Source: a virus
DNA length: 47,456 nucleotides
Strand: one strand, 5' to 3'
Virus record (IMG/VR): IMGVR_UViG_3300039412_000878
Span: 1 to 47,456 of that record
Part shown: in pieces, positions 1 to 47,456 of the stretch
Numbering within the stretch: position 1 is the stretch's first letter
Layout: each line of letters opens with the position of its first letter
Made by a program: the position numbers and the translations under genes
The notes under the pieces: generated by a model
The model's input: the letters and a program-made list of their open reading frames with translations, nothing else
The model's database searches: none
Told to the model about the DNA's origin: nothing

Positions 1-127
1 GAAACAGGCGGAGACGGCCACGCCGATGCCGGGGGCCGTCCAGGGCCAGTTGCCCTCGGCCACGTTGCCGGCCAAAATCGGCTCGGGGGTGATCGCCGCC
101 AATCCAAAGTCGTCGGTGAAGGCCAGG
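1..127. repeat. Terminal overlap copy 1 (circular genome)
   Basis: These 127 bases are identical to 47330-47456. The repeat lies inside an open reading frame that is continuous when the ends are joined. An exact odd-length overlap is what de Bruijn assemblers leave on circular or terminally permuted molecules, so I read it as closure rather than a biological terminal repeat. Confidence 0.9.
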
Positions 128-810
128 CAGCCGGCGTAATAGACCTTCGATTCTTTCCCGGTGTCGGGATCCCGGTCGAAGCGGGCGGAATGAAAAATGG
201 AATAAAAGACGTCCCCAACTTTCACCGGCGGCGCGCCCCCGCGGATCTCGCCATAATCCCAGGAGATTGAAGGGCCTTTGTGCGCCAGGCGCATGCCTTC
301 GGACGTCCGCTCCAAAATGGTCCAGGGCGCATGGTGGTAGATGCAAAGTTCCCGGCCGTCGGCGATGAACGGGGCCCAGTTCTTCTGCTCGTCGACGGCG
401 AAGGCCCGCTGCACGACGCGGACGCCCTGGCCGTCGTCCAGGTAGCGAAGCTGCTCGCGGCCATGCACTTTGCCGGCCTGGTCGATCTCCGCGCGGAAGA
501 TGGCGCAGTGGCCCGGCCCCAGAATGCCGGCGTAGTAGAGCACGATCCGATCGCGGAGCGGGTCGTAAATGGCCCGCGGGTCCTCGGCCTTCAGATGCGG
601 ATCGGACAGGCCGAAGAGCGGATGGGGCGAGTGCACCTGGCCGGCGGCGTCCATTTCCAGGCGGAAGATCATGCAGTTGCCGCGTCCCACACGGGCGAAG
701 CACCAGGTTTTCTGCCAGGCCTCGACGATGCCGGCGTTGAGCCAGTAGGTGTTGTGGGGGAAGGGGTTTCGAGGCACCAGGACGCGGCCGGGGACGTTAA
801 GTTCGGACAT
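1..810 (-). CDS. GH130-like five-bladed propeller glycosidase/phosphorylase (N-terminal part; crosses the join)
   Basis: This is the 5' part of a 325-residue protein that starts at 810 and continues through base 1 into 47456-47162 on the circle. The GH130/GH43-like propeller is suggested by EDPRAIYDP (residues 76-84) and, past the join, by CFPCGAIV followed by LLVSYGWLDQEVRLAEI. GH130 enzymes are phosphorylases or hydrolases of beta-mannosides; the substrate here cannot be read from sequence. It has no signal peptide, so it should act in the cytoplasm. It follows the protease gene and precedes a methyltransferase on the same strand. The start is preceded by a TTTTCAG repeat array and no clear Shine-Dalgarno site. 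The family call is fairly firm; a catalytic role is inference. Confidence 0.72.
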   Translation of the reverse strand, partial: MSELNVPGRVLVPRNPFPHNTYWLNAGIVEAWQKTWCFARVGRGNCMIFRLEMDAAGQVHSPHPLFGLSDPHLKAEDPRAIYDPLRDRIVLYYAGILGPGHCAIFRAEIDQAGKVHGREQLRYLDDGQGVRVVQRAFAVDEQKNWAPFIADGRELCIYHHAPWTILERTSEGMRLAHKGPSISWDYGEIRGGAPPVKVGDVFYSIFHSARFDRDPDTGKESKVYYAGCLAFTDDFGLAAITPEPILAGNVAEGNWPWTAPGIGVAVSACF

Positions 811-816
811 CGGAGT

Positions 817-846
817 AGTTTTCAGTTTTCAGTTTTCAGTTTTCAG
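817..846. repeat. Family A heptad array (TTTTCAG)
   Basis: About four TTTTCAG units end seven bases before the GH130-like start codon. Read on the minus strand the unit is CTGAAAA, which carries TGA in every third unit of each frame. Only one arm is present here. Confidence 0.85.
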
Positions 847-854
847 CGGGGGTT

Positions 855-1060
855 AATCGCGTAGCGATGGCCCGATGGTAGCCGTGGGTTTCAACCCACG
901 GATCAGGCGTCGCTGCGCGACGCCGTTTCGGCGCGGGGGTGGCGTCGGTCATTCAGCCGTCGCTGCGCGACGGAACAAATCGGCCGGTTTTTGGACCGTG
1001 GGTTGAAACCCACGGCTACCGTCAATGGCCGCTACGCGGCCCCACGGCCTTCAGGCCGTG
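855..1060. repeat. Family E palindrome pair (GTAGCCGTGGG type)
   Basis: A left unit with GCGTAGCGATGGCCCGATGG and CCGTGGGTTTCAACCCACGG faces a right unit with the reverse order ending in GGCCGCTACGCGGCC. The interior has smaller palindromes such as GCGTCGCTGCGCGACGC. It fills the spacer between the protease stop and the GH130-like start. Further pairs are at 18207-18430 and 19769-19962, with single copies at 13782-13828 and 23007-23052. Confidence 0.85.
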
Positions 1061-2586
1061 GCGGCGGCTTCGCCGGCCGCGGCCGTGCCCGTGCCGGCGC
1101 CGGCCGGGTCGGCGTATTCGGCCTGCTCGACGTAGGGGTTCCTGGGGAAGGCGCGGCCTTCCTCGGCCGCCTGGTGGGCCTCGGCCTTGGCGGCGTGCAT
1201 CTTGGCGGCGGCCAGGTGCTCCTTGGCCTTGTCGGCGTGTCCTGCGCCCTTGTGGTAGGCGGCCAGGGCCTTGTGGTGCGCCTCGGCCACCTTGTGCGCG
1301 TCGTGCGCCGCCTCGTGGGCGTCGGCGGCCCGGTCGTGCGCCGAGGCGCTTTTGGATCCGGCGGCGTGCTTGCTGGCCTTCTCGGCCGATTTCGTGGCCT
1401 TCTCGGCGGCCTTGCTCGCGCCCTCGGCCGAGTCGAAACGGCCCTTGTCGTCATGGTTGGGGTTGAAACGGGCTTCAATCTGTTCGGTCAACGACATCGC
1501 ATCTCCTTGGTTGGTTCGAGTTTCGAGGCCGAAGGGGACAGTCCCACTTTCGTCGAACGAAAGTTGGGACAGTCCCCGGCCCCGCATCTGCATGGCATCG
1601 GAAAAATTGGCGGCGTACTGGTCGCTGGCGGCCGCGTCGTGCATGGCGGCGGCCTTGGTGTGGAAATCGGCGGCGGCCGTCTTGCCCTCGGTCTTGGCCG
1701 ACTCGGCCGCTTTTTGGTGCGCGGCGGCCGCCTTCAGTTCCAGGGCCCGCGAGGGCAGGCCAGAATTCTCCTTGGCGCGGAGCGTCTCCCGCGTGGCCCG
1801 GTGGGCCTCGGCGGCGTCCGGCCCGTGCTTGGGCTGCTCTTCGTCGCGGCGCTCGGGGTAATTGCCATAGCAGCGGGCCTCCAGATCCGCCAGGTCCAAT
1901 TGCCGCTTCAGGTAATCCACGCTCGGTCGCTTCTCCATGTCTTCGATCTCCCTCTGCTTCTTGGTTTGGGCGGCCGCGTCGGCAGCCGCGCGTTTTTCTG
2001 TTTCCACTTTTTGGGTCGCCGCTTCGGCGGCGGTCCGCTTCTCGATGGCGAGCGCCTCCTCCAGCGAGCGCTTGGCCACGGTCACGTCGGAGGACTTGTA
2101 CGCGGCATCGACGACAATCGAGATGTCGTCCAGGTCCTTGAATTCGCTGATGGTCCGCAGGCGGGAGCCGTCGGGCAGCGTGGTCCAGTCCTGCCGGCCG
2201 CAGATGAAGGCGAAGCTCATGCCCACGCGGTTGCGGCCCACGACCACCGCGGCATCCTTGGCGGCCGTCGTCGGGCCGGCGTGGATCACAAAACCCAGCC
2301 CGCGATCGTCCTCAAAGAGCTTCAGCGTGCCGGTCTCCATGTCGCCCAGCACATTGCGGACCTCCTTGCTGTGGTCGAGGATGGCAAAGAGGTTCCGCGT
2401 CGGTTTGGCCAGCCACTTGGCGGCCGCCCCGCGCTTGATGGTTTCGACGAAGCCGCCCAGGTCGTCGCTGCGGGCGTCCCACTCGAAGACGTAGCCCGAA
2501 AAAACGTCGCCCCCGTCGTCGCCCTTGGCGGCGCGGAGTTCGGCCGGTTTGCGGATGATGCGGATTTCTCGTTCGGCGGTGGTCAT
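1051..2586 (-). CDS. HK97-type prohead protease fused to an Ala-rich scaffold-like tail
   Basis: Residues 1-190 match the prohead protease (U35/S78) fold: GYVFEWDARSDDLG near 30, ILDHSKEVRN near 68 and GRNRVGMSFAF near 118, giving the usual His and Ser positions. It should mature the capsid. The other 320 residues are a long Ala/Lys/His helical region, probably a scaffold, as in lambda C/Nu3 fusions; no separate scaffold gene is seen. A 44-bp palindrome (1534-1577) is read in frame at residues 337-351. Just after it, MSLTEQIEARFNPNHDDKGR could be an internal start for a free scaffold. The FNxNHDxxGxF motif also occurs in the portal protein. The gene overlaps the preceding one as ATGA. Confidence 0.85.
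   Translation of the reverse strand: MTTAEREIRIIRKPAELRAAKGDDGGDVFSGYVFEWDARSDDLGGFVETIKRGAAAKWLAKPTRNLFAILDHSKEVRNVLGDMETGTLKLFEDDRGLGFVIHAGPTTAAKDAAVVVGRNRVGMSFAFICGRQDWTTLPDGSRLRTISEFKDLDDISIVVDAAYKSSDVTVAKRSLEEALAIEKRTAAEAATQKVETEKRAAADAAAQTKKQREIEDMEKRPSVDYLKRQLDLADLEARCYGNYPERRDEEQPKHGPDAAEAHRATRETLRAKENSGLPSRALELKAAAAHQKAAESAKTEGKTAAADFHTKAAAMHDAAASDQYAANFSDAMQMRGRGLSQLSFDESGTVPFGLETRTNQGDAMSLTEQIEARFNPNHDDKGRFDSAEGASKAAEKATKSAEKASKHAAGSKSASAHDRAADAHEAAHDAHKVAEAHHKALAAYHKGAGHADKAKEHLAAAKMHAAKAEAHQAAEEGRAFPRNPYVEQAEYADPAGAGTGTAAAGEAAATA
1534..1577. repeat. Family F 44-bp palindrome, in frame in protease gene
   Basis: GGGGACAGTCCCA and TGGGACAGTCCCC arms face a TTTCGTCGAACGAAA centre. 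It encodes GLSQLSFDESGTVP within the protease-scaffold protein, exactly at the linker between domains. Copies of the same 44-bp length are at 17330-17373 and 26780-26823. Confidence 0.93.
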
Positions 2587-2846
2587 GGCATCGGTTTCCG
2601 TTTGTTGCGCCCCTGCGGGGCTGAGGTTTTATGGCTCTGCGCACCCAGGGCGTTGCCCTGGGCTATCGAGTCAGGCCCCTTTGGGGCGGGGGCGTTTCGC
2701 GTTTTCGTGCTTTCGTGATTCCCTTCCGTGTTCGTTCCGTGTTTCATCCGTGGCTGCTTTTCCTTCCTGCCGAAGGCCCGTTCCCAGTTGCGTTCGAACT
2801 GTTCGCGGCTGACCAGGCAGGGCCGGCGGCGGCTACCTTTTCCCAT
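2583..2846 (-). CDS. Small basic phage protein with repeat-derived C-terminus
   Basis: An 87-residue protein. The first 33 residues (MGKGSRRRPCLVSREQF, then RNWERAFGRK) look like a small conserved protein seen in HK97-type head regions, function unknown to me. From about residue 34 the sequence is translated repeat text (CATCCGTGG unit, then the CCCTGGGCTATCGAG element), so the C-terminus was probably replaced or extended. It starts one base after the MuF-like stop and ends in an ATGA overlap with the protease start, so translation is likely coupled. Confidence 0.6.
   Translation of the reverse strand: MGKGSRRRPCLVSREQFERNWERAFGRKEKQPRMKHGTNTEGNHESTKTRNAPAPKGPDSIAQGNALGAQSHKTSAPQGRNKRKPMP
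2605..2757. repeat. Families H and I repeat text inside a small gene
   Basis: A palindrome-rich stretch with CCCTGCGGGG, CCCAGGGCGTTGCCCTGGG and CCCCTTTGGGG is followed by the CCGTGTTTCATCCGTGGC unit. A second H-type element is at 45220-45300; the CATCCGTGG unit recurs near 25406 and 27630. Confidence 0.7.
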
Positions 2847-2847
2847 A

Positions 2848-3921
2848 TCAGGCTTCTCCCACGATGCCGCAATGGCAGGTGTCGTTCAGGGGCGGATGAT
2901 GGCGGCCTTCGGCAAACGGTTCGTCGATGGCCACGACGCGGCCGTTCAGGGCGCGGCACTCTTCGCCGTCGGCCGGGTTGGCCACCCAACGGAGCGACTT
3001 GCAGCCGGCGGCGCGATAGGCTTCCCGCGTCAAAAAGCCGGCGGCCTGGCGGAGCTGGCGATCGGCGGCGGCGGGGGCCGACTTCTCGCGCAAGAGCATG
3101 GCGGCGTCGATCCGATCGGCGATCAGAGCAGGTGAATTCTGAGCAGGTGAACAGTTGACCGGTTGCTGTCTCACCTGTTCACCTGCTCCATCGCTCACCT
3201 GTTCTTTCTCGCCGGTCATCATGTCGGCCAGGTGCTGCTTGGCCTGGTGCACGTGGCGGCCGGCCAGCGTCTTGGCGTAGGCCCCCACGGCCGCGTCGTC
3301 GCCAAGCTGCATGTCGCCGTCGGCGCGCTCCTCGGCCACGTGGCGGCGGAGGACCACGTTCAGCGTGCTCAGCGGCGGGACGAACGAGTCGCCGATCTGC
3401 TCCCGGTAGGCGTCGTAAAACTCATTGGCGCGCCGCTCGAACTGCTCGGGATGGTTTTCCCGCAGGTGCTTCGTCAGGCCGCGGATGGCCTTCGACTCTT
3501 TGCTGGCGACCCGGGCCGCCACATCGCAGAACACGGGGGCCAGGGCGTCGACCGCCTTTTGGCGCGCGTCAAGGCTGCGCTGCTCGAAGACCGGCTGCTC
3601 GGCCGCGGCCGATCGTTCTTCGTCCGCGGGCTCCTCCGCAGGATCAAAGCCCACGCCGTCGGTGAGGAGCGCGACGTCCTTGCACTTGGCGGCCGCCGCG
3701 GCGATCGCCGCGCGGACCGAATCGGCCGAATCGTCGTCGAAGGAGGCCGCCGCCAGCTCGGCCGCCAGGTCCCCCGGGGCGTCGGACGATCCGGCCGAAA
3801 GCAGCGCGTCGGTTTGCGGCCCGGGCGAATCCGCCGCGGCGGCGGCGCGGAAGTCGGCCAGGCCGCCGCCGCTGGCGACGTCGGCCACATATCCCCGCGA
3901 ATCGTAGATCGAGTAGCCCAT
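2848..3921 (-). CDS. MuF-like minor head (capsid morphogenesis) protein
   Basis: A 357-residue protein with a helical middle (residues 110-235) and a C-terminal MuF-type zinc/Cys motif: CKSLRWVANPADGEECRALN, then VAIDEPF, then HHPPLNDTCHCGI (residues 307-354). MuF proteins join portal to capsid interior and are ejected or help assembly. Position between portal and protease fits. Residues 238-265 are an inserted family D inverted repeat (3126-3207) read in frame as EQVSDGAGEQVRQQPVNCSP and onward, just before the C-terminal domain. The N-terminal 100 residues are acidic, Ala-rich and low complexity. Confidence 0.82.
   Translation of the reverse strand: MGYSIYDSRGYVADVASGGGLADFRAAAAADSPGPQTDALLSAGSSDAPGDLAAELAAASFDDDSADSVRAAIAAAAAKCKDVALLTDGVGFDPAEEPADEERSAAAEQPVFEQRSLDARQKAVDALAPVFCDVAARVASKESKAIRGLTKHLRENHPEQFERRANEFYDAYREQIGDSFVPPLSTLNVVLRRHVAEERADGDMQLGDDAAVGAYAKTLAGRHVHQAKQHLADMMTGEKEQVSDGAGEQVRQQPVNCSPAQNSPALIADRIDAAMLLREKSAPAAADRQLRQAAGFLTREAYRAAGCKSLRWVANPADGEECRALNGRVVAIDEPFAEGRHHPPLNDTCHCGIVGEA
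3126..3207. repeat. Family D inverted repeat, in frame in MuF-like gene
   Basis: AGCAGGTGAA arms on the left face TCACCTGTTCACCTGCTC arms on the right around a GACCGGTTGCTGTC centre. It is translated without stop in the MuF-like gene even though the unit carries TGA in another frame. Other D copies are at 12889-12968, 14327-14428, 23061-23096, 25107-25141, 27708-27741, 28148-28231 and 45591-45712. Confidence 0.85.
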
Positions 3922-3924
3922 CGG

Positions 3925-6207
<2,283 letters not shown>

Positions 6208-6246
6208 TGGAACCCTTTCGGGAGTTGCGGGCTAAAGCCCGCCAGT

Positions 6247-6336
6247 ATTCAGTTTTCAGTTTTCAGTTCGCATGCGAATGGACCGTCGTTTTCCGCGTCA
6301 GCGTACTGAACACTGAAAACTGAACACTGAACACTA
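6247..6336. repeat. Family A inverted pair
   Basis: TTTTCAG units at 6247-6268 face CTGAACA/CTGAAAA units at 6304-6336. The loop begins with the perfect palindrome TTCGCATGCGAA. It fills the TerL-portal spacer and abuts the TerL stop. Confidence 0.85.
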
Positions 6337-8112
6337 GACCATGATGATGTGATCCAGGTTGTCGTAGATGCTTGCGCCGGCGGGTTCCGCACCGGCGCCC
6401 GAGGCGGCGCAGCCCACGGCCATCACCGCGGCCACGGCCAGGTCGATCTTTTCGCGGCTCCGCCGCTTGTTGAAGCGGCGGCGGCCGCCCGTATCGGTAT
6501 AAATCACCGCGTTGGCCACGCACCAACGCAAGGCGCGGTGGCCGCCGTGGCGGAGCTTGCGGTCGAGGATCAGCTTCTCGGTGGCCAGGATCGGCTCGTT
6601 CATCGCGCCGCAGCGCTGGTCGTGCTCGACCAGTTGCTCGGCGGAAAAACCGTCCTCCTCGGCCAGCTTGGTGAGGAGATAGCGGGCATTGTTGGGGTCG
6701 AAGGCGATGCGCTGGATCTCCCAACCCCAGGCGTCGCGGGCCGTGCGGAGCGTATCGCGGAGCTCGTCGTAATTTACGCTGTCCCCATCGGTCAGCTTCA
6801 GCAGGCCCATGTCGGCCCAGGTAATGTAGGGGACGCGGTTGTCGCGGGTCCGTCCGACGGCGTTTTGCCGCGGACACCAGGCGAAGGCGAGAAGATCCGC
6901 CGAGCCGTCCTCACAAGGAAAGCAAAAGGCCATGGCCGTCAGGTCGGAGAGGCTGGAGAGGTCCGCGCCCACCCAGCATTTCCGGCCGCGGAAGCGCTCG
7001 ATCGTCTCGGGCCGCAGGCCGTGCCCATCGTAAAAATCGCCGCCGGCACAGGCCTGCCACGCGCTGCCCTCTTCGACGGACAGCCAGGGGCTGGAGGTGG
7101 CCACGTCTTCGTTGCAGCGCTTGCGGCGGAAATTCGCCACGCTGGCCGGCGATTCTTTGGCCTTCTGGCAGAGCCGGCGGAGGTCCTCGATGTTGACCGA
7201 TACGCCCAGATTCGGATTGGCCTTGAGCCAAACACGTTCATCCTGCCACGAGTCGCCCTCGTCGAGCGTAAAGATCATGCCGAACCAGGTGTCGTCTTCC
7301 ACCGCGCCGGTGAGCACGTCCTCGGTGCGTTTTTTGAGCTCGGCATAGATCGACTCGGGCGAACCGTCGCCGGCCGTGGTGATGCCGATCAAGAGCGGAT
7401 TTTCCCGCGCGCCGGTGCCCGACTCGATCACGTCCCAGACGGCCCGGTCCTTGTGGGCATGGACCTCGTCGATCACGGCGCAGGACGGGTTCAGGCCGTC
7501 GAGCGTGTCGGCGTCGCGCCCCAGGGGCTGATAGGTGGACTGCGTCGATTCGACGGCCAGCGCCCCGCGCGACACGCCGATGATTTTTTTCAGCGACGGG
7601 CTTTTCAGCACCATCTTGCGGGCCTCGGACCAGACGATCTTGGCCTGGTCGCGCTTGGTGGCGGCGGAGTAGACCTCGGCGCCGGCCTCTCCGTCGCAGA
7701 CCAGGGCCTTCAGGGCCAGGCCGGCGCAGAGCGTCGACTTGCCGTTTTTGCGCGCGACGACGATTAGCACCGTGTTGAAGCGGCGGCGGCCGTCGCTGCG
7801 CATCCAGCCGTAGACGCACCACACGATGAAAATCTGCCAGCCCTCGAGGCGCAAGGGCTTGCCGGCCCATTTGCCCTTCGAGTGCGGCAGGCATTCGACG
7901 AACTGCACCGCCAGCCGCGCGGCGTCGGCGTCGAAGTGGAGGCCCCGCTTCGCACTGTGCTTCAGATCGCGGACGTGGCGCGCGACGGCCAGCTTGACCC
8001 ACTTGCAGGCCACGATCTCGCCGGAGCTGACGCCGGCAATGTAGGCGCGCACGCGGGCCTCGATCGTCTCCGGTTTTTTCGCGGCGGCTCGTTTGCGCGT
8101 GGCGGTGGGCAT
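6334..8112 (-). CDS. terL: Terminase large subunit (HK97 type)
   Basis: A 592-residue packaging motor and headful/cos nuclease. The ATPase has Walker A ARKNGKST (residues 120-127) and Walker B CAVIDEVHAH (211-220). The RNase H-like nuclease has D384 in WVGADLSSLSD and the C-terminal EKIDLAVAAVMAV with its Asp near residue 556. Length and motif order are normal for the family. It lies 14 bases after TerS, which has the same strand. No strong Shine-Dalgarno site precedes the chosen ATG, but the N-terminus is basic as usual. Confidence 0.96.
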   Translation of the reverse strand: MPTATRKRAAAKKPETIEARVRAYIAGVSSGEIVACKWVKLAVARHVRDLKHSAKRGLHFDADAARLAVQFVECLPHSKGKWAGKPLRLEGWQIFIVWCVYGWMRSDGRRRFNTVLIVVARKNGKSTLCAGLALKALVCDGEAGAEVYSAATKRDQAKIVWSEARKMVLKSPSLKKIIGVSRGALAVESTQSTYQPLGRDADTLDGLNPSCAVIDEVHAHKDRAVWDVIESGTGARENPLLIGITTAGDGSPESIYAELKKRTEDVLTGAVEDDTWFGMIFTLDEGDSWQDERVWLKANPNLGVSVNIEDLRRLCQKAKESPASVANFRRKRCNEDVATSSPWLSVEEGSAWQACAGGDFYDGHGLRPETIERFRGRKCWVGADLSSLSDLTAMAFCFPCEDGSADLLAFAWCPRQNAVGRTRDNRVPYITWADMGLLKLTDGDSVNYDELRDTLRTARDAWGWEIQRIAFDPNNARYLLTKLAEEDGFSAEQLVEHDQRCGAMNEPILATEKLILDRKLRHGGHRALRWCVANAVIYTDTGGRRRFNKRRSREKIDLAVAAVMAVGCAASGAGAEPAGASIYDNLDHIIMV

Positions 8113-8126
8113 GTTCTTGGCGGCGG

Positions 8127-8627
8127 TTAATTTCTGCGGAGCGATCCGGCGATGAGCTGGGCAATGAGGTCCGGCTCTTCCTTGGCGTTGCTGATCGACA
8201 GGCCCGCGCGGGCCGAGGGCGTCATGCCGAACTGCACGAGCAGCTTGGTGAGCTTGCCCCAGGCCTTGTTCATCACGCCGACGGCCGGGTGCTGGATGAT
8301 GTTGCCCTTATCGGTGCAGGTGACGTACTTCATTCCCATCTGGTCGGTCCGCGCGGCCTCGTCGACGATCGCGCGGCATTCGCAGTACTCGGCCAGGGCC
8401 TCGCATAGCAGGCCGAGAGCCACCTGGTCGAGTCGCGTCAGCAGGCCCTCGCGAAACAGGTGGGCGGCCAGTTCTTTCCAGTGCGGGGCCGCCGACTTCG
8501 CGGCCCACGAGGGAAACGGCGGGATCTCGGCCGCGGGCTTCGGCTCGTCGCGCTGCCGGCCCGGGCGCAGCGTGCCGGCCCGCGCTTTGAGCGCCGTCGG
8601 CTTCGGTTTCGTTCCCCTTTTCCCCAC
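8127..8627 (-). CDS. terS: Terminase small subunit (P27 family)
   Basis: A 166-residue DNA-recognition subunit. The P27-type N-terminus MGKRGTKPKPTALK and the middle LTRLDQVALGLLCEALAEYC match this family, which binds pac or cos DNA and hands it to TerL. The C-terminus (SISNAKEEPDLIAQLIAGS) has the short acidic tail typical of P27 proteins. The gene precedes TerL by 14 bases and follows an HNH nuclease gene by about 117 bases, the standard HK97 packaging order. Confidence 0.93.
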   Translation of the reverse strand: MGKRGTKPKPTALKARAGTLRPGRQRDEPKPAAEIPPFPSWAAKSAAPHWKELAAHLFREGLLTRLDQVALGLLCEALAEYCECRAIVDEAARTDQMGMKYVTCTDKGNIIQHPAVGVMNKAWGKLTKLLVQFGMTPSARAGLSISNAKEEPDLIAQLIAGSLRRN

Positions 8628-8744
8628 CTCCGACCCCCCCTATCAAAACTTGGCTGCGCGCCAAAGAGCCTTAGACGCGGTTCCGGCGACCAACCAAAAA
8701 AAGGTCCGACCCTGCCCCCCCCATCCAAATAACCGCGCCAATCG

Positions 8745-9110
8745 TCAGCGCGCCTGTTTGGCCGTTTTTCGCATGTGGCACTGTTTATGCGCGAGCCGCA
8801 CATTGCGCGCATCGAGCCGCAACGGATCGTCGAGCCCGTGGAACGGGACGAGGTGATCGCCGTGGATCTGCCCGCCTACGATCGGCAGGCCGCACTCCTC
8901 GCAGAGCACAATGCCGCCGCCGGCCAGCCTGCGCTGCTCAATCACTCTCGCCCGCAGCCGATACCAGGCCGCGTCGTAGCCGCGCGCCTGCCGCGTAGCC
9001 GTGTGCTGCCAGCCCGTGCCGGCCCGCGGTCCGCAGACGCTGCACACCCCGCCGCGCACCAGGCCGCGGCATCCGCTTCGACCGCATAATCGTGCCGGCG
9101 CGCTGGGCAT
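8745..9110 (-). CDS. HNH endonuclease next to terminase
   Basis: A 121-residue protein with two Cys pairs at the start (C9/C14, C23/C26) and a second set (C70, C73), then HGDHLVPF (residues 83-90), N103, H108 and CH at 111-112, which is a complete HNH fold. HNH proteins beside terS/terL are needed for DNA end cleavage during packaging in several HK97-like phages. The start at 9110 lies 8 bases after the preceding gene's stop. A second HNH gene is at 12051-12386. Confidence 0.88.
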   Translation of the reverse strand: MPSAPARLCGRSGCRGLVRGGVCSVCGPRAGTGWQHTATRQARGYDAAWYRLRARVIEQRRLAGGGIVLCEECGLPIVGGQIHGDHLVPFHGLDDPLRLDARNVRLAHKQCHMRKTAKQAR

Positions 9111-9118
9111 CGTCCGTC

Positions 9119-10429
9119 TCAGGGTTTGGGGTTCGTGCCGATCACGAGGCTGCCGCTGAGCAGGCCGACGGGATCGCTCGGCCCCGTGACGTCCCACAGC
9201 ACCCAGCTCATTGCCCGCGGCTGCTGCAGGTGCGCCGGAGCGATGGCCACGTCCACCTGGTTCGCATGGTCGGGGTCGACGGTCAGGCGATCGTCCCCGC
9301 TGCCGGCGGTGCTGATCGCAAAAAGTTCCACCGTCGGCGACGCCGCATCGGCAAAAACCATCTCCAGCGCGCGGCCGGTAAGCGCCACGTCGTTGCCCTC
9401 CGCGTCCACGACGGCGAGCACGGTCTGATAGGCGCCGAACTGGTAGCCCTGCGCCAGGCTCACCGGCTGAACTTTTGCCGGCGTCGCACCCACGACGGGC
9501 GAGACGACCAGCATTTTCACATTCGCCAATGCCGTGGTAATCGCCGAGCCGATGCCCGCGAACGACGAGGCCAGGGCCGAGGCCACGGCCGTGGCCGTGT
9601 CGGATGCCAGCATGCCGAAGCTGCTCAAGGTGCGCGTGGTGTAGGCCCAGACCGCGGCCGGCAGTCCCGCCACGTCGCCGGCGATCGTGTGCCCGTCGGC
9701 CGGCGTGCCGAGGGCCGCATTCGCCGCGGTGGCCTGTGCCGCCGCGACCGGAGCCGCATATTCGGCCGCGTTGCAAATGGGGATCGGCCCGGCATCTCCA
9801 GTCCCGATGTAAACGCCTTCCAGGCTGGGGCAGGTCCAAATGCCGGCGGCGGAGATCAGTTGCCAGCTATGACTCGTTGGGTTGTACGAGATGGTTCCGG
9901 CTTCATTGCCGTATGTCAGCCCGAAATAATTGTTGGAAGTTATGGTCCCCATCGAGTAAATGCCGCCGAGCGAAGAATCGGGCACGAAGAAAGGTGACAC
10001 GTACAGGGCAACCGGTGCATCGCTCTGCAACCCTTGCATGATTGCGTTTGGGCTGCCGCTTCCGGGTATGCCAACCGGGGCCGTGTTGCCCAATTCGCCG
10101 CTGATGAGGTTGGCGTAGTTGGTCGCCGTCAGCACTGTCACATTCGGTTCGAACCACGCCAGGCAGCCGCTCGATTGCACGTCTACGCGAAACGAATTGA
10201 AGCCTGACGGCCAGCCTGCCAAGGACAATTGCGCGCAGCCTTGCGCGTCGGTCTCGCACAGCACCGTGCTGCCGGCCTCGTCGTATAGCGTGGCGATGGA
10301 CTGCTTCACGCCCGCAAAAGTGATCCAAACCTCGCTGGCCAAGACGTTGTGCGAGCCCTGCGGTACGCCGGCCGAGTTGACCAAGGGGCCGATGGGTATG
10401 GTGGTTGCGTCTGCGGAGATCAGCAGCAT
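9119..10429 (-). CDS. Phage tail/baseplate-type protein with BppU-like C-terminus
   Basis: A 436-residue Ala/Gly/Ser/Thr-rich protein without signal peptide. Residues 280-340 (QTVLAVVDAEGNDVALTGRA and following) resemble the small beta domain found in baseplate upper proteins and tail fibres, where AEGxxxxLTG is typical. The middle has low-complexity AAEYAAPVAAAQATAANAAL. It follows two other surface-type genes on the same strand. AAGGCG lies 5' of the ATG. A virion surface role is inference from composition and neighbours. Confidence 0.5.
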   Translation of the reverse strand: MLLISADATTIPIGPLVNSAGVPQGSHNVLASEVWITFAGVKQSIATLYDEAGSTVLCETDAQGCAQLSLAGWPSGFNSFRVDVQSSGCLAWFEPNVTVLTATNYANLISGELGNTAPVGIPGSGSPNAIMQGLQSDAPVALYVSPFFVPDSSLGGIYSMGTITSNNYFGLTYGNEAGTISYNPTSHSWQLISAAGIWTCPSLEGVYIGTGDAGPIPICNAAEYAAPVAAAQATAANAALGTPADGHTIAGDVAGLPAAVWAYTTRTLSSFGMLASDTATAVASALASSFAGIGSAITTALANVKMLVVSPVVGATPAKVQPVSLAQGYQFGAYQTVLAVVDAEGNDVALTGRALEMVFADAASPTVELFAISTAGSGDDRLTVDPDHANQVDVAIAPAHLQQPRAMSWVLWDVTGPSDPVGLLSGSLVIGTNPKP

Positions 10430-10438
10430 GGTTGCGCC

Positions 10439-10849
10439 TTAGTGTGCGGGGATGGTGAGCGTGCCGCCGGTCAGGGCCGAAAGTGTACCGCCAGAGGTCA
10501 GGGCGGTTGCGGACAGCACCAGGCCGTCGCCGGCCGAGGTGAGGATGTCGCCGTCCCAGAGTGCCGCGCCGCCGCTGGTGGTCACGCGAAACCAGACGGC
10601 CGTGCCGCTGGCCGTAATCGAGGCCGCCGCCACGGTGCCCAGCGTCAGCACGCCGTTGGACTCGCTGGCCGCGGGGCTGGGAAGCGTGTAGGTTGCCAGG
10701 GCCGTAACGCCGGCCTCCCCATCCGGGTTCGCCGGGCGGGAGGCGGGATAGACGATCAGCGAGCCGCCGGCCAGCAGAGCCAGCAGCCCCTGGTGCGAGC
10801 CGTCGCCGGCACAGGCCGCCGCGGCGGCGTTGGAAAGCATGGAAGACAT
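10439..10849 (-). CDS. Small tail-associated protein, unknown function
   Basis: A 136-residue Ala/Gly/Thr-rich beta-type protein (for example ITASGTAVWFRVTTSGGAAL). This composition is typical of small tail-tip or fibre-attachment proteins in siphophages. GAGGAG lies 8 bases upstream of the ATG and inside the end of the preceding gene, four bases away, so translation is likely coupled. The next gene starts within 10 bases of its stop. I recognise no catalytic motif. Confidence 0.55.
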   Translation of the reverse strand: MSSMLSNAAAAACAGDGSHQGLLALLAGGSLIVYPASRPANPDGEAGVTALATYTLPSPAASESNGVLTLGTVAAASITASGTAVWFRVTTSGGAALWDGDILTSAGDGLVLSATALTSGGTLSALTGGTLTIPAH

Positions 10850-10853
10850 CGGT

Positions 10854-11972
10854 TCAGCTCCTCAGTAGCAGGTTGTAATAGTTCTGCGCCGGGATCGGAC
10901 TGTTATACGTCGCGGCCAATGCCGCGCTGGATAGTTTGGACCGGGCCGCCAATGAGGCGGTAATGCCATAGTTCGCCGAAAGCGTCGCGCTGGGCCTCTT
11001 CGCAGTGGCCGCCAGCGCGGCATGGATTCCATAGGTTGCGGAGAGAGTCGCGCCGGGTTTCTTGGATTGGGCTGCGAGGTTTGCGGCGATTCCGTATGCC
11101 GCCGACATTGCGGCCGCCGGACGCTTTGCAGTAGCCGCCAGAGTTGCGGTTGTCGCCGCCGCGCTCCACGAAAAGATGATTTGCCCGTTTGCGCCCGCGC
11201 CGCCGGCATTGCCCGAGGCGGCCTTCGCACCGCCGCCACCACCGCCGCCGGGAGCCGTGCCGGCCTGACCGGCCGTGCTCCCGACAACGCCGCCGTGCCC
11301 GCCGGCTGAGTAGCCCGTGCCGCCGGTGCCTGCGCCGTTTCCACCGTTGGCACCCACGCCACCCATGACGCCTGGCCAATCAGGCGTACCGGCAGACGGC
11401 CCCGCTGCCGCGCCGCCGCCGCCGCCGTTTCCCGTTCCCGTGCCGCCAGCGCCGCCGGCGCCGCCATCGTAGTAGTAGCTACCGTTCTCGCTGGTGCCGC
11501 CGGGATCATTACCGCCATTGGTCTGAGAAATACTGGCGACTCCGCAATCGCAACCACGTAATCCGCCGGTGTTCAAGCTGCCTGATGCACCGCCTTGCGC
11601 CCACACATCGTTGCAGCCGTTGTTCCAGGAAAACTCATTCACCCCGTAATCGTTATATTGCTGCGTCTCCAGCGCCGTGTCCGCGCTGCCCGGCGTAGCG
11701 GACGTGGCGGGGTTGCCCTGCGTGCCGCCATGCGCGCCGACCTGGAATGTGTAAGGGCCTCCCGCAGCCGTCAACAGCAGCGTAGCCTCGCTGTAGCCGC
11801 CGCCGCCGCCGCCCGCTCGGCCGTTTGTCGAGGTGCCGTTGATGCCGTTTCCGCCGGCTCCCCACGCCTGTATGGTGAGCGTGGTATCGGCGTCGAGAGT
11901 CAGGCTGTGCGCGCCGGGCGTGGTGTACGGCGTGCCGCTCGCGATCGGGTTGCCGTCGATCTTTACGGACAT
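10854..11972 (-). CDS. Glycine-rich fibre/adhesin with four C-terminal repeats
   Basis: A 372-residue protein. Residues 35-270 are Gly-rich with runs such as GAGGAGGTGTGNGGGGG, resembling the polyglycine-II bundles of phage adhesins. The start has PYTTPGAHSLTL and LTIQAWGAGG, a common entry to such domains. Residues 275-358 are four repeats of about 21 residues with the pattern LAAxxKxPxATLSAxYGI. It probably sits at a fibre tip and contacts the host. A family A inverted repeat abuts the start codon and no Shine-Dalgarno site is present. Confidence 0.68.
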   Translation of the reverse strand: MSVKIDGNPIASGTPYTTPGAHSLTLDADTTLTIQAWGAGGNGINGTSTNGRAGGGGGGYSEATLLLTAAGGPYTFQVGAHGGTQGNPATSATPGSADTALETQQYNDYGVNEFSWNNGCNDVWAQGGASGSLNTGGLRGCDCGVASISQTNGGNDPGGTSENGSYYYDGGAGGAGGTGTGNGGGGGAAAGPSAGTPDWPGVMGGVGANGGNGAGTGGTGYSAGGHGGVVGSTAGQAGTAPGGGGGGGAKAASGNAGGAGANGQIIFSWSAAATTATLAATAKRPAAAMSAAYGIAANLAAQSKKPGATLSATYGIHAALAATAKRPSATLSANYGITASLAARSKLSSAALAATYNSPIPAQNYYNLLLRS

Positions 11973-12048
11973 AGTTTTCAGTGTTCAGTGTTCAGTGTTC
12001 AGTTTCCAGTGCCCGCTCTTGCTGCTGAACACTGAAAACTGAACACTC
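11972..12048. repeat. Family A inverted pair with conserved loop
   Basis: TGTTCAG units (left, to 12010) face CTGAACA/CTGAAAA units (right, 12024-12048). The loop carries TTCC, TGCCC and TCTTGCTG, which recur in the loops at 24680-24757 and 38703-38776. Confidence 0.85.
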
Positions 12049-12050
12049 GC

Positions 12051-12386
12051 TCAGGGCCTCGCCTCGATCTTCCGCCGCCACGTCGCCGCGTCGCGATCGA
12101 AGGTCGGGTTCAGGCTCTCCCACTTGTCGAGGTGGCCGCCCAGCTCGTGACAGCGGCGGCAAACGCAGCGGCAGTTCTTCGGGTCCAGTTCGCGGGCCGG
12201 ATTGGTGTGATACGGCTCCTCGGCATGGTGGACTTCCGTCGCCGGCCGGCCGCACATTACGCAGTCCGGATGGTCTGCGAGCAAATGCCTTCTGAAGGCC
12301 GGCCACTGCCCCGAGCGTCGCGCGCCCGGGCGCAGGCCCCGGTCGCCGAGCAGCCGCTTCAGATGGTGGACGATTCCGGCGATCAT
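12051..12386 (-). CDS. HNH endonuclease (second copy)
   Basis: A 111-residue protein. DCVMCGRPATEVHHAEE (residues 41-57) gives the Cys pair and HH, followed by N71, C72, C74 and CRRCH with a distal GGH, a complete HNH zinc-finger nuclease. It may act in packaging or as a homing nuclease. Its ATG overlaps the previous stop as TGATG, so translation is coupled. Two HNH genes in one phage of this size is somewhat unusual; they are not close paralogues. Confidence 0.85.
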   Translation of the reverse strand: MIAGIVHHLKRLLGDRGLRPGARRSGQWPAFRRHLLADHPDCVMCGRPATEVHHAEEPYHTNPARELDPKNCRCVCRRCHELGGHLDKWESLNPTFDRDAATWRRKIEARP

Positions 12387-12730
12387 CAACGTGGGGCGGG
12401 GACCGTCGGGCGTGGGGCGGATTGTTCCAGGGCCTCTACGCGATCCCGCAGCCCGCAGCCGGCGGGCGTATGGGCCACGGCCTCGACGTCCGTCAGCCGT
12501 CCGCGCATCCGCCGTTGCTCGCGGCCGATCTTGGCGACCGTCTGGAGCAGTTGCTTGATTTGCTGAAGTTCGTCCAGTACATTGGCGAACCAGGCCCCCG
12601 AGTGCCACGCGGCGCGGAGCAGCTTCCAGGCGGCGACGGCGGCCGCCGGCAGCGCGACCAGCGCGGCGAGCGAGTAGTAAACGGCTTCCCAGTGGATGGA
12701 TTGCCAGGCGTCGTAGATGTGCTCGTTCAT
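12386..12730 (-). CDS. Small membrane protein with coiled coil (holin-like candidate)
   Basis: A 114-residue protein. One membrane segment (residues 19-37, YSLAALVALPAAAVAAWKLL) is followed by a helical ELQQIKQLLQTVAKIG coiled coil. This is the layout of phage holin-like or lysis-accessory proteins, and two peptidase genes lie close upstream. The last ten residues (APRPTVPAPR) are translated family C heptads. The stop overlaps the HNH start. A lysis role is inference. Confidence 0.55.
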   Translation of the reverse strand: MNEHIYDAWQSIHWEAVYYSLAALVALPAAAVAAWKLLRAAWHSGAWFANVLDELQQIKQLLQTVAKIGREQRRMRGRLTDVEAVAHTPAGCGLRDRVEALEQSAPRPTVPAPR

Positions 12731-12735
12731 GGTGC

Positions 12736-12768
12736 CTAATCCCTAATCCCCAATCCCCAATCCCTGCC
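12736..12768. repeat. Family B single arm (TAATCCC)
   Basis: Units of TAATCCC and CAATCCC lie just upstream of the membrane-protein start. They are followed by a family D element at 12889-12968, together filling the 234-base spacer to the next gene. Confidence 0.8.
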
Positions 12769-12888
12769 AAGAGACTCGCCGGCGGGCGGACGGAGAAGAG
12801 CGGCTGCAGCTCACCATACGGTGCCATCGCGAGACGCGCCCTCGTGCTCCCCGAATCCGCCGGCGAGCGGGTCAGAACAGGAGAACAG

Positions 12889-12968
12889 GGGATTAGGAGA
12901 ACAGGTGACCGATCACCCTGCTTCCCCGTTTTCTCGCCTGCTCTCCTGCTCCAATTTCACCTGTTCAC
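12889..12968. repeat. Family D inverted pair with embedded GGGATTA
   Basis: GAACAGGAGAACAGG arms face CTGCTCTCCTGCTCC and CACCTGTTCAC arms. One GGGATTAGG unit lies in the left arm, showing that the families can nest. It overlaps the end of the following gene by a few bases. Confidence 0.8.
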
Positions 12969-13756
12969 GCTGCCGCGATTGCAGCCAGTCCGGCGGCCTT
13001 GAGGACGGCCGGGTTGCTCGTGGACAGCGCGGCCACTTTCTTGGCCAGGGCCAGGGCCTCGGCCGGATCGGCCAGTTGCGCCGTGGTCACGTTGTCGGCC
13101 ACGCCCTGCAAAAGCGTCTTGAGTTGCTTCGGATCGCGCAAGGCGCGGAGCAAGACCTTTCCTTCGGCGACGGCCGCAGGCAGATTGCCGGAGGCCAGGG
13201 CGTGCAGGATCCGCGTGGTATGGTCCAGGCCGTACTTCGCGGCCAGCGTGGCGGCCTCTTGCAGATCGGCGTCGACGGCCAGCTTCTTGTCGAGCAGCTT
13301 GAAAATGCCGTAGACGATCAGAGCGCCGGCGGCAGCCGCCACCAGGTACATCGGATCAAAACCGCCCGCCCCGGCGATCGGCAGCATGGCGGCGGAGCCG
13401 CTCGAGCCGGCCGCGTTGACGCGCGACTTGAAACACAGCGCGCCCGTGACCAGGCCGCCGGCCAGGACGGCGAGAATCACCAGGATCGGGTTCGCCTCCG
13501 CCTGCTTTGCCTCGGCCTGCTGTGCGGCAGCCGGCAGGTAGTTATTCACGATGGGGGTGGGCGAATCGGGTACTTGCACGTTCACCACCGGGGCCTGCGG
13601 GTGCAACAGCGATTGCAGCGGGCAGCGGCCATTTTGAAGCGGACACTGGCCGTTGATGCACTGCGCCGGGGCGGCGGAAGCGAGTAAGAGTCCGACACCG
13701 AAGCAGACGGCGGCCGCAACAATCACGGCCAAAACGGTACGAGCATTTTTCTTCAC
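12965..13756 (-). CDS. Exported or membrane-anchored protein, unknown function
   Basis: A 263-residue protein. Residues 1-30 are a signal peptide or anchor (KNARTVLAVIVAAAVCFGVG). A Cys-containing segment follows (CINGQCPLQNGRCPLQ, near 33-48). Two more membrane segments appear near 90-106 (ILVILAVLAGGLVTGALCF) and 135-152 (YLVAAAAGALIVYGIF). The C-terminal 110 residues are helical. GTG is used as start after CGGGAGAC. It sits among peptidase and small membrane genes, so envelope work during lysis or entry is possible. I do not recognise the family. Confidence 0.55.
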   Translation of the reverse strand: MKKNARTVLAVIVAAAVCFGVGLLLASAAPAQCINGQCPLQNGRCPLQSLLHPQAPVVNVQVPDSPTPIVNNYLPAAAQQAEAKQAEANPILVILAVLAGGLVTGALCFKSRVNAAGSSGSAAMLPIAGAGGFDPMYLVAAAAGALIVYGIFKLLDKKLAVDADLQEAATLAAKYGLDHTTRILHALASGNLPAAVAEGKVLLRALRDPKQLKTLLQGVADNVTTAQLADPAEALALAKKVAALSTSNPAVLKAAGLAAIAAA

Positions 13757-13780
13757 GACAAAGTCTCCCGGGAAATTGGG

Positions 13781-14419
13781 CTAATCGCGTAGCGATGGCC
13801 CGATGGTAGCCGTGGGTTTCAACCCACGGTCGGTTGGAATCAAGGTAAATCCGTCGCCGCCGGCCGTCCGCCATAGCCGCAGGAACTCCGCACGGGGTCG
13901 CATGCGGTATCCGGCAGGTCCGTTGCTGTCGAGATACCACGCATGGTCGGCGTCGAAACCGAGAAATAGCACGGCGTGGCCGGGGATCCAGACCAGGCCG
14001 CGCAATAGTCGCTGCTGGTAAGTGCCCCAGCCGATCACGGCCGCCAGGTGCAAGTCGCTCGCGGCCTGCAACCAGGCCTCGTCGCCGCACTCCGTCGCGT
14101 CCCACGCCAGGTGTCGGAGCTGCGCCTTGCGGGGCAGGTCTCGGATCCACGTCGGCCCGGCGAAGTGTGCGCGCCAGTAGGCGGCCTCATCAGGCCGGCC
14201 TTCGGCGACGAGAAGATCCTCGGCCGCGGCGAAACCGCAGGAACCGCGCCCGGCCGCGTCGAGATAGTTTGCGTGCCGCAGTTCGGCGGGCACTTCGATC
14301 GGCGGTCCGGCGGCGGCCGAGCCGCAGAACAGGAGAATTGCGAACAGGAGACCAGTAGATCGGAACGCCAAAATGGTTGTTTTTCTGCCTTTCACCTGCT
14401 CACCTGCTCTGTTGCTCAT
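13781..14419 (-). CDS. Secreted C39/papain-like cysteine peptidase
   Basis: A 212-residue protein. A signal peptide lies at residues 14-38 (TTILAFRSTGLLFAILLF, then AAAGPP). The catalytic Cys is C61 in GSCGFAAAEDLL, the His is H148 in IPGHAVLFLGFD and the third residue is Asp164 or Asn166 in WYLDSN, a papain/C39-type triad. It may cut peptidoglycan cross-bridges or a protein during lysis. The first 13 residues come from family D text. The last 15 residues (RGLKPTATIGPSLRD) are a translated family E palindrome, which also supplies the stop. The start could be a few codons later. Confidence 0.7.
   Translation of the reverse strand: MSNRAGEQVKGRKTTILAFRSTGLLFAILLFCGSAAAGPPIEVPAELRHANYLDAAGRGSCGFAAAEDLLVAEGRPDEAAYWRAHFAGPTWIRDLPRKAQLRHLAWDATECGDEAWLQAASDLHLAAVIGWGTYQQRLLRGLVWIPGHAVLFLGFDADHAWYLDSNGPAGYRMRPRAEFLRLWRTAGGDGFTLIPTDRGLKPTATIGPSLRD
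13782..13828. repeat. Family E single palindrome forming a gene's C-terminus
   Basis: GCGTAGCGATGGCCCGATGG followed by the palindrome CCGTGGGTTTCAACCCACGG. On the minus strand it encodes the tail and stop codon of the cysteine peptidase. Confidence 0.88.
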
Positions 14420-14428
14420 CTGCTCTAT
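14327..14428. repeat. Family D inverted pair over a gene start
   Basis: GAACAGGAGAATT and GAACAGGAGACC arms (left) face TTCACCTGCTCACCTGCTC (right). The right arm covers the start region of the cysteine peptidase, whose first residues are therefore repeat-encoded. Confidence 0.75.
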
Positions 14429-14580
14429 AAGAGCCAGTGCGTCAGGACCAGTGTCGCCAGCCCTGCGAACTTCCACCACTCGTGATCCTCATGGCTCAGC
14501 CCGACCAGCGCCGCCCCGAGCACGAACAGTCCCACTCTCAGGTGCGGATTGGCGATCAGGGTGTGGAGGGAGGTTTCCAT
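14425..14580 (-). CDS. Small two-span membrane protein (holin-like candidate)
   Basis: A 51-residue protein starting METSLHTLIANPHLRVG and ending LATLVLTHWLL. Two hydrophobic spans (VGLFVLGAALVGL and FAGLATLVLTHWLL) are joined by a charged SHEDHEWWK turn, a small holin-like hairpin. It ends five bases before the start of the secreted cysteine peptidase, which would fit a holin/lysin pair. The start is preceded by family C heptads and no clear Shine-Dalgarno site. The reading frame is short, so the call rests on topology and spacing. Confidence 0.5.
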   Translation of the reverse strand: METSLHTLIANPHLRVGLFVLGAALVGLSHEDHEWWKFAGLATLVLTHWLL

Positions 14581-14582
14581 TA

Positions 14583-14614
14583 TCGTGGGGCGTGGACCGC
14601 GGACCGTGGGGCGA

Positions 14615-14615
<1 letters not shown>
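14583..14615. repeat. Family C heptads (CGTGGGG)
   Basis: Units of CGTGGGGCGTGGACCGCGGACCGT lie between the small membrane gene and the broken gene upstream of it. The array has no stop codon in any frame on either strand. Confidence 0.8.
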
Positions 14616-15068
<453 letters not shown>

Positions 15069-15111
15069 GGCTGTTCTCTTTCGTGTTTTCCTGTTTTAGT
15101 CATTCTCTTCC

Positions 15112-15141
15112 CGCCCCACGCTCCACGCCCCACGCTTCACG
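15112..15141. repeat. Family C heptads
   Basis: CCCCACGCTCCACGCCCCACGC units end at the stop codon of the YiiX-like hydrolase gene and fill the spacer to the next gene. Confidence 0.75.
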
Positions 15142-15787
15142 AAACGAACGTTCCCCGATACTCGCAGAACAAACTCTGCACGACGTGGACCGGCTCGGTG
15201 TAGCGATCGGCCCGGTGCGGGCAGATGTCCACTCCCCCGCCGACCCGCGTGGCCAGGGCGAATGCCTGCGAGCAGAACGGCAGGTCGCCACCATCGGAGC
15301 CATCGGCCAGGTCCACGGGGAACCAGGCCTGGACGATCGGGATGTGGGTCAACGCATCGCGGAGCAGGTTTCCCCAGCCATAATTCCGATCGATGAACTC
15401 GTCCATCTTCGCCACGGCCAGGCGGCGGTTATATTCCGGCCAGCGATCGCCCGGGTTGGTGGCGAAATGGTCCCAGTGGCCGGGATTCTCGCGGACCGCT
15501 TCGATGAGCGATTGCCGGCGGCCGCCCCGCCACTGCCGCGTGTCGATGATCTCCCACTCCTCGCGGTCGGCGTTCCAGGCGATCATGCCCACGTGGATCC
15601 ATGGGCACTGGGTCGCGTGCGAGATAACCAGGTCCTCCAGCGTGTTGTCCCGCCGGTAGCAGACCGCGTCGCCGCTGGCCAGGCCGAAGAATTGCTGCGC
15701 GTGCCGCCGAAAGGTCGGCCCGCCGCAGTGCAGGTACTTTACTTTGTGCCGCTTGGCCGGCGTGGCAATGGTGAGGGTGGTGCTCAT
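15137..15787 (-). CDS. YiiX/NlpC-P60-like permuted papain-fold hydrolase
   Basis: A 216-residue protein. The order is His first, Cys last: ISHATQCPWIHVGMIAWN (H65, residues 55-72) and DLPFCSQAFALATRVGGGVD (C172). This is the circularly permuted papain fold of the YiiX/C92 group, which cleaves amide or ester bonds in peptidoglycan or lipids. YGWGNLLRDAL (136-146) is also typical. No signal peptide is seen. It starts in an ATGA overlap with the previous gene. A role in virion entry or lysis is inference; the fold call is good. Confidence 0.75.
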   Translation of the reverse strand: MSTTLTIATPAKRHKVKYLHCGGPTFRRHAQQFFGLASGDAVCYRRDNTLEDLVISHATQCPWIHVGMIAWNADREEWEIIDTRQWRGGRRQSLIEAVRENPGHWDHFATNPGDRWPEYNRRLAVAKMDEFIDRNYGWGNLLRDALTHIPIVQAWFPVDLADGSDGGDLPFCSQAFALATRVGGGVDICPHRADRYTEPVHVVQSLFCEYRGTFVS

Positions 15788-16191
15788 GCGGCCTCCGACG
15801 CGCGTGGGGTGCGGGGCGTGGGACGTGGGCCGAAGACGCCGCAGGGTCCACGCTCCCCGCCGCACGGAACTTCCGGGTGTGCGTCGCGCCGATCGGCGAG
15901 GGCGTCTGCGGCCGCGCCTGTGGCAACGTCCTGATACGCCCGCGCCGCGGCTTTCTGTCTTGCGCTGCCGATCGCCGGCGCGATCCGGCCGTCCCGCTCC
16001 GGCTCGAATCCGCTCGACTTGGCGAAGCGGCTTTTCCAGCGCGGGAACGGATCGACGCTCAGCCCGCTGCCCTTGCCCGCCCGCAAGTGTCGCTGCGTCT
16101 GGTCGTCGCAGGCCACCTCGACGCTCAGGCCGCCGATGTGCCGGCTGCCGATGCGGCCGCGGAGCGTGTCGTCATGGGCGAGAAAGGCCAT
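15784..16191 (-). CDS. Hypothetical late protein with repeat-derived C-terminus
   Basis: A 135-residue protein. Residues 1-65 are basic and mixed (MAFLAHDDTLRGRIGSRH start), then Ala-rich. I do not recognise the family. The last 20 residues (GVFGPRPTPRTPRASEAA region) come from family C heptads at about 15800-15868. The stop overlaps the hydrolase start as ATGA, so the two are likely translated together. Confidence 0.5.
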   Translation of the reverse strand: MAFLAHDDTLRGRIGSRHIGGLSVEVACDDQTQRHLRAGKGSGLSVDPFPRWKSRFAKSSGFEPERDGRIAPAIGSARQKAAARAYQDVATGAAADALADRRDAHPEVPCGGERGPCGVFGPRPTPRTPRASEAA

Positions 16192-16197
16192 CAGAGG

Positions 16198-16224
16198 GAT
16201 TAGCGATTAGGGATTAGGGATTAG
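16198..16224. repeat. Family B single arm, supplies a stop codon
   Basis: GGGATTA units end at the 3' end of the 92-residue gene. On the minus strand AATCCCTAA reads Asn-Pro-stop, so the array terminates that protein. The next base run (TGCCGGCGG) resembles the loop start seen in complete family B elements. Confidence 0.85.
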
Positions 16225-16492
16225 TGCCGGCGGGCGCATCGATCACCTGCAGTTCCCAGCGGTCGAAGCCGGCCTGCTTCCAGACCATTTTGGGCTCGCC
16301 GTTGGGTCCGACGAACGGATCGCGAAGGGTGACGGCCTTGCCGTTGGGCAGGTCCAGCCGGCCCTTCGGACTATCCAGCACAGCGGCGACGAGCTGCTGT
16401 TTCAATTCGCCGGCCGTGCGGTAGTACTGCTTGCCTTTGGCCAGGGTCTTGTCGATGGTGGCCAGCAACTTCGCGGCGGTAGCTTTGCGCAT
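16214..16492 (-). CDS. Small conserved-looking late protein, unknown function
   Basis: A 92-residue protein with a helical, Lys-rich start (MRKATAAKLLATIDKTLAKG) and a C-terminal motif DPFVGPNGEPKMVWKQAGFD. It has no membrane segment. Its last residues and stop are provided by family B heptads (TNP-stop). It is the second gene of the late operon on this reading and lies 35 bases from its neighbours. Confidence 0.6.
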   Translation of the reverse strand: MRKATAAKLLATIDKTLAKGKQYYRTAGELKQQLVAAVLDSPKGRLDLPNGKAVTLRDPFVGPNGEPKMVWKQAGFDRWELQVIDAPAGTNP

Positions 16493-16527
16493 TTCGTGAC
16501 TCTCGTGTCTTTCGTGGACCCTCTAGT

Positions 16528-16707
16528 TCAGAGGATCATCACCTGGTAACTGCGGCTCTTCTGTTGGCCCGCATAGCGCCGATCGGCGATCACCAGCGTC
16601 CCCAGGTTCCGCTTGGTCAGGACCAGCTCATCGAGCTGTTTCAGCGCGGCGGCCGGCTTCGCCGGCTTCGTCTCTCGGCCCTTCGTTCGCGACGTGACGT
16701 GTCCCAT
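16528..16707 (-). CDS. Small basic late protein, unknown function
   Basis: A 59-residue protein if it starts at ATG 16707 (MGHVTSRTKGRETKPAKPAA); a TTG at 16737 would add ten residues. The body is Lys/Arg-rich with LDELVLTKRNLGTLVIADRR. The upstream TTTTCAG text abuts the ATG, so the start site is uncertain. It is the most upstream gene of the minus-strand late run, next to a divergent control region. Confidence 0.45.
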   Translation of the reverse strand: MGHVTSRTKGRETKPAKPAAALKQLDELVLTKRNLGTLVIADRRYAGQQKSRSYQVMIL

Positions 16708-16951
16708 GTAGTTTTCAGCTTTCAATGTTTTGCTCAAAAGGGCCGCGCCCGCACGACCGGGTCGCGTAGCTGCTCTAGCTGGAGTTCCGGTCGCGCTGAT
16801 GGGCGCGGCGCGCAGCGGGCGAATTCGTTCAATCGCGATGATTCATTTCACATGGCAGAACCGGCATGGCCGGCGCAATTGGAAGCATGCTAAGAGCTTC
16901 TCTGTCCGACAAACTCTATGATGCAAAATGTGAACGTGCAAACCGCAGACG

Positions 16952-16959
16952 TTGCAAAT
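16952..16959. promoter_or_regulatory. Candidate repressor operator (TTGCAAAT)
   Basis: The octamer matches, in reverse, ATTTGCAA at 28612-28619 (inside the repressor promoter spacer) and 28316-28323 (just beyond the repressor gene). The three sites are the basis for the proposal; binding is inference. Confidence 0.3.
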
Positions 16960-17037
16960 TTTCAACACGCGCCCTAACTGCTTTTCAGGGCACAACCCAC
17001 GGCAGCCGATAACGAAAGCATCACCACCGTTTCAACC

Positions 17038-17065
17038 GGGCCGCAGTGGTCACGCTCTGCGGCCC
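17038..17065 (+). terminator. Hairpin 1 upstream of the 17155 gene
   Basis: GGGCCGCAG pairs perfectly with CTGCGGCCC around a 10-base loop, followed by GATTCATTTCTT. The weak T content after the stem suggests a pause or leader hairpin rather than a strong terminator. Confidence 0.5.
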
Positions 17066-17095
17066 GATTCATTTCTTGAGGGTTTCGAGCGCGAC

Positions 17096-17137
17096 GCCGG
17101 CCCGGTCCTTGGCGGGTTTTCCGGGCCGGCCTCTTTT
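17096..17137 (+). terminator. Terminator-like hairpin 2 upstream of the 17155 gene
   Basis: GCCGGCCCGG pairs perfectly with CCGGGCCGGC around a 15-base loop and is followed by CTCTTTTC. It lies only 18 bases before the 17155 start and just before its GGAGG site, so it could attenuate that gene on the plus strand. Confidence 0.6.
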
Positions 17138-17154
17138 CAGCCCCGGAGGCGGCC

Positions 17155-18093
17155 ATGATCGAGTCGATCGAGTCGATCCACAATATCCTGTTCCGGCATG
17201 GTTTTCCGGTCGCCGCGCCCACCGATCCACAGCCTCCACTCCCACCCGGTCCGGCCGTCATGCCCGGCCCCACTGTGCCGACCGCGGCCGCAGGCGCCAC
17301 AACTGCCGCCGCGGCGGCGCGGGAGTGCCGGGGACTGTCCCAAGTTTCGTTCAACGAAACTGGGACTGTCCCCCTTGCCGCCGCAGCCGGCGCGACCGAC
17401 ACCCCGCCGGCTGCCGCCGTGATTCGCGAGGCGGTCGTGGACCGTGGGGCGTCTTCACGCCCCACGCCCCACGCCCCACGCCCCACTGTCCCCCAGTCCC
17501 GCGCCACGCTGGCCGAGGCCCTGGCCAAAACCCGCGAGCCGCGGCAACTGACGATCGAGGAGGTCCTCGGCGAGTGGACCAAGTACGATTGCCAGGCCAC
17601 CCGCCGCGCGTTGCGGCTGGGCTGCCTGGCCTGGCAGTGGGTCTCACAGCAGCCCGATCGGCCGGCGGCCGTCCAGCAACTCAGAAAGGCCCTGGCCGAC
17701 CTGGGCATCACCGGCGAGGCAGCGCGGGTCAATCGCGTAATCGCCTGTTATTGGGTCGCGCGACTCTTGGGGGCCGATACCGTGGAGCTCCTGCCGCTTT
17801 CCACGGTTCGCGCGCTTTGCCCGCTCGTGAAGCGCGATCCGGTGACGGAGCAATGGGACGTCCGCCCGGGTCTCGGCGATCTGGCCAGGGGGCTGATGCG
17901 GCAAATCCTCGAGCGGCATCTGACTGCCAAGGCGATCGCCGATCAGGTGACCGCCTTGCGCCCCAGGAAAGACAAGCCTGTACAACCGCGGCTAGTGCGT
18001 CTGGATCGCGTCATCAGCCGGCTGCCCATCGAAGAGCAGCGCGAGCTTGAGGCAAGGCTCCATGCTCGGCTGGCGTCGTCAGCCGCGGCATAA
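17155..18093 (+). CDS. Plus-strand protein of unknown function with two in-frame repeats
   Basis: A 312-residue protein; GGAGGCGGCC precedes its ATG. Residues 1-130 are Pro/Ala-rich and hold two repeat translations: the 44-bp palindrome (residues 59-73, GLSQVSFNETGTVP) and family C heptads (residues 95-115, DRGASSRPTPHAPRPT). Residues 130-312 look like a real helical domain, starting TLAEALAKTREPRQLTIEEV, with WTKYDCQATRRALRLGCLAW and a basic C-terminus. I do not recognise it; a DNA-binding role is possible. It is the only plus-strand gene between 1 and 28.9 kb and has its own hairpin leader, so it is probably separately regulated. Confidence 0.65.
   Translation: MIESIESIHNILFRHGFPVAAPTDPQPPLPPGPAVMPGPTVPTAAAGATTAAAAARECRGLSQVSFNETGTVPLAAAAGATDTPPAAAVIREAVVDRGASSRPTPHAPRPTVPQSRATLAEALAKTREPRQLTIEEVLGEWTKYDCQATRRALRLGCLAWQWVSQQPDRPAAVQQLRKALADLGITGEAARVNRVIACYWVARLLGADTVELLPLSTVRALCPLVKRDPVTEQWDVRPGLGDLARGLMRQILERHLTAKAIADQVTALRPRKDKPVQPRLVRLDRVISRLPIEEQRELEARLHARLASSAAA
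17330..17373. repeat. Family F 44-bp palindrome, in frame in the 17155 gene
   Basis: GGGGACTGTCCCAAGTTTCG and its inverted partner meet at TTCAACGAA. It is read as GLSQVSFNETGTVP, the same frame as the copy in the protease gene although the genes are unrelated and on opposite strands. Confidence 0.93.
17437..17497. repeat. Family C heptads, in frame in the 17155 gene
   Basis: CGTGGACCGTGGGGCG faces CCCCACG units. The stretch is translated without a stop, 64 bases after the 44-bp palindrome in the same gene. Confidence 0.85.
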
Positions 18094-18433
18094 CCGTCGC
18101 CATGTGACGGCAAACTCTTCGCGATCGGTGCGCGATAGCAAAAAAAGGGCGCGCACGTCTTTTTTGAAGTTGCTAATCGATACAACCCGACCGCGCCAGA
18201 AGGCCCAAAATCGCGTAGCGATTGCCCGATGGTCGGCCCCGGAATCGCGTAGCGATGGCCCGATGGTAGCCGTGGGTTTCAACCCACGGTCTCCAGCCCG
18301 CGTGCGATGATGCGTCGCGTAGCGACGCCTGACCGTCAATCGTCGCTACGCGGCCGGAATGCGGCATGGGATGCGCCCGTTCCGTGGGTTGAAACCCACG
18401 GCTACCATCAGCGGCCGCTACGCGGCCAATGCG
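18094..18433. repeat. Convergent spacer filled by family E elements
   Basis: This 340-base spacer separates a plus-strand gene from the 3' end of an integrase on the minus strand. It holds GCGCACGTC-rich text to 18190, then a family E pair (18207-18430) with the usual CCGTGGGTTTCAACCCACGG palindromes. Long inverted arms at a convergent junction could serve as a two-way terminator; no T-tract is seen. Confidence 0.7.
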
Positions 18434-19663
18434 TCACGCCATCACGATCCGCCTAAATTCCCGGTACAGCCGCCGGGGATGCTCGTCGCCGGCCGCGATG
18501 CGCTCCGGCCACGCGAACCGCCGTCCCTTGGCCCGCATGGTGATCGCCGGCCAATGCCAGTCGCGCATGATGTCCGGCAGTAACCGCAGCACGTCCAGGT
18601 AATACTTGGGCACGACGCCGATCCCGTGGCCGAGCTGCGTCGCCTCGGCCGTGGGATTGATATTGAAGAGCCGGGTGCAGCAGTATTGCCGCATGGCCTG
18701 GTGCGGGCGCTTTTCCCGCAACCCGGATTCGCGGACCAAGTCCAGCCAGGCCGAGCGCGAGAACGGCCAGCCGATCAACCGCTCCGCGAAAAGCCGCCTG
18801 CCGGCAAGCAAATCGCGTTCGTCGGCGGCCGGCTCGTGCAAGGCCCGGACCAGGCCTAGTGCCGCCGGGCATAGATAGACGATCCGCGGGCGGTTGGTCT
18901 TGCTCTGCCGCACGAGCAGCCAGTTTCCTTCCACGTCGCCGGCCCGGGCCCGCAACAGTTCGCCCAGGCGCAGCCCGACCAGCACCACGATCGCCTGGGC
19001 CAGGACTACGCGACGGCGCAGGCCGGCGGCCACGGTCGACCGGCTGCTCCACAGCACGGTCGTCCACCATTGGCCGATCTGGTGCCGGTCCGGGACCGCG
19101 GCCGGCGGCAACGCCAGGTTAGGCGCGATTTTTTGGGGGATCTCGCAATCCAGCCCCAGCAGCTTGAATACGGGCATGCAGCCCCGCAACTGGTGCCCAA
19201 TCGTGTGCGGCTCGCGTTTGCCCCCCTTGCGCCGCGTCTGCGGCGTCGAGGGCGTCTCCAGGAAGCGGGCCACCTCCGCCGGCGCGAAGCCCCCGGGCAG
19301 CGTCCCCGGCTGCCACGGCGCCGCCGCAGTACTGCGCAGCCAGGCCGTGAATCGCGTCGGCAGGTTTTTGGGTAGCGCCTCGATGGCCGGGTCCGCACCG
19401 AGATGCTCGAAGAGCAGCCAGAGCGCGCTGCGGTAATCGCTGATGGTCCGCGGCGACCGACCCAGTTCCGCCAGCCGGGCCAAGAACTGGGTCACAACCT
19501 CCGACAGCCGACGGCCCGCCTGGCTTTGTGCGCAGTTGGGCGCTGAAATTATATTGGTACTGTCCGGCGCCGCCGGCCCGGCCAGTGCCGCGCCCGATTC
19601 GCGTGATTCGTGTGGTTCGTGGTGATCTGTCTCTTCCTCTCGCTTCCAAAATGCGATCCGCAT
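18434..19663 (-). CDS. int: Tyrosine recombinase / integrase 1
   Basis: A 409-residue tyrosine recombinase. The core-binding domain is near residues 50-110 (RSPRTISDYRSALWLLFEHL). Catalytic residues are R232 (GLRLGELL), K255 (RQSKTNRPR), H321 and R325 (HQAMRQ), H346 (QLGHG) and Y354 or Y355 (KYYLDV). The second Arg sits in HxxxR rather than HxxR. It is paralogous to the integrase at 25533-26888 over its whole length. Residues 10-25 (EETDHHEPHESRESG) look like translated GATTCGTGTGGTTCGTGGT repeat text. GGGGAA precedes the ATG. A hairpin lies 57 bases upstream. Confidence 0.9.
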   Translation of the reverse strand: MRIAFWKREEETDHHEPHESRESGAALAGPAAPDSTNIISAPNCAQSQAGRRLSEVVTQFLARLAELGRSPRTISDYRSALWLLFEHLGADPAIEALPKNLPTRFTAWLRSTAAAPWQPGTLPGGFAPAEVARFLETPSTPQTRRKGGKREPHTIGHQLRGCMPVFKLLGLDCEIPQKIAPNLALPPAAVPDRHQIGQWWTTVLWSSRSTVAAGLRRRVVLAQAIVVLVGLRLGELLRARAGDVEGNWLLVRQSKTNRPRIVYLCPAALGLVRALHEPAADERDLLAGRRLFAERLIGWPFSRSAWLDLVRESGLREKRPHQAMRQYCCTRLFNINPTAEATQLGHGIGVVPKYYLDVLRLLPDIMRDWHWPAITMRAKGRRFAWPERIAAGDEHPRRLYREFRRIVMA

Positions 19664-19719
19664 GATGATTTTCCCCGTGATAGAGCCCCAGGGAATTATG
19701 CGCTGGAAAAGGCCCCGCT

Positions 19720-19746
19720 GAGAACCGGACTATCAATCCGGTTCTC
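19720..19746. promoter_or_regulatory. Stem-loop upstream of integrase 1
   Basis: GAGAACCGGA pairs perfectly with TCCGGTTCTC around CTATCAA. A related stem-loop with loop CTATATA lies upstream of integrase 2 (26994-27022). The CGGA-7-base-TCCG core resembles a tRNA anticodon arm. Confidence 0.55.
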
Positions 19747-19768
19747 GGCAGGCCCGCTTTCGGCCCGA

Positions 19769-19962
19769 AATCGCGTAGCGATGGCCCGCCGGTAGCCGTG
19801 GGCTTCAACCCACGGTGGACGCGCCGCGCGCGATGATGCGTCGCGTAGCGACGCCTGATGTCCGGCCGTCGCGACGCGACGGAATGCGGCGCCGGGGCGC
19901 GTCGCGCCCGGCCCGTGGGATTCAAACCCACGGCTACCATCAACGGCCGCTACGCGGCCAGA
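19769..19962. repeat. Family E pair between integrase 1 and the 19940 gene
   Basis: Left unit AATCGCGTAGCGATGGCCCG with CCGTGGGCTTCAACCCACGG; right unit ends GGCCGCTACGCGGCC. Interior GTCGCGACGCGAC-type palindromes are present. The right end reads as the last codons and stop of the neighbouring small gene. Confidence 0.85.
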
Positions 19963-20182
19963 CCGCCTGGCCTACGGCGAACTCCCGGCCGAAAAGGATT
20001 TCCTCGCGGTGCTCCTCGGCCAGCGCCATGAGCGCCTCCCATGCCTCGCGAAAATTCATCGCTCCCTCAGTCGTCGCGTGATGTGGCATGTAGCGCGCCA
20101 GCCGCCGGCCGACGGTGCCGCCATGCTCCCTGCATGGCGAGAGCAGCCAGCGCAGCGCAGCTTCCTGGTGGATGGTCAGCAT
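19940..20182 (-). CDS. Small protein coupled to the ParB-like gene
   Basis: An 80-residue protein (MLTIHQEAALRWLLSPCREH start, then AMNFREAWEALMALAEEHRE). It is helical and acidic in the middle, without membrane spans. The ATG overlaps the ParB-like stop as ATGCTGA, so translation is coupled. The last residues (VWPRSGR) and the stop are encoded by a family E element. Function is unknown to me. Confidence 0.55.
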   Translation of the reverse strand: MLTIHQEAALRWLLSPCREHGGTVGRRLARYMPHHATTEGAMNFREAWEALMALAEEHREEILFGREFAVGQAVWPRSGR

Positions 20183-22197
20183 CGGCGATCGCCTTTCTTG
20201 CCCAGGGCCAGCCCCGGCGGCGGCGGGAGCGATCGGGCTGAGAGCCAGCTTATGAGGGCCGACTTCTTCGTATCGGGGCTCACACAGAGCCCCCTGGTCT
20301 GCGCGATGGCCGCCAGTTCGCTCTTCTCGTGCGCGCCCCACCAGGCGGCCGTGAGCGGCCCGAGCTGGTCCGCCTTCCAGGCGGCCACCGGATCCAGGCC
20401 CAAAATCCGCGCGACCCTTTGGACCTGGCCGGAGTTCTCCCACACGATTTCCGCCGGCCGGCCATCGTGCGAGTTCCAAAAGCACTCGGCCAGCAGGCGC
20501 TGCGCCCGTTCGCGGACGGAAGCGCCCTTGAGCCTCGTGAGCGCTTTATCGACGTCGCGGGCCTTGTAGCCTTCGGCCCAGCCCTTGAGGGCCGCAATCG
20601 AAAGCAGTTCGATCAGTTCCTCGTCCGTCGTGGCCGGGTCCAGCACGCGGCCCGCGACCAGGTGCTTGAGCCGCTGCACCAGCAGCGACTTGCGGCGGCG
20701 GGCGAGCTGCTCGCGGGTCTTGGCCTTGCGGGCCTTTTCATCCGCGGCCGCCTGCTTCTGCTCCGCGGCGGTGAGCGGCCGGCCATTGCCCGGGGCGCCG
20801 CCGGCCTTGCCGGCGCCGTCCTGCCGCTGCTTGCGGCGGGCGATCAGGGCGGCGCGGTGCGCCTCCTGCAGCTCGTCCCAGAGCTTCACGTTGCAGGCCC
20901 GCTCCTCGGTCTTCTTGCTGCCGCGGCCGGCGGGGAACTCGCGGATGTCGAGCTTCTGCCGCTGCTCTTCCGTCGGCGCGAAAATGGGGCACGCTCTGCC
21001 GATTTCGGTGATGTACACCGTCCCGCCCATGGGCCGCGTGCCATCGTCGATGTAGTCATTGATGCCGCCCTCTTCCAGGCTCAGGACGTCGGCGACGGTG
21101 CTGCCCGGATGCCATTTTTTCATGTCCTTGTGGCGATCGAGGATCTCCTCGACCACCGCCGGCATGTCGGCCACGCGCACCAGGTCGCGGGCCTGGAAGG
21201 CCGATATTTCGCCCGAAATGACCGCCTCCTGGAACGGCTTCGGCAGCCGCAACAATCGCAGGCGGTTGCTGATGTGGCCCTGGCTGAGCCCCAGCCTGGC
21301 CGCCAGAGCCTCCTGGGTCGGCGCGCCGGGCCGGCTGAGGATCGCGCGGAAGCCGCGGGCCTCCTCGATGGCCGAGAGGTCCTTCCGCAGCAGGTTCTCG
21401 ATCACCACGATCTCCTCGGCCTGGCCGTCGTCGGCCTCCACGATGCGGGCCCGGATGGCGGTCCAGCCGGCCAGCCTGGCGGCGGCGCAGCGGCGGTGCC
21501 CGGCCAGCAGTTCGTAGCGGCCGCGGCTCGGGTCGCCGATCGGCCGCACGACCACCGCCTGCAGCAGGCCGTGGCTCAGGAGCGTGTCGCGCAGGCCCTG
21601 CAGGTCCTCGTCCGGCTCCGCGTCGCCGGCCTCGCGGAGCTGGTAGGGGCTGTCGGCGATCGCCGCCAGCGGGATCTCGCGCTCGGGCGCAGCGTGCGTG
21701 CCACCGGCTTCGCCGGCGGCCTCCAGCAGTCCGGCCGCCGCGGCCCGAGCCGCCTTCGCGTCGGGCGCGCGGGCGGAGAAAGTTTTGGTTTCGCGATCCG
21801 GAGTTTCCGATCTGAGATCCTCCCGCAAGTACTGCTGGACGTACTGGATCGCCAGCGCGGCCTGCGCGGCGGTGAGGGCTTCGTCCGCGCCGATCGCCGC
21901 GACCGCCTGGGCGCAGAACGCGCCGACGTGCGACGGCACCGGCATGTCGTAGATCCTCGTGAGCTTCTCGGCCAGGGCCGTCCGCATGGCCTTGGCCATC
22001 GACGGCCACGCCGCGCCGCTGAGCGTGCCGTCCGCGTCCGGGTCCGCCAGCGCGCCGCCCAGCGTCTGCGTTCCCGTGCCGACGGCTCGCGGCGCGCCTT
22101 TCGTCGCCCCACGATCCACGGTCCCCGCTCCACGCTTCACGCCGCCCACCTCAGCCGCCGGCAACGGTCGTTTCCGAAACACCGATCGTGATTTCAT
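20176..22197 (-). CDS. ParB/RepB-like protein (nuclease-like N-domain plus HTH)
   Basis: A 673-residue protein. The ParB/Srx core is clear: EIPLAAIADSPYQLRE (174-189), LLAGHRRCAAARLAGW (230-245), VIENLLRKDLSAIEEARGF (265-283) and an HTH, PTQEALAARLGLSQGHISNR (293-312). The C-terminal 350 residues are helical with a basic KARKAKTREQLARRRKS stretch. ParB proteins bind parS sites and partition DNA; some phage ones regulate or nick. The length is twice usual. No ParA is seen. Residues 5-32 are almost identical to the start of the 22571 gene, so ATG 22197 is preferred over 22209. It sits in the replication module, consistent with segregation or ori work. Confidence 0.85.
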   Translation of the reverse strand: MKSRSVFRKRPLPAAEVGGVKRGAGTVDRGATKGAPRAVGTGTQTLGGALADPDADGTLSGAAWPSMAKAMRTALAEKLTRIYDMPVPSHVGAFCAQAVAAIGADEALTAAQAALAIQYVQQYLREDLRSETPDRETKTFSARAPDAKAARAAAAGLLEAAGEAGGTHAAPEREIPLAAIADSPYQLREAGDAEPDEDLQGLRDTLLSHGLLQAVVVRPIGDPSRGRYELLAGHRRCAAARLAGWTAIRARIVEADDGQAEEIVVIENLLRKDLSAIEEARGFRAILSRPGAPTQEALAARLGLSQGHISNRLRLLRLPKPFQEAVISGEISAFQARDLVRVADMPAVVEEILDRHKDMKKWHPGSTVADVLSLEEGGINDYIDDGTRPMGGTVYITEIGRACPIFAPTEEQRQKLDIREFPAGRGSKKTEERACNVKLWDELQEAHRAALIARRKQRQDGAGKAGGAPGNGRPLTAAEQKQAAADEKARKAKTREQLARRRKSLLVQRLKHLVAGRVLDPATTDEELIELLSIAALKGWAEGYKARDVDKALTRLKGASVRERAQRLLAECFWNSHDGRPAEIVWENSGQVQRVARILGLDPVAAWKADQLGPLTAAWWGAHEKSELAAIAQTRGLCVSPDTKKSALISWLSARSLPPPPGLALGKKGDRRC
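22103..22197. repeat. Shared N-terminal coding segment, copy 1 (direct repeat)
   Basis: About 90 bases at the start of the ParB-like gene match the start of the 22571 gene (22888-22981). Both encode VFRKRPLPAAEVGGVKRGAG then TVDRGAT. The second half is family C text (CCCCACGATCCACG); the first half is unique sequence. Confidence 0.85.
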
Positions 22198-22336
22198 GGT
22201 TCTTGGCATCCTTCTTGAAAAGTAAACGCACTTCACGCAGGCCGCGCTCCAGCGGCGGCCATTTCACGCGCCGATCCAAATCAGCCGGCGGACATGGCAG
22301 GTAGTCTCCCCGGTGAACCTCGAACGGCTCAGCCAT
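22151..22336 (-). CDS. Small protein between ParB-like and helical genes, unknown
   Basis: A 61-residue protein, MAEPFEVHRGDYLPCPPADL start, then a basic WPPLERGLREVRLLFKKDAK core. GGAG lies 7 bases before ATG 22336, which is better than ATG 22342. It overlaps the previous gene by 8 bases and runs 47 bases into the ParB-like gene. The end was perhaps lengthened when the shared segment was duplicated. No family is recognised. Confidence 0.5.
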   Translation of the reverse strand: MAEPFEVHRGDYLPCPPADLDRRVKWPPLERGLREVRLLFKKDAKNHEITIGVSETTVAGG

Positions 22337-22574
22337 CGCCATGCTCCGCGGCCACCGCCAGGCACTTGTCCACCACGAGTTTCTGGTAGAGAAAACACGT
22401 CAGTGCTTGGAGATCCTCCAGCGAGAGCTCCTCGCACACGACCAGGTGCAATTCGCCCGCATGTTCGTCATGCCCCACGCCCATCAGCAGCGCCGGCGTG
22501 GAGTGGTTTTCGATAAGCCGCTGTTTCCAGGACTCCAGCCGCTCGGCACAGATCGTTTCCACCGGCACGCTCAT
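22329..22574 (-). CDS. Small conserved-looking protein in replication module
   Basis: An 81-residue protein (MSVPVETICAERLESWKQRL start; HLVVCEELSLEDLQALTCFL near 48-67). It is an alpha/beta acidic cytoplasmic protein. GTGAGGACG precedes the ATG. It begins in an ATGA overlap with the preceding stop and overlaps the next start, so the genes 22981 to 19940 form a tightly coupled set. Function is unknown to me. Confidence 0.6.
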   Translation of the reverse strand: MSVPVETICAERLESWKQRLIENHSTPALLMGVGHDEHAGELHLVVCEELSLEDLQALTCFLYQKLVVDKCLAVAAEHGDG

Positions 22575-22981
22575 GTTTGCGTCCTCACCTTTTGGCGCTC
22601 GATCCGGGCCGCGCACGCGCTGCCGCCTTGGTCCTCGGCCACGGCTACCGTTTCAGATTTTGCCCCTTTCGTTTCAGATTTTGCCCCTTTCGTTTCACGT
22701 TTGGGCGGTGTCGTCTCACTGCCGGCTACCGGCCTGCCATCGATATAGGCCGACTGCACGACATCCCATCGCTTGTGCAATGCCCAGCGGGCCAGGTCCT
22801 GCTCGGCCGCCGCCTGCGATTTGCGCATGGGCAATGTCTTGGCTTTCAGTCGGGCCAGGCCGCCCGACGGCCGGCGGCGGCGTGCGGTCGCCCCACGATC
22901 CACGGTCCCCGCTCCACGCTTCACGCCGCCCACCTCGGCCGCCGGCAGCGGCCGCTTGCGAAATACGCCTCCCCTTTTCAT
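22571..22981 (-). CDS. Protein sharing the ParB-like N-terminus, unknown function
   Basis: A 136-residue protein with a strong AAGGAGG site. Residues 3-31 nearly match the ParB-like protein. The middle (AAAEQDLARWALHKRWDVVQ, then SAYIDGRPVAG) looks like a real small helical domain. Residues 95-113 are a tandem ETKGAKSETKGAKSET repeat, made from a 24-base DNA repeat at 22655-22702. The tail is Arg-rich. It probably works with the ParB-like protein, perhaps through the shared N-terminal segment; this is inference. Confidence 0.55.
   Translation of the reverse strand: MKRGGVFRKRPLPAAEVGGVKRGAGTVDRGATARRRRPSGGLARLKAKTLPMRKSQAAAEQDLARWALHKRWDVVQSAYIDGRPVAGSETTPPKRETKGAKSETKGAKSETVAVAEDQGGSACAARIERQKVRTQT
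22655..22702. repeat. Tandem 24-base repeat in the 22571 gene
   Basis: Two and a partial copies of TTTCAGATTTTGCCCCTTTC give KGAKSET repeats in the protein. Being a multiple of three, copy-number change would keep the frame. Confidence 0.8.
22888..22981. repeat. Shared N-terminal coding segment, copy 2
   Basis: Matches 22103-22197 in the same orientation with a few substitutions (TCGGCCGCCGGCAGCGGCCG against the copy 1 variant). It carries the ATG and the Shine-Dalgarno-proximal part of the 22571 gene. Confidence 0.85.
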
Positions 22982-23006
22982 GACTTTTGGCCTCCTTCAT
23001 TGTCCG

Positions 23007-23096
23007 TGGGTTGAAACCCACGGCTATCATCAACGGCCGCTACGCGGCCCCATTGCGTTTCACCTGTTCACCTGCTCAAAAATCACCTGCTCTGTC
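23007..23096. repeat. Family E single unit followed by family D arm
   Basis: CCGTGGGTTGAAACCCACGG and GGCCGCTACGCGGCC are followed by CACCTGTTCACCTGCTC. They lie in the 231-base spacer upstream of the 22571 gene; the rest of that spacer is GC-rich with CCCCGCCCC runs. Confidence 0.8.
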
Positions 23097-23212
23097 CCCG
23101 CCCCGCCCCCCGTCCCCGCGCCGCCAGGGTATGCGGCGCGGAGACGGCTTCGATCCGCGGGGCGTCGGCCGGCGGAGCTACGAGCCCGCCGGCCTGCGTC
23201 GACCTTGCTTAG

Positions 23213-24547
23213 CTACGGCGGCCTGGCCGCGGCGGTCCGCCGCAGGTGGTCGCGCTGTTCTTTGATCGCCCGCTTGAGCTCCGCGATTTCCTCCGGCGTG
23301 TCCGGCCGCTCGGCCGGCGGCGGAGATGGCGGCGCTGGAGAGGCCGGCGGCGGATAGTGCCGCTCGGCGTGCAGTTCCAGCGGCGTCATCACCTGCGCGA
23401 AAGCGCTCTTCCACTCGGCCCTGCCGGCGATCGCCTCCATGCCGCCGCGCTCGCAGGTGGCCTCCATCAGCACGGCCTGCAACAGGCCCAAAGGCTTCCG
23501 CACGTCGCCCCCGCGCATCTGCGCGCCGACCTTTCGCGCCGACTCGATCAGCCACGCGCGATCGAAGAGCAGCAAGGCCGCGAGGGCATCGGCGGTGAGC
23601 GTGCGGTGGACCTGCGGATCGGTGAGCCGCATGTGGACGATTGTGGCCGCCTCGGCGGCCAGATTCCGCACTTCTGTGCGCCGGGCTCTCCGGATCTGAT
23701 CTCTGTCGACGACGACGTCTTCAGACTCTTCAGACTGAAGACCGTGCGCGGCCGCGCGCACGCGCGTCCACGATCTCCAGGCATGCGCCACGTGGAGCAG
23801 GTCGTTTTGTGCGCCAGTATCCCCCTTGCGGATGGAAAGGTTGCACGTGGGTGCGCCAGGCTGGCGCACGTGTGCGCCAGGGTGGCGCACAGGTGCGCCA
23901 ATGTCCCCTCGTTCGGGTAAATTTTGTGCGCCAGGGTCCGGCGGCTGTGCGCCAAGGTCTCCACCTTCGGGTGGCATCGAAAACGACTGCTCTTCGGCGG
24001 CCCCAAACGGCCCGTTATACTGGTCCGCGCGGGCCGAGTCGCGCCCGCTTTGACCGGCCAAATGACGAGGGCCGGCCACGGCCGGCCGGCCCTCGTCCTC
24101 GGCTACCATCTGCCCCGCGCTGGGAAGCTGATGCACGGCCGCGCCAGCTTGACCCGCGACTGCGAGAACGGCCTCCCAGACCAGTCGTGCGCAGCGAGGC
24201 AGGCGTCTCCCATTCCTATCGTACCGCGGCTCCAAAATCAAGATGCCGAGGTCGGCCCAGAACTTGATCGCGCTCTGGACCGCACGCTGCCCCAGGCGGA
24301 CCGAGGCCGAGTCGCCGATGGCGGCCGCGTCGACCTCCACCGGCACCGACATGGCGTCCGCCGCGTGCAGCCACAGCAGCACCGAGAGGTGGGCCTTTCG
24401 CGCCTCGGTGGTCAGCAGCAGGCGATTGAGCACTTCCACGCGCTCGCAGAATTTGATGGCGGCGTAACGCCTGACCGCCGCCTCGTCGGCCTCCGAGCCC
24501 CGCCAGATGTGTTCCAGTGGGCCCGGGTCGATTTGTTTCTTCGCCAT
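23213..24547 (-). CDS. Replication initiator-like protein carrying internal iterons
   Basis: A 444-residue protein. Residues 30-115 look like a winged-helix replisome-organiser N-domain: VEVLNRLLLTTEARKAHLSV, DAAAIGDSASVRLGQRAVQS and IKFWADLGILILEPRYDRNG. Residues 195-250 are a repetitive linker with GAQ, GAP and GAH repeats encoded by TGCGCCA iterons. Residues 270-400 form a helical C-domain with TADALAALLLFDRAWLIESA, followed by a Pro-rich tail. AAGGAACGC precedes the ATG. As in lambda O, an origin may lie inside the gene. The initiator assignment is inference from the domain pattern plus iterons; no catalytic motif is seen. Confidence 0.68.
   Translation of the reverse strand: MAKKQIDPGPLEHIWRGSEADEAAVRRYAAIKFCERVEVLNRLLLTTEARKAHLSVLLWLHAADAMSVPVEVDAAAIGDSASVRLGQRAVQSAIKFWADLGILILEPRYDRNGRRLPRCARLVWEAVLAVAGQAGAAVHQLPSAGQMVAEDEGRPAVAGPRHLAGQSGRDSARADQYNGPFGAAEEQSFSMPPEGGDLGAQPPDPGAQNLPERGDIGAPVRHPGAHVRQPGAPTCNLSIRKGDTGAQNDLLHVAHAWRSWTRVRAAAHGLQSEESEDVVVDRDQIRRARRTEVRNLAAEAATIVHMRLTDPQVHRTLTADALAALLLFDRAWLIESARKVGAQMRGGDVRKPLGLLQAVLMEATCERGGMEAIAGRAEWKSAFAQVMTPLELHAERHYPPPASPAPPSPPPAERPDTPEEIAELKRAIKEQRDHLRRTAAARPP
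23784..23954. other. Candidate replication origin: nine TGCGCCA iterons
   Basis: Heptamer TGCGCCA begins at 23784, 23810, 23852, 23873, 23894, 23927 and 23948; reversed copies TGGCGCA begin at 23862 and 23883. Two pairs form 17-base palindromes. The spacings 42, 21, 21, 33 and 21 are close to whole helical turns. They are inside the initiator-like gene. A modest AT-rich patch (GGTAAATTTT) lies between copies at 23916-23925. Confidence 0.7.
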
Positions 24548-24762
24548 GATGCGTTCCTTGCTCCCTGGCTCCTGACTCCTGACTCCTAACTTCCCTCTTC
24601 TGCCGCCACGCGGCGCCGGCCCGCTCCGGCCCGGCCTATGTCCCGCAGCCCTCGCGACGGCCGACGCCGCTATTGCATAGTGTTCAGTTTTCAGTGTTCA
24701 GTTTTCAATTGTGCATTTCCGGCTCTTGCTGAACACTGAATCACTGAACACTTCAAACTGCT
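24548..24762. repeat. Spacer with CTGACTCCT repeats and family A pair
   Basis: The spacer holds short CTGACTCCTGACTCCT repeats near 24570 and a family A inverted pair (24680-24707 against 24729-24757). The pair's loop has GCATTTCCGGCTCTTGCTG, related to loops at 12010 and 38735. No gene is seen. Confidence 0.8.
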
Positions 24763-25110
24763 TCAGACCATCCTTTCCGTTTCCGCGTCCCAGCGCATCC
24801 AGCCGTTATCGGGCAGCCACTCCTTTTCGCCGCCTTCCTTGTCCGCGTGGCGGCGGGGAAAGAGGGTCCCGCCCTCCTTATGCACGCCCAGTTGCAGCAC
24901 GGCCCGGCAGCGCGAACAGACCAGCTCAAAAAACTCGTTGCCTTGCGAATTCTTCCGCGCGCGAAAGATTAGCTCGCTGGATTTGCATTTTCCGCACCGC
25001 ACTTCGCCGAAGACCTCCTGCGCGCTGGCCAGCAGCCGGAACAGGTCCTTCTGCTGATCGGCCTCCAATTCCACCATCAGGTTCGCCCGGACCCTAAGTT
25101 GTGCCTTCAC
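24763..25110 (-). CDS. Zinc-ribbon protein in the replication module
   Basis: A 115-residue protein with a helical start (VELEADQQKDLFRLLASAQE) and a zinc ribbon: C39-x2-C42 and C65-x2-C68 (VRCGKC, VCSRC). RARKNSQGNEFFELVCSRC suggests a protein that recognises nucleic acid. It uses GTG as start. The GAGGAGGTGAACAG sequence serving as its ribosome site is a family D repeat arm (25107-25141). It precedes the initiator gene, suggesting a replication or recombination accessory role; function is otherwise unknown. Confidence 0.65.
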   Translation of the reverse strand: MKAQLRVRANLMVELEADQQKDLFRLLASAQEVFGEVRCGKCKSSELIFRARKNSQGNEFFELVCSRCRAVLQLGVHKEGGTLFPRRHADKEGGEKEWLPDNGWMRWDAETERMV

Positions 25111-25141
25111 CTGTTCACCTCCTCACCTGTTCGCCTGTTCT
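25107..25141. repeat. Family D arm acting as ribosome binding site
   Basis: CACCTGTTCACCTCCTCACC on the plus strand reads GGTGAGGAGGTGAACAGGTG on the minus strand. It provides GAGGAGG and the GTG start codon of the zinc-ribbon gene. Confidence 0.7.
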
Positions 25142-25532
25142 CGCCAGCCAAGCCCATCGAGCAGCGCAGAGGGCGGACACACTCCAAGCGGCCCGCCTGC
25201 TTCCAGGACCCAGGCCAGGTTCTCTCTGCGCTGCCCGGCGGGTTCGGCGGGAAAAATCGTGGAGCGTGGGGCGTCATGCGTGGACCGTGAAAACGCTCCA
25301 CGCCCCACGGTCCCCGCCCCGCGCGCTTTCGCCCCACGCCCCACGAAAGGGCCACGGACGGACACGGCTGGCATTGCCCCGCGGAAAGGAGACCATCCGC
25401 AAGACGTCCGTGTTTCATCCGTGGCCGAATTCTGCCTGAATCGGGGGGCGCGAGGCGTGGCGCGCGGCGCGTGAAAACGCCCCACGCCCCACGGTCCCCG
25501 CCCCGCGCTTTCCCCCTCGCGTTCAAAATCCG
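25111..25532. repeat. Repeat-dense spacer upstream of the zinc-ribbon gene
   Basis: These 422 bases hold a family D arm (to 25141), 110 bases of unique sequence, family C arrays at 25258-25347 and 25440-25513, and a CATCCGTGG unit near 25420. On the minus strand 25123-25250 is open (LAWVLEAGGPLGVCPPSALL) and may be the remnant of a lost gene's end. The family C arrays face each other and could form a long hairpin. Confidence 0.65.
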
Positions 25533-26888
25533 TCACTCGGCCCCGGCCCGCGCGGCCAGCCGCGCCCGCCGCCGCCCGCGGCGATCGCCGCCGGAGCCCA
25601 CGATCCGCCGCCACTGCTCGTAGAGCCGTTCCGGGCGCGAGCAGTCGGCCGCGATCGCCGCCGGCCAGATCCAAAGTTGCGGCGGCAGGTCCGGCAGGAG
25701 GAAGCGGTCCAGCACCGCCGGAATCCGCATCAGCACGTCCATGTAAAACTTTTCGATCACCCCGCCGCCATGCCCCAGTTGCGCCGACTCGATCGCGCGG
25801 AGCTGCGCGGCGATGCCGTCGATGCCCGGCGGCACGGCGCCTGGCGAGAGCATCCAGTTCGAGCAGGCTCTTCGCAGGGCCTGGTGCGGCTTCTTCTGAG
25901 GCAGCCCCAGCCCGCGCGTGATGGCGCACCAATAACACTCGCTGTACGCCCAGCCGCAGACCCGATCCAAGGGCCCCGGCTCGGGATCGCAAAACAACTC
26001 CAGTTGCCCCGAGTCGGGCCGCCGCAATGCGGCCGCGATCCCCAGGGCCTGCGGGTTCTGGTAGATGATTCTGGGGGCGTTGGTTTTCGATTCGCGGATC
26101 AAGAGCCATGCCCCCTGGCAATCGACCAGGCGGGCCGCCAGCAGTTCGCCCAGCCGCATGCCGGTCAAGAGGCAGTAGGCTTGCGTCAGCACGGCCCGGC
26201 GGCGCAGCGCCCGGCCGATCGGCCGCAGACGCGGGCCGTCGCCGCCGGGTCGGCCGGCGACGACCATCGCCAGGCCCGGGGCCGTGAGCGCGTGGACCCA
26301 CCAGCCCAAGACGTCCTCGAGCTCCGGCGCGATCGGCGGGGGGAGGGCCAGGCAGGGCTTTTCGTCGGACGGGATCTCGCAGTCCAGCCCCACGCCCTGG
26401 CTCTGCAGCCAGCGGAAGAACGGCAAGACCTGCCGCATCACGTGCCCCAGCGTGTGCTCCTCGCGCAGCCCCTTCTCGGGCATGGTCTCCGGGGCCGACT
26501 TCGGATCGCAAAACCGTGTGATGGCCGGCGTGGAAAATTCGGCGGGCAGCGTGTGCGGCTTGTGGTTCGCGATCCGTTGCTCTGACAGCCAGGCCAGGAA
26601 GTTCACCGGATCGTCGCGCCTCAGCTCGCGTACCGGAAAGTCGCCGCCGGCGTAGCGGACGTAGGCCCACAGGGCATGGCGGTAATCGTCCATGGTCCGC
26701 GGCTTGTTGCCGCGCCGCCGCTGCCGCTCCAAGAAGCAGTTGATGGCGTCGCTCAGCCGCGCATCGGGCCAAAGTTCGCGGGGACTGTCCCAAGTTTCGT
26801 TCGACGAAACTGGGACTGTCCCCTTTGCCCTCTCCGACTCTCGACTCCAAATCCTCCGTGCCGATTGCTCCTGATCGTGCATGTTCAT
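25533..26888 (-). CDS. int: Tyrosine recombinase / integrase 2
   Basis: A 451-residue tyrosine recombinase paralogous to integrase 1. Catalytic residues are R245 (GMRLGELL), K268 (RESKTNAPR), H335 and R339 (PHQALRR), H373 (QLGHGGG) and Y382 (FYMDVL). The core-binding domain is near residues 45-100. Residues 22-37 are the translated 44-bp palindrome, in a different frame from the other copies (KGTVPVSSNETWDSPR). ACGAGG lies before ATG 26888. Of the two integrases it is closer to attP (1.8 kb), so it is my candidate for integration at tRNA-Lys. A basic tail (RRGRRRARLAARAG) ends the protein. Confidence 0.9.
   Translation of the reverse strand: MNMHDQEQSARRIWSRESERAKGTVPVSSNETWDSPRELWPDARLSDAINCFLERQRRRGNKPRTMDDYRHALWAYVRYAGGDFPVRELRRDDPVNFLAWLSEQRIANHKPHTLPAEFSTPAITRFCDPKSAPETMPEKGLREEHTLGHVMRQVLPFFRWLQSQGVGLDCEIPSDEKPCLALPPPIAPELEDVLGWWVHALTAPGLAMVVAGRPGGDGPRLRPIGRALRRRAVLTQAYCLLTGMRLGELLAARLVDCQGAWLLIRESKTNAPRIIYQNPQALGIAAALRRPDSGQLELFCDPEPGPLDRVCGWAYSECYWCAITRGLGLPQKKPHQALRRACSNWMLSPGAVPPGIDGIAAQLRAIESAQLGHGGGVIEKFYMDVLMRIPAVLDRFLLPDLPPQLWIWPAAIAADCSRPERLYEQWRRIVGSGGDRRGRRRARLAARAGAE
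26780..26823. repeat. Family F 44-bp palindrome, in frame in integrase 2
   Basis: GGGGACTGTCCCAAGTTTCG and inverted partner around TTCGACGAA. It is read as GTVPVSSNETWDSP in the linker before the core-binding domain, showing that a second frame of the element is also open and tolerated. Confidence 0.93.
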
Positions 26889-26993
26889 GGTGTACCTCGT
26901 AGAGCATCGACAGAAAAAAGGCCGCGCGGCGAAGTTGTCCACGGCCGGCATTCCAGTGTAATTGGAGAATTTGGAAAGGTGGAAAATCGCGCG

Positions 26994-27022
26994 AGAGCAA
27001 CGGACTATATATCCGTAGCTCT
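26994..27022. promoter_or_regulatory. Stem-loop upstream of integrase 2
   Basis: AGAGCAACGGA pairs with TCCGTAGCTCT around CTATATA with one mismatch. It is like the stem-loop before integrase 1 in stem core (CGGA/TCCG), loop length (7) and loop start (CTAT). It lies 106 bases before the integrase start. Confidence 0.5.
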
Positions 27023-27030
27023 ACGAAAGA

Positions 27031-27119
27031 AGAGGGATTAGGGATTAGGGATTGGGGATTAGGGATTAGTGCCGACGCTGGCTTCCTCCCAATCCCTAAT
27101 TTGCTAATCCCTAATCCCC
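27031..27119. repeat. Family B complete inverted element, copy 1
   Basis: GGGATTA units face TAATCCC units around TGCCGACGCTGGCTTCCTCC. The copy at 27920-27997 is almost identical including the loop, 889 bases away. Confidence 0.9.
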
Positions 27120-27122
27120 TGT

Positions 27123-27476
27123 TCACTTCCCCGGCCCTCCCTGATCGCATTGATCCGTGGGGCCTGGGGCGCGGGGCGATGGATTGATGCTGATCAGTCC
27201 CGCCGGCTCGGGCGCGCCGTCCGGATGGGCCTTGAGATAATGCCCCAGCACGCCGCAGACCGCGCCGAAAACCACGCGCCCGAGCTGGTCCGCTTCGTCC
27301 AGGGGCGGCCGCGTGTGGCGGCTGGCCCGCAGCAATAGCCCGCAGCCGGCGCCCACCAGCCGCTCGGCGATGGCCGCGATGAACTCGGCCGAGTAAGTGC
27401 CGGGCGGCAGCACGACGATCCGCAGCAGCTTGCGCTCGAATTCGCGGAGCACTTCCGTCTCGTTGGTCGCTTTCAT
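27123..27476 (-). CDS. Small protein upstream of integrase 2, unknown function
   Basis: A 117-residue protein starting MKATNETEVLREFERKLLRI. AAAGGA lies 8 bases before ATG 27476. The middle has a helical LVGAGCGLLLRA segment and FGAVCGVLGHYLKAHPDG. It might be an excisionase-like or regulatory partner of the integrase, but I see no recognised motif. The Pro-rich tail (INPSPRAPGPTDQ) could be partly repeat-derived. It ends four bases before a family B element. Confidence 0.55.
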   Translation of the reverse strand: MKATNETEVLREFERKLLRIVVLPPGTYSAEFIAAIAERLVGAGCGLLLRASRHTRPPLDEADQLGRVVFGAVCGVLGHYLKAHPDGAPEPAGLISINPSPRAPGPTDQCDQGGPGK

Positions 27477-27674
27477 GTAATCGGTCCTTTCGACCGCGGA
27501 CCACGCGAATGGGAAACCGCACGCGCACGAAGACACCAGGTCACACCCTTGTCGTCGGACCGCTCCTCCTTTCCCGTTAGAGGTTAGTCGTTATTGCCCT
27601 GATGTCTTCGCGCGCAGGCGGTCAATCCGTGTTCGATCCGTGTTTCATCCGTGGCCCCCGCAAGTCTTCAGTTT

Positions 27675-27899
27675 TCAGCTTTCGGCAAGGGCAAGGGCCG
27701 GCCCTCGCCTGCTCTCCTGCTCCACTGCTCTCCTGTTCTGGTTCCTCGCCCCCGGCCTCCATATCTGGATGTCGTCGGCCGCGTCGATCCCCAGCCGGAC
27801 TCGGCCGTCGGCCAGGTCCAGCACGCGCACCGTGATCAGGTCGCCCAGCGGCCCGCGCATCAGCACCGCCTCGTTTCGTCTCCTCGTGAGTACCAGCAT
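27675..27899 (-). CDS. csrA: CsrA-family RNA-binding regulator
   Basis: A 74-residue protein; normal CsrA is about 60. The start MLVLTRRRNEAVLM and the core VRLGIDAADDIQIWR are diagnostic: L4 and R6 and the RNA-binding Arg (R48, equal to R44 of E. coli) are kept. CsrA binds GGA motifs in hairpin loops and changes translation or stability of mRNAs. AAGGAGGA stands 6 bases before the ATG. The last 20 residues (RRAVEQESRRGPALALAES) are translated family D text, and the stop TGA comes from a TTTTCAG unit. The gene ends the repressor-side module; it may redirect host or phage mRNAs. Confidence 0.9.
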   Translation of the reverse strand: MLVLTRRRNEAVLMRGPLGDLITVRVLDLADGRVRLGIDAADDIQIWRPGARNQNRRAVEQESRRGPALALAES

Positions 27900-27919
27900 G
27901 GTTTCCTCCTTGGTTGGAG

Positions 27920-27997
27920 GGATTAGGGATTGGGGATTAGGGATTAGTGCCGACGCTGGCTTCCTCCCAATCCCTAATTTGCTAATCCCTAATCCCT
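27920..27997. repeat. Family B complete inverted element, copy 2
   Basis: GGGATTA units face TAATCCC units around the same TGCCGACGCTGGCTTCCTCC loop as 27031-27119. It lies immediately upstream of csrA's ribosome site. Confidence 0.9.
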
Positions 27998-28005
27998 TGC
28001 TCCTC

Positions 28006-28034
28006 TTGACAGGCCGCCCCGCGTGTCTTACTAT
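28006..28034 (+). promoter_or_regulatory. Strong sigma70-type promoter without an obvious gene
   Basis: TTGACA (28006-28011), 17-base spacer, TACTAT (28029-28034). It points away from csrA toward the repressor end. No plausible reading frame follows, so it may make a small RNA or antisense transcript. Confidence 0.6.
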
Positions 28035-28040
28035 GACGCG

Positions 28041-28150
28041 CAACGAGGGTGGCCTTGTCCTCCTTGGCCCCTTCTCTCTTGGCGCACCTGGCCGGCGGCC
28101 GCATCGAAATCTGCCGGCCGGCTGCGTTTCTTGGCCGCGAGCGGCCAAGA
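28041..28150 (+). ncRNA. Candidate small RNA downstream of the orphan promoter
   Basis: The predicted start is near 28041. The transcript would contain a GGCCGGC/GCCGGCC stem and the perfect stem CTTGGCCGC/GCGGCCAAG near 28131-28150. Read-through would add family D text with AGGAGAACAGG units. Existence is inference from promoter plus hairpins; the neighbour csrA makes a CsrA-binding role conceivable. Confidence 0.3.
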
Positions 28151-28231
28151 GAACAGGTGAAAGTGGAGCAGGAGAACAGGTGAAAGACCTTCCGGTCGCC
28201 TGCTCACCTGCTCCCTTGTTCGCCTGTTCCG
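28148..28231. repeat. Family D inverted pair
   Basis: GAACAGGTGAAAGTGGAGCA type arms face CTGCTCACCTGCTCCC arms. GGA motifs (AGGAGAAC) occur on the plus strand. Confidence 0.8.
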
Positions 28232-28315
28232 TCTGGCGTCGGCCGGGCCACGCGCCCGACCAAAAAGAACGCCGCTACCGGGCCCACTCAGACCCGATAA
28301 CGGCTAATTATCTAA

Positions 28316-28323
28316 ATTTGCAA
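28316..28323. promoter_or_regulatory. ATTTGCAA octamer beyond the repressor gene
   Basis: Same octamer as the one in the repressor promoter spacer (28612-28619). It lies 8 bases past the repressor stop. Possible operator; alternatively chance. Confidence 0.25.
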
Positions 28324-28330
28324 TCGGTCG

Positions 28331-28594
28331 TCAATAGACCTTTTCCAAAATTCTCGCCGACTGCTCCCGGAAGAGCATGTCCATCGGCACGCCCAGGGCA
28401 TCCGCGATGCGGAGAACTACGCATACTGACGGATCGTTATGGGCGTTGAGAATTCGGGAAACCGCCGACTGCTGAATGCCAGCGGCCTTCGCGAGAGCCT
28501 GCTGGGTCAGCGGAACGCGGCGGTCCTCCATCAATCGACGGATGTTCCGCGCGAGCGTCCGAATCGCGTCTCTGTCTGTGACCACGGCGACCAT
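28331..28594 (-). CDS. Xre-family HTH repressor (CI-like)
   Basis: An 87-residue DNA-binding protein. The HTH covers residues 24-62: QQALAKAAGIQQSAVSRILN, then PSVCVVLRIADALGVPMDML. It lacks a LexA/CI peptidase domain, so it is more like a short Cro/Xre regulator. It is read from a TTGACA-16-TAATAT promoter ending six bases before the ATG, which predicts a leaderless message. It faces the plus-strand early genes across attP, the usual place of a lysogeny switch repressor. Confidence 0.82.
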   Translation of the reverse strand: MVAVVTDRDAIRTLARNIRRLMEDRRVPLTQQALAKAAGIQQSAVSRILNAHNDPSVCVVLRIADALGVPMDMLFREQSARILEKVY

Positions 28595-28600
28595 GCTCCT

Positions 28601-28628
28601 ATATTATCGTAATTTGCAACCCTGTCAA
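28601..28628 (-). promoter_or_regulatory. Repressor promoter, leaderless type
   Basis: On the minus strand TTGACA (28628-28623), 16-base spacer, TAATAT (28606-28601). Transcription should begin at or next to ATG 28594. The spacer contains ATTTGCAA (28612-28619), a possible autoregulatory operator. Confidence 0.75.
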
Positions 28629-28642
28629 GCGCGGCGCCCCGC

Positions 28643-28675
28643 GCTGAAAACTGAGCACTGAAAACTGAAAACTTC
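28643..28675. repeat. Family A array
   Basis: GCTGAAAACTGAGCACTGAA units, one arm only, between the repressor promoter and attP. Confidence 0.8.
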
Positions 28676-28694
28676 CCCGCCCTTCCGTCGTTAG

Positions 28695-28738
28695 TGGGGC
28701 TGTCGGGACTCGAACCCGAGACCTACGGATTAAAAGGC
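28695..28738 (-). other. attP: attP core: 3' half of tRNA-Lys(UUU)
   Basis: On the minus strand the anticodon loop CTTTTAA (anticodon TTT), the 3' stem TCCGT, variable AGGTC, T-arm TCGGG-TTCGAGT-CCCGA, acceptor CAGCCCC and discriminator A are all present. The 5' half is not: no D-arm precedes and the 5' anticodon stem (GTGGC) does not pair. Integrating phages typically carry the tRNA 3' end from the anticodon loop so that integration restores the gene. The host tRNA-Lys gene is therefore the likely attB. Confidence 0.85.
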
Positions 28739-28862
28739 CACACCATCCCCCATCCCCCACGGCGGCGATCGCGTAGGATTGCGCCTGGCGGGCGCGGAGC
28801 GGCAAATAGGTATCCCTGGACCTTGGCGGCCGGAGGCCCCAGAATCGCAGGTGGCGGCGTTG

Positions 28863-28942
28863 AGGGATTAGGGATTAGCAGATTAGGGATTAGAGGCGGC
28901 CGCGCATCGGCACTAATCCCCAATCCCTAATCCCTAATCCCT
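28863..28942. repeat. Family B complete inverted element
   Basis: GGGATTAGGGATTAGCAGATT arms face TAATCCCCAATCCCTAATCC around GGCGGCCGCGCATCGGC. It ends nine bases before the -35 of the early promoter. Confidence 0.88.
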
Positions 28943-28950
28943 TTTTTCCC

Positions 28951-28978
28951 TTGACAAAACAATCGGCCCCGCCATAAT
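28951..28978 (+). promoter_or_regulatory. Early plus-strand promoter, leaderless type
   Basis: TTGACA (28951-28956), 16-base spacer, CATAAT (28973-28978). The ATG of the next gene is only six bases after the -10 box, so transcription likely begins at the start codon. Confidence 0.75.
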
Positions 28979-28984
28979 TAGGGC

Positions 28985-29185
28985 ATGGATCAACTAAAAA
29001 ATCTGGTGGGCGTGGGGGAGGCGGCGGCCGCGATCGGCGCGGGGGTGGCCTGGGTGCGGCGGGAGTGCCGCTCAGGCCGGGCCGGCCGGCTGGTGGCCGG
29101 CCGCTACCTGATTTCGCCCCGCGAAATCGAGATTCTGCGGCGGGCCCTCCGCCCGCGCGGCCGGCCGAAAAAGATTGAATCGTAA
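28985..29185 (+). CDS. Small winged-helix/MerR-like DNA-binding protein (excisionase-like)
   Basis: A 66-residue basic protein. GVGEAAAAIGAGVAWVRREC (residues 9-28) followed by AGRYLISPREIEILRR (38-53) is the layout of small MerR/excisionase HTH proteins: a helix-turn-helix, then a short strand carrying the read-out residue. The tail is RPRGRPKK. It is the first early gene and is read from a leaderless promoter. It may be the excisionase or the Cro-like switch partner of the repressor; these cannot be separated here. Confidence 0.65.
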   Translation: MDQLKNLVGVGEAAAAIGAGVAWVRRECRSGRAGRLVAGRYLISPREIEILRRALRPRGRPKKIES

Positions 29186-29225
29186 CCGCTAGATAGATAT
29201 AGGGTTACGACTTTTGATTTTGTGC

Positions 29226-29253
29226 TGGACAAAAAGAGCGTAGCCGATACAAT
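29226..29253 (+). promoter_or_regulatory. Second early promoter
   Basis: TGGACA (29226-29231), 16-base spacer, TACAAT (29248-29253) followed by ATATAT. It lies 96 bases before the next gene and leaves a normal leader with AAGGGATC before the ATG. Confidence 0.6.
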
Positions 29254-29348
29254 ATATATCAGTGCCAGACACACACGCGGCCCGCCGGCGTATACCAGGC
29301 GGGGGCCGAACCTCGGGCCAGCCACGAGGCCAGATAAGGGATCGATGT

Positions 29349-30509
29349 ATGACTACTGCTACTGCTATCTCTGGCGACTCTGCCACCTCCACCCAGATCG
29401 AGCGACTGATCCAGGCCGCGCGCGAGCACCAGCCGGCGCACGCCTGGCCGGGCAGCCTAAGCGACAGCCAGGAGGCCAGCCTCGCCGACTCCGCCGAGGC
29501 GCGGGATGCGGCCCGGCGGCTGGCCTGGGAGGATCAGGAGGCCGCCCGGCAGGCCGACTATCTGCTGGCTCAGGAGCGGCGGGCCGAGTGCGAGGGCCGC
29601 CTGGCAAATCAGGATCTCGCGGACCGGCTGGCGCGCCAGCAGCACGCCGCCCGGCTGGCCGAGATGCAGGCCGCCGCCCGCGAGCGCTGCACGGTGGCCG
29701 GCCTGCTCGCCCACGAGCCGAGCCGGCGCGACCTGTGGGCCGCCCTGGGCCAGGCGAAGAAATATATCGAGTCGCCGATCGCCACGCGGGCCGTGGTGAT
29801 AGAGGCCCTGGCGATCCTCCGCGAGCGGCAGGTCCGCCGCTCAGCCCGCGGCGTCGCCGAGAGTGCCCGCCGGGGCAAGCCGGGCCGGATCGCCAGCCAG
29901 TTGGCCGGCCGCCGGCGCGCGGCAGCGGCAGCCGCCGCGAAGCGTTTTCGCGACCGCATCGCGGCCGGCAAGCTGGGCGCGGCCGCGACCCGGAAACTGG
30001 TCGCCGCGCACCGCCTGGCCGAGTTCGGGCTGGGCTCCTCGACCAGCCCGGTGAGCGACGGCCTGGTCCGCTGCCTGGTCAATGCGGTCGGCCGGATCGG
30101 CGAGCAGTGCCGCGCGGACCTGGCCGCCCTGGACAATCACTACGATTTCCAGGGCAAGAAATCGCGCCACCACAAGCTCGAGGGCTCCGAGGTCGCCAGC
30201 GTCCAGGTGGGCGCCGGCTGGCGGGCCGTGCTGGTCACGATGCGGGATTTTTGCAGTTTCGGCTCGCGCAACTGGGGCTCCGGCGATCGCTCCTATGGCA
30301 GCCGCGGCGGGAGCAGCTACCGCTGCTACCTGATCGTCCGCGACTCCACCAGCGGCGAGGCGCACTGCCTCCGCGTGCCGCCGAAATTCGGAAATTCCGA
30401 AACGAAATTTTACGGCACGTTCGCGAGCGATTCGGCCCGCGTGGCGGCCGCCGTGGCCTGGACGTTTGGCCTGGAGGGCCGCGAGTACCGGCCCGACGTG
30501 ACCGCGTGA
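29349..30509 (+). CDS. Early protein with Ala/Arg-rich helical body and conserved C-domain
   Basis: A 386-residue protein. Residues 20-190 are a long charged helical region (repeated AARRLAWEDQEAARQADYLL-like text), then IASQLAGRRRAAAAAAAKRF. Residues 270-386 look globular: SYRCYLIVRDSTSGEAHCLR, VPPKFGN and RVAAAVAWTFGLEGREYRPD. I recall this C-domain from DUF6744-like phage proteins of unknown function, but that match is from memory. Start 29349 has AAGGGATCGATG before it. It is the largest early gene; a coiled-coil DNA- or RNA-binding role is only a guess. Confidence 0.6.
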   Translation: MTTATAISGDSATSTQIERLIQAAREHQPAHAWPGSLSDSQEASLADSAEARDAARRLAWEDQEAARQADYLLAQERRAECEGRLANQDLADRLARQQHAARLAEMQAAARERCTVAGLLAHEPSRRDLWAALGQAKKYIESPIATRAVVIEALAILRERQVRRSARGVAESARRGKPGRIASQLAGRRRAAAAAAAKRFRDRIAAGKLGAAATRKLVAAHRLAEFGLGSSTSPVSDGLVRCLVNAVGRIGEQCRADLAALDNHYDFQGKKSRHHKLEGSEVASVQVGAGWRAVLVTMRDFCSFGSRNWGSGDRSYGSRGGSSYRCYLIVRDSTSGEAHCLRVPPKFGNSETKFYGTFASDSARVAAAVAWTFGLEGREYRPDVTA

Positions 30510-30534
30510 TAGCGGCGCTTCGCCTCGGGTCCAC

Positions 30535-30558
30535 CCGCCGCCCCTTGGGGGGCGGCGG
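30535..30558 (+). terminator. Perfect 10-bp hairpin after the 29349 gene
   Basis: CCGCCGCCCC pairs with GGGGCGGCGG around TTGG. There is no T-tract, so it may stabilise or pause the transcript rather than terminate it. Confidence 0.5.
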
Positions 30559-30634
30559 AGACACCCGCGACGATCGATCGCGAGGGAGCGGGGCCGGCGC
30601 TCGGTGAGCCGGCCAGACGACGAGGAGAAAAATC

Positions 30635-30964
30635 GTGGCGAAGAAAATCAATCAGATCCGCCAGGGCGACGTCCTGCTGGTCCGCGTGCCCGAGCCGGCG
30701 AAAAAAACGCGAGTCGTGGACGAGGCGGGCACTCCGCTAGCCGGCCTGCGGGTGGAGGGCGAGCGGACCGGACATGCCCACGTGCTGCCGGCGCGGGTAT
30801 ACCAGCCGGCCAGCGGCGGCCGCGTGCTGTTCGTCGAGCGGCCCACCCCGATCACCCACGAGGAGCACGGCCCGATTGAAGTGCCGGCCGGCTGGTGGCA
30901 GCCCGTGGTGCAGCGCGAGTACGTCCCGGCGGCCCGCCCGCGCCGCAGGAGTCTGCGCGACTGA
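30635..30964 (+). CDS. Conserved-looking small early protein, unknown function
   Basis: A 109-residue protein that starts at GTG after GAGGAG. KKINQIRQGDVLLVRVPE (residues 3-20), GERTGHAHVLPARVYQPA (43-60) and ITHEEHGPIEVPAGWWQP (75-92) form a compact beta-rich domain. I recall relatives in planctomycete genomes and phages, without a known function. A His pair (TGHAH, THEEHG) may bind metal. The TGA overlaps the next ATG, so the two genes are coupled. Confidence 0.65.
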   Translation: MAKKINQIRQGDVLLVRVPEPAKKTRVVDEAGTPLAGLRVEGERTGHAHVLPARVYQPASGGRVLFVERPTPITHEEHGPIEVPAGWWQPVVQREYVPAARPRRRSLRD

Positions 30965-31308
30965 TGGCCGCCGACAAACGCTATCGCCGGCGTGTCGGCC
31001 GCCTGGTCCGGGACCTGGCGGCCGAACACGGCCGGCCCGACCTGGTATTTCTCTGGGACGTGCCGGCGGCGGAGCACGCCGCCTGGGTGGCCGGCGGCTA
31101 CGGCGATCTTCCGCGCGAAGAGTACTCCGCGCGGATCGCTGCGGTGGCGGCCGACCTGGAGGCGGCCGGCCACCATGTAATCCTGGTGCCGGCGACGGTG
31201 GCCGAGATGGCCGCCGCCCTGGCGGAACTCGATCAAGCCAATACGCCCGACGGCCGGTCCGTCGCGCTGAACCTGATCGGCGCGCGCCGGCTCAAACCTA
31301 ATCCCTGA
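30964..31308 (+). CDS. Early protein, unknown function
   Basis: A 114-residue alpha/beta protein: RYRRRVGRLVRDLAAEHGRP, DLVFLWDVPAAEHAAWVAG, then DLEAAGHHVILVPATVAEMA. It overlaps the previous gene as TGATG. It ends in KPNP followed by TGA inside family B heptads, so the repeat trims its C-terminus. No motif allows a function. Confidence 0.6.
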   Translation: MAADKRYRRRVGRLVRDLAAEHGRPDLVFLWDVPAAEHAAWVAGGYGDLPREEYSARIAAVAADLEAAGHHVILVPATVAEMAAALAELDQANTPDGRSVALNLIGARRLKPNP

Positions 31309-31330
31309 TCCCTAATCCCTAATCCCTAAC
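31300..31330. repeat. Family B single arm at a gene end
   Basis: TAATCCC units (one altered to TGATCCC) supply the stop of the 30964 gene and fill the short spacer to the next gene. Confidence 0.85.
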
Positions 31331-31346
31331 CGAAAACGCTCTAAAA

Positions 31347-32129
31347 ATGTCAGGCCCGAAAAATGAGATCCAAGAATTCCTCCTGCCCCGCAGCGGGCAG
31401 GCGGCACTGAGAATCCGCGGCGAAAACATTGCCGCGGTCGACGGCCAGCACATGGGGGGCCGCGAGCAGAATCGCTACCACACACTGGCCATCTATCGCA
31501 CCGAGGCCGGGCAATACGTGGTGCGGATCGGCTATCACACCTCGTGGCAGGGCGAGTGCGGCCACGACGCCGCGGAGGTCGCGGCCACGGCCGCCGCCTG
31601 CGGCCGGGTGCTCCGCGACTACGATCCGCTTGAGCACGTCGCCGGCTACCCGCCAGGCGAAAACTACGTGGCCCGGCAAGAGCGGCTGACGGCCGACATC
31701 ACGGCCCGCTACCAGGCCCTGGTGAGCGCGCTCTTGAGCGATCCGATTTTTGCCGAGGACGTCTCGGCGGCAATCTACGGCGCGGGTGTGGCCGAGCGCC
31801 GGCGGCAACTGTGTCGGCAACTGGAGATTGAGTCGCTCCACCTTTCGCGCGGCGAGGCCTGCGGGATCTGCGACGCCCTGAACGGCACGATCCTGGACGA
31901 GAGCGGCTGGCAGTGCCTCTGGGCGGAGGTGGCCGACGCCGATCGGCTCGACGGCCTGGGCGAGAAATGGTCGATCGACGCCCAGGCCCTTGCCGCGCGG
32001 ATCCGAGATGCCAGCCCGGGCGCCAAACTGGCCCTGGCCGAGGCGGTGGAAGAATTTTGGCGCTCGCACCACGAGCGGCCGATCGACGAGGGCCTGCGGG
32101 CCGTCGGGCTGCTGGCCGGCGGAGAATAG
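31347..32129 (+). CDS. Early protein, unknown function
   Basis: A 260-residue acidic protein: a beta-rich N-half (RYHTLAIYRTEAGQYVVRIG, HTSWQGECGHDAAEVAAT) and a helical C-half with CRQLEIESLHLSRGEACGIC near 160-180 and LDESGWQCLWAEVADADRL. I recognise no family. The N-domain might bind a peptide or nucleic acid. It is followed two bases later by a small membrane gene. Confidence 0.55.
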   Translation: MSGPKNEIQEFLLPRSGQAALRIRGENIAAVDGQHMGGREQNRYHTLAIYRTEAGQYVVRIGYHTSWQGECGHDAAEVAATAAACGRVLRDYDPLEHVAGYPPGENYVARQERLTADITARYQALVSALLSDPIFAEDVSAAIYGAGVAERRRQLCRQLEIESLHLSRGEACGICDALNGTILDESGWQCLWAEVADADRLDGLGEKWSIDAQALAARIRDASPGAKLALAEAVEEFWRSHHERPIDEGLRAVGLLAGGE

Positions 32130-32131
32130 CG

Positions 32132-32332
32132 ATGGGCGACCTGGACTTTTTGGATCATCCGCAAACGCGAACGCGAAGCACGGTCAGTTACGCCGCGCGT
32201 CAGCCGGCTCCACAGTCCGGCGGTTTTCGGTTGGGCTTCGTCACCGGGCTGGGGATTGGCGTCGGAATGGCTTGCGTGGGAATCGTCGGCGGGATGATCT
32301 CGGCCTTGCTGATAATGGCCCTCAATCGCTGA
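32132..32332 (+). CDS. Small single-span membrane protein
   Basis: A 66-residue protein. The hydrophilic N-terminal 32 residues are followed by LGFVTGLGIGVGMACVGIVG and GMISALLIMAL, a long membrane segment or hairpin. GGAGAATAGC precedes the ATG. An early membrane protein could act in exclusion or host envelope change; this is inference. Confidence 0.6.
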   Translation: MGDLDFLDHPQTRTRSTVSYAARQPAPQSGGFRLGFVTGLGIGVGMACVGIVGGMISALLIMALNR

Positions 32333-32357
32333 CCGAGGAACCGGCGCTGCTGGACTG

Positions 32358-32501
32358 ATGGGCCTCTTGGATCCCGACAATCCGGACGACGAGGACCAGG
32401 AGGGCCGGCCGACCTGGCGGGGCTGGGCCCAGGCCGCCGCGATCGTCGGACTGTTCCTCCTTTTCGCCCTGCTGAAGGCCTGCGGCGTGCGGGGACCGTG
32501 A
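32358..32501 (+). CDS. Very small single-span membrane protein
   Basis: A 47-residue protein: acidic start (MGLLDPDNPDDEDQEGRP), then WAQAAAIVGLFLLFALLKAC as membrane segment. The stop TGA comes from family C text (GGACCGTGA). It is the last plus-strand early gene. The neighbouring 32132 gene is also a membrane protein, so they may act as a pair. Confidence 0.5.
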   Translation: MGLLDPDNPDDEDQEGRPTWRGWAQAAAIVGLFLLFALLKACGVRGP

Positions 32502-32613
32502 ACCGTGGGGCGTGGGGTGATCGCGCTCCACGCCCCACGCCTTCCGCCCCACGCATCACGCCCCACGCCCCACGCCTTCCGCCCCACGCTTCACGCCCCA
32601 CGCTCCACGCTCT
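32493..32613. repeat. Family C array at the convergent end of early and late operons
   Basis: CGTGGGG units (32493-32520) face at least nine CCCCACG units (32530-32613). The convergent stop codons lie inside or beside it. Its inverted arms could fold into a long GC hairpin and block transcription from both sides. Confidence 0.88.
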
Positions 32614-33127
32614 GCCGCGGCGTGTGCCCCGCCCAGCCGGCATGTCGGACCGTGAATCCGGCCCGCTGCGCCTTCAGCGGCAACAGCGCGCACTCGCAGG
32701 TCAGCACGCGGCAGCCGTCCTCGGAAAAGCTGGGCAGGAACCAGGGCGGCTCGATCGCCTCCAGCACGCGCCGTGTGCTGCGCCATAAACCGGTGTGAAA
32801 GCCGCTGGGCTCCGGCCAGGCCGCCTCGCCGCATTCCGTGGGGTATTTGCAGGCCACGATGTCGCCGGCCGCCGCCAGGAACGGGGCCGCCTCGGCCAGC
32901 GAGGGCCGCATGTCGTTATCGGCGAAGATGAAATGTTCGAAGCCTGAGTCCAGCGCGCGGCGGACACACAGATTGTAGCCCACCACGATGTGCCGATTCG
33001 TGCGGTTGTTCTCCAGCGCAATGGCCGCCACGCGATTCTTTTGCAGCCAGTCGATCAATTCGACCGCGACCATGCCGGCCGGGTAGGCGAGGATGAACGC
33101 CGCTGCCTTTTCAATCGGGAAGGCCAT
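32591..33127 (-). CDS. Small GT-A-type glycosyltransferase
   Basis: A 178-residue protein. FPIEKAAAFILAYPAGMVAV (start), IVVGYNLCVRRALDSGFEHF and IFADNDMRPSLAEAAPFLAA give a nucleotide-sugar fold with DND as the likely metal-binding DxD. DIVACKYPTE and CRVLTCECALLPL follow the normal order of small family-2-like transferases. It would glycosylate a virion protein or a host cell-wall target. It is the last gene of the late operon, behind the receptor-binding fibre. The first in-frame residues upstream (NFVNFVDPPP) come from an AATTCACGA repeat, so I start at ATG 33127. The C-terminus is cut by family C text. Confidence 0.7.
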   Translation of the reverse strand: MAFPIEKAAAFILAYPAGMVAVELIDWLQKNRVAAIALENNRTNRHIVVGYNLCVRRALDSGFEHFIFADNDMRPSLAEAAPFLAAAGDIVACKYPTECGEAAWPEPSGFHTGLWRSTRRVLEAIEPPWFLPSFSEDGCRVLTCECALLPLKAQRAGFTVRHAGWAGHTPRQSVERGA

Positions 33128-33176
33128 CGGAGGAGGATCCACGAAATTCACGAAATTCACGAACGGGCGCTGGATG

Positions 33177-35117
33177 TCAGATCGTCAACACGCGCTGAAT
33201 AAAGTAAACGCAGTAGTACAGCGAGCGATTGTCCGTGTCCTTGTTGTTGTTGAAGGGGCCGAGATGCTCGTAGTCTATGCCAGTTGGATCGGCCGTCAGC
33301 AGCCACCCGGGCACATTGCTCTGTCCCGAGCCCGGGGTTCCCTGCAGCAAATTTGTGAGGTAGCAGGCGGCGAGATCGTTGTGGTCCGGATGGTCGTTGG
33401 TGCCCGGCGTGCCGCCGGTGCTTGCATCCCCCGGGCACGCCTTGCCGTGCCAGGTGTAGCCGCCCTGGTTGCCGAGCGCCGTCTGTCCCGTAACGACGCC
33501 GGGATAGACCGGGTGCCGATCGGCCATCGCGGTAAACAGCGCCCAGCCCCGCGGCGGACCGCTAGTAGAATTCCACAGCTTGACGGTATGGGCCTTGTCG
33601 CCCATCGCCTTCTCGCCGACGATCATCCACTGCCCGGTCAATCCGTCGCGCTGGCAGAAGACGATGCTCCCCGTGCCGTCGTCGGCCGTCGCGTTGGGAT
33701 AGAGGTCAGTATCCCGCTCCGGGTCGATCGGCGTCAGGGCCGCAAAGGGCACGGCCCCCGAAATCAGGCTGCCGTCCGGGTTGCAGGGTTTTACGGGCGC
33801 GGGCCAATTCTGGCCGCCGTCATGATTGGCGGTCCAGGCCGCCAGGGATGCGCTGGCGGCGGTGGCCGCGTCCTGCACGCGCGCCCAGCACCATGCGCCC
33901 TGTTCGAAGATCCACTGCTTGCCGCCGGCGATGCCGCTGGCCACGGTCCCGGCGACAACAATGCCCCATTGGCAGTCGGGCGCGCTGCTAGACTTTTTCT
34001 CAGCGTACCAGCCGCCGGCCGCCGCCGGCCCCCAGACGTCCTCCAGCGCGGGCGTGCCCGAACTGTAGGCGAATTCGACCTCCCAGTCGTCCTGGAAGCG
34101 GCCGGAGCTTTGATGGGCCACGGTGTCGGAGCCGTTGACGATGTAGTGCCGCCGGTACGGCTGCGAGGTAATTGCCGCGGGCTGCTTGGCCGCGAGCACG
34201 ACCGTGCCGTCGGGCAAAGTGTGCAGACCCGTGACCATCATCAGCGCGCAGGGCGGGGCGTCGGCGGAGCTTTCGTCGTTCCAAAACAGCGGATGCACCG
34301 AGCCGAAGATCCACTGCTTGCCCAGCAGCACGCTATTGGCGGAGTTATAGACGCCGGCATCGACGACGCCCCAGACGCAGGCCGGCGCGAGCTTGTCCTT
34401 TTTCGTGAGATACCATTGTCCCGCGGTCGGCGCCCAGACGTCCTCCACGGCCGGCGTGCCCGTGCCGCCGTACAGGCATTTCACTTCCCAGGCGTCCTGG
34501 TACGCGCCGGAGGATTGGGCGGCGACCTGCGTCGCGCCGTTGACCAGGTATTGCCGCTGCGTCGCGATCAGGGCCGTGGTGACCCGCTTGCAGGCCGGCA
34601 GGAATGGACCTGCGCCGCTGCCGCTCAGATCGTGCATCCCGGTGACGGCCATCACGGCATAGGGCGGCGCAGCGGCGGAGGATTCGTCGTTCCAGAACGC
34701 GGCCATCCCCGCGGCGGACAGGGGTTCCCAAATGAATCCATTGCCGCTGCCCATCGGCCGGCAGAGCACCCATTCGCCCTGCGAGTAGGAGCGCTTGCCG
34801 GTCGTCTCGGCGACAAAATAGTCGGTGGCCGTGTCGACGACGTAACCGCCGGCCCCGCTGTTGCCATAAGCCTGCCAGTCGGCCGGGTTGGCGTTGGCGG
34901 GCGCGTCGACCGTCGGGCCGGCCGGAACGGTGATCGTAATGCTCGTGCCGGCGATGGTGGTTGTCGTCGCCGCCGGCAGGTCGGCGGTCAGCACCATCCA
35001 GCGCAGGGGCTGCGATTCGACGTAGCCGTTTTGGATCGGCTGCTGGTCCTGCAGCCGCGTCTCGTAGCCGCGCACGGCGGCCGAGATGCGGTCGACGGCA
35101 TCGTTTTGGACCGACAT
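33177..35117 (-). CDS. Tail fibre / receptor-binding protein with tandem modules
   Basis: A 646-residue protein. Two tandem modules (residues 141-271 and 278-404) share FWNDESS, VTGxH, AxQSSGxxQDxWEV, PAxEDVW and GKQWIF, at roughly half identity. The N-terminus (VQNDAVDRISAAVRGYETRL) suits attachment to the tail. The C-terminal 100 residues (GYTWHG, NDHPDHNDLAACYLTNLLQG, YYCVYFIQRVL) resemble tail-collar domains that end in Y-x-(I/L)-x-Y-I-x-R. GGAGGATTAGG precedes the ATG. It probably carries host recognition; duplication of a module suggests recent diversification. Confidence 0.75.
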   Translation of the reverse strand: MSVQNDAVDRISAAVRGYETRLQDQQPIQNGYVESQPLRWMVLTADLPAATTTTIAGTSITITVPAGPTVDAPANANPADWQAYGNSGAGGYVVDTATDYFVAETTGKRSYSQGEWVLCRPMGSGNGFIWEPLSAAGMAAFWNDESSAAAPPYAVMAVTGMHDLSGSGAGPFLPACKRVTTALIATQRQYLVNGATQVAAQSSGAYQDAWEVKCLYGGTGTPAVEDVWAPTAGQWYLTKKDKLAPACVWGVVDAGVYNSANSVLLGKQWIFGSVHPLFWNDESSADAPPCALMMVTGLHTLPDGTVVLAAKQPAAITSQPYRRHYIVNGSDTVAHQSSGRFQDDWEVEFAYSSGTPALEDVWGPAAAGGWYAEKKSSSAPDCQWGIVVAGTVASGIAGGKQWIFEQGAWCWARVQDAATAASASLAAWTANHDGGQNWPAPVKPCNPDGSLISGAVPFAALTPIDPERDTDLYPNATADDGTGSIVFCQRDGLTGQWMIVGEKAMGDKAHTVKLWNSTSGPPRGWALFTAMADRHPVYPGVVTGQTALGNQGGYTWHGKACPGDASTGGTPGTNDHPDHNDLAACYLTNLLQGTPGSGQSNVPGWLLTADPTGIDYEHLGPFNNNKDTDNRSLYYCVYFIQRVLTI

Positions 35118-35120
35118 CGC

Positions 35121-35498
35121 CTAATCCTCCAACACGAAAACCTGCAGCTTGCAGGCGGCCGTGTCGGCCTTGGCGCGGAGGACCACCGAGGGCGCGATCC
35201 GCACCCAGGCATATTCGCCCGGCTTGAGCTTGCCCAGGACGACGATCGCGCCGCTGCCGTTGTCCGGGCCCCAGAGAATGTAATGCGTGGCGTCCAGGTT
35301 CTGCAGGAAGGCGTAGCCGTTGGCCGTCAGGCCGGTAAGTCCGGCGATTACCGTGTCGGCGGTGGGGATCGATTGGGAGGGGATGCCGCCGGCCCCGACG
35401 TTGGTCTGCGCGATGCTCGCCGGTTGCGGGGAAATCACCTGGCTATAGGCGCCGTTGAGGATGCGTACCGAAAGGCTGGCTTGAATTTCGTTGGCCAT
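35121..35498 (-). CDS. Small tail protein, unknown function
   Basis: A 125-residue beta-rich protein: NEIQASLSVRILNGAYSQVI start, GLTGLTANGYAFLQNLDATH and LKPGEYAWVRIAPSVVLRAK. The pattern LDATHYILWG with KPGEYAWVR is that of a small tail-tip protein; I recall similar ones near fibre genes. It lies 3 bases from the fibre gene. Confidence 0.55.
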   Translation of the reverse strand: MANEIQASLSVRILNGAYSQVISPQPASIAQTNVGAGGIPSQSIPTADTVIAGLTGLTANGYAFLQNLDATHYILWGPDNGSGAIVVLGKLKPGEYAWVRIAPSVVLRAKADTAACKLQVFVLED

Positions 35499-35501
35499 GG
35501 A

Positions 35502-36416
35502 TCACCAGAGGGGCAGGATCCCGAACGGTTGTTCGGGTTTCAGGTGGAAGGGCAAAAAAACCACGTTGTCGGGAGTGGGAGTCACGATGTTGATGCCGCT
35601 GCCGTCGAGATAGCAGGGGATCCGCGCGGCCGTGCCGTCGGCGTTGACGATCGGCACGGGCTTGCCGTAGTTGGGCAGGTCGGGGTTGTCCTGGCTCTTC
35701 TGGCGATTGCCGCGGTCGCAGATGTATTTTTTCCAATCATCCAGCGTGGGGCCGATGCCGCTCACGGCGGCGCGGAGCTGATGGCCGTCTTTGCAGGCGA
35801 TCTGAAATTGCAGGGCGCGGTAGGCTATCTGGTTGCGGAACTGGATCGGGCTGATCTTGATGCTCTTCAGCCAGCCGCACAGCGGCCGCACCGTGACCCC
35901 GTCCAGCACGATCTGGTCGCTGTTGACGCAGTTGCGATAGCTCAGCAGCCAGGTCGGCACGAAGGTGGCGTTCCGTTTCACCGTGCAGACCCAAAATGCA
36001 TCGGTATCGCTGGGCGGCGGGACGAAGGCGTCCGTCATGCTGTTGGCGACCGGTTTGCCGTCCTTGTCGTACTCATAGGGCCGGCTGAAGCTTTCCGTAT
36101 CCCAACTGGCCTGCGGCGGATCGCTTTGGGGGCTTTGCGAGACGATCGGATCGCTGGAGTATTGCGCGGTGGCGATCCACACCAGCTTGCTCTTGGCGAA
36201 ATTCTCGGCCCGGCGGCGGCGGAGGAAGGCATTGGGATAGGCCGGATGCGGCGTGCCCAGCGGGTCCATGGCGGCGAGCACCACGTCCGGGCCGTCGTAG
36301 GGGCTGGACGTGACGGCGCGAAACTTCCGCGTGAACTCCACCTTGGATTGCTCCTTGGAGGAGATTTCGTCGCCGCCGCCGCGGCCGTCGTGGATTTCGT
36401 GGAAGGAAACGATCAT
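35502..36416 (-). CDS. Tail protein, unknown function
   Basis: A 304-residue protein without membrane span. It has a mixed alpha/beta body with FWVCTVKRNATFVPTWLLSY, IAYRALQFQIACKDGHQLRA and PFHLKPEQPFGILPLW (end). Position between tape measure and fibre is that of distal tail proteins in siphophages. It overlaps the tape-measure stop as ATGA, so translation is coupled. The family is not recognised. Confidence 0.6.
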   Translation of the reverse strand: MIVSFHEIHDGRGGGDEISSKEQSKVEFTRKFRAVTSSPYDGPDVVLAAMDPLGTPHPAYPNAFLRRRRAENFAKSKLVWIATAQYSSDPIVSQSPQSDPPQASWDTESFSRPYEYDKDGKPVANSMTDAFVPPPSDTDAFWVCTVKRNATFVPTWLLSYRNCVNSDQIVLDGVTVRPLCGWLKSIKISPIQFRNQIAYRALQFQIACKDGHQLRAAVSGIGPTLDDWKKYICDRGNRQKSQDNPDLPNYGKPVPIVNADGTAARIPCYLDGSGINIVTPTPDNVVFLPFHLKPEQPFGILPLW

Positions 36417-37867
36417 CCCAGCACCACCGTTTTCGCCGTGTTGTCGCGAATGATTTCCATGAGTTCCGCCATCTTGGCCGTGTTCTCGGCCGTGCGCTGG
36501 GCGTGGTCCTGCTGCTCGTCCGGGTGCATGGCCTTGTAGAGCTCCTCGAAGGCGGCGGCCGTGCCGTATTCGATCGCCTTGGGGGCCTCCTCCTTGGCCT
36601 CTTTTTCCGCCTTGGGAGTCGCCTTCTCCTGCAATGCGGCCATGGCCGAGGCATAGTCGCCGCGGCCGATCGCGCCGTTGGCCAAACCGATTTGCAGGTC
36701 GCGGGCCTGGGCGATCAGCTTGTCCATCGGCCCTTCGGTGAGCGACTTCACCTCGGCCGCCAGCCGGGCGGTCTCGGCGGTGCGGTCGGCGTCGAGCTTC
36801 TTTTCCATCGCCGTGTCGTTCTTCAGCGCGTCCTCGCGGGCCGCCTGGTCCTTGACCAGAGCCAGTTGCCCGGAACTGGCGCCGGGATGCTCCGCCTGGA
36901 AATTGGCGACGTACTTTTGCGAGTCGCTCATGCCGAACTGCGAGAGCTCCTTCTCCTTGCGGTCGATTGCCGACTTGATGGCGTGGTTTTCGATGTCGGC
37001 CGAATAGGTCTTGGCCTTGGCCAGTTCCTCGGCCACCTCTTTGGCGCTCCGCCCGGACTTTGCCAGGTTTTCCTGGAATTGCTCCAGCGGCGTTTTGTCG
37101 AGCTTTTCTGCTTCTTCGCGGAGGTGCGAAAGGTAGCTGTCGGCGGCGTTTCCCGCTTCATGCTGGCGATGCTGAACGACCGCCTTGTTGAATTCGTCGA
37201 GGGCGGAATGGGCTTTGTCGATTGCATGCAGCTCAAGGAGATATTTCAACCCGTAGGTGCCGCTAATTAACACGGCGTGGAGCGGGCTGAGATCGCGGGC
37301 ATCTTCTTCGCGATTGCGGAGGTTCTCCTGTAGTTCCTTCTGTTTGCTGGCGGCGTCCTTGTCGAACTCCGCGCCGTGATGCGCATTGATGTCGCCCAGC
37401 ACTTTTTTCAGGTGTTCGGCCGCCTCCGCGGCCGTCTCGATATGGTGGCTGAGCGTCAGATAGGCCGCGCCGGCGGCCACTGCCCCGCCGATCATCACCG
37501 TCCAGCCCAGCGGGCTGATCGAATTCAAGAAGACCTGCGCGGTGGTGAGGACCTCAACCGCCGTGTGCATGGCGTGGTAGCCGTGAACCACCTCACCGAT
37601 GCCCGTGACCGTGCCGCCCAGGCCGCTGATCGTTTCGCCGATCACCGTGTTTTCGCCGCCCAGTTCCTCGCCGGCATGCCTGATCTCTTTGCCGAGAAAA
37701 CCGAAGGCCCGCGAGGCGCCGCCGACGTGGCCCTCAATCTCCGAGGATGATTCACTCGAATGCGTGGCGAACTGGTCGAGGCTTTCGCCCGAGCCGTTCA
37801 GCGCGGCCAGAAACTGGGTGTTGTCCAGCCCCAGCGAGACCACCAGGTCGCCCATCGCGGTGCTCAT
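36413..37867 (-). CDS. Tail tape measure protein (short)
   Basis: A 484-residue protein. The N-terminus DLVVSLGLDNTQFLAALNGS is typical of tape measures. Membrane-like helices follow (ISPLGWTVMIGGAVAAGAAY, 120-150), then a long charged coiled coil to the end. Tape measure length sets tail length; 484 residues is short for a siphophage, so the tail should be short. It follows the two chaperone genes in the usual order. Confidence 0.85.
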   Translation of the reverse strand: MSTAMGDLVVSLGLDNTQFLAALNGSGESLDQFATHSSESSSEIEGHVGGASRAFGFLGKEIRHAGEELGGENTVIGETISGLGGTVTGIGEVVHGYHAMHTAVEVLTTAQVFLNSISPLGWTVMIGGAVAAGAAYLTLSHHIETAAEAAEHLKKVLGDINAHHGAEFDKDAASKQKELQENLRNREEDARDLSPLHAVLISGTYGLKYLLELHAIDKAHSALDEFNKAVVQHRQHEAGNAADSYLSHLREEAEKLDKTPLEQFQENLAKSGRSAKEVAEELAKAKTYSADIENHAIKSAIDRKEKELSQFGMSDSQKYVANFQAEHPGASSGQLALVKDQAAREDALKNDTAMEKKLDADRTAETARLAAEVKSLTEGPMDKLIAQARDLQIGLANGAIGRGDYASAMAALQEKATPKAEKEAKEEAPKAIEYGTAAAFEELYKAMHPDEQQDHAQRTAENTAKMAELMEIIRDNTAKTVVLG

Positions 37868-37872
37868 GGGAG

Positions 37873-38032
37873 GAATTAGCGATTAGGGATTAGGGATTAG
37901 GAATCAGAACCGTGGGGCGTGGGGCGTGGACCGTGGGGCGATCGTTCGCTTCACGGTCCACGGCCCCCGACCCACGATTTCCCGCTCCACGGTCCACGCT
38001 TCACGGTTCACGCCCCGCGCTCCTCCGCAGCA
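37873..38032. repeat. Family B arm plus large family C inverted array
   Basis: GGGATTA units (37873-37901) are followed by CGTGGGG units (37909-37942) facing CCACGG/CCACGC units (37950-38032). The C array runs a few bases into the end of the second chaperone gene, whose tail is repeat-encoded. Confidence 0.85.
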
Positions 38033-38279
38033 TTCCGGCCGCTTCGCGGGCGCCGACCGGGGCCGCCTCTTCCGGCTTCACCGGATCGAAAAACTCCGGC
38101 GTTACCTTCGATATGCCCAGGCCGGCGGCCAGCAGGGCGAAACCCATCTTCAGCACCTCCCGCAGCCGATCGAGCGGGTCCGGCTCGATCCGCTGGAAAA
38201 TTTCCCATTCGTCGAGCCGCTCCGGCGCGATCGTTTCCAGCCAGCGGTCGACGTCCAAAATTCCGGCCCGCGCCGCCAT
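38001..38279 (-). CDS. Tail assembly chaperone, second component (GT-like)
   Basis: A 92-residue protein: MAARAGILDVDRWLETIAPE start and WEIFQRIEPDPLDRLREVLK. Such proteins follow the first chaperone and precede the tape measure. In many phages they are made by -1 frameshifting; here the gene has its own ATG 8 bases after the first chaperone's stop, so no frameshift is needed. The end is repeat-derived. Confidence 0.7.
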   Translation of the reverse strand: MAARAGILDVDRWLETIAPERLDEWEIFQRIEPDPLDRLREVLKMGFALLAAGLGISKVTPEFFDPVKPEEAAPVGAREAAGMLRRSAGREP

Positions 38280-38287
38280 GCGCAGCG

Positions 38288-38686
38288 CTAGCCGGCGGCG
38301 GGCGTCTTTTCGGAGTTTTTTTCAACGTCCTCCAGGGCCGGCCGCTTGGCGTTGACGTGCGCCACGGCCTCGCTGTAGAGGAAGACCATGTCGGCCCGGT
38401 CCCAGTCGGCCAGTTTTGCCGCGTCGCCGGGCCCCAGCAGGCGGTTGCCGGCCTGGTCCACCAGGCACATGGCCAGGTAGCGGCGGTTGGCGTCTTCCAT
38501 TCGGGCGCGCACGAGGGTGCCGCGATCGTAGCTGGCCGCCTCGTAGGCCGAGGCCTCCCGCTCGCTCAACGATTGCAGCCGGCAGTAGCCGCCGCGGACC
38601 GGCAGCGGCCCCACCGTCTTGTAGCGGCGCGCCAAAGGTTTCATCAGGTCGTCGCGGGAGAGCAGTTGGGGATTCTCGTCTTTCAT
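38288..38686 (-). CDS. Tail assembly chaperone, first component (G-like)
   Basis: A 132-residue protein, MKDENPQLLSRDDLMKPLAR start, LPVRGGYCRLQSLSEREASA core. It probably coats the tape measure during tail assembly. AAAGGAACCCC precedes the ATG. Position between tail tube and tape measure supports the call; sequence similarity to this group is only by pattern. Confidence 0.7.
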   Translation of the reverse strand: MKDENPQLLSRDDLMKPLARRYKTVGPLPVRGGYCRLQSLSEREASAYEAASYDRGTLVRARMEDANRRYLAMCLVDQAGNRLLGPGDAAKLADWDRADMVFLYSEAVAHVNAKRPALEDVEKNSEKTPAAG

Positions 38687-38702
38687 GGGGTTCCTTTCGT
38701 GA

Positions 38703-38776
38703 TAGTTTTCAGTTTTCAGTTTTCAGTTTTCAGCTTCCGATGCCCAGTCTTGCTGAACACTGAAAACTGAAAACTT
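38703..38776. repeat. Family A inverted pair with conserved loop
   Basis: TTTTCAG units (38703-38735) face CTGAACA/CTGAAAA units (38752-38776). The loop TTCCGATGCCCAGTCTTGCT matches those at 12010-12024 and 24707-24729. The nearby 38861-38933 region is a family C array. Confidence 0.85.
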
Positions 38777-38923
38777 CAAACTGCTTCTATGGGTAAAACG
38801 GATCCGGGGGCGTTGGGATTGCGCCCGCGGCCCCCAAATCCGGGAACCCACTTTGATATTCGTGGGGCGTCGAGCGTGGGGCGTGGGGCGATTGCTCGGT
38901 CCACGGTCCCCGCCCCACGGTCC

Positions 38924-39316
38924 TCAATCCAGCGTATCCTCTTCCTCCATCGCGCCGGCCTCGTAATCGGCCAGCGAGCCGCAATAGTTCGGCCCGGGGA
39001 TGGGGCGGCCGTCGGCGTCGTAGCCGACCATCTCGCCGGCGTCGAAGGCCGCATAGTCGTCGGGGTGGATGCCGGCGGCCACGCGGACGTAGGCCGTTCT
39101 GGCCGCGGCCAGTTGCTCGGGGCCCATGCCGTGCGCCGCCTCGCACTCGGGATCGGCCGGCTCGGCGCAGCCCATGCGGACCAGCAAATAGGCCTCGGGA
39201 TTTTCGAGCTCGCTGCCCGCGGGCCGGATGGGAAAGCGGCCGGTGGCCCGGAAGGCGGCTTCCTCCTCGGGCGTCTCAAACGGCCGCTCCATGTCGATCA
39301 GGAATCTGCATTTCAT
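38924..39316 (-). CDS. Conserved-looking late protein, unknown function
   Basis: A 130-residue acidic protein: MKCRFLIDMERPFETPEEEA start, then NPEAYLLVRMGCAEPADPEC and PDDYAAFDAGEMVGYDADG. GAGGAACCC precedes the ATG. It lies between tail tube and chaperone genes where a tail protein is normal, but the family is not recognised. The end is next to family C text. Confidence 0.55.
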   Translation of the reverse strand: MKCRFLIDMERPFETPEEEAAFRATGRFPIRPAGSELENPEAYLLVRMGCAEPADPECEAAHGMGPEQLAAARTAYVRVAAGIHPDDYAAFDAGEMVGYDADGRPIPGPNYCGSLADYEAGAMEEEDTLD

Positions 39317-39337
39317 CGTGGGTTCCTCGTGAAAGGG

Positions 39338-39417
39338 ATTAAAGGTTAGGGATTGGGGATTGGTCGCAAGCGGATGGGGATTCGGGTCTAATCCCTAATC
39401 CCTAATTCCCAATCCCT
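39338..39417. repeat. Family B inverted element
   Basis: GGGATTA-like units face TAATCCC units around TCGCAAGCGGATGGGGATTC. It fills the spacer upstream of the 38924 gene. Confidence 0.85.
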
Positions 39418-39424
39418 CCTGTAC

Positions 39425-39844
39425 TCAGCTTCCAGCCGCAAACACCGGCTGGCCGGAAATCTTGATCGAGAATTTGCCCTTCAGGCCCTCCTTCAGCGCA
39501 ACCGTCAGGCCCAGGCCGAAGCCGGCCGCGGTGAAGGCGGCGTTGAAGCTGGTCGTTTGCGGAAAGCTGGCGGCGCAGGCCACGCCGCCCGAGCCGATCA
39601 GCCCGACGTAGCCGGCGTGCGAGCCCAGGTTGTAATCGAAGAACAGTTCGCCGGAGACCTTGCCGCCTTCCACGCGGCCGGTGGGCGCGTAGGGGATGCC
39701 GGCGCTGGCGTTGTCCAGCGTATCGGCCTCGTAGGTCTCGCCCTCAATGTCGCCGAGGTCGAAGTTGATGATCTGCGCGATGGCGGTCAGCGTGCCGCTG
39801 ATCGTGGCCTTCAGGGCGCAGCCTTTGCAGGTGCGGGTGGACAT
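39425..39844 (-). CDS. Major tail tube protein
   Basis: A 139-residue protein: CKGCALKATISGTLTAIAQI start, GETYEADTLDNASAGIPYAP, then KVSGELFFDYNLGSHAGYVG. This is the beta-sandwich of small siphophage tail tube proteins, which stack in hexamers. GGAGAAATCC precedes the ATG. Order and length fit well. Confidence 0.75.
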   Translation of the reverse strand: MSTRTCKGCALKATISGTLTAIAQIINFDLGDIEGETYEADTLDNASAGIPYAPTGRVEGGKVSGELFFDYNLGSHAGYVGLIGSGGVACAASFPQTTSFNAAFTAAGFGLGLTVALKEGLKGKFSIKISGQPVFAAGS

Positions 39845-39868
39845 GGGGATTTCTCCAGTGTGAAGTAT

Positions 39869-40492
39869 TTAGTGAATCAATCTGGGCACCTGCGAGGCGT
39901 GGACCTCGGAGGCGATCGTCTTCTGGACCTTTTCGCGGACGGCCTGTAGGATGCGATCGCCGCTGCTTGCCGCCACGGCCGGCACAATCCCCTTCAGGAC
40001 CGCCGGCATGCGGCCCGTGTGATGCACGGGATTGCCCGTCGCCTTGGTATATCTGCGCCCCTGGCGATTGGTGGTCGTTTTCGCGCCCGTGAAGCGGTCC
40101 TGCGTCCCCAGCACGGGCCATTGGATGTCGGCGGCCGAGATGCCCACGCCGCCGGCATGCTTGCCGGCCGCGGCCCGCGCGGCCTGGCGGGCCGCCACCC
40201 GCTCGGCGGCCTTGGCCCGCTTCCGCTTGCCATGCAGGCCCACGCCGAAGCCGGCCTTGGCGGCGATGATCGCCCGGCTCTCGCTTTCCTTCACCAGCCG
40301 CTTGCCGACGGCCTGGCGGGCGGCCGCCTTCAGCTCCGGGCTGGCGGCGCTGGCGTTCACGGCCGTCTTGATCGCGCGGCTGAGCTCCGTCAGACCGGCG
40401 TTCAGCCCGGCCTTGGCCGCCTTCTGGACCGTTTTGTCCTTCAGGCGGTTGATCGTGCGAACCAGTTGATCGAGGCCGCGGAGTGCTTCCAT
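39869..40492 (-). CDS. HK97 gp10-like head-tail / tail completion protein
   Basis: A 207-residue protein. LRGLDQLVRTINRLKDKTVQ start, KAGLNAGLTELSRAIKTAVN and HHTGRMPAVLKGIVPAVAAS match the HK97-gp10 group, which lines the tail completion ring. It is longer than usual because of a basic Ala/Arg stretch (RKRAKAAERVAARQAARAA). It stands between the terminator and tail tube genes. No Shine-Dalgarno site is seen; family B text abuts the start. Confidence 0.8.
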   Translation of the reverse strand: MEALRGLDQLVRTINRLKDKTVQKAAKAGLNAGLTELSRAIKTAVNASAASPELKAAARQAVGKRLVKESESRAIIAAKAGFGVGLHGKRKRAKAAERVAARQAARAAAGKHAGGVGISAADIQWPVLGTQDRFTGAKTTTNRQGRRYTKATGNPVHHTGRMPAVLKGIVPAVAASSGDRILQAVREKVQKTIASEVHASQVPRLIH

Positions 40493-40496
40493 GGGC

Positions 40497-40581
40497 AGGG
40501 ATTGGGGATTGGGGATTGGAAAAAGGGGGCCGGGACCTGGGCGTCAGCCGCTAATCCCTAATCCCTAATCCCCAATCCCTT
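40497..40581. repeat. Family B inverted element
   Basis: GGATTGGGGATTGGGGATTGG units face TAATCCC and CAATCCC units around a GGGCCGGGACCTGGGCGTC loop. It abuts the gp10-like start codon. Confidence 0.88.
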
Positions 40582-40587
40582 TGCTCC

Positions 40588-41001
40588 TCATTCGTTCCAA
40601 AACATCGTGAAGCTCATTACATGGTCGTACCAATGCGCCGTGCTGCCGTCGCCCTTGGGCGGCTCGGCGTGCGTCGTATCGTCCAGCACCGCCTGGAAAT
40701 CGCCGCTATAGCCGGCCAGTCCGGCCCGGACCGCTTGCTGCAAGGCGTCGGAACCGTCGTGGGTGTTGTCGCGGCAGGTAACGGTCACCTCGGCGATGAT
40801 CAGGTCGCCCCGGCCGCTGAGGTCGTTCTGCTCCGCCTCGCGGTCGATGTCCATGATGATGCACGGGTAGGCGTTTTTCCGCTCCCAGCTATTCCAGATC
40901 CGGGCCGTCGTCGGGTCGGGCGCGTGGGCGTCGCTGGCGACGATCGCCGCCACAGCCGGGATCGAGAGCAAGGCGGATTTCAGGGAGATAAAGAGGTTCA
41001 T
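40588..41001 (-). CDS. Tail terminator-like protein (DUF3168 type)
   Basis: A 137-residue protein: SLKSALLSIPAVAAIVASDA start, AYPCIIMDIDREAEQND and HWYDHVMSFTMFWNE end. The pattern, LxxxPxVxxxV followed by a P-x-I/V strand, is that of DUF3168 tail terminators. It is located between the head closure and gp10-like genes. The end has the usual F-x-(M/V)-x-x-E feature. Confidence 0.75.
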   Translation of the reverse strand: MNLFISLKSALLSIPAVAAIVASDAHAPDPTTARIWNSWERKNAYPCIIMDIDREAEQNDLSGRGDLIIAEVTVTCRDNTHDGSDALQQAVRAGLAGYSGDFQAVLDDTTHAEPPKGDGSTAHWYDHVMSFTMFWNE

Positions 41002-41009
41002 GGGGGCGG

Positions 41010-41081
41010 GAATTAGGGATTGGGGATTGGGGATTAGAGGGGGGAATCTCGCCTGCGACTAATCCCTAATCCCTAATCCCG
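41010..41081. repeat. Family B inverted element
   Basis: GGATTGGGGATTGGGGATTAG units face CTAATCCCTAATCCCTAATC around AATCTCGCCTGCGAC. Confidence 0.85.
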
Positions 41082-41088
41082 TTATGTC

Positions 41089-41427
41089 TCACTCCTGCAA
41101 AGGTTCTTTCGCGAGGATCTCCAGCTCCTCGTGCATCTCGTCCAGGTCGCGGACCGATGTGAAGTTGAAGGTCCGACCCTGGTAGGTGGCGTACATCTTC
41201 GGCGTGATGCGCGGCTGGTAGCGCATGTTGATTTGATGGCTGGATAATTCCTGCTGCTCCTGCGATACCCACGATTCGCTCCCCGACAAGGGCAGGATGC
41301 GGGCCCAGGCCATGCACAGGGTCGTGGGATCGCCGGCCGTCTCGCCGCTGTCGCTGGCGGCCTCGTTGGGAAGCAGGATCGCAATCCGCTTGCGCATCTG
41401 GCCGATGGGGGTTCTGTGGCTGGGCAT
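41089..41427 (-). CDS. Head closure protein (HK97 gp7 / SPP1 gp16 type)
   Basis: A 112-residue protein. PIGQMRKRIAILLPNEAASD start, then SHQINMRYQPRITPKMYATY and QGRTFNFTSVRDLDEMHEEL match the head-completion beta barrel, with the typical R-Y-x-P and Y-x-G-R-x-F. It connects the gp6-like adaptor to the tail. The residues before ATG 41427 come from family C text, so the start is chosen there; MRKRIAILL is an alternative. Confidence 0.78.
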   Translation of the reverse strand: MPSHRTPIGQMRKRIAILLPNEAASDSGETAGDPTTLCMAWARILPLSGSESWVSQEQQELSSHQINMRYQPRITPKMYATYQGRTFNFTSVRDLDEMHEELEILAKEPLQE

Positions 41428-41439
41428 GGGTGTTCGTGT

Positions 41440-41504
41440 CGTGGGCCGTGGGGCGTGGGCCGCGGGGCGATCGGTCCACGCCCCACGCCCCACGGTCCAC
41501 GCTC
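41440..41504. repeat. Family C inverted array
   Basis: CGTGGGCCGTGGGGCGTGGG units face CCACGCCCCACGCCCCACGG units. It extends the open frame upstream of the head closure gene and ends at the connector gene's stop. Confidence 0.82.
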
Positions 41505-42138
41505 ATACGAGCAGATTTTGTCTCTGGGCGATGATTGCCTTATCGAGATTCTCTAAATCGGCGGCGGGGATGCCGCCGGGGTTCATATAGGCCAGCAGGC
41601 AATGGTTGAGGACCGCCAGCTTCAGCGGCGTGGGCACGTTGCCCGGGCCGAAGCCGGCGTGGAACTGGATCGTGACCGAGTCGAGCTGGTTCTTGGCCGC
41701 CGGCCAAATCTGCTGCGCCGCCGGGGCGATCCGCGTGCCGGCCAGGTCCACCGTGTAGAGCGACGGGTCGAGCGTGGTGACCTGGCCGCTGTCGGCGTCG
41801 ACGTACTGGATCGAGTCGATCGACGTGACCGGGTAGACCGGCTGGTTGATGGTCTGATTCGGGAGGAAGAAGTTTTGCCCCAGGGTCAGCAGTTGCGGGA
41901 ACGGGGCCATCACCGGGTAATACTGATACCAGTTGACCGCCGGGAAGGCGTCCAAAACGAGCTGGAAGACGGTCTCCGAAAAGACCATGCGGCTGACCTG
42001 CTCGACGTAATCGGCGGCCACCGAGAGCAGGAACTGCACCCGGTCGTCCTCGTCCGGATTGTCGATGCGCAGCCAGCGCTTGACCTGGTCCAGGCTGATC
42101 ACGGCGTCGGGCGATTTACTGACGACGACGAGGGTCAT
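41503..42138 (-). CDS. Head-tail connector (HK97 gp6 type)
   Basis: A 211-residue protein. VISLDQVKRWLRIDNPDEDD (13-32), DYVEQVSRMVFSETVFQLVL and PLKLAVLNHCLLAYMNPGG make the gp6-like adaptor, with the diagnostic L-x-x-x-K-x-x-L-R-I/V-x-x-x-x-E/D-D-x-x. It docks on the portal. The ATG overlaps the previous stop as ATGA. The middle PVYPVTSIDSIQYVDADSGQ is the usual strand region. Confidence 0.85.
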   Translation of the reverse strand: MTLVVVSKSPDAVISLDQVKRWLRIDNPDEDDRVQFLLSVAADYVEQVSRMVFSETVFQLVLDAFPAVNWYQYYPVMAPFPQLLTLGQNFFLPNQTINQPVYPVTSIDSIQYVDADSGQVTTLDPSLYTVDLAGTRIAPAAQQIWPAAKNQLDSVTIQFHAGFGPGNVPTPLKLAVLNHCLLAYMNPGGIPAADLENLDKAIIAQRQNLLV

Positions 42139-42446
42139 TTTTCAATTGCGGCCGCGGCGGCCGCCGGTTTTCGGTTTTCAGTGTTCAGCGGGCGGCCGCG
42201 GAATTCACGCCGGGGACGCGGGGCATTTGGAACACTGCTGGGCAAGCCAGCGGTGGCATTCTCGGCTCTGGACTCTTGACTCTCGTCTCTGGGCTCCGCC
42301 GCTTGCGGCGGGAGGACGTATTCCCATTGCCGGCTGGCGACGAGCAATAGGGCCTGCTCGGGGGAGACGGCCACTTCATGGCCGCGGAACTTGATGCCGT
42401 CGGGACCGGCCAGGCAGGACATGAGCAAACGGACGCGGACGAGCAT
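42135..42446 (-). CDS. Small head-region protein with repeat-built C-terminal half
   Basis: A 103-residue protein. Residues 1-50 (MLVRVRLLMSCLAGPDGIKF, then ALLLVASRQWEYVLPP) look like a real small late protein; GAGGAGCCC precedes the ATG. Residues 51-103 are repeat translations: GACTCTTGACTCTCG text, the ACTGCTGG palindrome (NATAGLPSS, from 42232-42261) and TTTTCAG text. The stop overlaps the connector start. Function is unknown. Confidence 0.5.
   Translation of the reverse strand: MLVRVRLLMSCLAGPDGIKFRGHEVAVSPEQALLLVASRQWEYVLPPQAAEPRDESQESRAENATAGLPSSVPNAPRPRREFRGRPLNTENRKPAAAAAAIEK
42232..42261. repeat. Family G palindrome, diverged copy, in frame
   Basis: ACACTGCTGG and CCAGCGGTGG arms with a GCAAG centre. 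It lies in the C-terminal half of the 42135 gene and encodes ATAGLPSS, as in the portal. Confidence 0.75.
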
Positions 42447-42460
42447 GGGCTCCTCGCGGA

Positions 42461-42549
42461 CAGGGATTAGAGAGTGGGGATTAGGGATTAGGAGAAGGAA
42501 TCGCGGCCGCGCTGCGGCTCTAATCCCTAATCGCTAATCCCTAATCCCT
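42461..42549. repeat. Family B inverted element
   Basis: GGGATTA units face TAATCCC/TAATCGC units around GGAATCGCGGCCGCGCTGC, related to the GGCCGCGC loop at 28863-28942. Confidence 0.87.
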
Positions 42550-42558
42550 TTTTTTTCG

Positions 42559-43938
42559 CTAGCTTCCCGCCGCCCCCGACGCGCCGAGTTGCACGCGGAC
42601 GAAGGCCTCCGACATCACGGGCATGCCGTCGCAGTACTCGCGACCGAGGAAGCCGACTTCGTTGGTGCCGGCGTAGAGCTCGTTGAGGCGCTGCACGCTG
42701 AACGGCTCGACCAGGTCGGCGATGTGGTAGTAGCTGAAGTCGCCGAGGATGCCGGCGTAGGCATTGGCGGCGACGGTCGAGGGCGCCCACACGTCGGTGC
42801 GGACCGGGAAGCCCAGCAGCATGTCCGGCTGCCCGGCCTGGGTGGAGGGCTGCCAGATGAACGTGTTGATCAGCGACTTGATCTGCGCGATCAGGCTGAT
42901 GAACACCGGGTGGAACATCCATTCCGCATTGGCCCAGTAGGGCGGCGGCAGGGTGTACTTGGCGGCGATCAGGCCGTCCATGGTGGGCGCCGTGGCCGCG
43001 TTGTAGGTCTGCACGTCGGAGCTGCTCTTGATGCCCGAGGTCGTGCCCAGGGTGAAGACGCCCAGGGGCTGGCCGTTGCCGGTGCCGACCATGAAAGCCT
43101 TTTCCTCGCTGACGCCGAACTTGTAGCCGAGACGATCGGCGATCAGTTCGCTGACCTGCGGCAGGACCATCAGTTCCTTGATGGAGACCTTGACCAGCTT
43201 GGTCAGCACGTTGGGCTTGAGCTCGCGCTTGCCGGTGGTCATGCCGCCGGCCGCGTTGGCGCCCGTGTTGTCCGGGTTGACGGGCTGGATTTCGGTGGTC
43301 CAGTCGGCGTCGTCCGGGTTGGTCTCGATGGTCGGCTGATAGCCGTCGGTCGATTTCAAGAGCCGGCGGACCGTGGCCTTCTTGCGGATCAGCACCTGGC
43401 GATCGCGGGGTATCAGGATCTGGTCGATGAACTCCACCGGCGGGATCAGGTCCGCGCCGCTGCCGGCCGTGCCGGCCAGCAAATCGCGGTATTCCACCGG
43501 CAGGTGCTCGTGCAGTTGCGCCCGGTAGTGGTCCTCGGTCGCCTTCCGCTTGAGGTAGTTTTCGAAGGCGTGGCGGATGGCCAGGCTCTTGGCGCGCTTC
43601 TCCAGCATGCCGTAGAAGTCGGTCTTGGCGGCCAGCTTGAGGCCGGCCCGCTCGGCCGCGGCGCGCTGCTCGGGCGTCTCGGGGTTGGGGTCGAGGTCGC
43701 GCTTGTCGGCCTGCTTCTCCCAGCCCGCGGCGGCGTCCAACTGCGCCTGCCGGCTGGCGAACTGACTGCGCTGCTCGACCTCGCCGCTGAGGCTGTTCAC
43801 CTCGGCGAAGATGCGGTCGTAGTGCGCCTGGTCGTCGGCGGACAGTTTGCCGCCCTCGCGATTGCGATCGAGAATCTCGCGGGCATTGCTGACCAGTTGC
43901 GCCCGCTTTTCCAGAAGTTCCTTGACTGCGGCTGCCAT
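42559..43938 (-). CDS. Major capsid protein (HK97 fold)
   Basis: A 459-residue protein. Residues 1-120 form a coiled-coil delta domain (LLEKRAQLVSNAREILDRNR; LSGEVEQRSQFASRQAQLDA) to be removed by the protease. The HK97 core follows: LLAGTAGSGADLIPPVEF, DADWTTEIQPVNPDNTG, KLVKVSIKELMVLPQVSELI, AFMVGTGNGQPLGVF and GDFSYYHIADLVEPFSVQRL. The protease gene is not adjacent: five cargo genes lie between them. GGAGCATGAAACG precedes the ATG. Family and role are firm. Confidence 0.95.
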   Translation of the reverse strand: MAAAVKELLEKRAQLVSNAREILDRNREGGKLSADDQAHYDRIFAEVNSLSGEVEQRSQFASRQAQLDAAAGWEKQADKRDLDPNPETPEQRAAAERAGLKLAAKTDFYGMLEKRAKSLAIRHAFENYLKRKATEDHYRAQLHEHLPVEYRDLLAGTAGSGADLIPPVEFIDQILIPRDRQVLIRKKATVRRLLKSTDGYQPTIETNPDDADWTTEIQPVNPDNTGANAAGGMTTGKRELKPNVLTKLVKVSIKELMVLPQVSELIADRLGYKFGVSEEKAFMVGTGNGQPLGVFTLGTTSGIKSSSDVQTYNAATAPTMDGLIAAKYTLPPPYWANAEWMFHPVFISLIAQIKSLINTFIWQPSTQAGQPDMLLGFPVRTDVWAPSTVAANAYAGILGDFSYYHIADLVEPFSVQRLNELYAGTNEVGFLGREYCDGMPVMSEAFVRVQLGASGAAGS

Positions 43939-44318
43939 CGTTTCATGCTCCGTTGCCGCCGGGTTTTGGGCCGCGCAACGGAAGGGCCGCGCACGCACCA
44001 CCCGGCAAAATTCATGGGAAGGATCTTGCCTAATGGGCGCGCCCGGCTTGGCGGACGGCGTTGCCACTGTCACCCGCTCAGGTCGCCGCCACTTGGGGCG
44101 GCTCGGCCGACGCCGGCCTGAGAGGGCCTTTTCGTATCCTTGGCTATCGCAATCATACGGCGCGGTTTCGACGGCTGCGCGCGGCGGGGGGCTGCGTTTT
44201 TGCGCAGGGGGGCCATTGGGGGGCGGGGGAAAACCGTGGGACGTGGGGCGGGAACCGTGGGGCGTGGGGCGGGAACCGTGGGGCGATCGGTCCACGCCGC
44301 ACGCTTCACGCCGCACGA
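43939..44318. other. Spacer upstream of capsid gene, no gene seen
   Basis: These 380 bases contain GC-rich unique sequence to about 44215, then a family C inverted array (44228-44315). A GCGCAAAAACGCAG stem lies near 44193. The region is an open frame on the minus strand, but codon-like structure is absent. It may hold the promoter of the capsid and tail genes; I see no clear consensus. Confidence 0.5.
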
Positions 44319-44402
44319 TTATTTCGCCCGAAATTCCCGGCCGGTCGTCGCCAATTGGCGACGTTTCGAGCGTGGGGCGAGGGGCGTGGGGCGTGGGGCG
44401 AT
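44228..44402. repeat. Family C arrays around the DNA methyltransferase end
   Basis: CGTGGGACGTGGGGCGGGAA units (44228-44285) face CCACGCCGCACGCTTCACGC (44292-44315), with another array at 44370-44402 read as part of the methyltransferase C-terminus (APRPTPLAPR). Confidence 0.8.
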
Positions 44403-45182
44403 GCGCGCAACGGCCCGGCGGATCCGCTTCGCGCCCAGTTCGGCTTCGATCCGCTCCACCGCCGCGGCGAAGTATTTTTTGTCGAGCTCGATGCCGATGA
44501 ACCGCCGCTTTTCGCGGATGCAGGCGATGGCGGTTGAGCCGGAGCCCATGAACGGATCCAGCACTGCCTGACCCGGGCAAGTGTGCAGGCGGATGAAATG
44601 GGAGGCGAGCGAGACCGGCTTCGGTGTAGGATGATCGGCCGCCGAGGGAATGATCTTGCGGATGCCGGATGCCGGGCGGATGATGTTTTCGATCCGCCGC
44701 GTGGTGTCGAACCAGGCGGTCTTTCCCTTGCCCTTCTGCGCGACGAGCACCGTCTCGTAACTACGCCGGTAGTGCCAGCCCATGCCCATCGGTCCCTTGT
44801 CCCAGACCACCATTTGCTTGAAACGCAGGACTTCGTCCATCCACAACGACCAGCGCGCGAATTGCGGATCAGGACCGCCGCCGCAGCAGCAGCAGCAGCA
44901 GCAGCAGCGCAAAAGGCGTGCCCATTCCGGCAAACTCGCGTGGAACAAATCATTCGCCTCGGGGCCGTCGTTCAGGATCGGCCTGGCGGGGTTCTGACAA
45001 TGGTATCGCTTGCCGCCAAGCGCAAGTTCCCGCCTGGCGATCAGATCATCGTCATTGTTCTTGTGCCCATAGGGCGGGTCCGTGAAGATCATGTCCACGC
45101 TGGCAGCCCGCAGCCGCGGTAGAATCTCCAAACAATCGCCCCGGTAGAGCCGGATGCCGCGGTATTGCCAGTCAGCTTTCAT
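44319..45182 (-). CDS. Beta-class DNA methyltransferase (N4-cytosine / N6-adenine)
   Basis: A 287-residue protein. Motif IV is DMIFTDPPYG (residues 30-39) and precedes motif I, VLDPFMGSGSTAIA, and the IGIELDKKYF acidic loop: this order defines the beta class. It should protect phage DNA or methylate a specific site. Residues 93-100 are eight cysteines from a TGC run (44881-44906), then GGGPDPQFARW. I recall similar Cys-rich runs in related phage enzymes, but it may also be a slippage tract. The last residues are family C text. It is in the cargo cassette before the capsid gene. Confidence 0.88.
   Translation of the reverse strand: MKADWQYRGIRLYRGDCLEILPRLRAASVDMIFTDPPYGHKNNDDDLIARRELALGGKRYHCQNPARPILNDGPEANDLFHASLPEWARLLRCCCCCCCCGGGPDPQFARWSLWMDEVLRFKQMVVWDKGPMGMGWHYRRSYETVLVAQKGKGKTAWFDTTRRIENIIRPASGIRKIIPSAADHPTPKPVSLASHFIRLHTCPGQAVLDPFMGSGSTAIACIREKRRFIGIELDKKYFAAAVERIEAELGAKRIRRAVARIAPRPTPLAPRSKRRQLATTGREFRAK
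44881..44906. repeat. GCA microsatellite, poly-Cys tract
   Basis: Eight to nine GCA/TGC units encode eight consecutive cysteines inside the DNA methyltransferase. Unit loss or gain keeps the frame. Confidence 0.85.
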
Positions 45183-45219
45183 TCGTGTTATCCGTGTGAT
45201 TCGTGGTTCCTTGTCGCGC

Positions 45220-45373
45220 CCCTATGGGGCTTGCGCCCACGTCGGGTCACCTTACCCAGGGCGGCGCCCTGGGCTATCGAGTTTTGCCCCTATGGGGCTG
45301 TCGGCTCTGGGCTCTCGTCTCCGGACTGTCGCCCCCGCCCCACGCTCCCCGCTTCACGCTCCCCGCCCCACGA
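45220..45373. repeat. Family H element and family C arm
   Basis: CCCCTATGGGG, CCCAGGGCGGCGCCCTGGG and CTATCGAG as in 2605-2697, followed by CCCCACGCTCCCCG units that end in the winged-helix gene. It fills the 171-base spacer between winged-helix and methyltransferase genes. Confidence 0.75.
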
Positions 45374-45566
45374 TCCTGATCCCTCGCGCCGTGCCCGGGT
45401 CGCGCTGGATGGCCCCGCGGGCCTCCAGGGCGGCCAGGTGCTGCCGCGCCCTGGTGTCGCTCAGCTTCGCCCTGGCGGCGATCTCGCGCGAGGTGGGCGG
45501 ATAGCCCAGGTCGGCGGCCAGGGCCTGCAAACAGTCAAATACGGCGGCTTGGCGGGGCGTCAGCAT
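45354..45566 (-). CDS. Winged-helix DNA-binding protein (LexA N-domain-like)
   Basis: A 70-residue protein: MLTPRQAAVFDCLQALAADL then GYPPTSREIAARAKLSDTRA and RQHLAALEARGAIQRDPGTA. It is the LexA-type winged helix without the peptidase domain. It probably regulates the neighbouring cargo or late genes. The ATG is inside a perfect 12-bp hairpin (45561-45587) that also holds the GGAGG site, and it overlaps the radical SAM stop as ATGCTGA. Translation is thus likely coupled to, and gated by, the upstream gene. Confidence 0.8.
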   Translation of the reverse strand: MLTPRQAAVFDCLQALAADLGYPPTSREIAARAKLSDTRARQHLAALEARGAIQRDPGTARGIRIVGRGA

Positions 45567-46417
45567 GGAGGCAGGGCCTCCATGCTGGAACAGGTGAGCA
45601 AGGGATCAGGTGAGCAGGCGAAGCACGGCTTTGGGGGAAGATCGGCGTTTCTCCTGTTCTCCTGTTCTCCTGTTCTTTTGCTTTCCTGCTCAATTGCCCT
45701 CCTGCTCTCACGCGCCCACGCGGGCGACATGAGCGTGCCGTGGATCCGCTGGCAGGCGGCGCGCTTTTGCGGCGGGATGCCCAGGTGCTGGCCGCAATGG
45801 TCGCACAGCGCCCGGGTCTGCCGCGCGGCGAACTCCGGGTCCCAGAGGTCCGCCAGCCGCCGGGTCCGCACGGAAAGGCCCAGAATGCCGTCGATCGCCC
45901 CGCCCATGCAGCAGACGGTATAGCCGCCCGAGTCCACGCTGATGCCGCAGTCCGGATCGGCGAAGCAGGCATGCGTGCCGCACGGCTCGCGGGTCTCGCC
46001 GAAGTCGGCCGGGGCAATAAAGATGTCCCGGACCGGATGGCTGGCGTTGCCACGCTTGACGGTGCCCCACTGGACGATGGCCAGGCCATGGTCCTGGACC
46101 AGCGCGAGCAGCTCCTTCGCTTGCGCTGAAAAGCCGTTGGACCAGATTTCGACGCGGTCCGAGCCGGCGAAGGCCGAGGCCAGCTTCACGAACTCAAGAA
46201 AGTCCGGGTGCAAGGTGGGCTCGCCGCCGATCAGCATGATGCGGGGGCGGTAGTCGAGGTCCGCCGCCTGCCGGCAGAATTCCCGCCCGTCGTCCACGCT
46301 CATATCCGGCGTTTGCGGCGGCAGGAAGCAGGCGCGATTGCAGTTCGGGCAGGCCAGGTCGCAGCGGTGGGTCAGGTGCCATTCGGCCTTGTCGGATCTT
46401 GGTCGATAGTCGGGCAT
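45560..46417 (-). CDS. Radical SAM / SPASM-like enzyme
   Basis: A 285-residue protein. C19, C23 and C26 (HRCDLACPNCNRACFLPP) hold the SAM [4Fe-4S] cluster; GGEPTLHPDF (64-73) is the SAM-binding strand. C146, C151, C157, C169, C170, C205 and C208 (CDHCGQ) form an auxiliary-cluster domain of the SPASM/twitch type. Such enzymes modify peptides or sugars. From about residue 236 the sequence (QESKRTGEQENRR and on) is translated family D text to the stop, so the core is complete at about 235 residues. It is in the cargo cassette with a methyltransferase and the GH130-like protein; the substrate is unknown. Confidence 0.85.
   Translation of the reverse strand: MPDYRPRSDKAEWHLTHRCDLACPNCNRACFLPPQTPDMSVDDGREFCRQAADLDYRPRIMLIGGEPTLHPDFLEFVKLASAFAGSDRVEIWSNGFSAQAKELLALVQDHGLAIVQWGTVKRGNASHPVRDIFIAPADFGETREPCGTHACFADPDCGISVDSGGYTVCCMGGAIDGILGLSVRTRRLADLWDPEFAARQTRALCDHCGQHLGIPPQKRAACQRIHGTLMSPAWARESRRAIEQESKRTGEQENRRNADLPPKPCFACSPDPLLTCSSMEALPPC
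45561..45587 (-). promoter_or_regulatory. Perfect hairpin over the winged-helix start codon
   Basis: CAGCATGGAGGC pairs perfectly with GCCTCCATGCTG around three bases. On the RNA it sequesters GGAGG and the ATG of the winged-helix gene. Opening by ribosomes finishing the radical SAM gene would couple the two. It is also shaped like a symmetric operator for the protein itself. Confidence 0.75.
45591..45712. repeat. Family D inverted array, in frame at the radical SAM C-terminus
   Basis: AACAGGTGAGCAAGGG and AGGTGAGCAGG arms (left) face CTCCTGTTCTCCTGTTCTCC and CTGCTCTCACGC arms (right). It is read without a stop as the last 45 or so residues of the radical SAM enzyme. Confidence 0.8.
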
Positions 46418-46430
46418 GGAAAAAAGGAAG

Positions 46431-46461
46431 GGATTAGGGATTGGAAATTAGGGATTAGGAG
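46431..46461. repeat. Family B arm that ends the methyltransferase gene
   Basis: GGGATTA-like units. On the minus strand CCTAATCCCTAA ends the methyltransferase as SPNP-stop and lies 30 bases before the radical SAM start. Confidence 0.85.
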
Positions 46462-47101
46462 ACGTCCGCTTTCGCGCCAACATAAAAACGCAATGGCCGC
46501 GGGGCACGCCGGGCGCCAGGCGGTCCATCGCCTGCCGGAGTTCCGTCGGACATGGGAGGTCCTCCCACACGTCCCGGGTTTCGATCCGCTCGACGCCGAA
46601 GCCGGCGCGACGAACGAAATGCAACAGTTCCCAATAGCCGAGTTCGCGGATGTGGCCGTTGCACCAGCGGGGCGAGTCGCCCTTTACCAGACGCCAGGCG
46701 CAGCCGTACTGATTGGCGTTGGGCGTGGTAAGGAAGAGCCATCCGCCCGGCTTCAAAATGCGGTGGCATTCGCTGAGCAGGTTATGGATCCCGGCGTCGT
46801 GGAACATTTCGCCGTCGCAGTCGGCCGGGTCGTCGATGTGCTCGATGGTCTCCATGCAGAAGATGCCGTCGGCAATTTCTGCGGCCAGGGGCAGCGGATA
46901 ACGCAGGTCGCTTTGGCCCGTGCTGCGCAGGTCGATGGGAAAGAGTCGCCGGGCGGCCAGGTCGAAGGGGCAGAAGCCGCGGCCGGTCTGGTAGATTACG
47001 GCCCCGGGCAAAAGCAGCGGCTCGATCCATTCCAGCGATACGGCGTAACGGCGGGCATGTCCGCCGCATTCAGCCGCATCGAACTCTTCAAGGTATTTCA
47101 T
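46448..47101 (-). CDS. Class I SAM-dependent methyltransferase
   Basis: A 217-residue protein. GIFCMETIEHID (79-90) and ECHRILKPGGWLFLTTPN (111-128) are motifs of type-11/UbiE-like methyltransferases. Motif I is abnormal: GAVIYQTGRGF instead of VLDxGxGxG, so SAM binding may be altered. GGAGATCCCT precedes ATG 47101; upstream codons are family C text. Such enzymes in glycan clusters methylate sugars. It stands between the radical SAM and GH130-like genes on the same strand. The stop comes from family B heptads. Confidence 0.75.
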   Translation of the reverse strand: MKYLEEFDAAECGGHARRYAVSLEWIEPLLLPGAVIYQTGRGFCPFDLAARRLFPIDLRSTGQSDLRYPLPLAAEIADGIFCMETIEHIDDPADCDGEMFHDAGIHNLLSECHRILKPGGWLFLTTPNANQYGCAWRLVKGDSPRWCNGHIRELGYWELLHFVRRAGFGVERIETRDVWEDLPCPTELRQAMDRLAPGVPRGHCVFMLARKRTSPNP

Positions 47102-47115
47102 AGGGATCTCCAAAA

Positions 47116-47167
47116 CGTGGGGCGTGGGCCGTGGGGCGTAGGGCGAAAAACGCTCCACGCTTCACGC
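47116..47167. repeat. Family C inverted arms
   Basis: CGTGGGGCGTGGGCCGTGGG units face CTCCACGCTTCACGCATC. The right arm encodes the stop and last residues (KHDA) of the GH130-like gene. Confidence 0.8.
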
Positions 47168-47456
47168 ATCATGCTTTACGATTCTCCTCCGCGCTCCCAG
47201 GGCCACGGGCTCCGGTTCAACCATCCGCTCGCGCAGCTCGGCGATCGGGATCTCCGCCAGGCGGACTTCCTGATCGAGCCACCCATAGCTCACCAAGAGA
47301 TTCTCACCCCGCACGATCGCCCCACAAGGGAAACAGGCGGAGACGGCCACGCCGATGCCGGGGGCCGTCCAGGGCCAGTTGCCCTCGGCCACGTTGCCGG
47401 CCAAAATCGGCTCGGGGGTGATCGCCGCCAATCCAAAGTCGTCGGTGAAGGCCAGG
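47162..47456 (-). CDS. GH130-like protein, C-terminal part (joins the 810 gene over the circle)
   Basis: From the join the frame continues EPILAGNVAEGNWPWTAPGI, SACFPCGAIVRGENLLVSYG, WLDQEVRLAEIPIAELRERM to the stop at 47162. The strand pattern F-P-x-G-A-I-x-x-x-x-x-L-L-V-S-Y-G is the closing blade of GH130-type propellers. The 127 bases at the end are the overlap with bases 1-127, so on the circle only 47162-47329 adds new sequence. Confidence 0.72.
   Translation of the reverse strand, partial: LAFTDDFGLAAITPEPILAGNVAEGNWPWTAPGIGVAVSACFPCGAIVRGENLLVSYGWLDQEVRLAEIPIAELRERMVEPEPVALGARRRIVKHDA
47330..47456. repeat. Terminal overlap copy 2
   Basis: Identical to bases 1-127. Joining the copies keeps the reading frame of the GH130-like gene. 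Confidence 0.9.

What the first reader, a model, noticed from the sequence alone, without database searches (positions are those of the whole stretch)
1534..26823. A 44-bp palindrome is inserted in frame in three unrelated phage genes
Copies at 1534-1577, 17330-17373 and 26780-26823 are all exactly 44 bp. They lie in a protease-scaffold gene, an unknown plus-strand gene and an integrase. Each sits at a domain linker and is translated: GLSQ(V/L)SF(N/D)E(T/S)GTVP in two genes and, in a second frame, GTVPVSSNETWDSP in the third. Rickettsia palindromic elements are the known parallel. I know of no description in a phage of this kind. It suggests a mobile element selected to be open in several frames.
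Basis: partly seen in the sequence, partly recalled or inferred. Interest (0 to 1): 0.85.

Follow-up and report, generated by a model that had tools for sequence, protein, structure and literature searches.

The report
Host mobile palindrome inside phage genes
A 44-letter palindrome that is scattered through the genomes of planctomycete bacteria, and that those bacteria tolerate in frame inside their own proteins, has also landed three times in the genes of this phage, where it adds a stretch of about 15 amino acids each time.

Summary
In detail: three 44-bp palindromes (93-98% alike) at the stated coordinates, each in an open frame: a real prohead protease, a weakly supported plus-strand ORF and an integrase. 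It is no coincidence (12 foot motifs; 0.5 expected). The element is a host repeat. It occurs in Planctomycetota MAGs (84 copies in one, most of them carried by a 107-bp composite palindrome). There it lies in frame inside host proteins: DinG, a spore-photoproduct-lyase-like protein, a kinase. Orthologues with a near-empty site lack 14-15 residues at that point. As single strand it folds into a hairpin with a conserved mismatch and bulge. Its foot, GGGGACAG, fits the GGGGWSAS motif of terminal repeats of RAYT-type tyrosine transposases; two RAYT genes elsewhere in the phylum are flanked on both sides by pairs of GGGGACTGTCCCC. Best reading: a REP/TIR-type palindrome mobilised in trans by a host RAYT-like transposase, inserted in the phage and kept where the frame survives. 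The exact cognate transposase was not found. It works like Rickettsia palindromic elements but is not one of them. Related palindromes sit in other viral contigs, one in frame in a Mu-like transposase. I found no report of this in phages. Selection for open frames is not shown.

The parts
1534..1577 (-). 44-bp palindromic element, copy A, in frame in the prohead protease/scaffold gene; peptide RGLSQLSFDESGTVPF
   Evidence: the same insertion in the separate contig IMGVR_UViG_3300038420_000169
1051..2586 (-). prohead protease (Peptidase_S78) with C-terminal extension; carrier of copy A
   Evidence: PF04586 E=3.9e-25, phrog_80 head maturation protease; coding score 0.65 before and 0.62 after the element
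17330..17373 (+). 44-bp palindromic element, copy B; peptide RGLSQVSFNETGTVPL
17155..18093 (+). ORF of unknown function carrying copy B; weak coding signal, also holds CACGCCCC heptad repeats
   Evidence: no Pfam or PHROG match; coding score 0.15 before and 0.30 after, best of six frames
26780..26823 (+). 44-bp palindromic element, copy C, read on its other strand by the integrase; peptide KGTVPVSSNETWDSPR
25533..26951 (-). tyrosine integrase carrying copy C near its N terminus; the paralogue at 18434-19663 lacks it
   Evidence: phrog_1 integrase; 39% identity to the paralogue, alignment starts just after the element

Best explanation
The 44-bp palindrome is a non-autonomous, REP/TIR-type mobile element of a planctomycete (Pirellulales-related) host. 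Its single strand folds into a hairpin with a constant foot (GGGGAC-mismatch-GTCCC), a bulge and a covarying upper stem. Such hairpins are substrates of RAYT-type (HUH, IS200/IS605-related) tyrosine transposases. A host RAYT acting in trans is inferred to have moved copies into the phage genome while its DNA was single-stranded during replication, without target duplication. Copies are seen only where the gene survives: in frame, at loops, linkers and termini. Shown here: identity with the host repeat, high copy number, in-frame residence in host proteins with near-empty orthologues, hairpin with compensatory changes, association of the foot motif with RAYT genes in the phylum. Inferred: that a RAYT moved these very copies, the strand and timing of insertion, and that the peptides are neutral.
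For: Host repeat: 72 stretches in GTDB genomes, all Planctomycetota; 84, 8, 2 and 1 copies in four MAGs. In frame in host proteins: DinG-like helicase (E. coli DinG has three residues in that loop; 2 of 19 relatives whose loop could be read carry the element), SPL-like radical-SAM protein (G001, G002, G003 carry it; G405 and G428 have the same flanks without it, net 42 bp), Ser/Thr kinase, RHS-like and others. Hairpin z -6.4 to -8.3, with T-A, A-T, G-C and C-G at one stem pair. RAYT link: two genes matching NF047646 REP_Tyr_transpos above cut-off, flanked on both sides by pairs of GGGGACTGTCCCC; 28 of 36 RAYT terminal repeats examined contain GGG[AT]C and 10 contain GGGGWSAS, which the element also contains (consensus from PMC3733652). 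Other shared host repeats in the phage.
Against: No RAYT is in the window, and none of the RAYT loci examined in G001-G004 is flanked by this palindrome, so the cognate transposase is unknown. No GTAG tag. No phage homologue with an exact empty site exists in the collections. Exact insertion length is unresolved: 44 is not a multiple of three, and the SPL comparison gives a net 42 bp.
Confidence: 0.74

Rival explanations
1. The copies reached the phage by homologous or illegitimate recombination with host DNA that already held the palindrome, not by transposition.
For: The phage also carries other host-like repeats (heptads, CCGTGGGTTGAAACCCACGG, CACTGCTGG...CCAGCAGTG) that have no transposase known to me.
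Against: Comparison with 1.27 Mb of planctomycete DNA finds only the element and a few bases around it at the three sites, with no shared host flank; flanks differ in every copy. Only part of the host genomes was compared.
Confidence: 0.15
2. The element is a functional part recruited by the phage, such as a binding site, transcript terminator, regulator or useful peptide.
For: Foot constant and stem kept by compensatory change; in another phage a copy lies just upstream of a probable ribosome-binding site (L419/L420).
Against: Copies are in different frames and strands, in unrelated genes, and near-identical copies are scattered through host genomes, mostly inside a larger repeat. The constancy of the foot is partly imposed by the search pattern.
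Confidence: 0.08
3. The peptides were selected for: an element shaped to be translatable in all frames so that it can spread through coding DNA.
For: All six frames are open in two phage copies and in the main host form; host genes use several of them.
Against: One copy has a stop in one frame. A GC-rich 44-mer palindrome is often open by chance (rough estimate, not computed), and only survivors are seen. No excess of coding over non-coding copies was tested.
Confidence: 0.12
4. Assembly or binning artefact.
For: Metagenomic contigs only.
Against: Copy A is in a separate contig; host copies lie in many contigs of several MAGs.
Confidence: 0.02

Closest known systems
TIR repeats of TIRtrons / TIRYT (RAYT subclass 2.1), di Nocera et al. 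2013, PMC3733652; discussed in PMC6006769
   Same: Foot fits GGGGWSAS; RAYTs in the same bacterial group have terminal repeats of this style (GGG[AT]C in 28 of 36); small repeat families without a gene
   Different: Here a self-complementary 44-mer with both arms joined, in frame in genes and in phages; no cognate transposase found for this exact sequence
REP / REPIN sequences mobilised by TnpA_REP (RAYT)
   Same: Short imperfect hairpin with a mismatch and bulge; intragenic in-frame copies are known (PMC3733652, PMC6006769)
   Different: No GTAG tag beside the foot; no RAYT next to the phage-type palindrome
Rickettsia palindromic elements (RPE)
   Same: Palindrome inserted in frame in many unrelated proteins
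   Different: 44 bp against about 150 bp (PMC10969869); no CGTC tag (PMC3733652); different phylum; read in several frames here
Bacterial MITEs
   Same: Two joined terminal inverted repeats without coding capacity of their own
   Different: Shorter than the usual 70-300 bp (PMC3733652); no target duplication seen

Membership tests
REP of RAYT (GTAG type) | short imperfect palindrome forming a hairpin with mismatch or bulge | tested here: met
   z -6.4 to -8.3
REP of RAYT (GTAG type) | GT[AG]G tetranucleotide 5' to the foot | tested here: not met
   flanks of 15 independent copies: only Y-T after the GTCCCC end (A-R before GGGGACAG on the other strand) is constant
REP of RAYT (GTAG type) | cognate RAYT gene flanked by the repeat | tested here: inconclusive
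   true for the related double motif GGGGACTGTCCCC in L178 and L182; not found for the 44-mer itself in the RAYT loci examined
TIR repeats of TIRYT transposases | GGGGWSAS motif at the repeat end | tested here: met
   GGGGACAG at the foot (consensus from PMC3733652)
TIR repeats of TIRYT transposases | repeat identical to the terminal repeat of a tyrosine transposase gene | tested here: inconclusive
   similar style, not identical, among 36 terminal repeats
Rickettsia palindromic elements | in-frame presence in many unrelated proteins | tested here: met
Rickettsia palindromic elements | CGTC tag at one end (PMC3733652) and about 150 bp length (PMC10969869) | tested here: not met
IS200/IS605 insertion sequence | own Y1 transposase gene | tested here: not met
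   48 RAYT/Y1 proteins give no tblastn match in the window
any REP-like element | mobilised as single strand by the transposase | not testable with these tools
   needs a biochemical assay

The most novel reading that the evidence does not exclude
Host RAYT-type palindromes are a general source of in-frame peptide insertions in the hallmark genes of planctomycete and other phages (protease, MuA-like transposase, ParB-like, integrase), and phages carry these palindromes between host lineages, acting as their vector.
Probability: 0.25. Interest if true: 0.7.

Novelty: new member of a known kind. Interest (0 to 1): 0.52.

Why it matters
In-frame palindromic insertions were known from Rickettsia and from REP-rich bacteria. 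Here the same thing happens in Planctomycetota and in viruses, in genes a phage cannot do without. It gives a simple DNA tag linking an uncultivated phage to its host group, and it offers natural experiments in how proteins tolerate a fixed insert of about 15 residues: DinG, a radical-SAM enzyme, a kinase activation loop, a prohead protease.

Tried and rejected
Search for phage relatives to show an empty site: only one near-identical contig for the protease, none for the plus-strand ORF or the integrase; a 44%-identity terminase relative (L222) matches the protease only in its N-terminal part and its capsid gene follows closely, so the region of the insertion is not comparable. Search for an empty version of the 107-bp composite palindrome in G001-G004: none. 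Search for a RAYT beside the 44-mer in G001-G004 and in about 80 fetched RAYT loci: none; only the doubled motif GGGGACTGTCCCC is RAYT-flanking (L178, L182). A PDB comparison for the MuA-like protein of L410 gave no match. Chance was rejected. The idea that copy A marks a pure linker is left open: an AAGGAG motif and an ATG follow the element (..AACCAAGGAGATGCGATGTCG..), so the downstream part may also start on its own, and the element may have joined two ORFs.

Full report
Check of the observation. Copies B (17330) and C (26780) lie in one orientation, copy A (1534) in the other. The foot motif is found 12 times, all in these copies, against 0.53 by chance, and the hairpin fit exceeds shuffles. 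Each copy lies in an open frame and gives the stated peptide. The prohead protease is certain, the integrase probable (phrog_1), and the plus-strand ORF weak (no family; coding score 0.15-0.30 against 0.60 for the terminase). The window is a viral record with a 127-bp terminal repeat.

What the element is. In IMG/VR the strict 44-bp pattern occurs in one other contig, a near-identical phage with copy A at the same place. In one genome for each of 84,980 prokaryote species, the somewhat looser 42-bp pattern occurs only in Planctomycetota MAGs: with up to three mismatches, 84 copies in DBS1-3.bin21 (G001), 8 in CSMAG_2480 (G002), 2 in CSMAG_2418 (G003), 1 in the Pirellulales MAG CSMAG_2646 (G004). 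In G001 about 67 of 77 inspected copies sit inside a larger palindrome of about 107 bp, CTAAGCGGCCGTCC...GGACGGCCGCTTAG, so much of the copy number there comes from that composite. In a sample of 392 genomes of the phylum, 9 hold the general plan GGGACTGTCCC-stem-GGGACTGTCCC, often with other stems.

Structure. As single-stranded DNA all forms fold into one hairpin: six pairs, a mismatch, five to six pairs, a bulge, seven pairs and a three-base loop. The foot is constant (partly because the pattern demands it); the pair at 15:31 is T-A, A-T, G-C or C-G in different copies, so the stem is kept through compensatory change. After the GTCCCC end every one of 15 independent copies has a pyrimidine and then T, while no such constant pair of bases is seen on the other side: the element seems tagged at one end.

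In-frame life in the host. Several host copies lie well inside long ORFs. In a DinG-like helicase the element fills the loop after the Walker A region. E. coli DinG (6fwr) has three residues there. 95 of 101 genomes of the family have a match to the gene; of 19 relatives whose loop could be read, only G003 and G002 carry the element, and the loop varies in length in the others. In a spore-photoproduct-lyase-like protein, G001, G002 and G003 carry it at the same point, while about ten other loci lack it; two of these (L377, L387) have conserved flanks and a net difference of 42 bp. In a PknA-like kinase the element is part of a 104-residue insert in the activation loop. Host proteins use several of its frames.

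Link to RAYT transposases. Y1/RAYT genes are common in these genomes. Two of them, L178 and L182, match NCBIfam REP_Tyr_transpos above its cut-off and are flanked on both sides by pairs of GGGGACTGTCCCC. Of 36 recognisable terminal repeats of RAYT/Y1 genes, 28 contain GGG[AT]C and 10 contain GGGGWSAS, the motif di Nocera and colleagues describe for TIR-flanked RAYT relatives (PMC3733652; also PMC6006769). The element's foot, GGGGACAG, fits this motif. I did not find a RAYT flanked by the exact 44-mer, and no RAYT is in the phage. Mobilisation in trans by a RAYT is therefore an inference. For the E. coli enzyme, hairpin bulge and tag are known to matter (PMC8266576).

The phage and its host. 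The window shares further repeats with these planctomycete genomes, for example CCGTGGGTTGAAACCCACGG and CACTGCTGG-type palindromes. This supports a host in or near this group, without proving it.

Other phages. A looser pattern finds 21 stretches in IMG/VR. In L410 a related palindrome lies in frame in a MuA-like transposase followed by a MuB-like gene. In L403 it lies in frame in a ParB-like protein. L419 and L420 (L419 has a portal gene) carry the host-type element with one base changed, upstream of a probable start codon, outside the gene proper. So the phenomenon is not confined to this phage, and not every copy is in frame.

Comparison with what is known. It works like Rickettsia palindromic elements and like intragenic REPs, but is not filed as either: it has no CGTC and no GTAG tag. 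It is closest to TIR-type repeats of RAYT relatives. No paper found in the searched library describes such elements in phage genes; that library is partial. The verdict is a new member of a known kind, with an unusual home.

Noticed in passing
window 1-47456, e.g. 816-847, 12730-12773, 25255-25508, 27025-27118, 32521-32611, 37870-37977, 44235-44401: The phage genome is littered with host-like intergenic repeats: heptads (GGGATTA, CAGTTTT, CGTGGGG), CACCTGTTC repeats and CCGTGGGTTGAAACCCACGG, also inside the ORF 17155-18093.
   Followed up: partly
window 4969-5102 and 14694-14827: A 134-bp inverted duplication at 98% identity: a piece of the portal gene (MGYLHTATGGPWMSKEEAREEDGLPQEVLGTIYPPPNMTGP) repeated about 10 kb away in opposite orientation.
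   Followed up: no
window 18434-19663 and 25533-26951: Two paralogous tyrosine integrases (39% identity) together with a ParB-like gene (20176-22236): possibly a phage-plasmid or a phage with a resolution system.
   Followed up: partly
window 1480-1578: Right after copy A an AAGGAG motif precedes an ATG (ATGTCGTTGACC): the C-terminal part of the protease ORF may have its own start, so the element may have fused two ORFs.
   Followed up: partly
L068 (Planctomycetota MAG DBS1-3.bin21), 1-1509 minus: A PknA-like kinase with a 104-residue insert in its activation loop, built in part from palindrome-derived peptides.
   Followed up: partly
L232 and L366: At the same DinG and SPL loops where some species hold the 44-mer, other species hold other G-rich or heptad-like repeats: such loops collect repeats of several kinds.
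   Followed up: no
L029 (G001), around 360-460: Two copies of the element lie close together in tandem, with further element-like peptide upstream, in one 1176-residue open frame.
   Followed up: no
L178 and L182: RAYT genes bounded by inverted pairs of GGGGACTGTCCCC: a compact REPtron-like unit in Planctomycetota worth a study of its own.
   Followed up: partly
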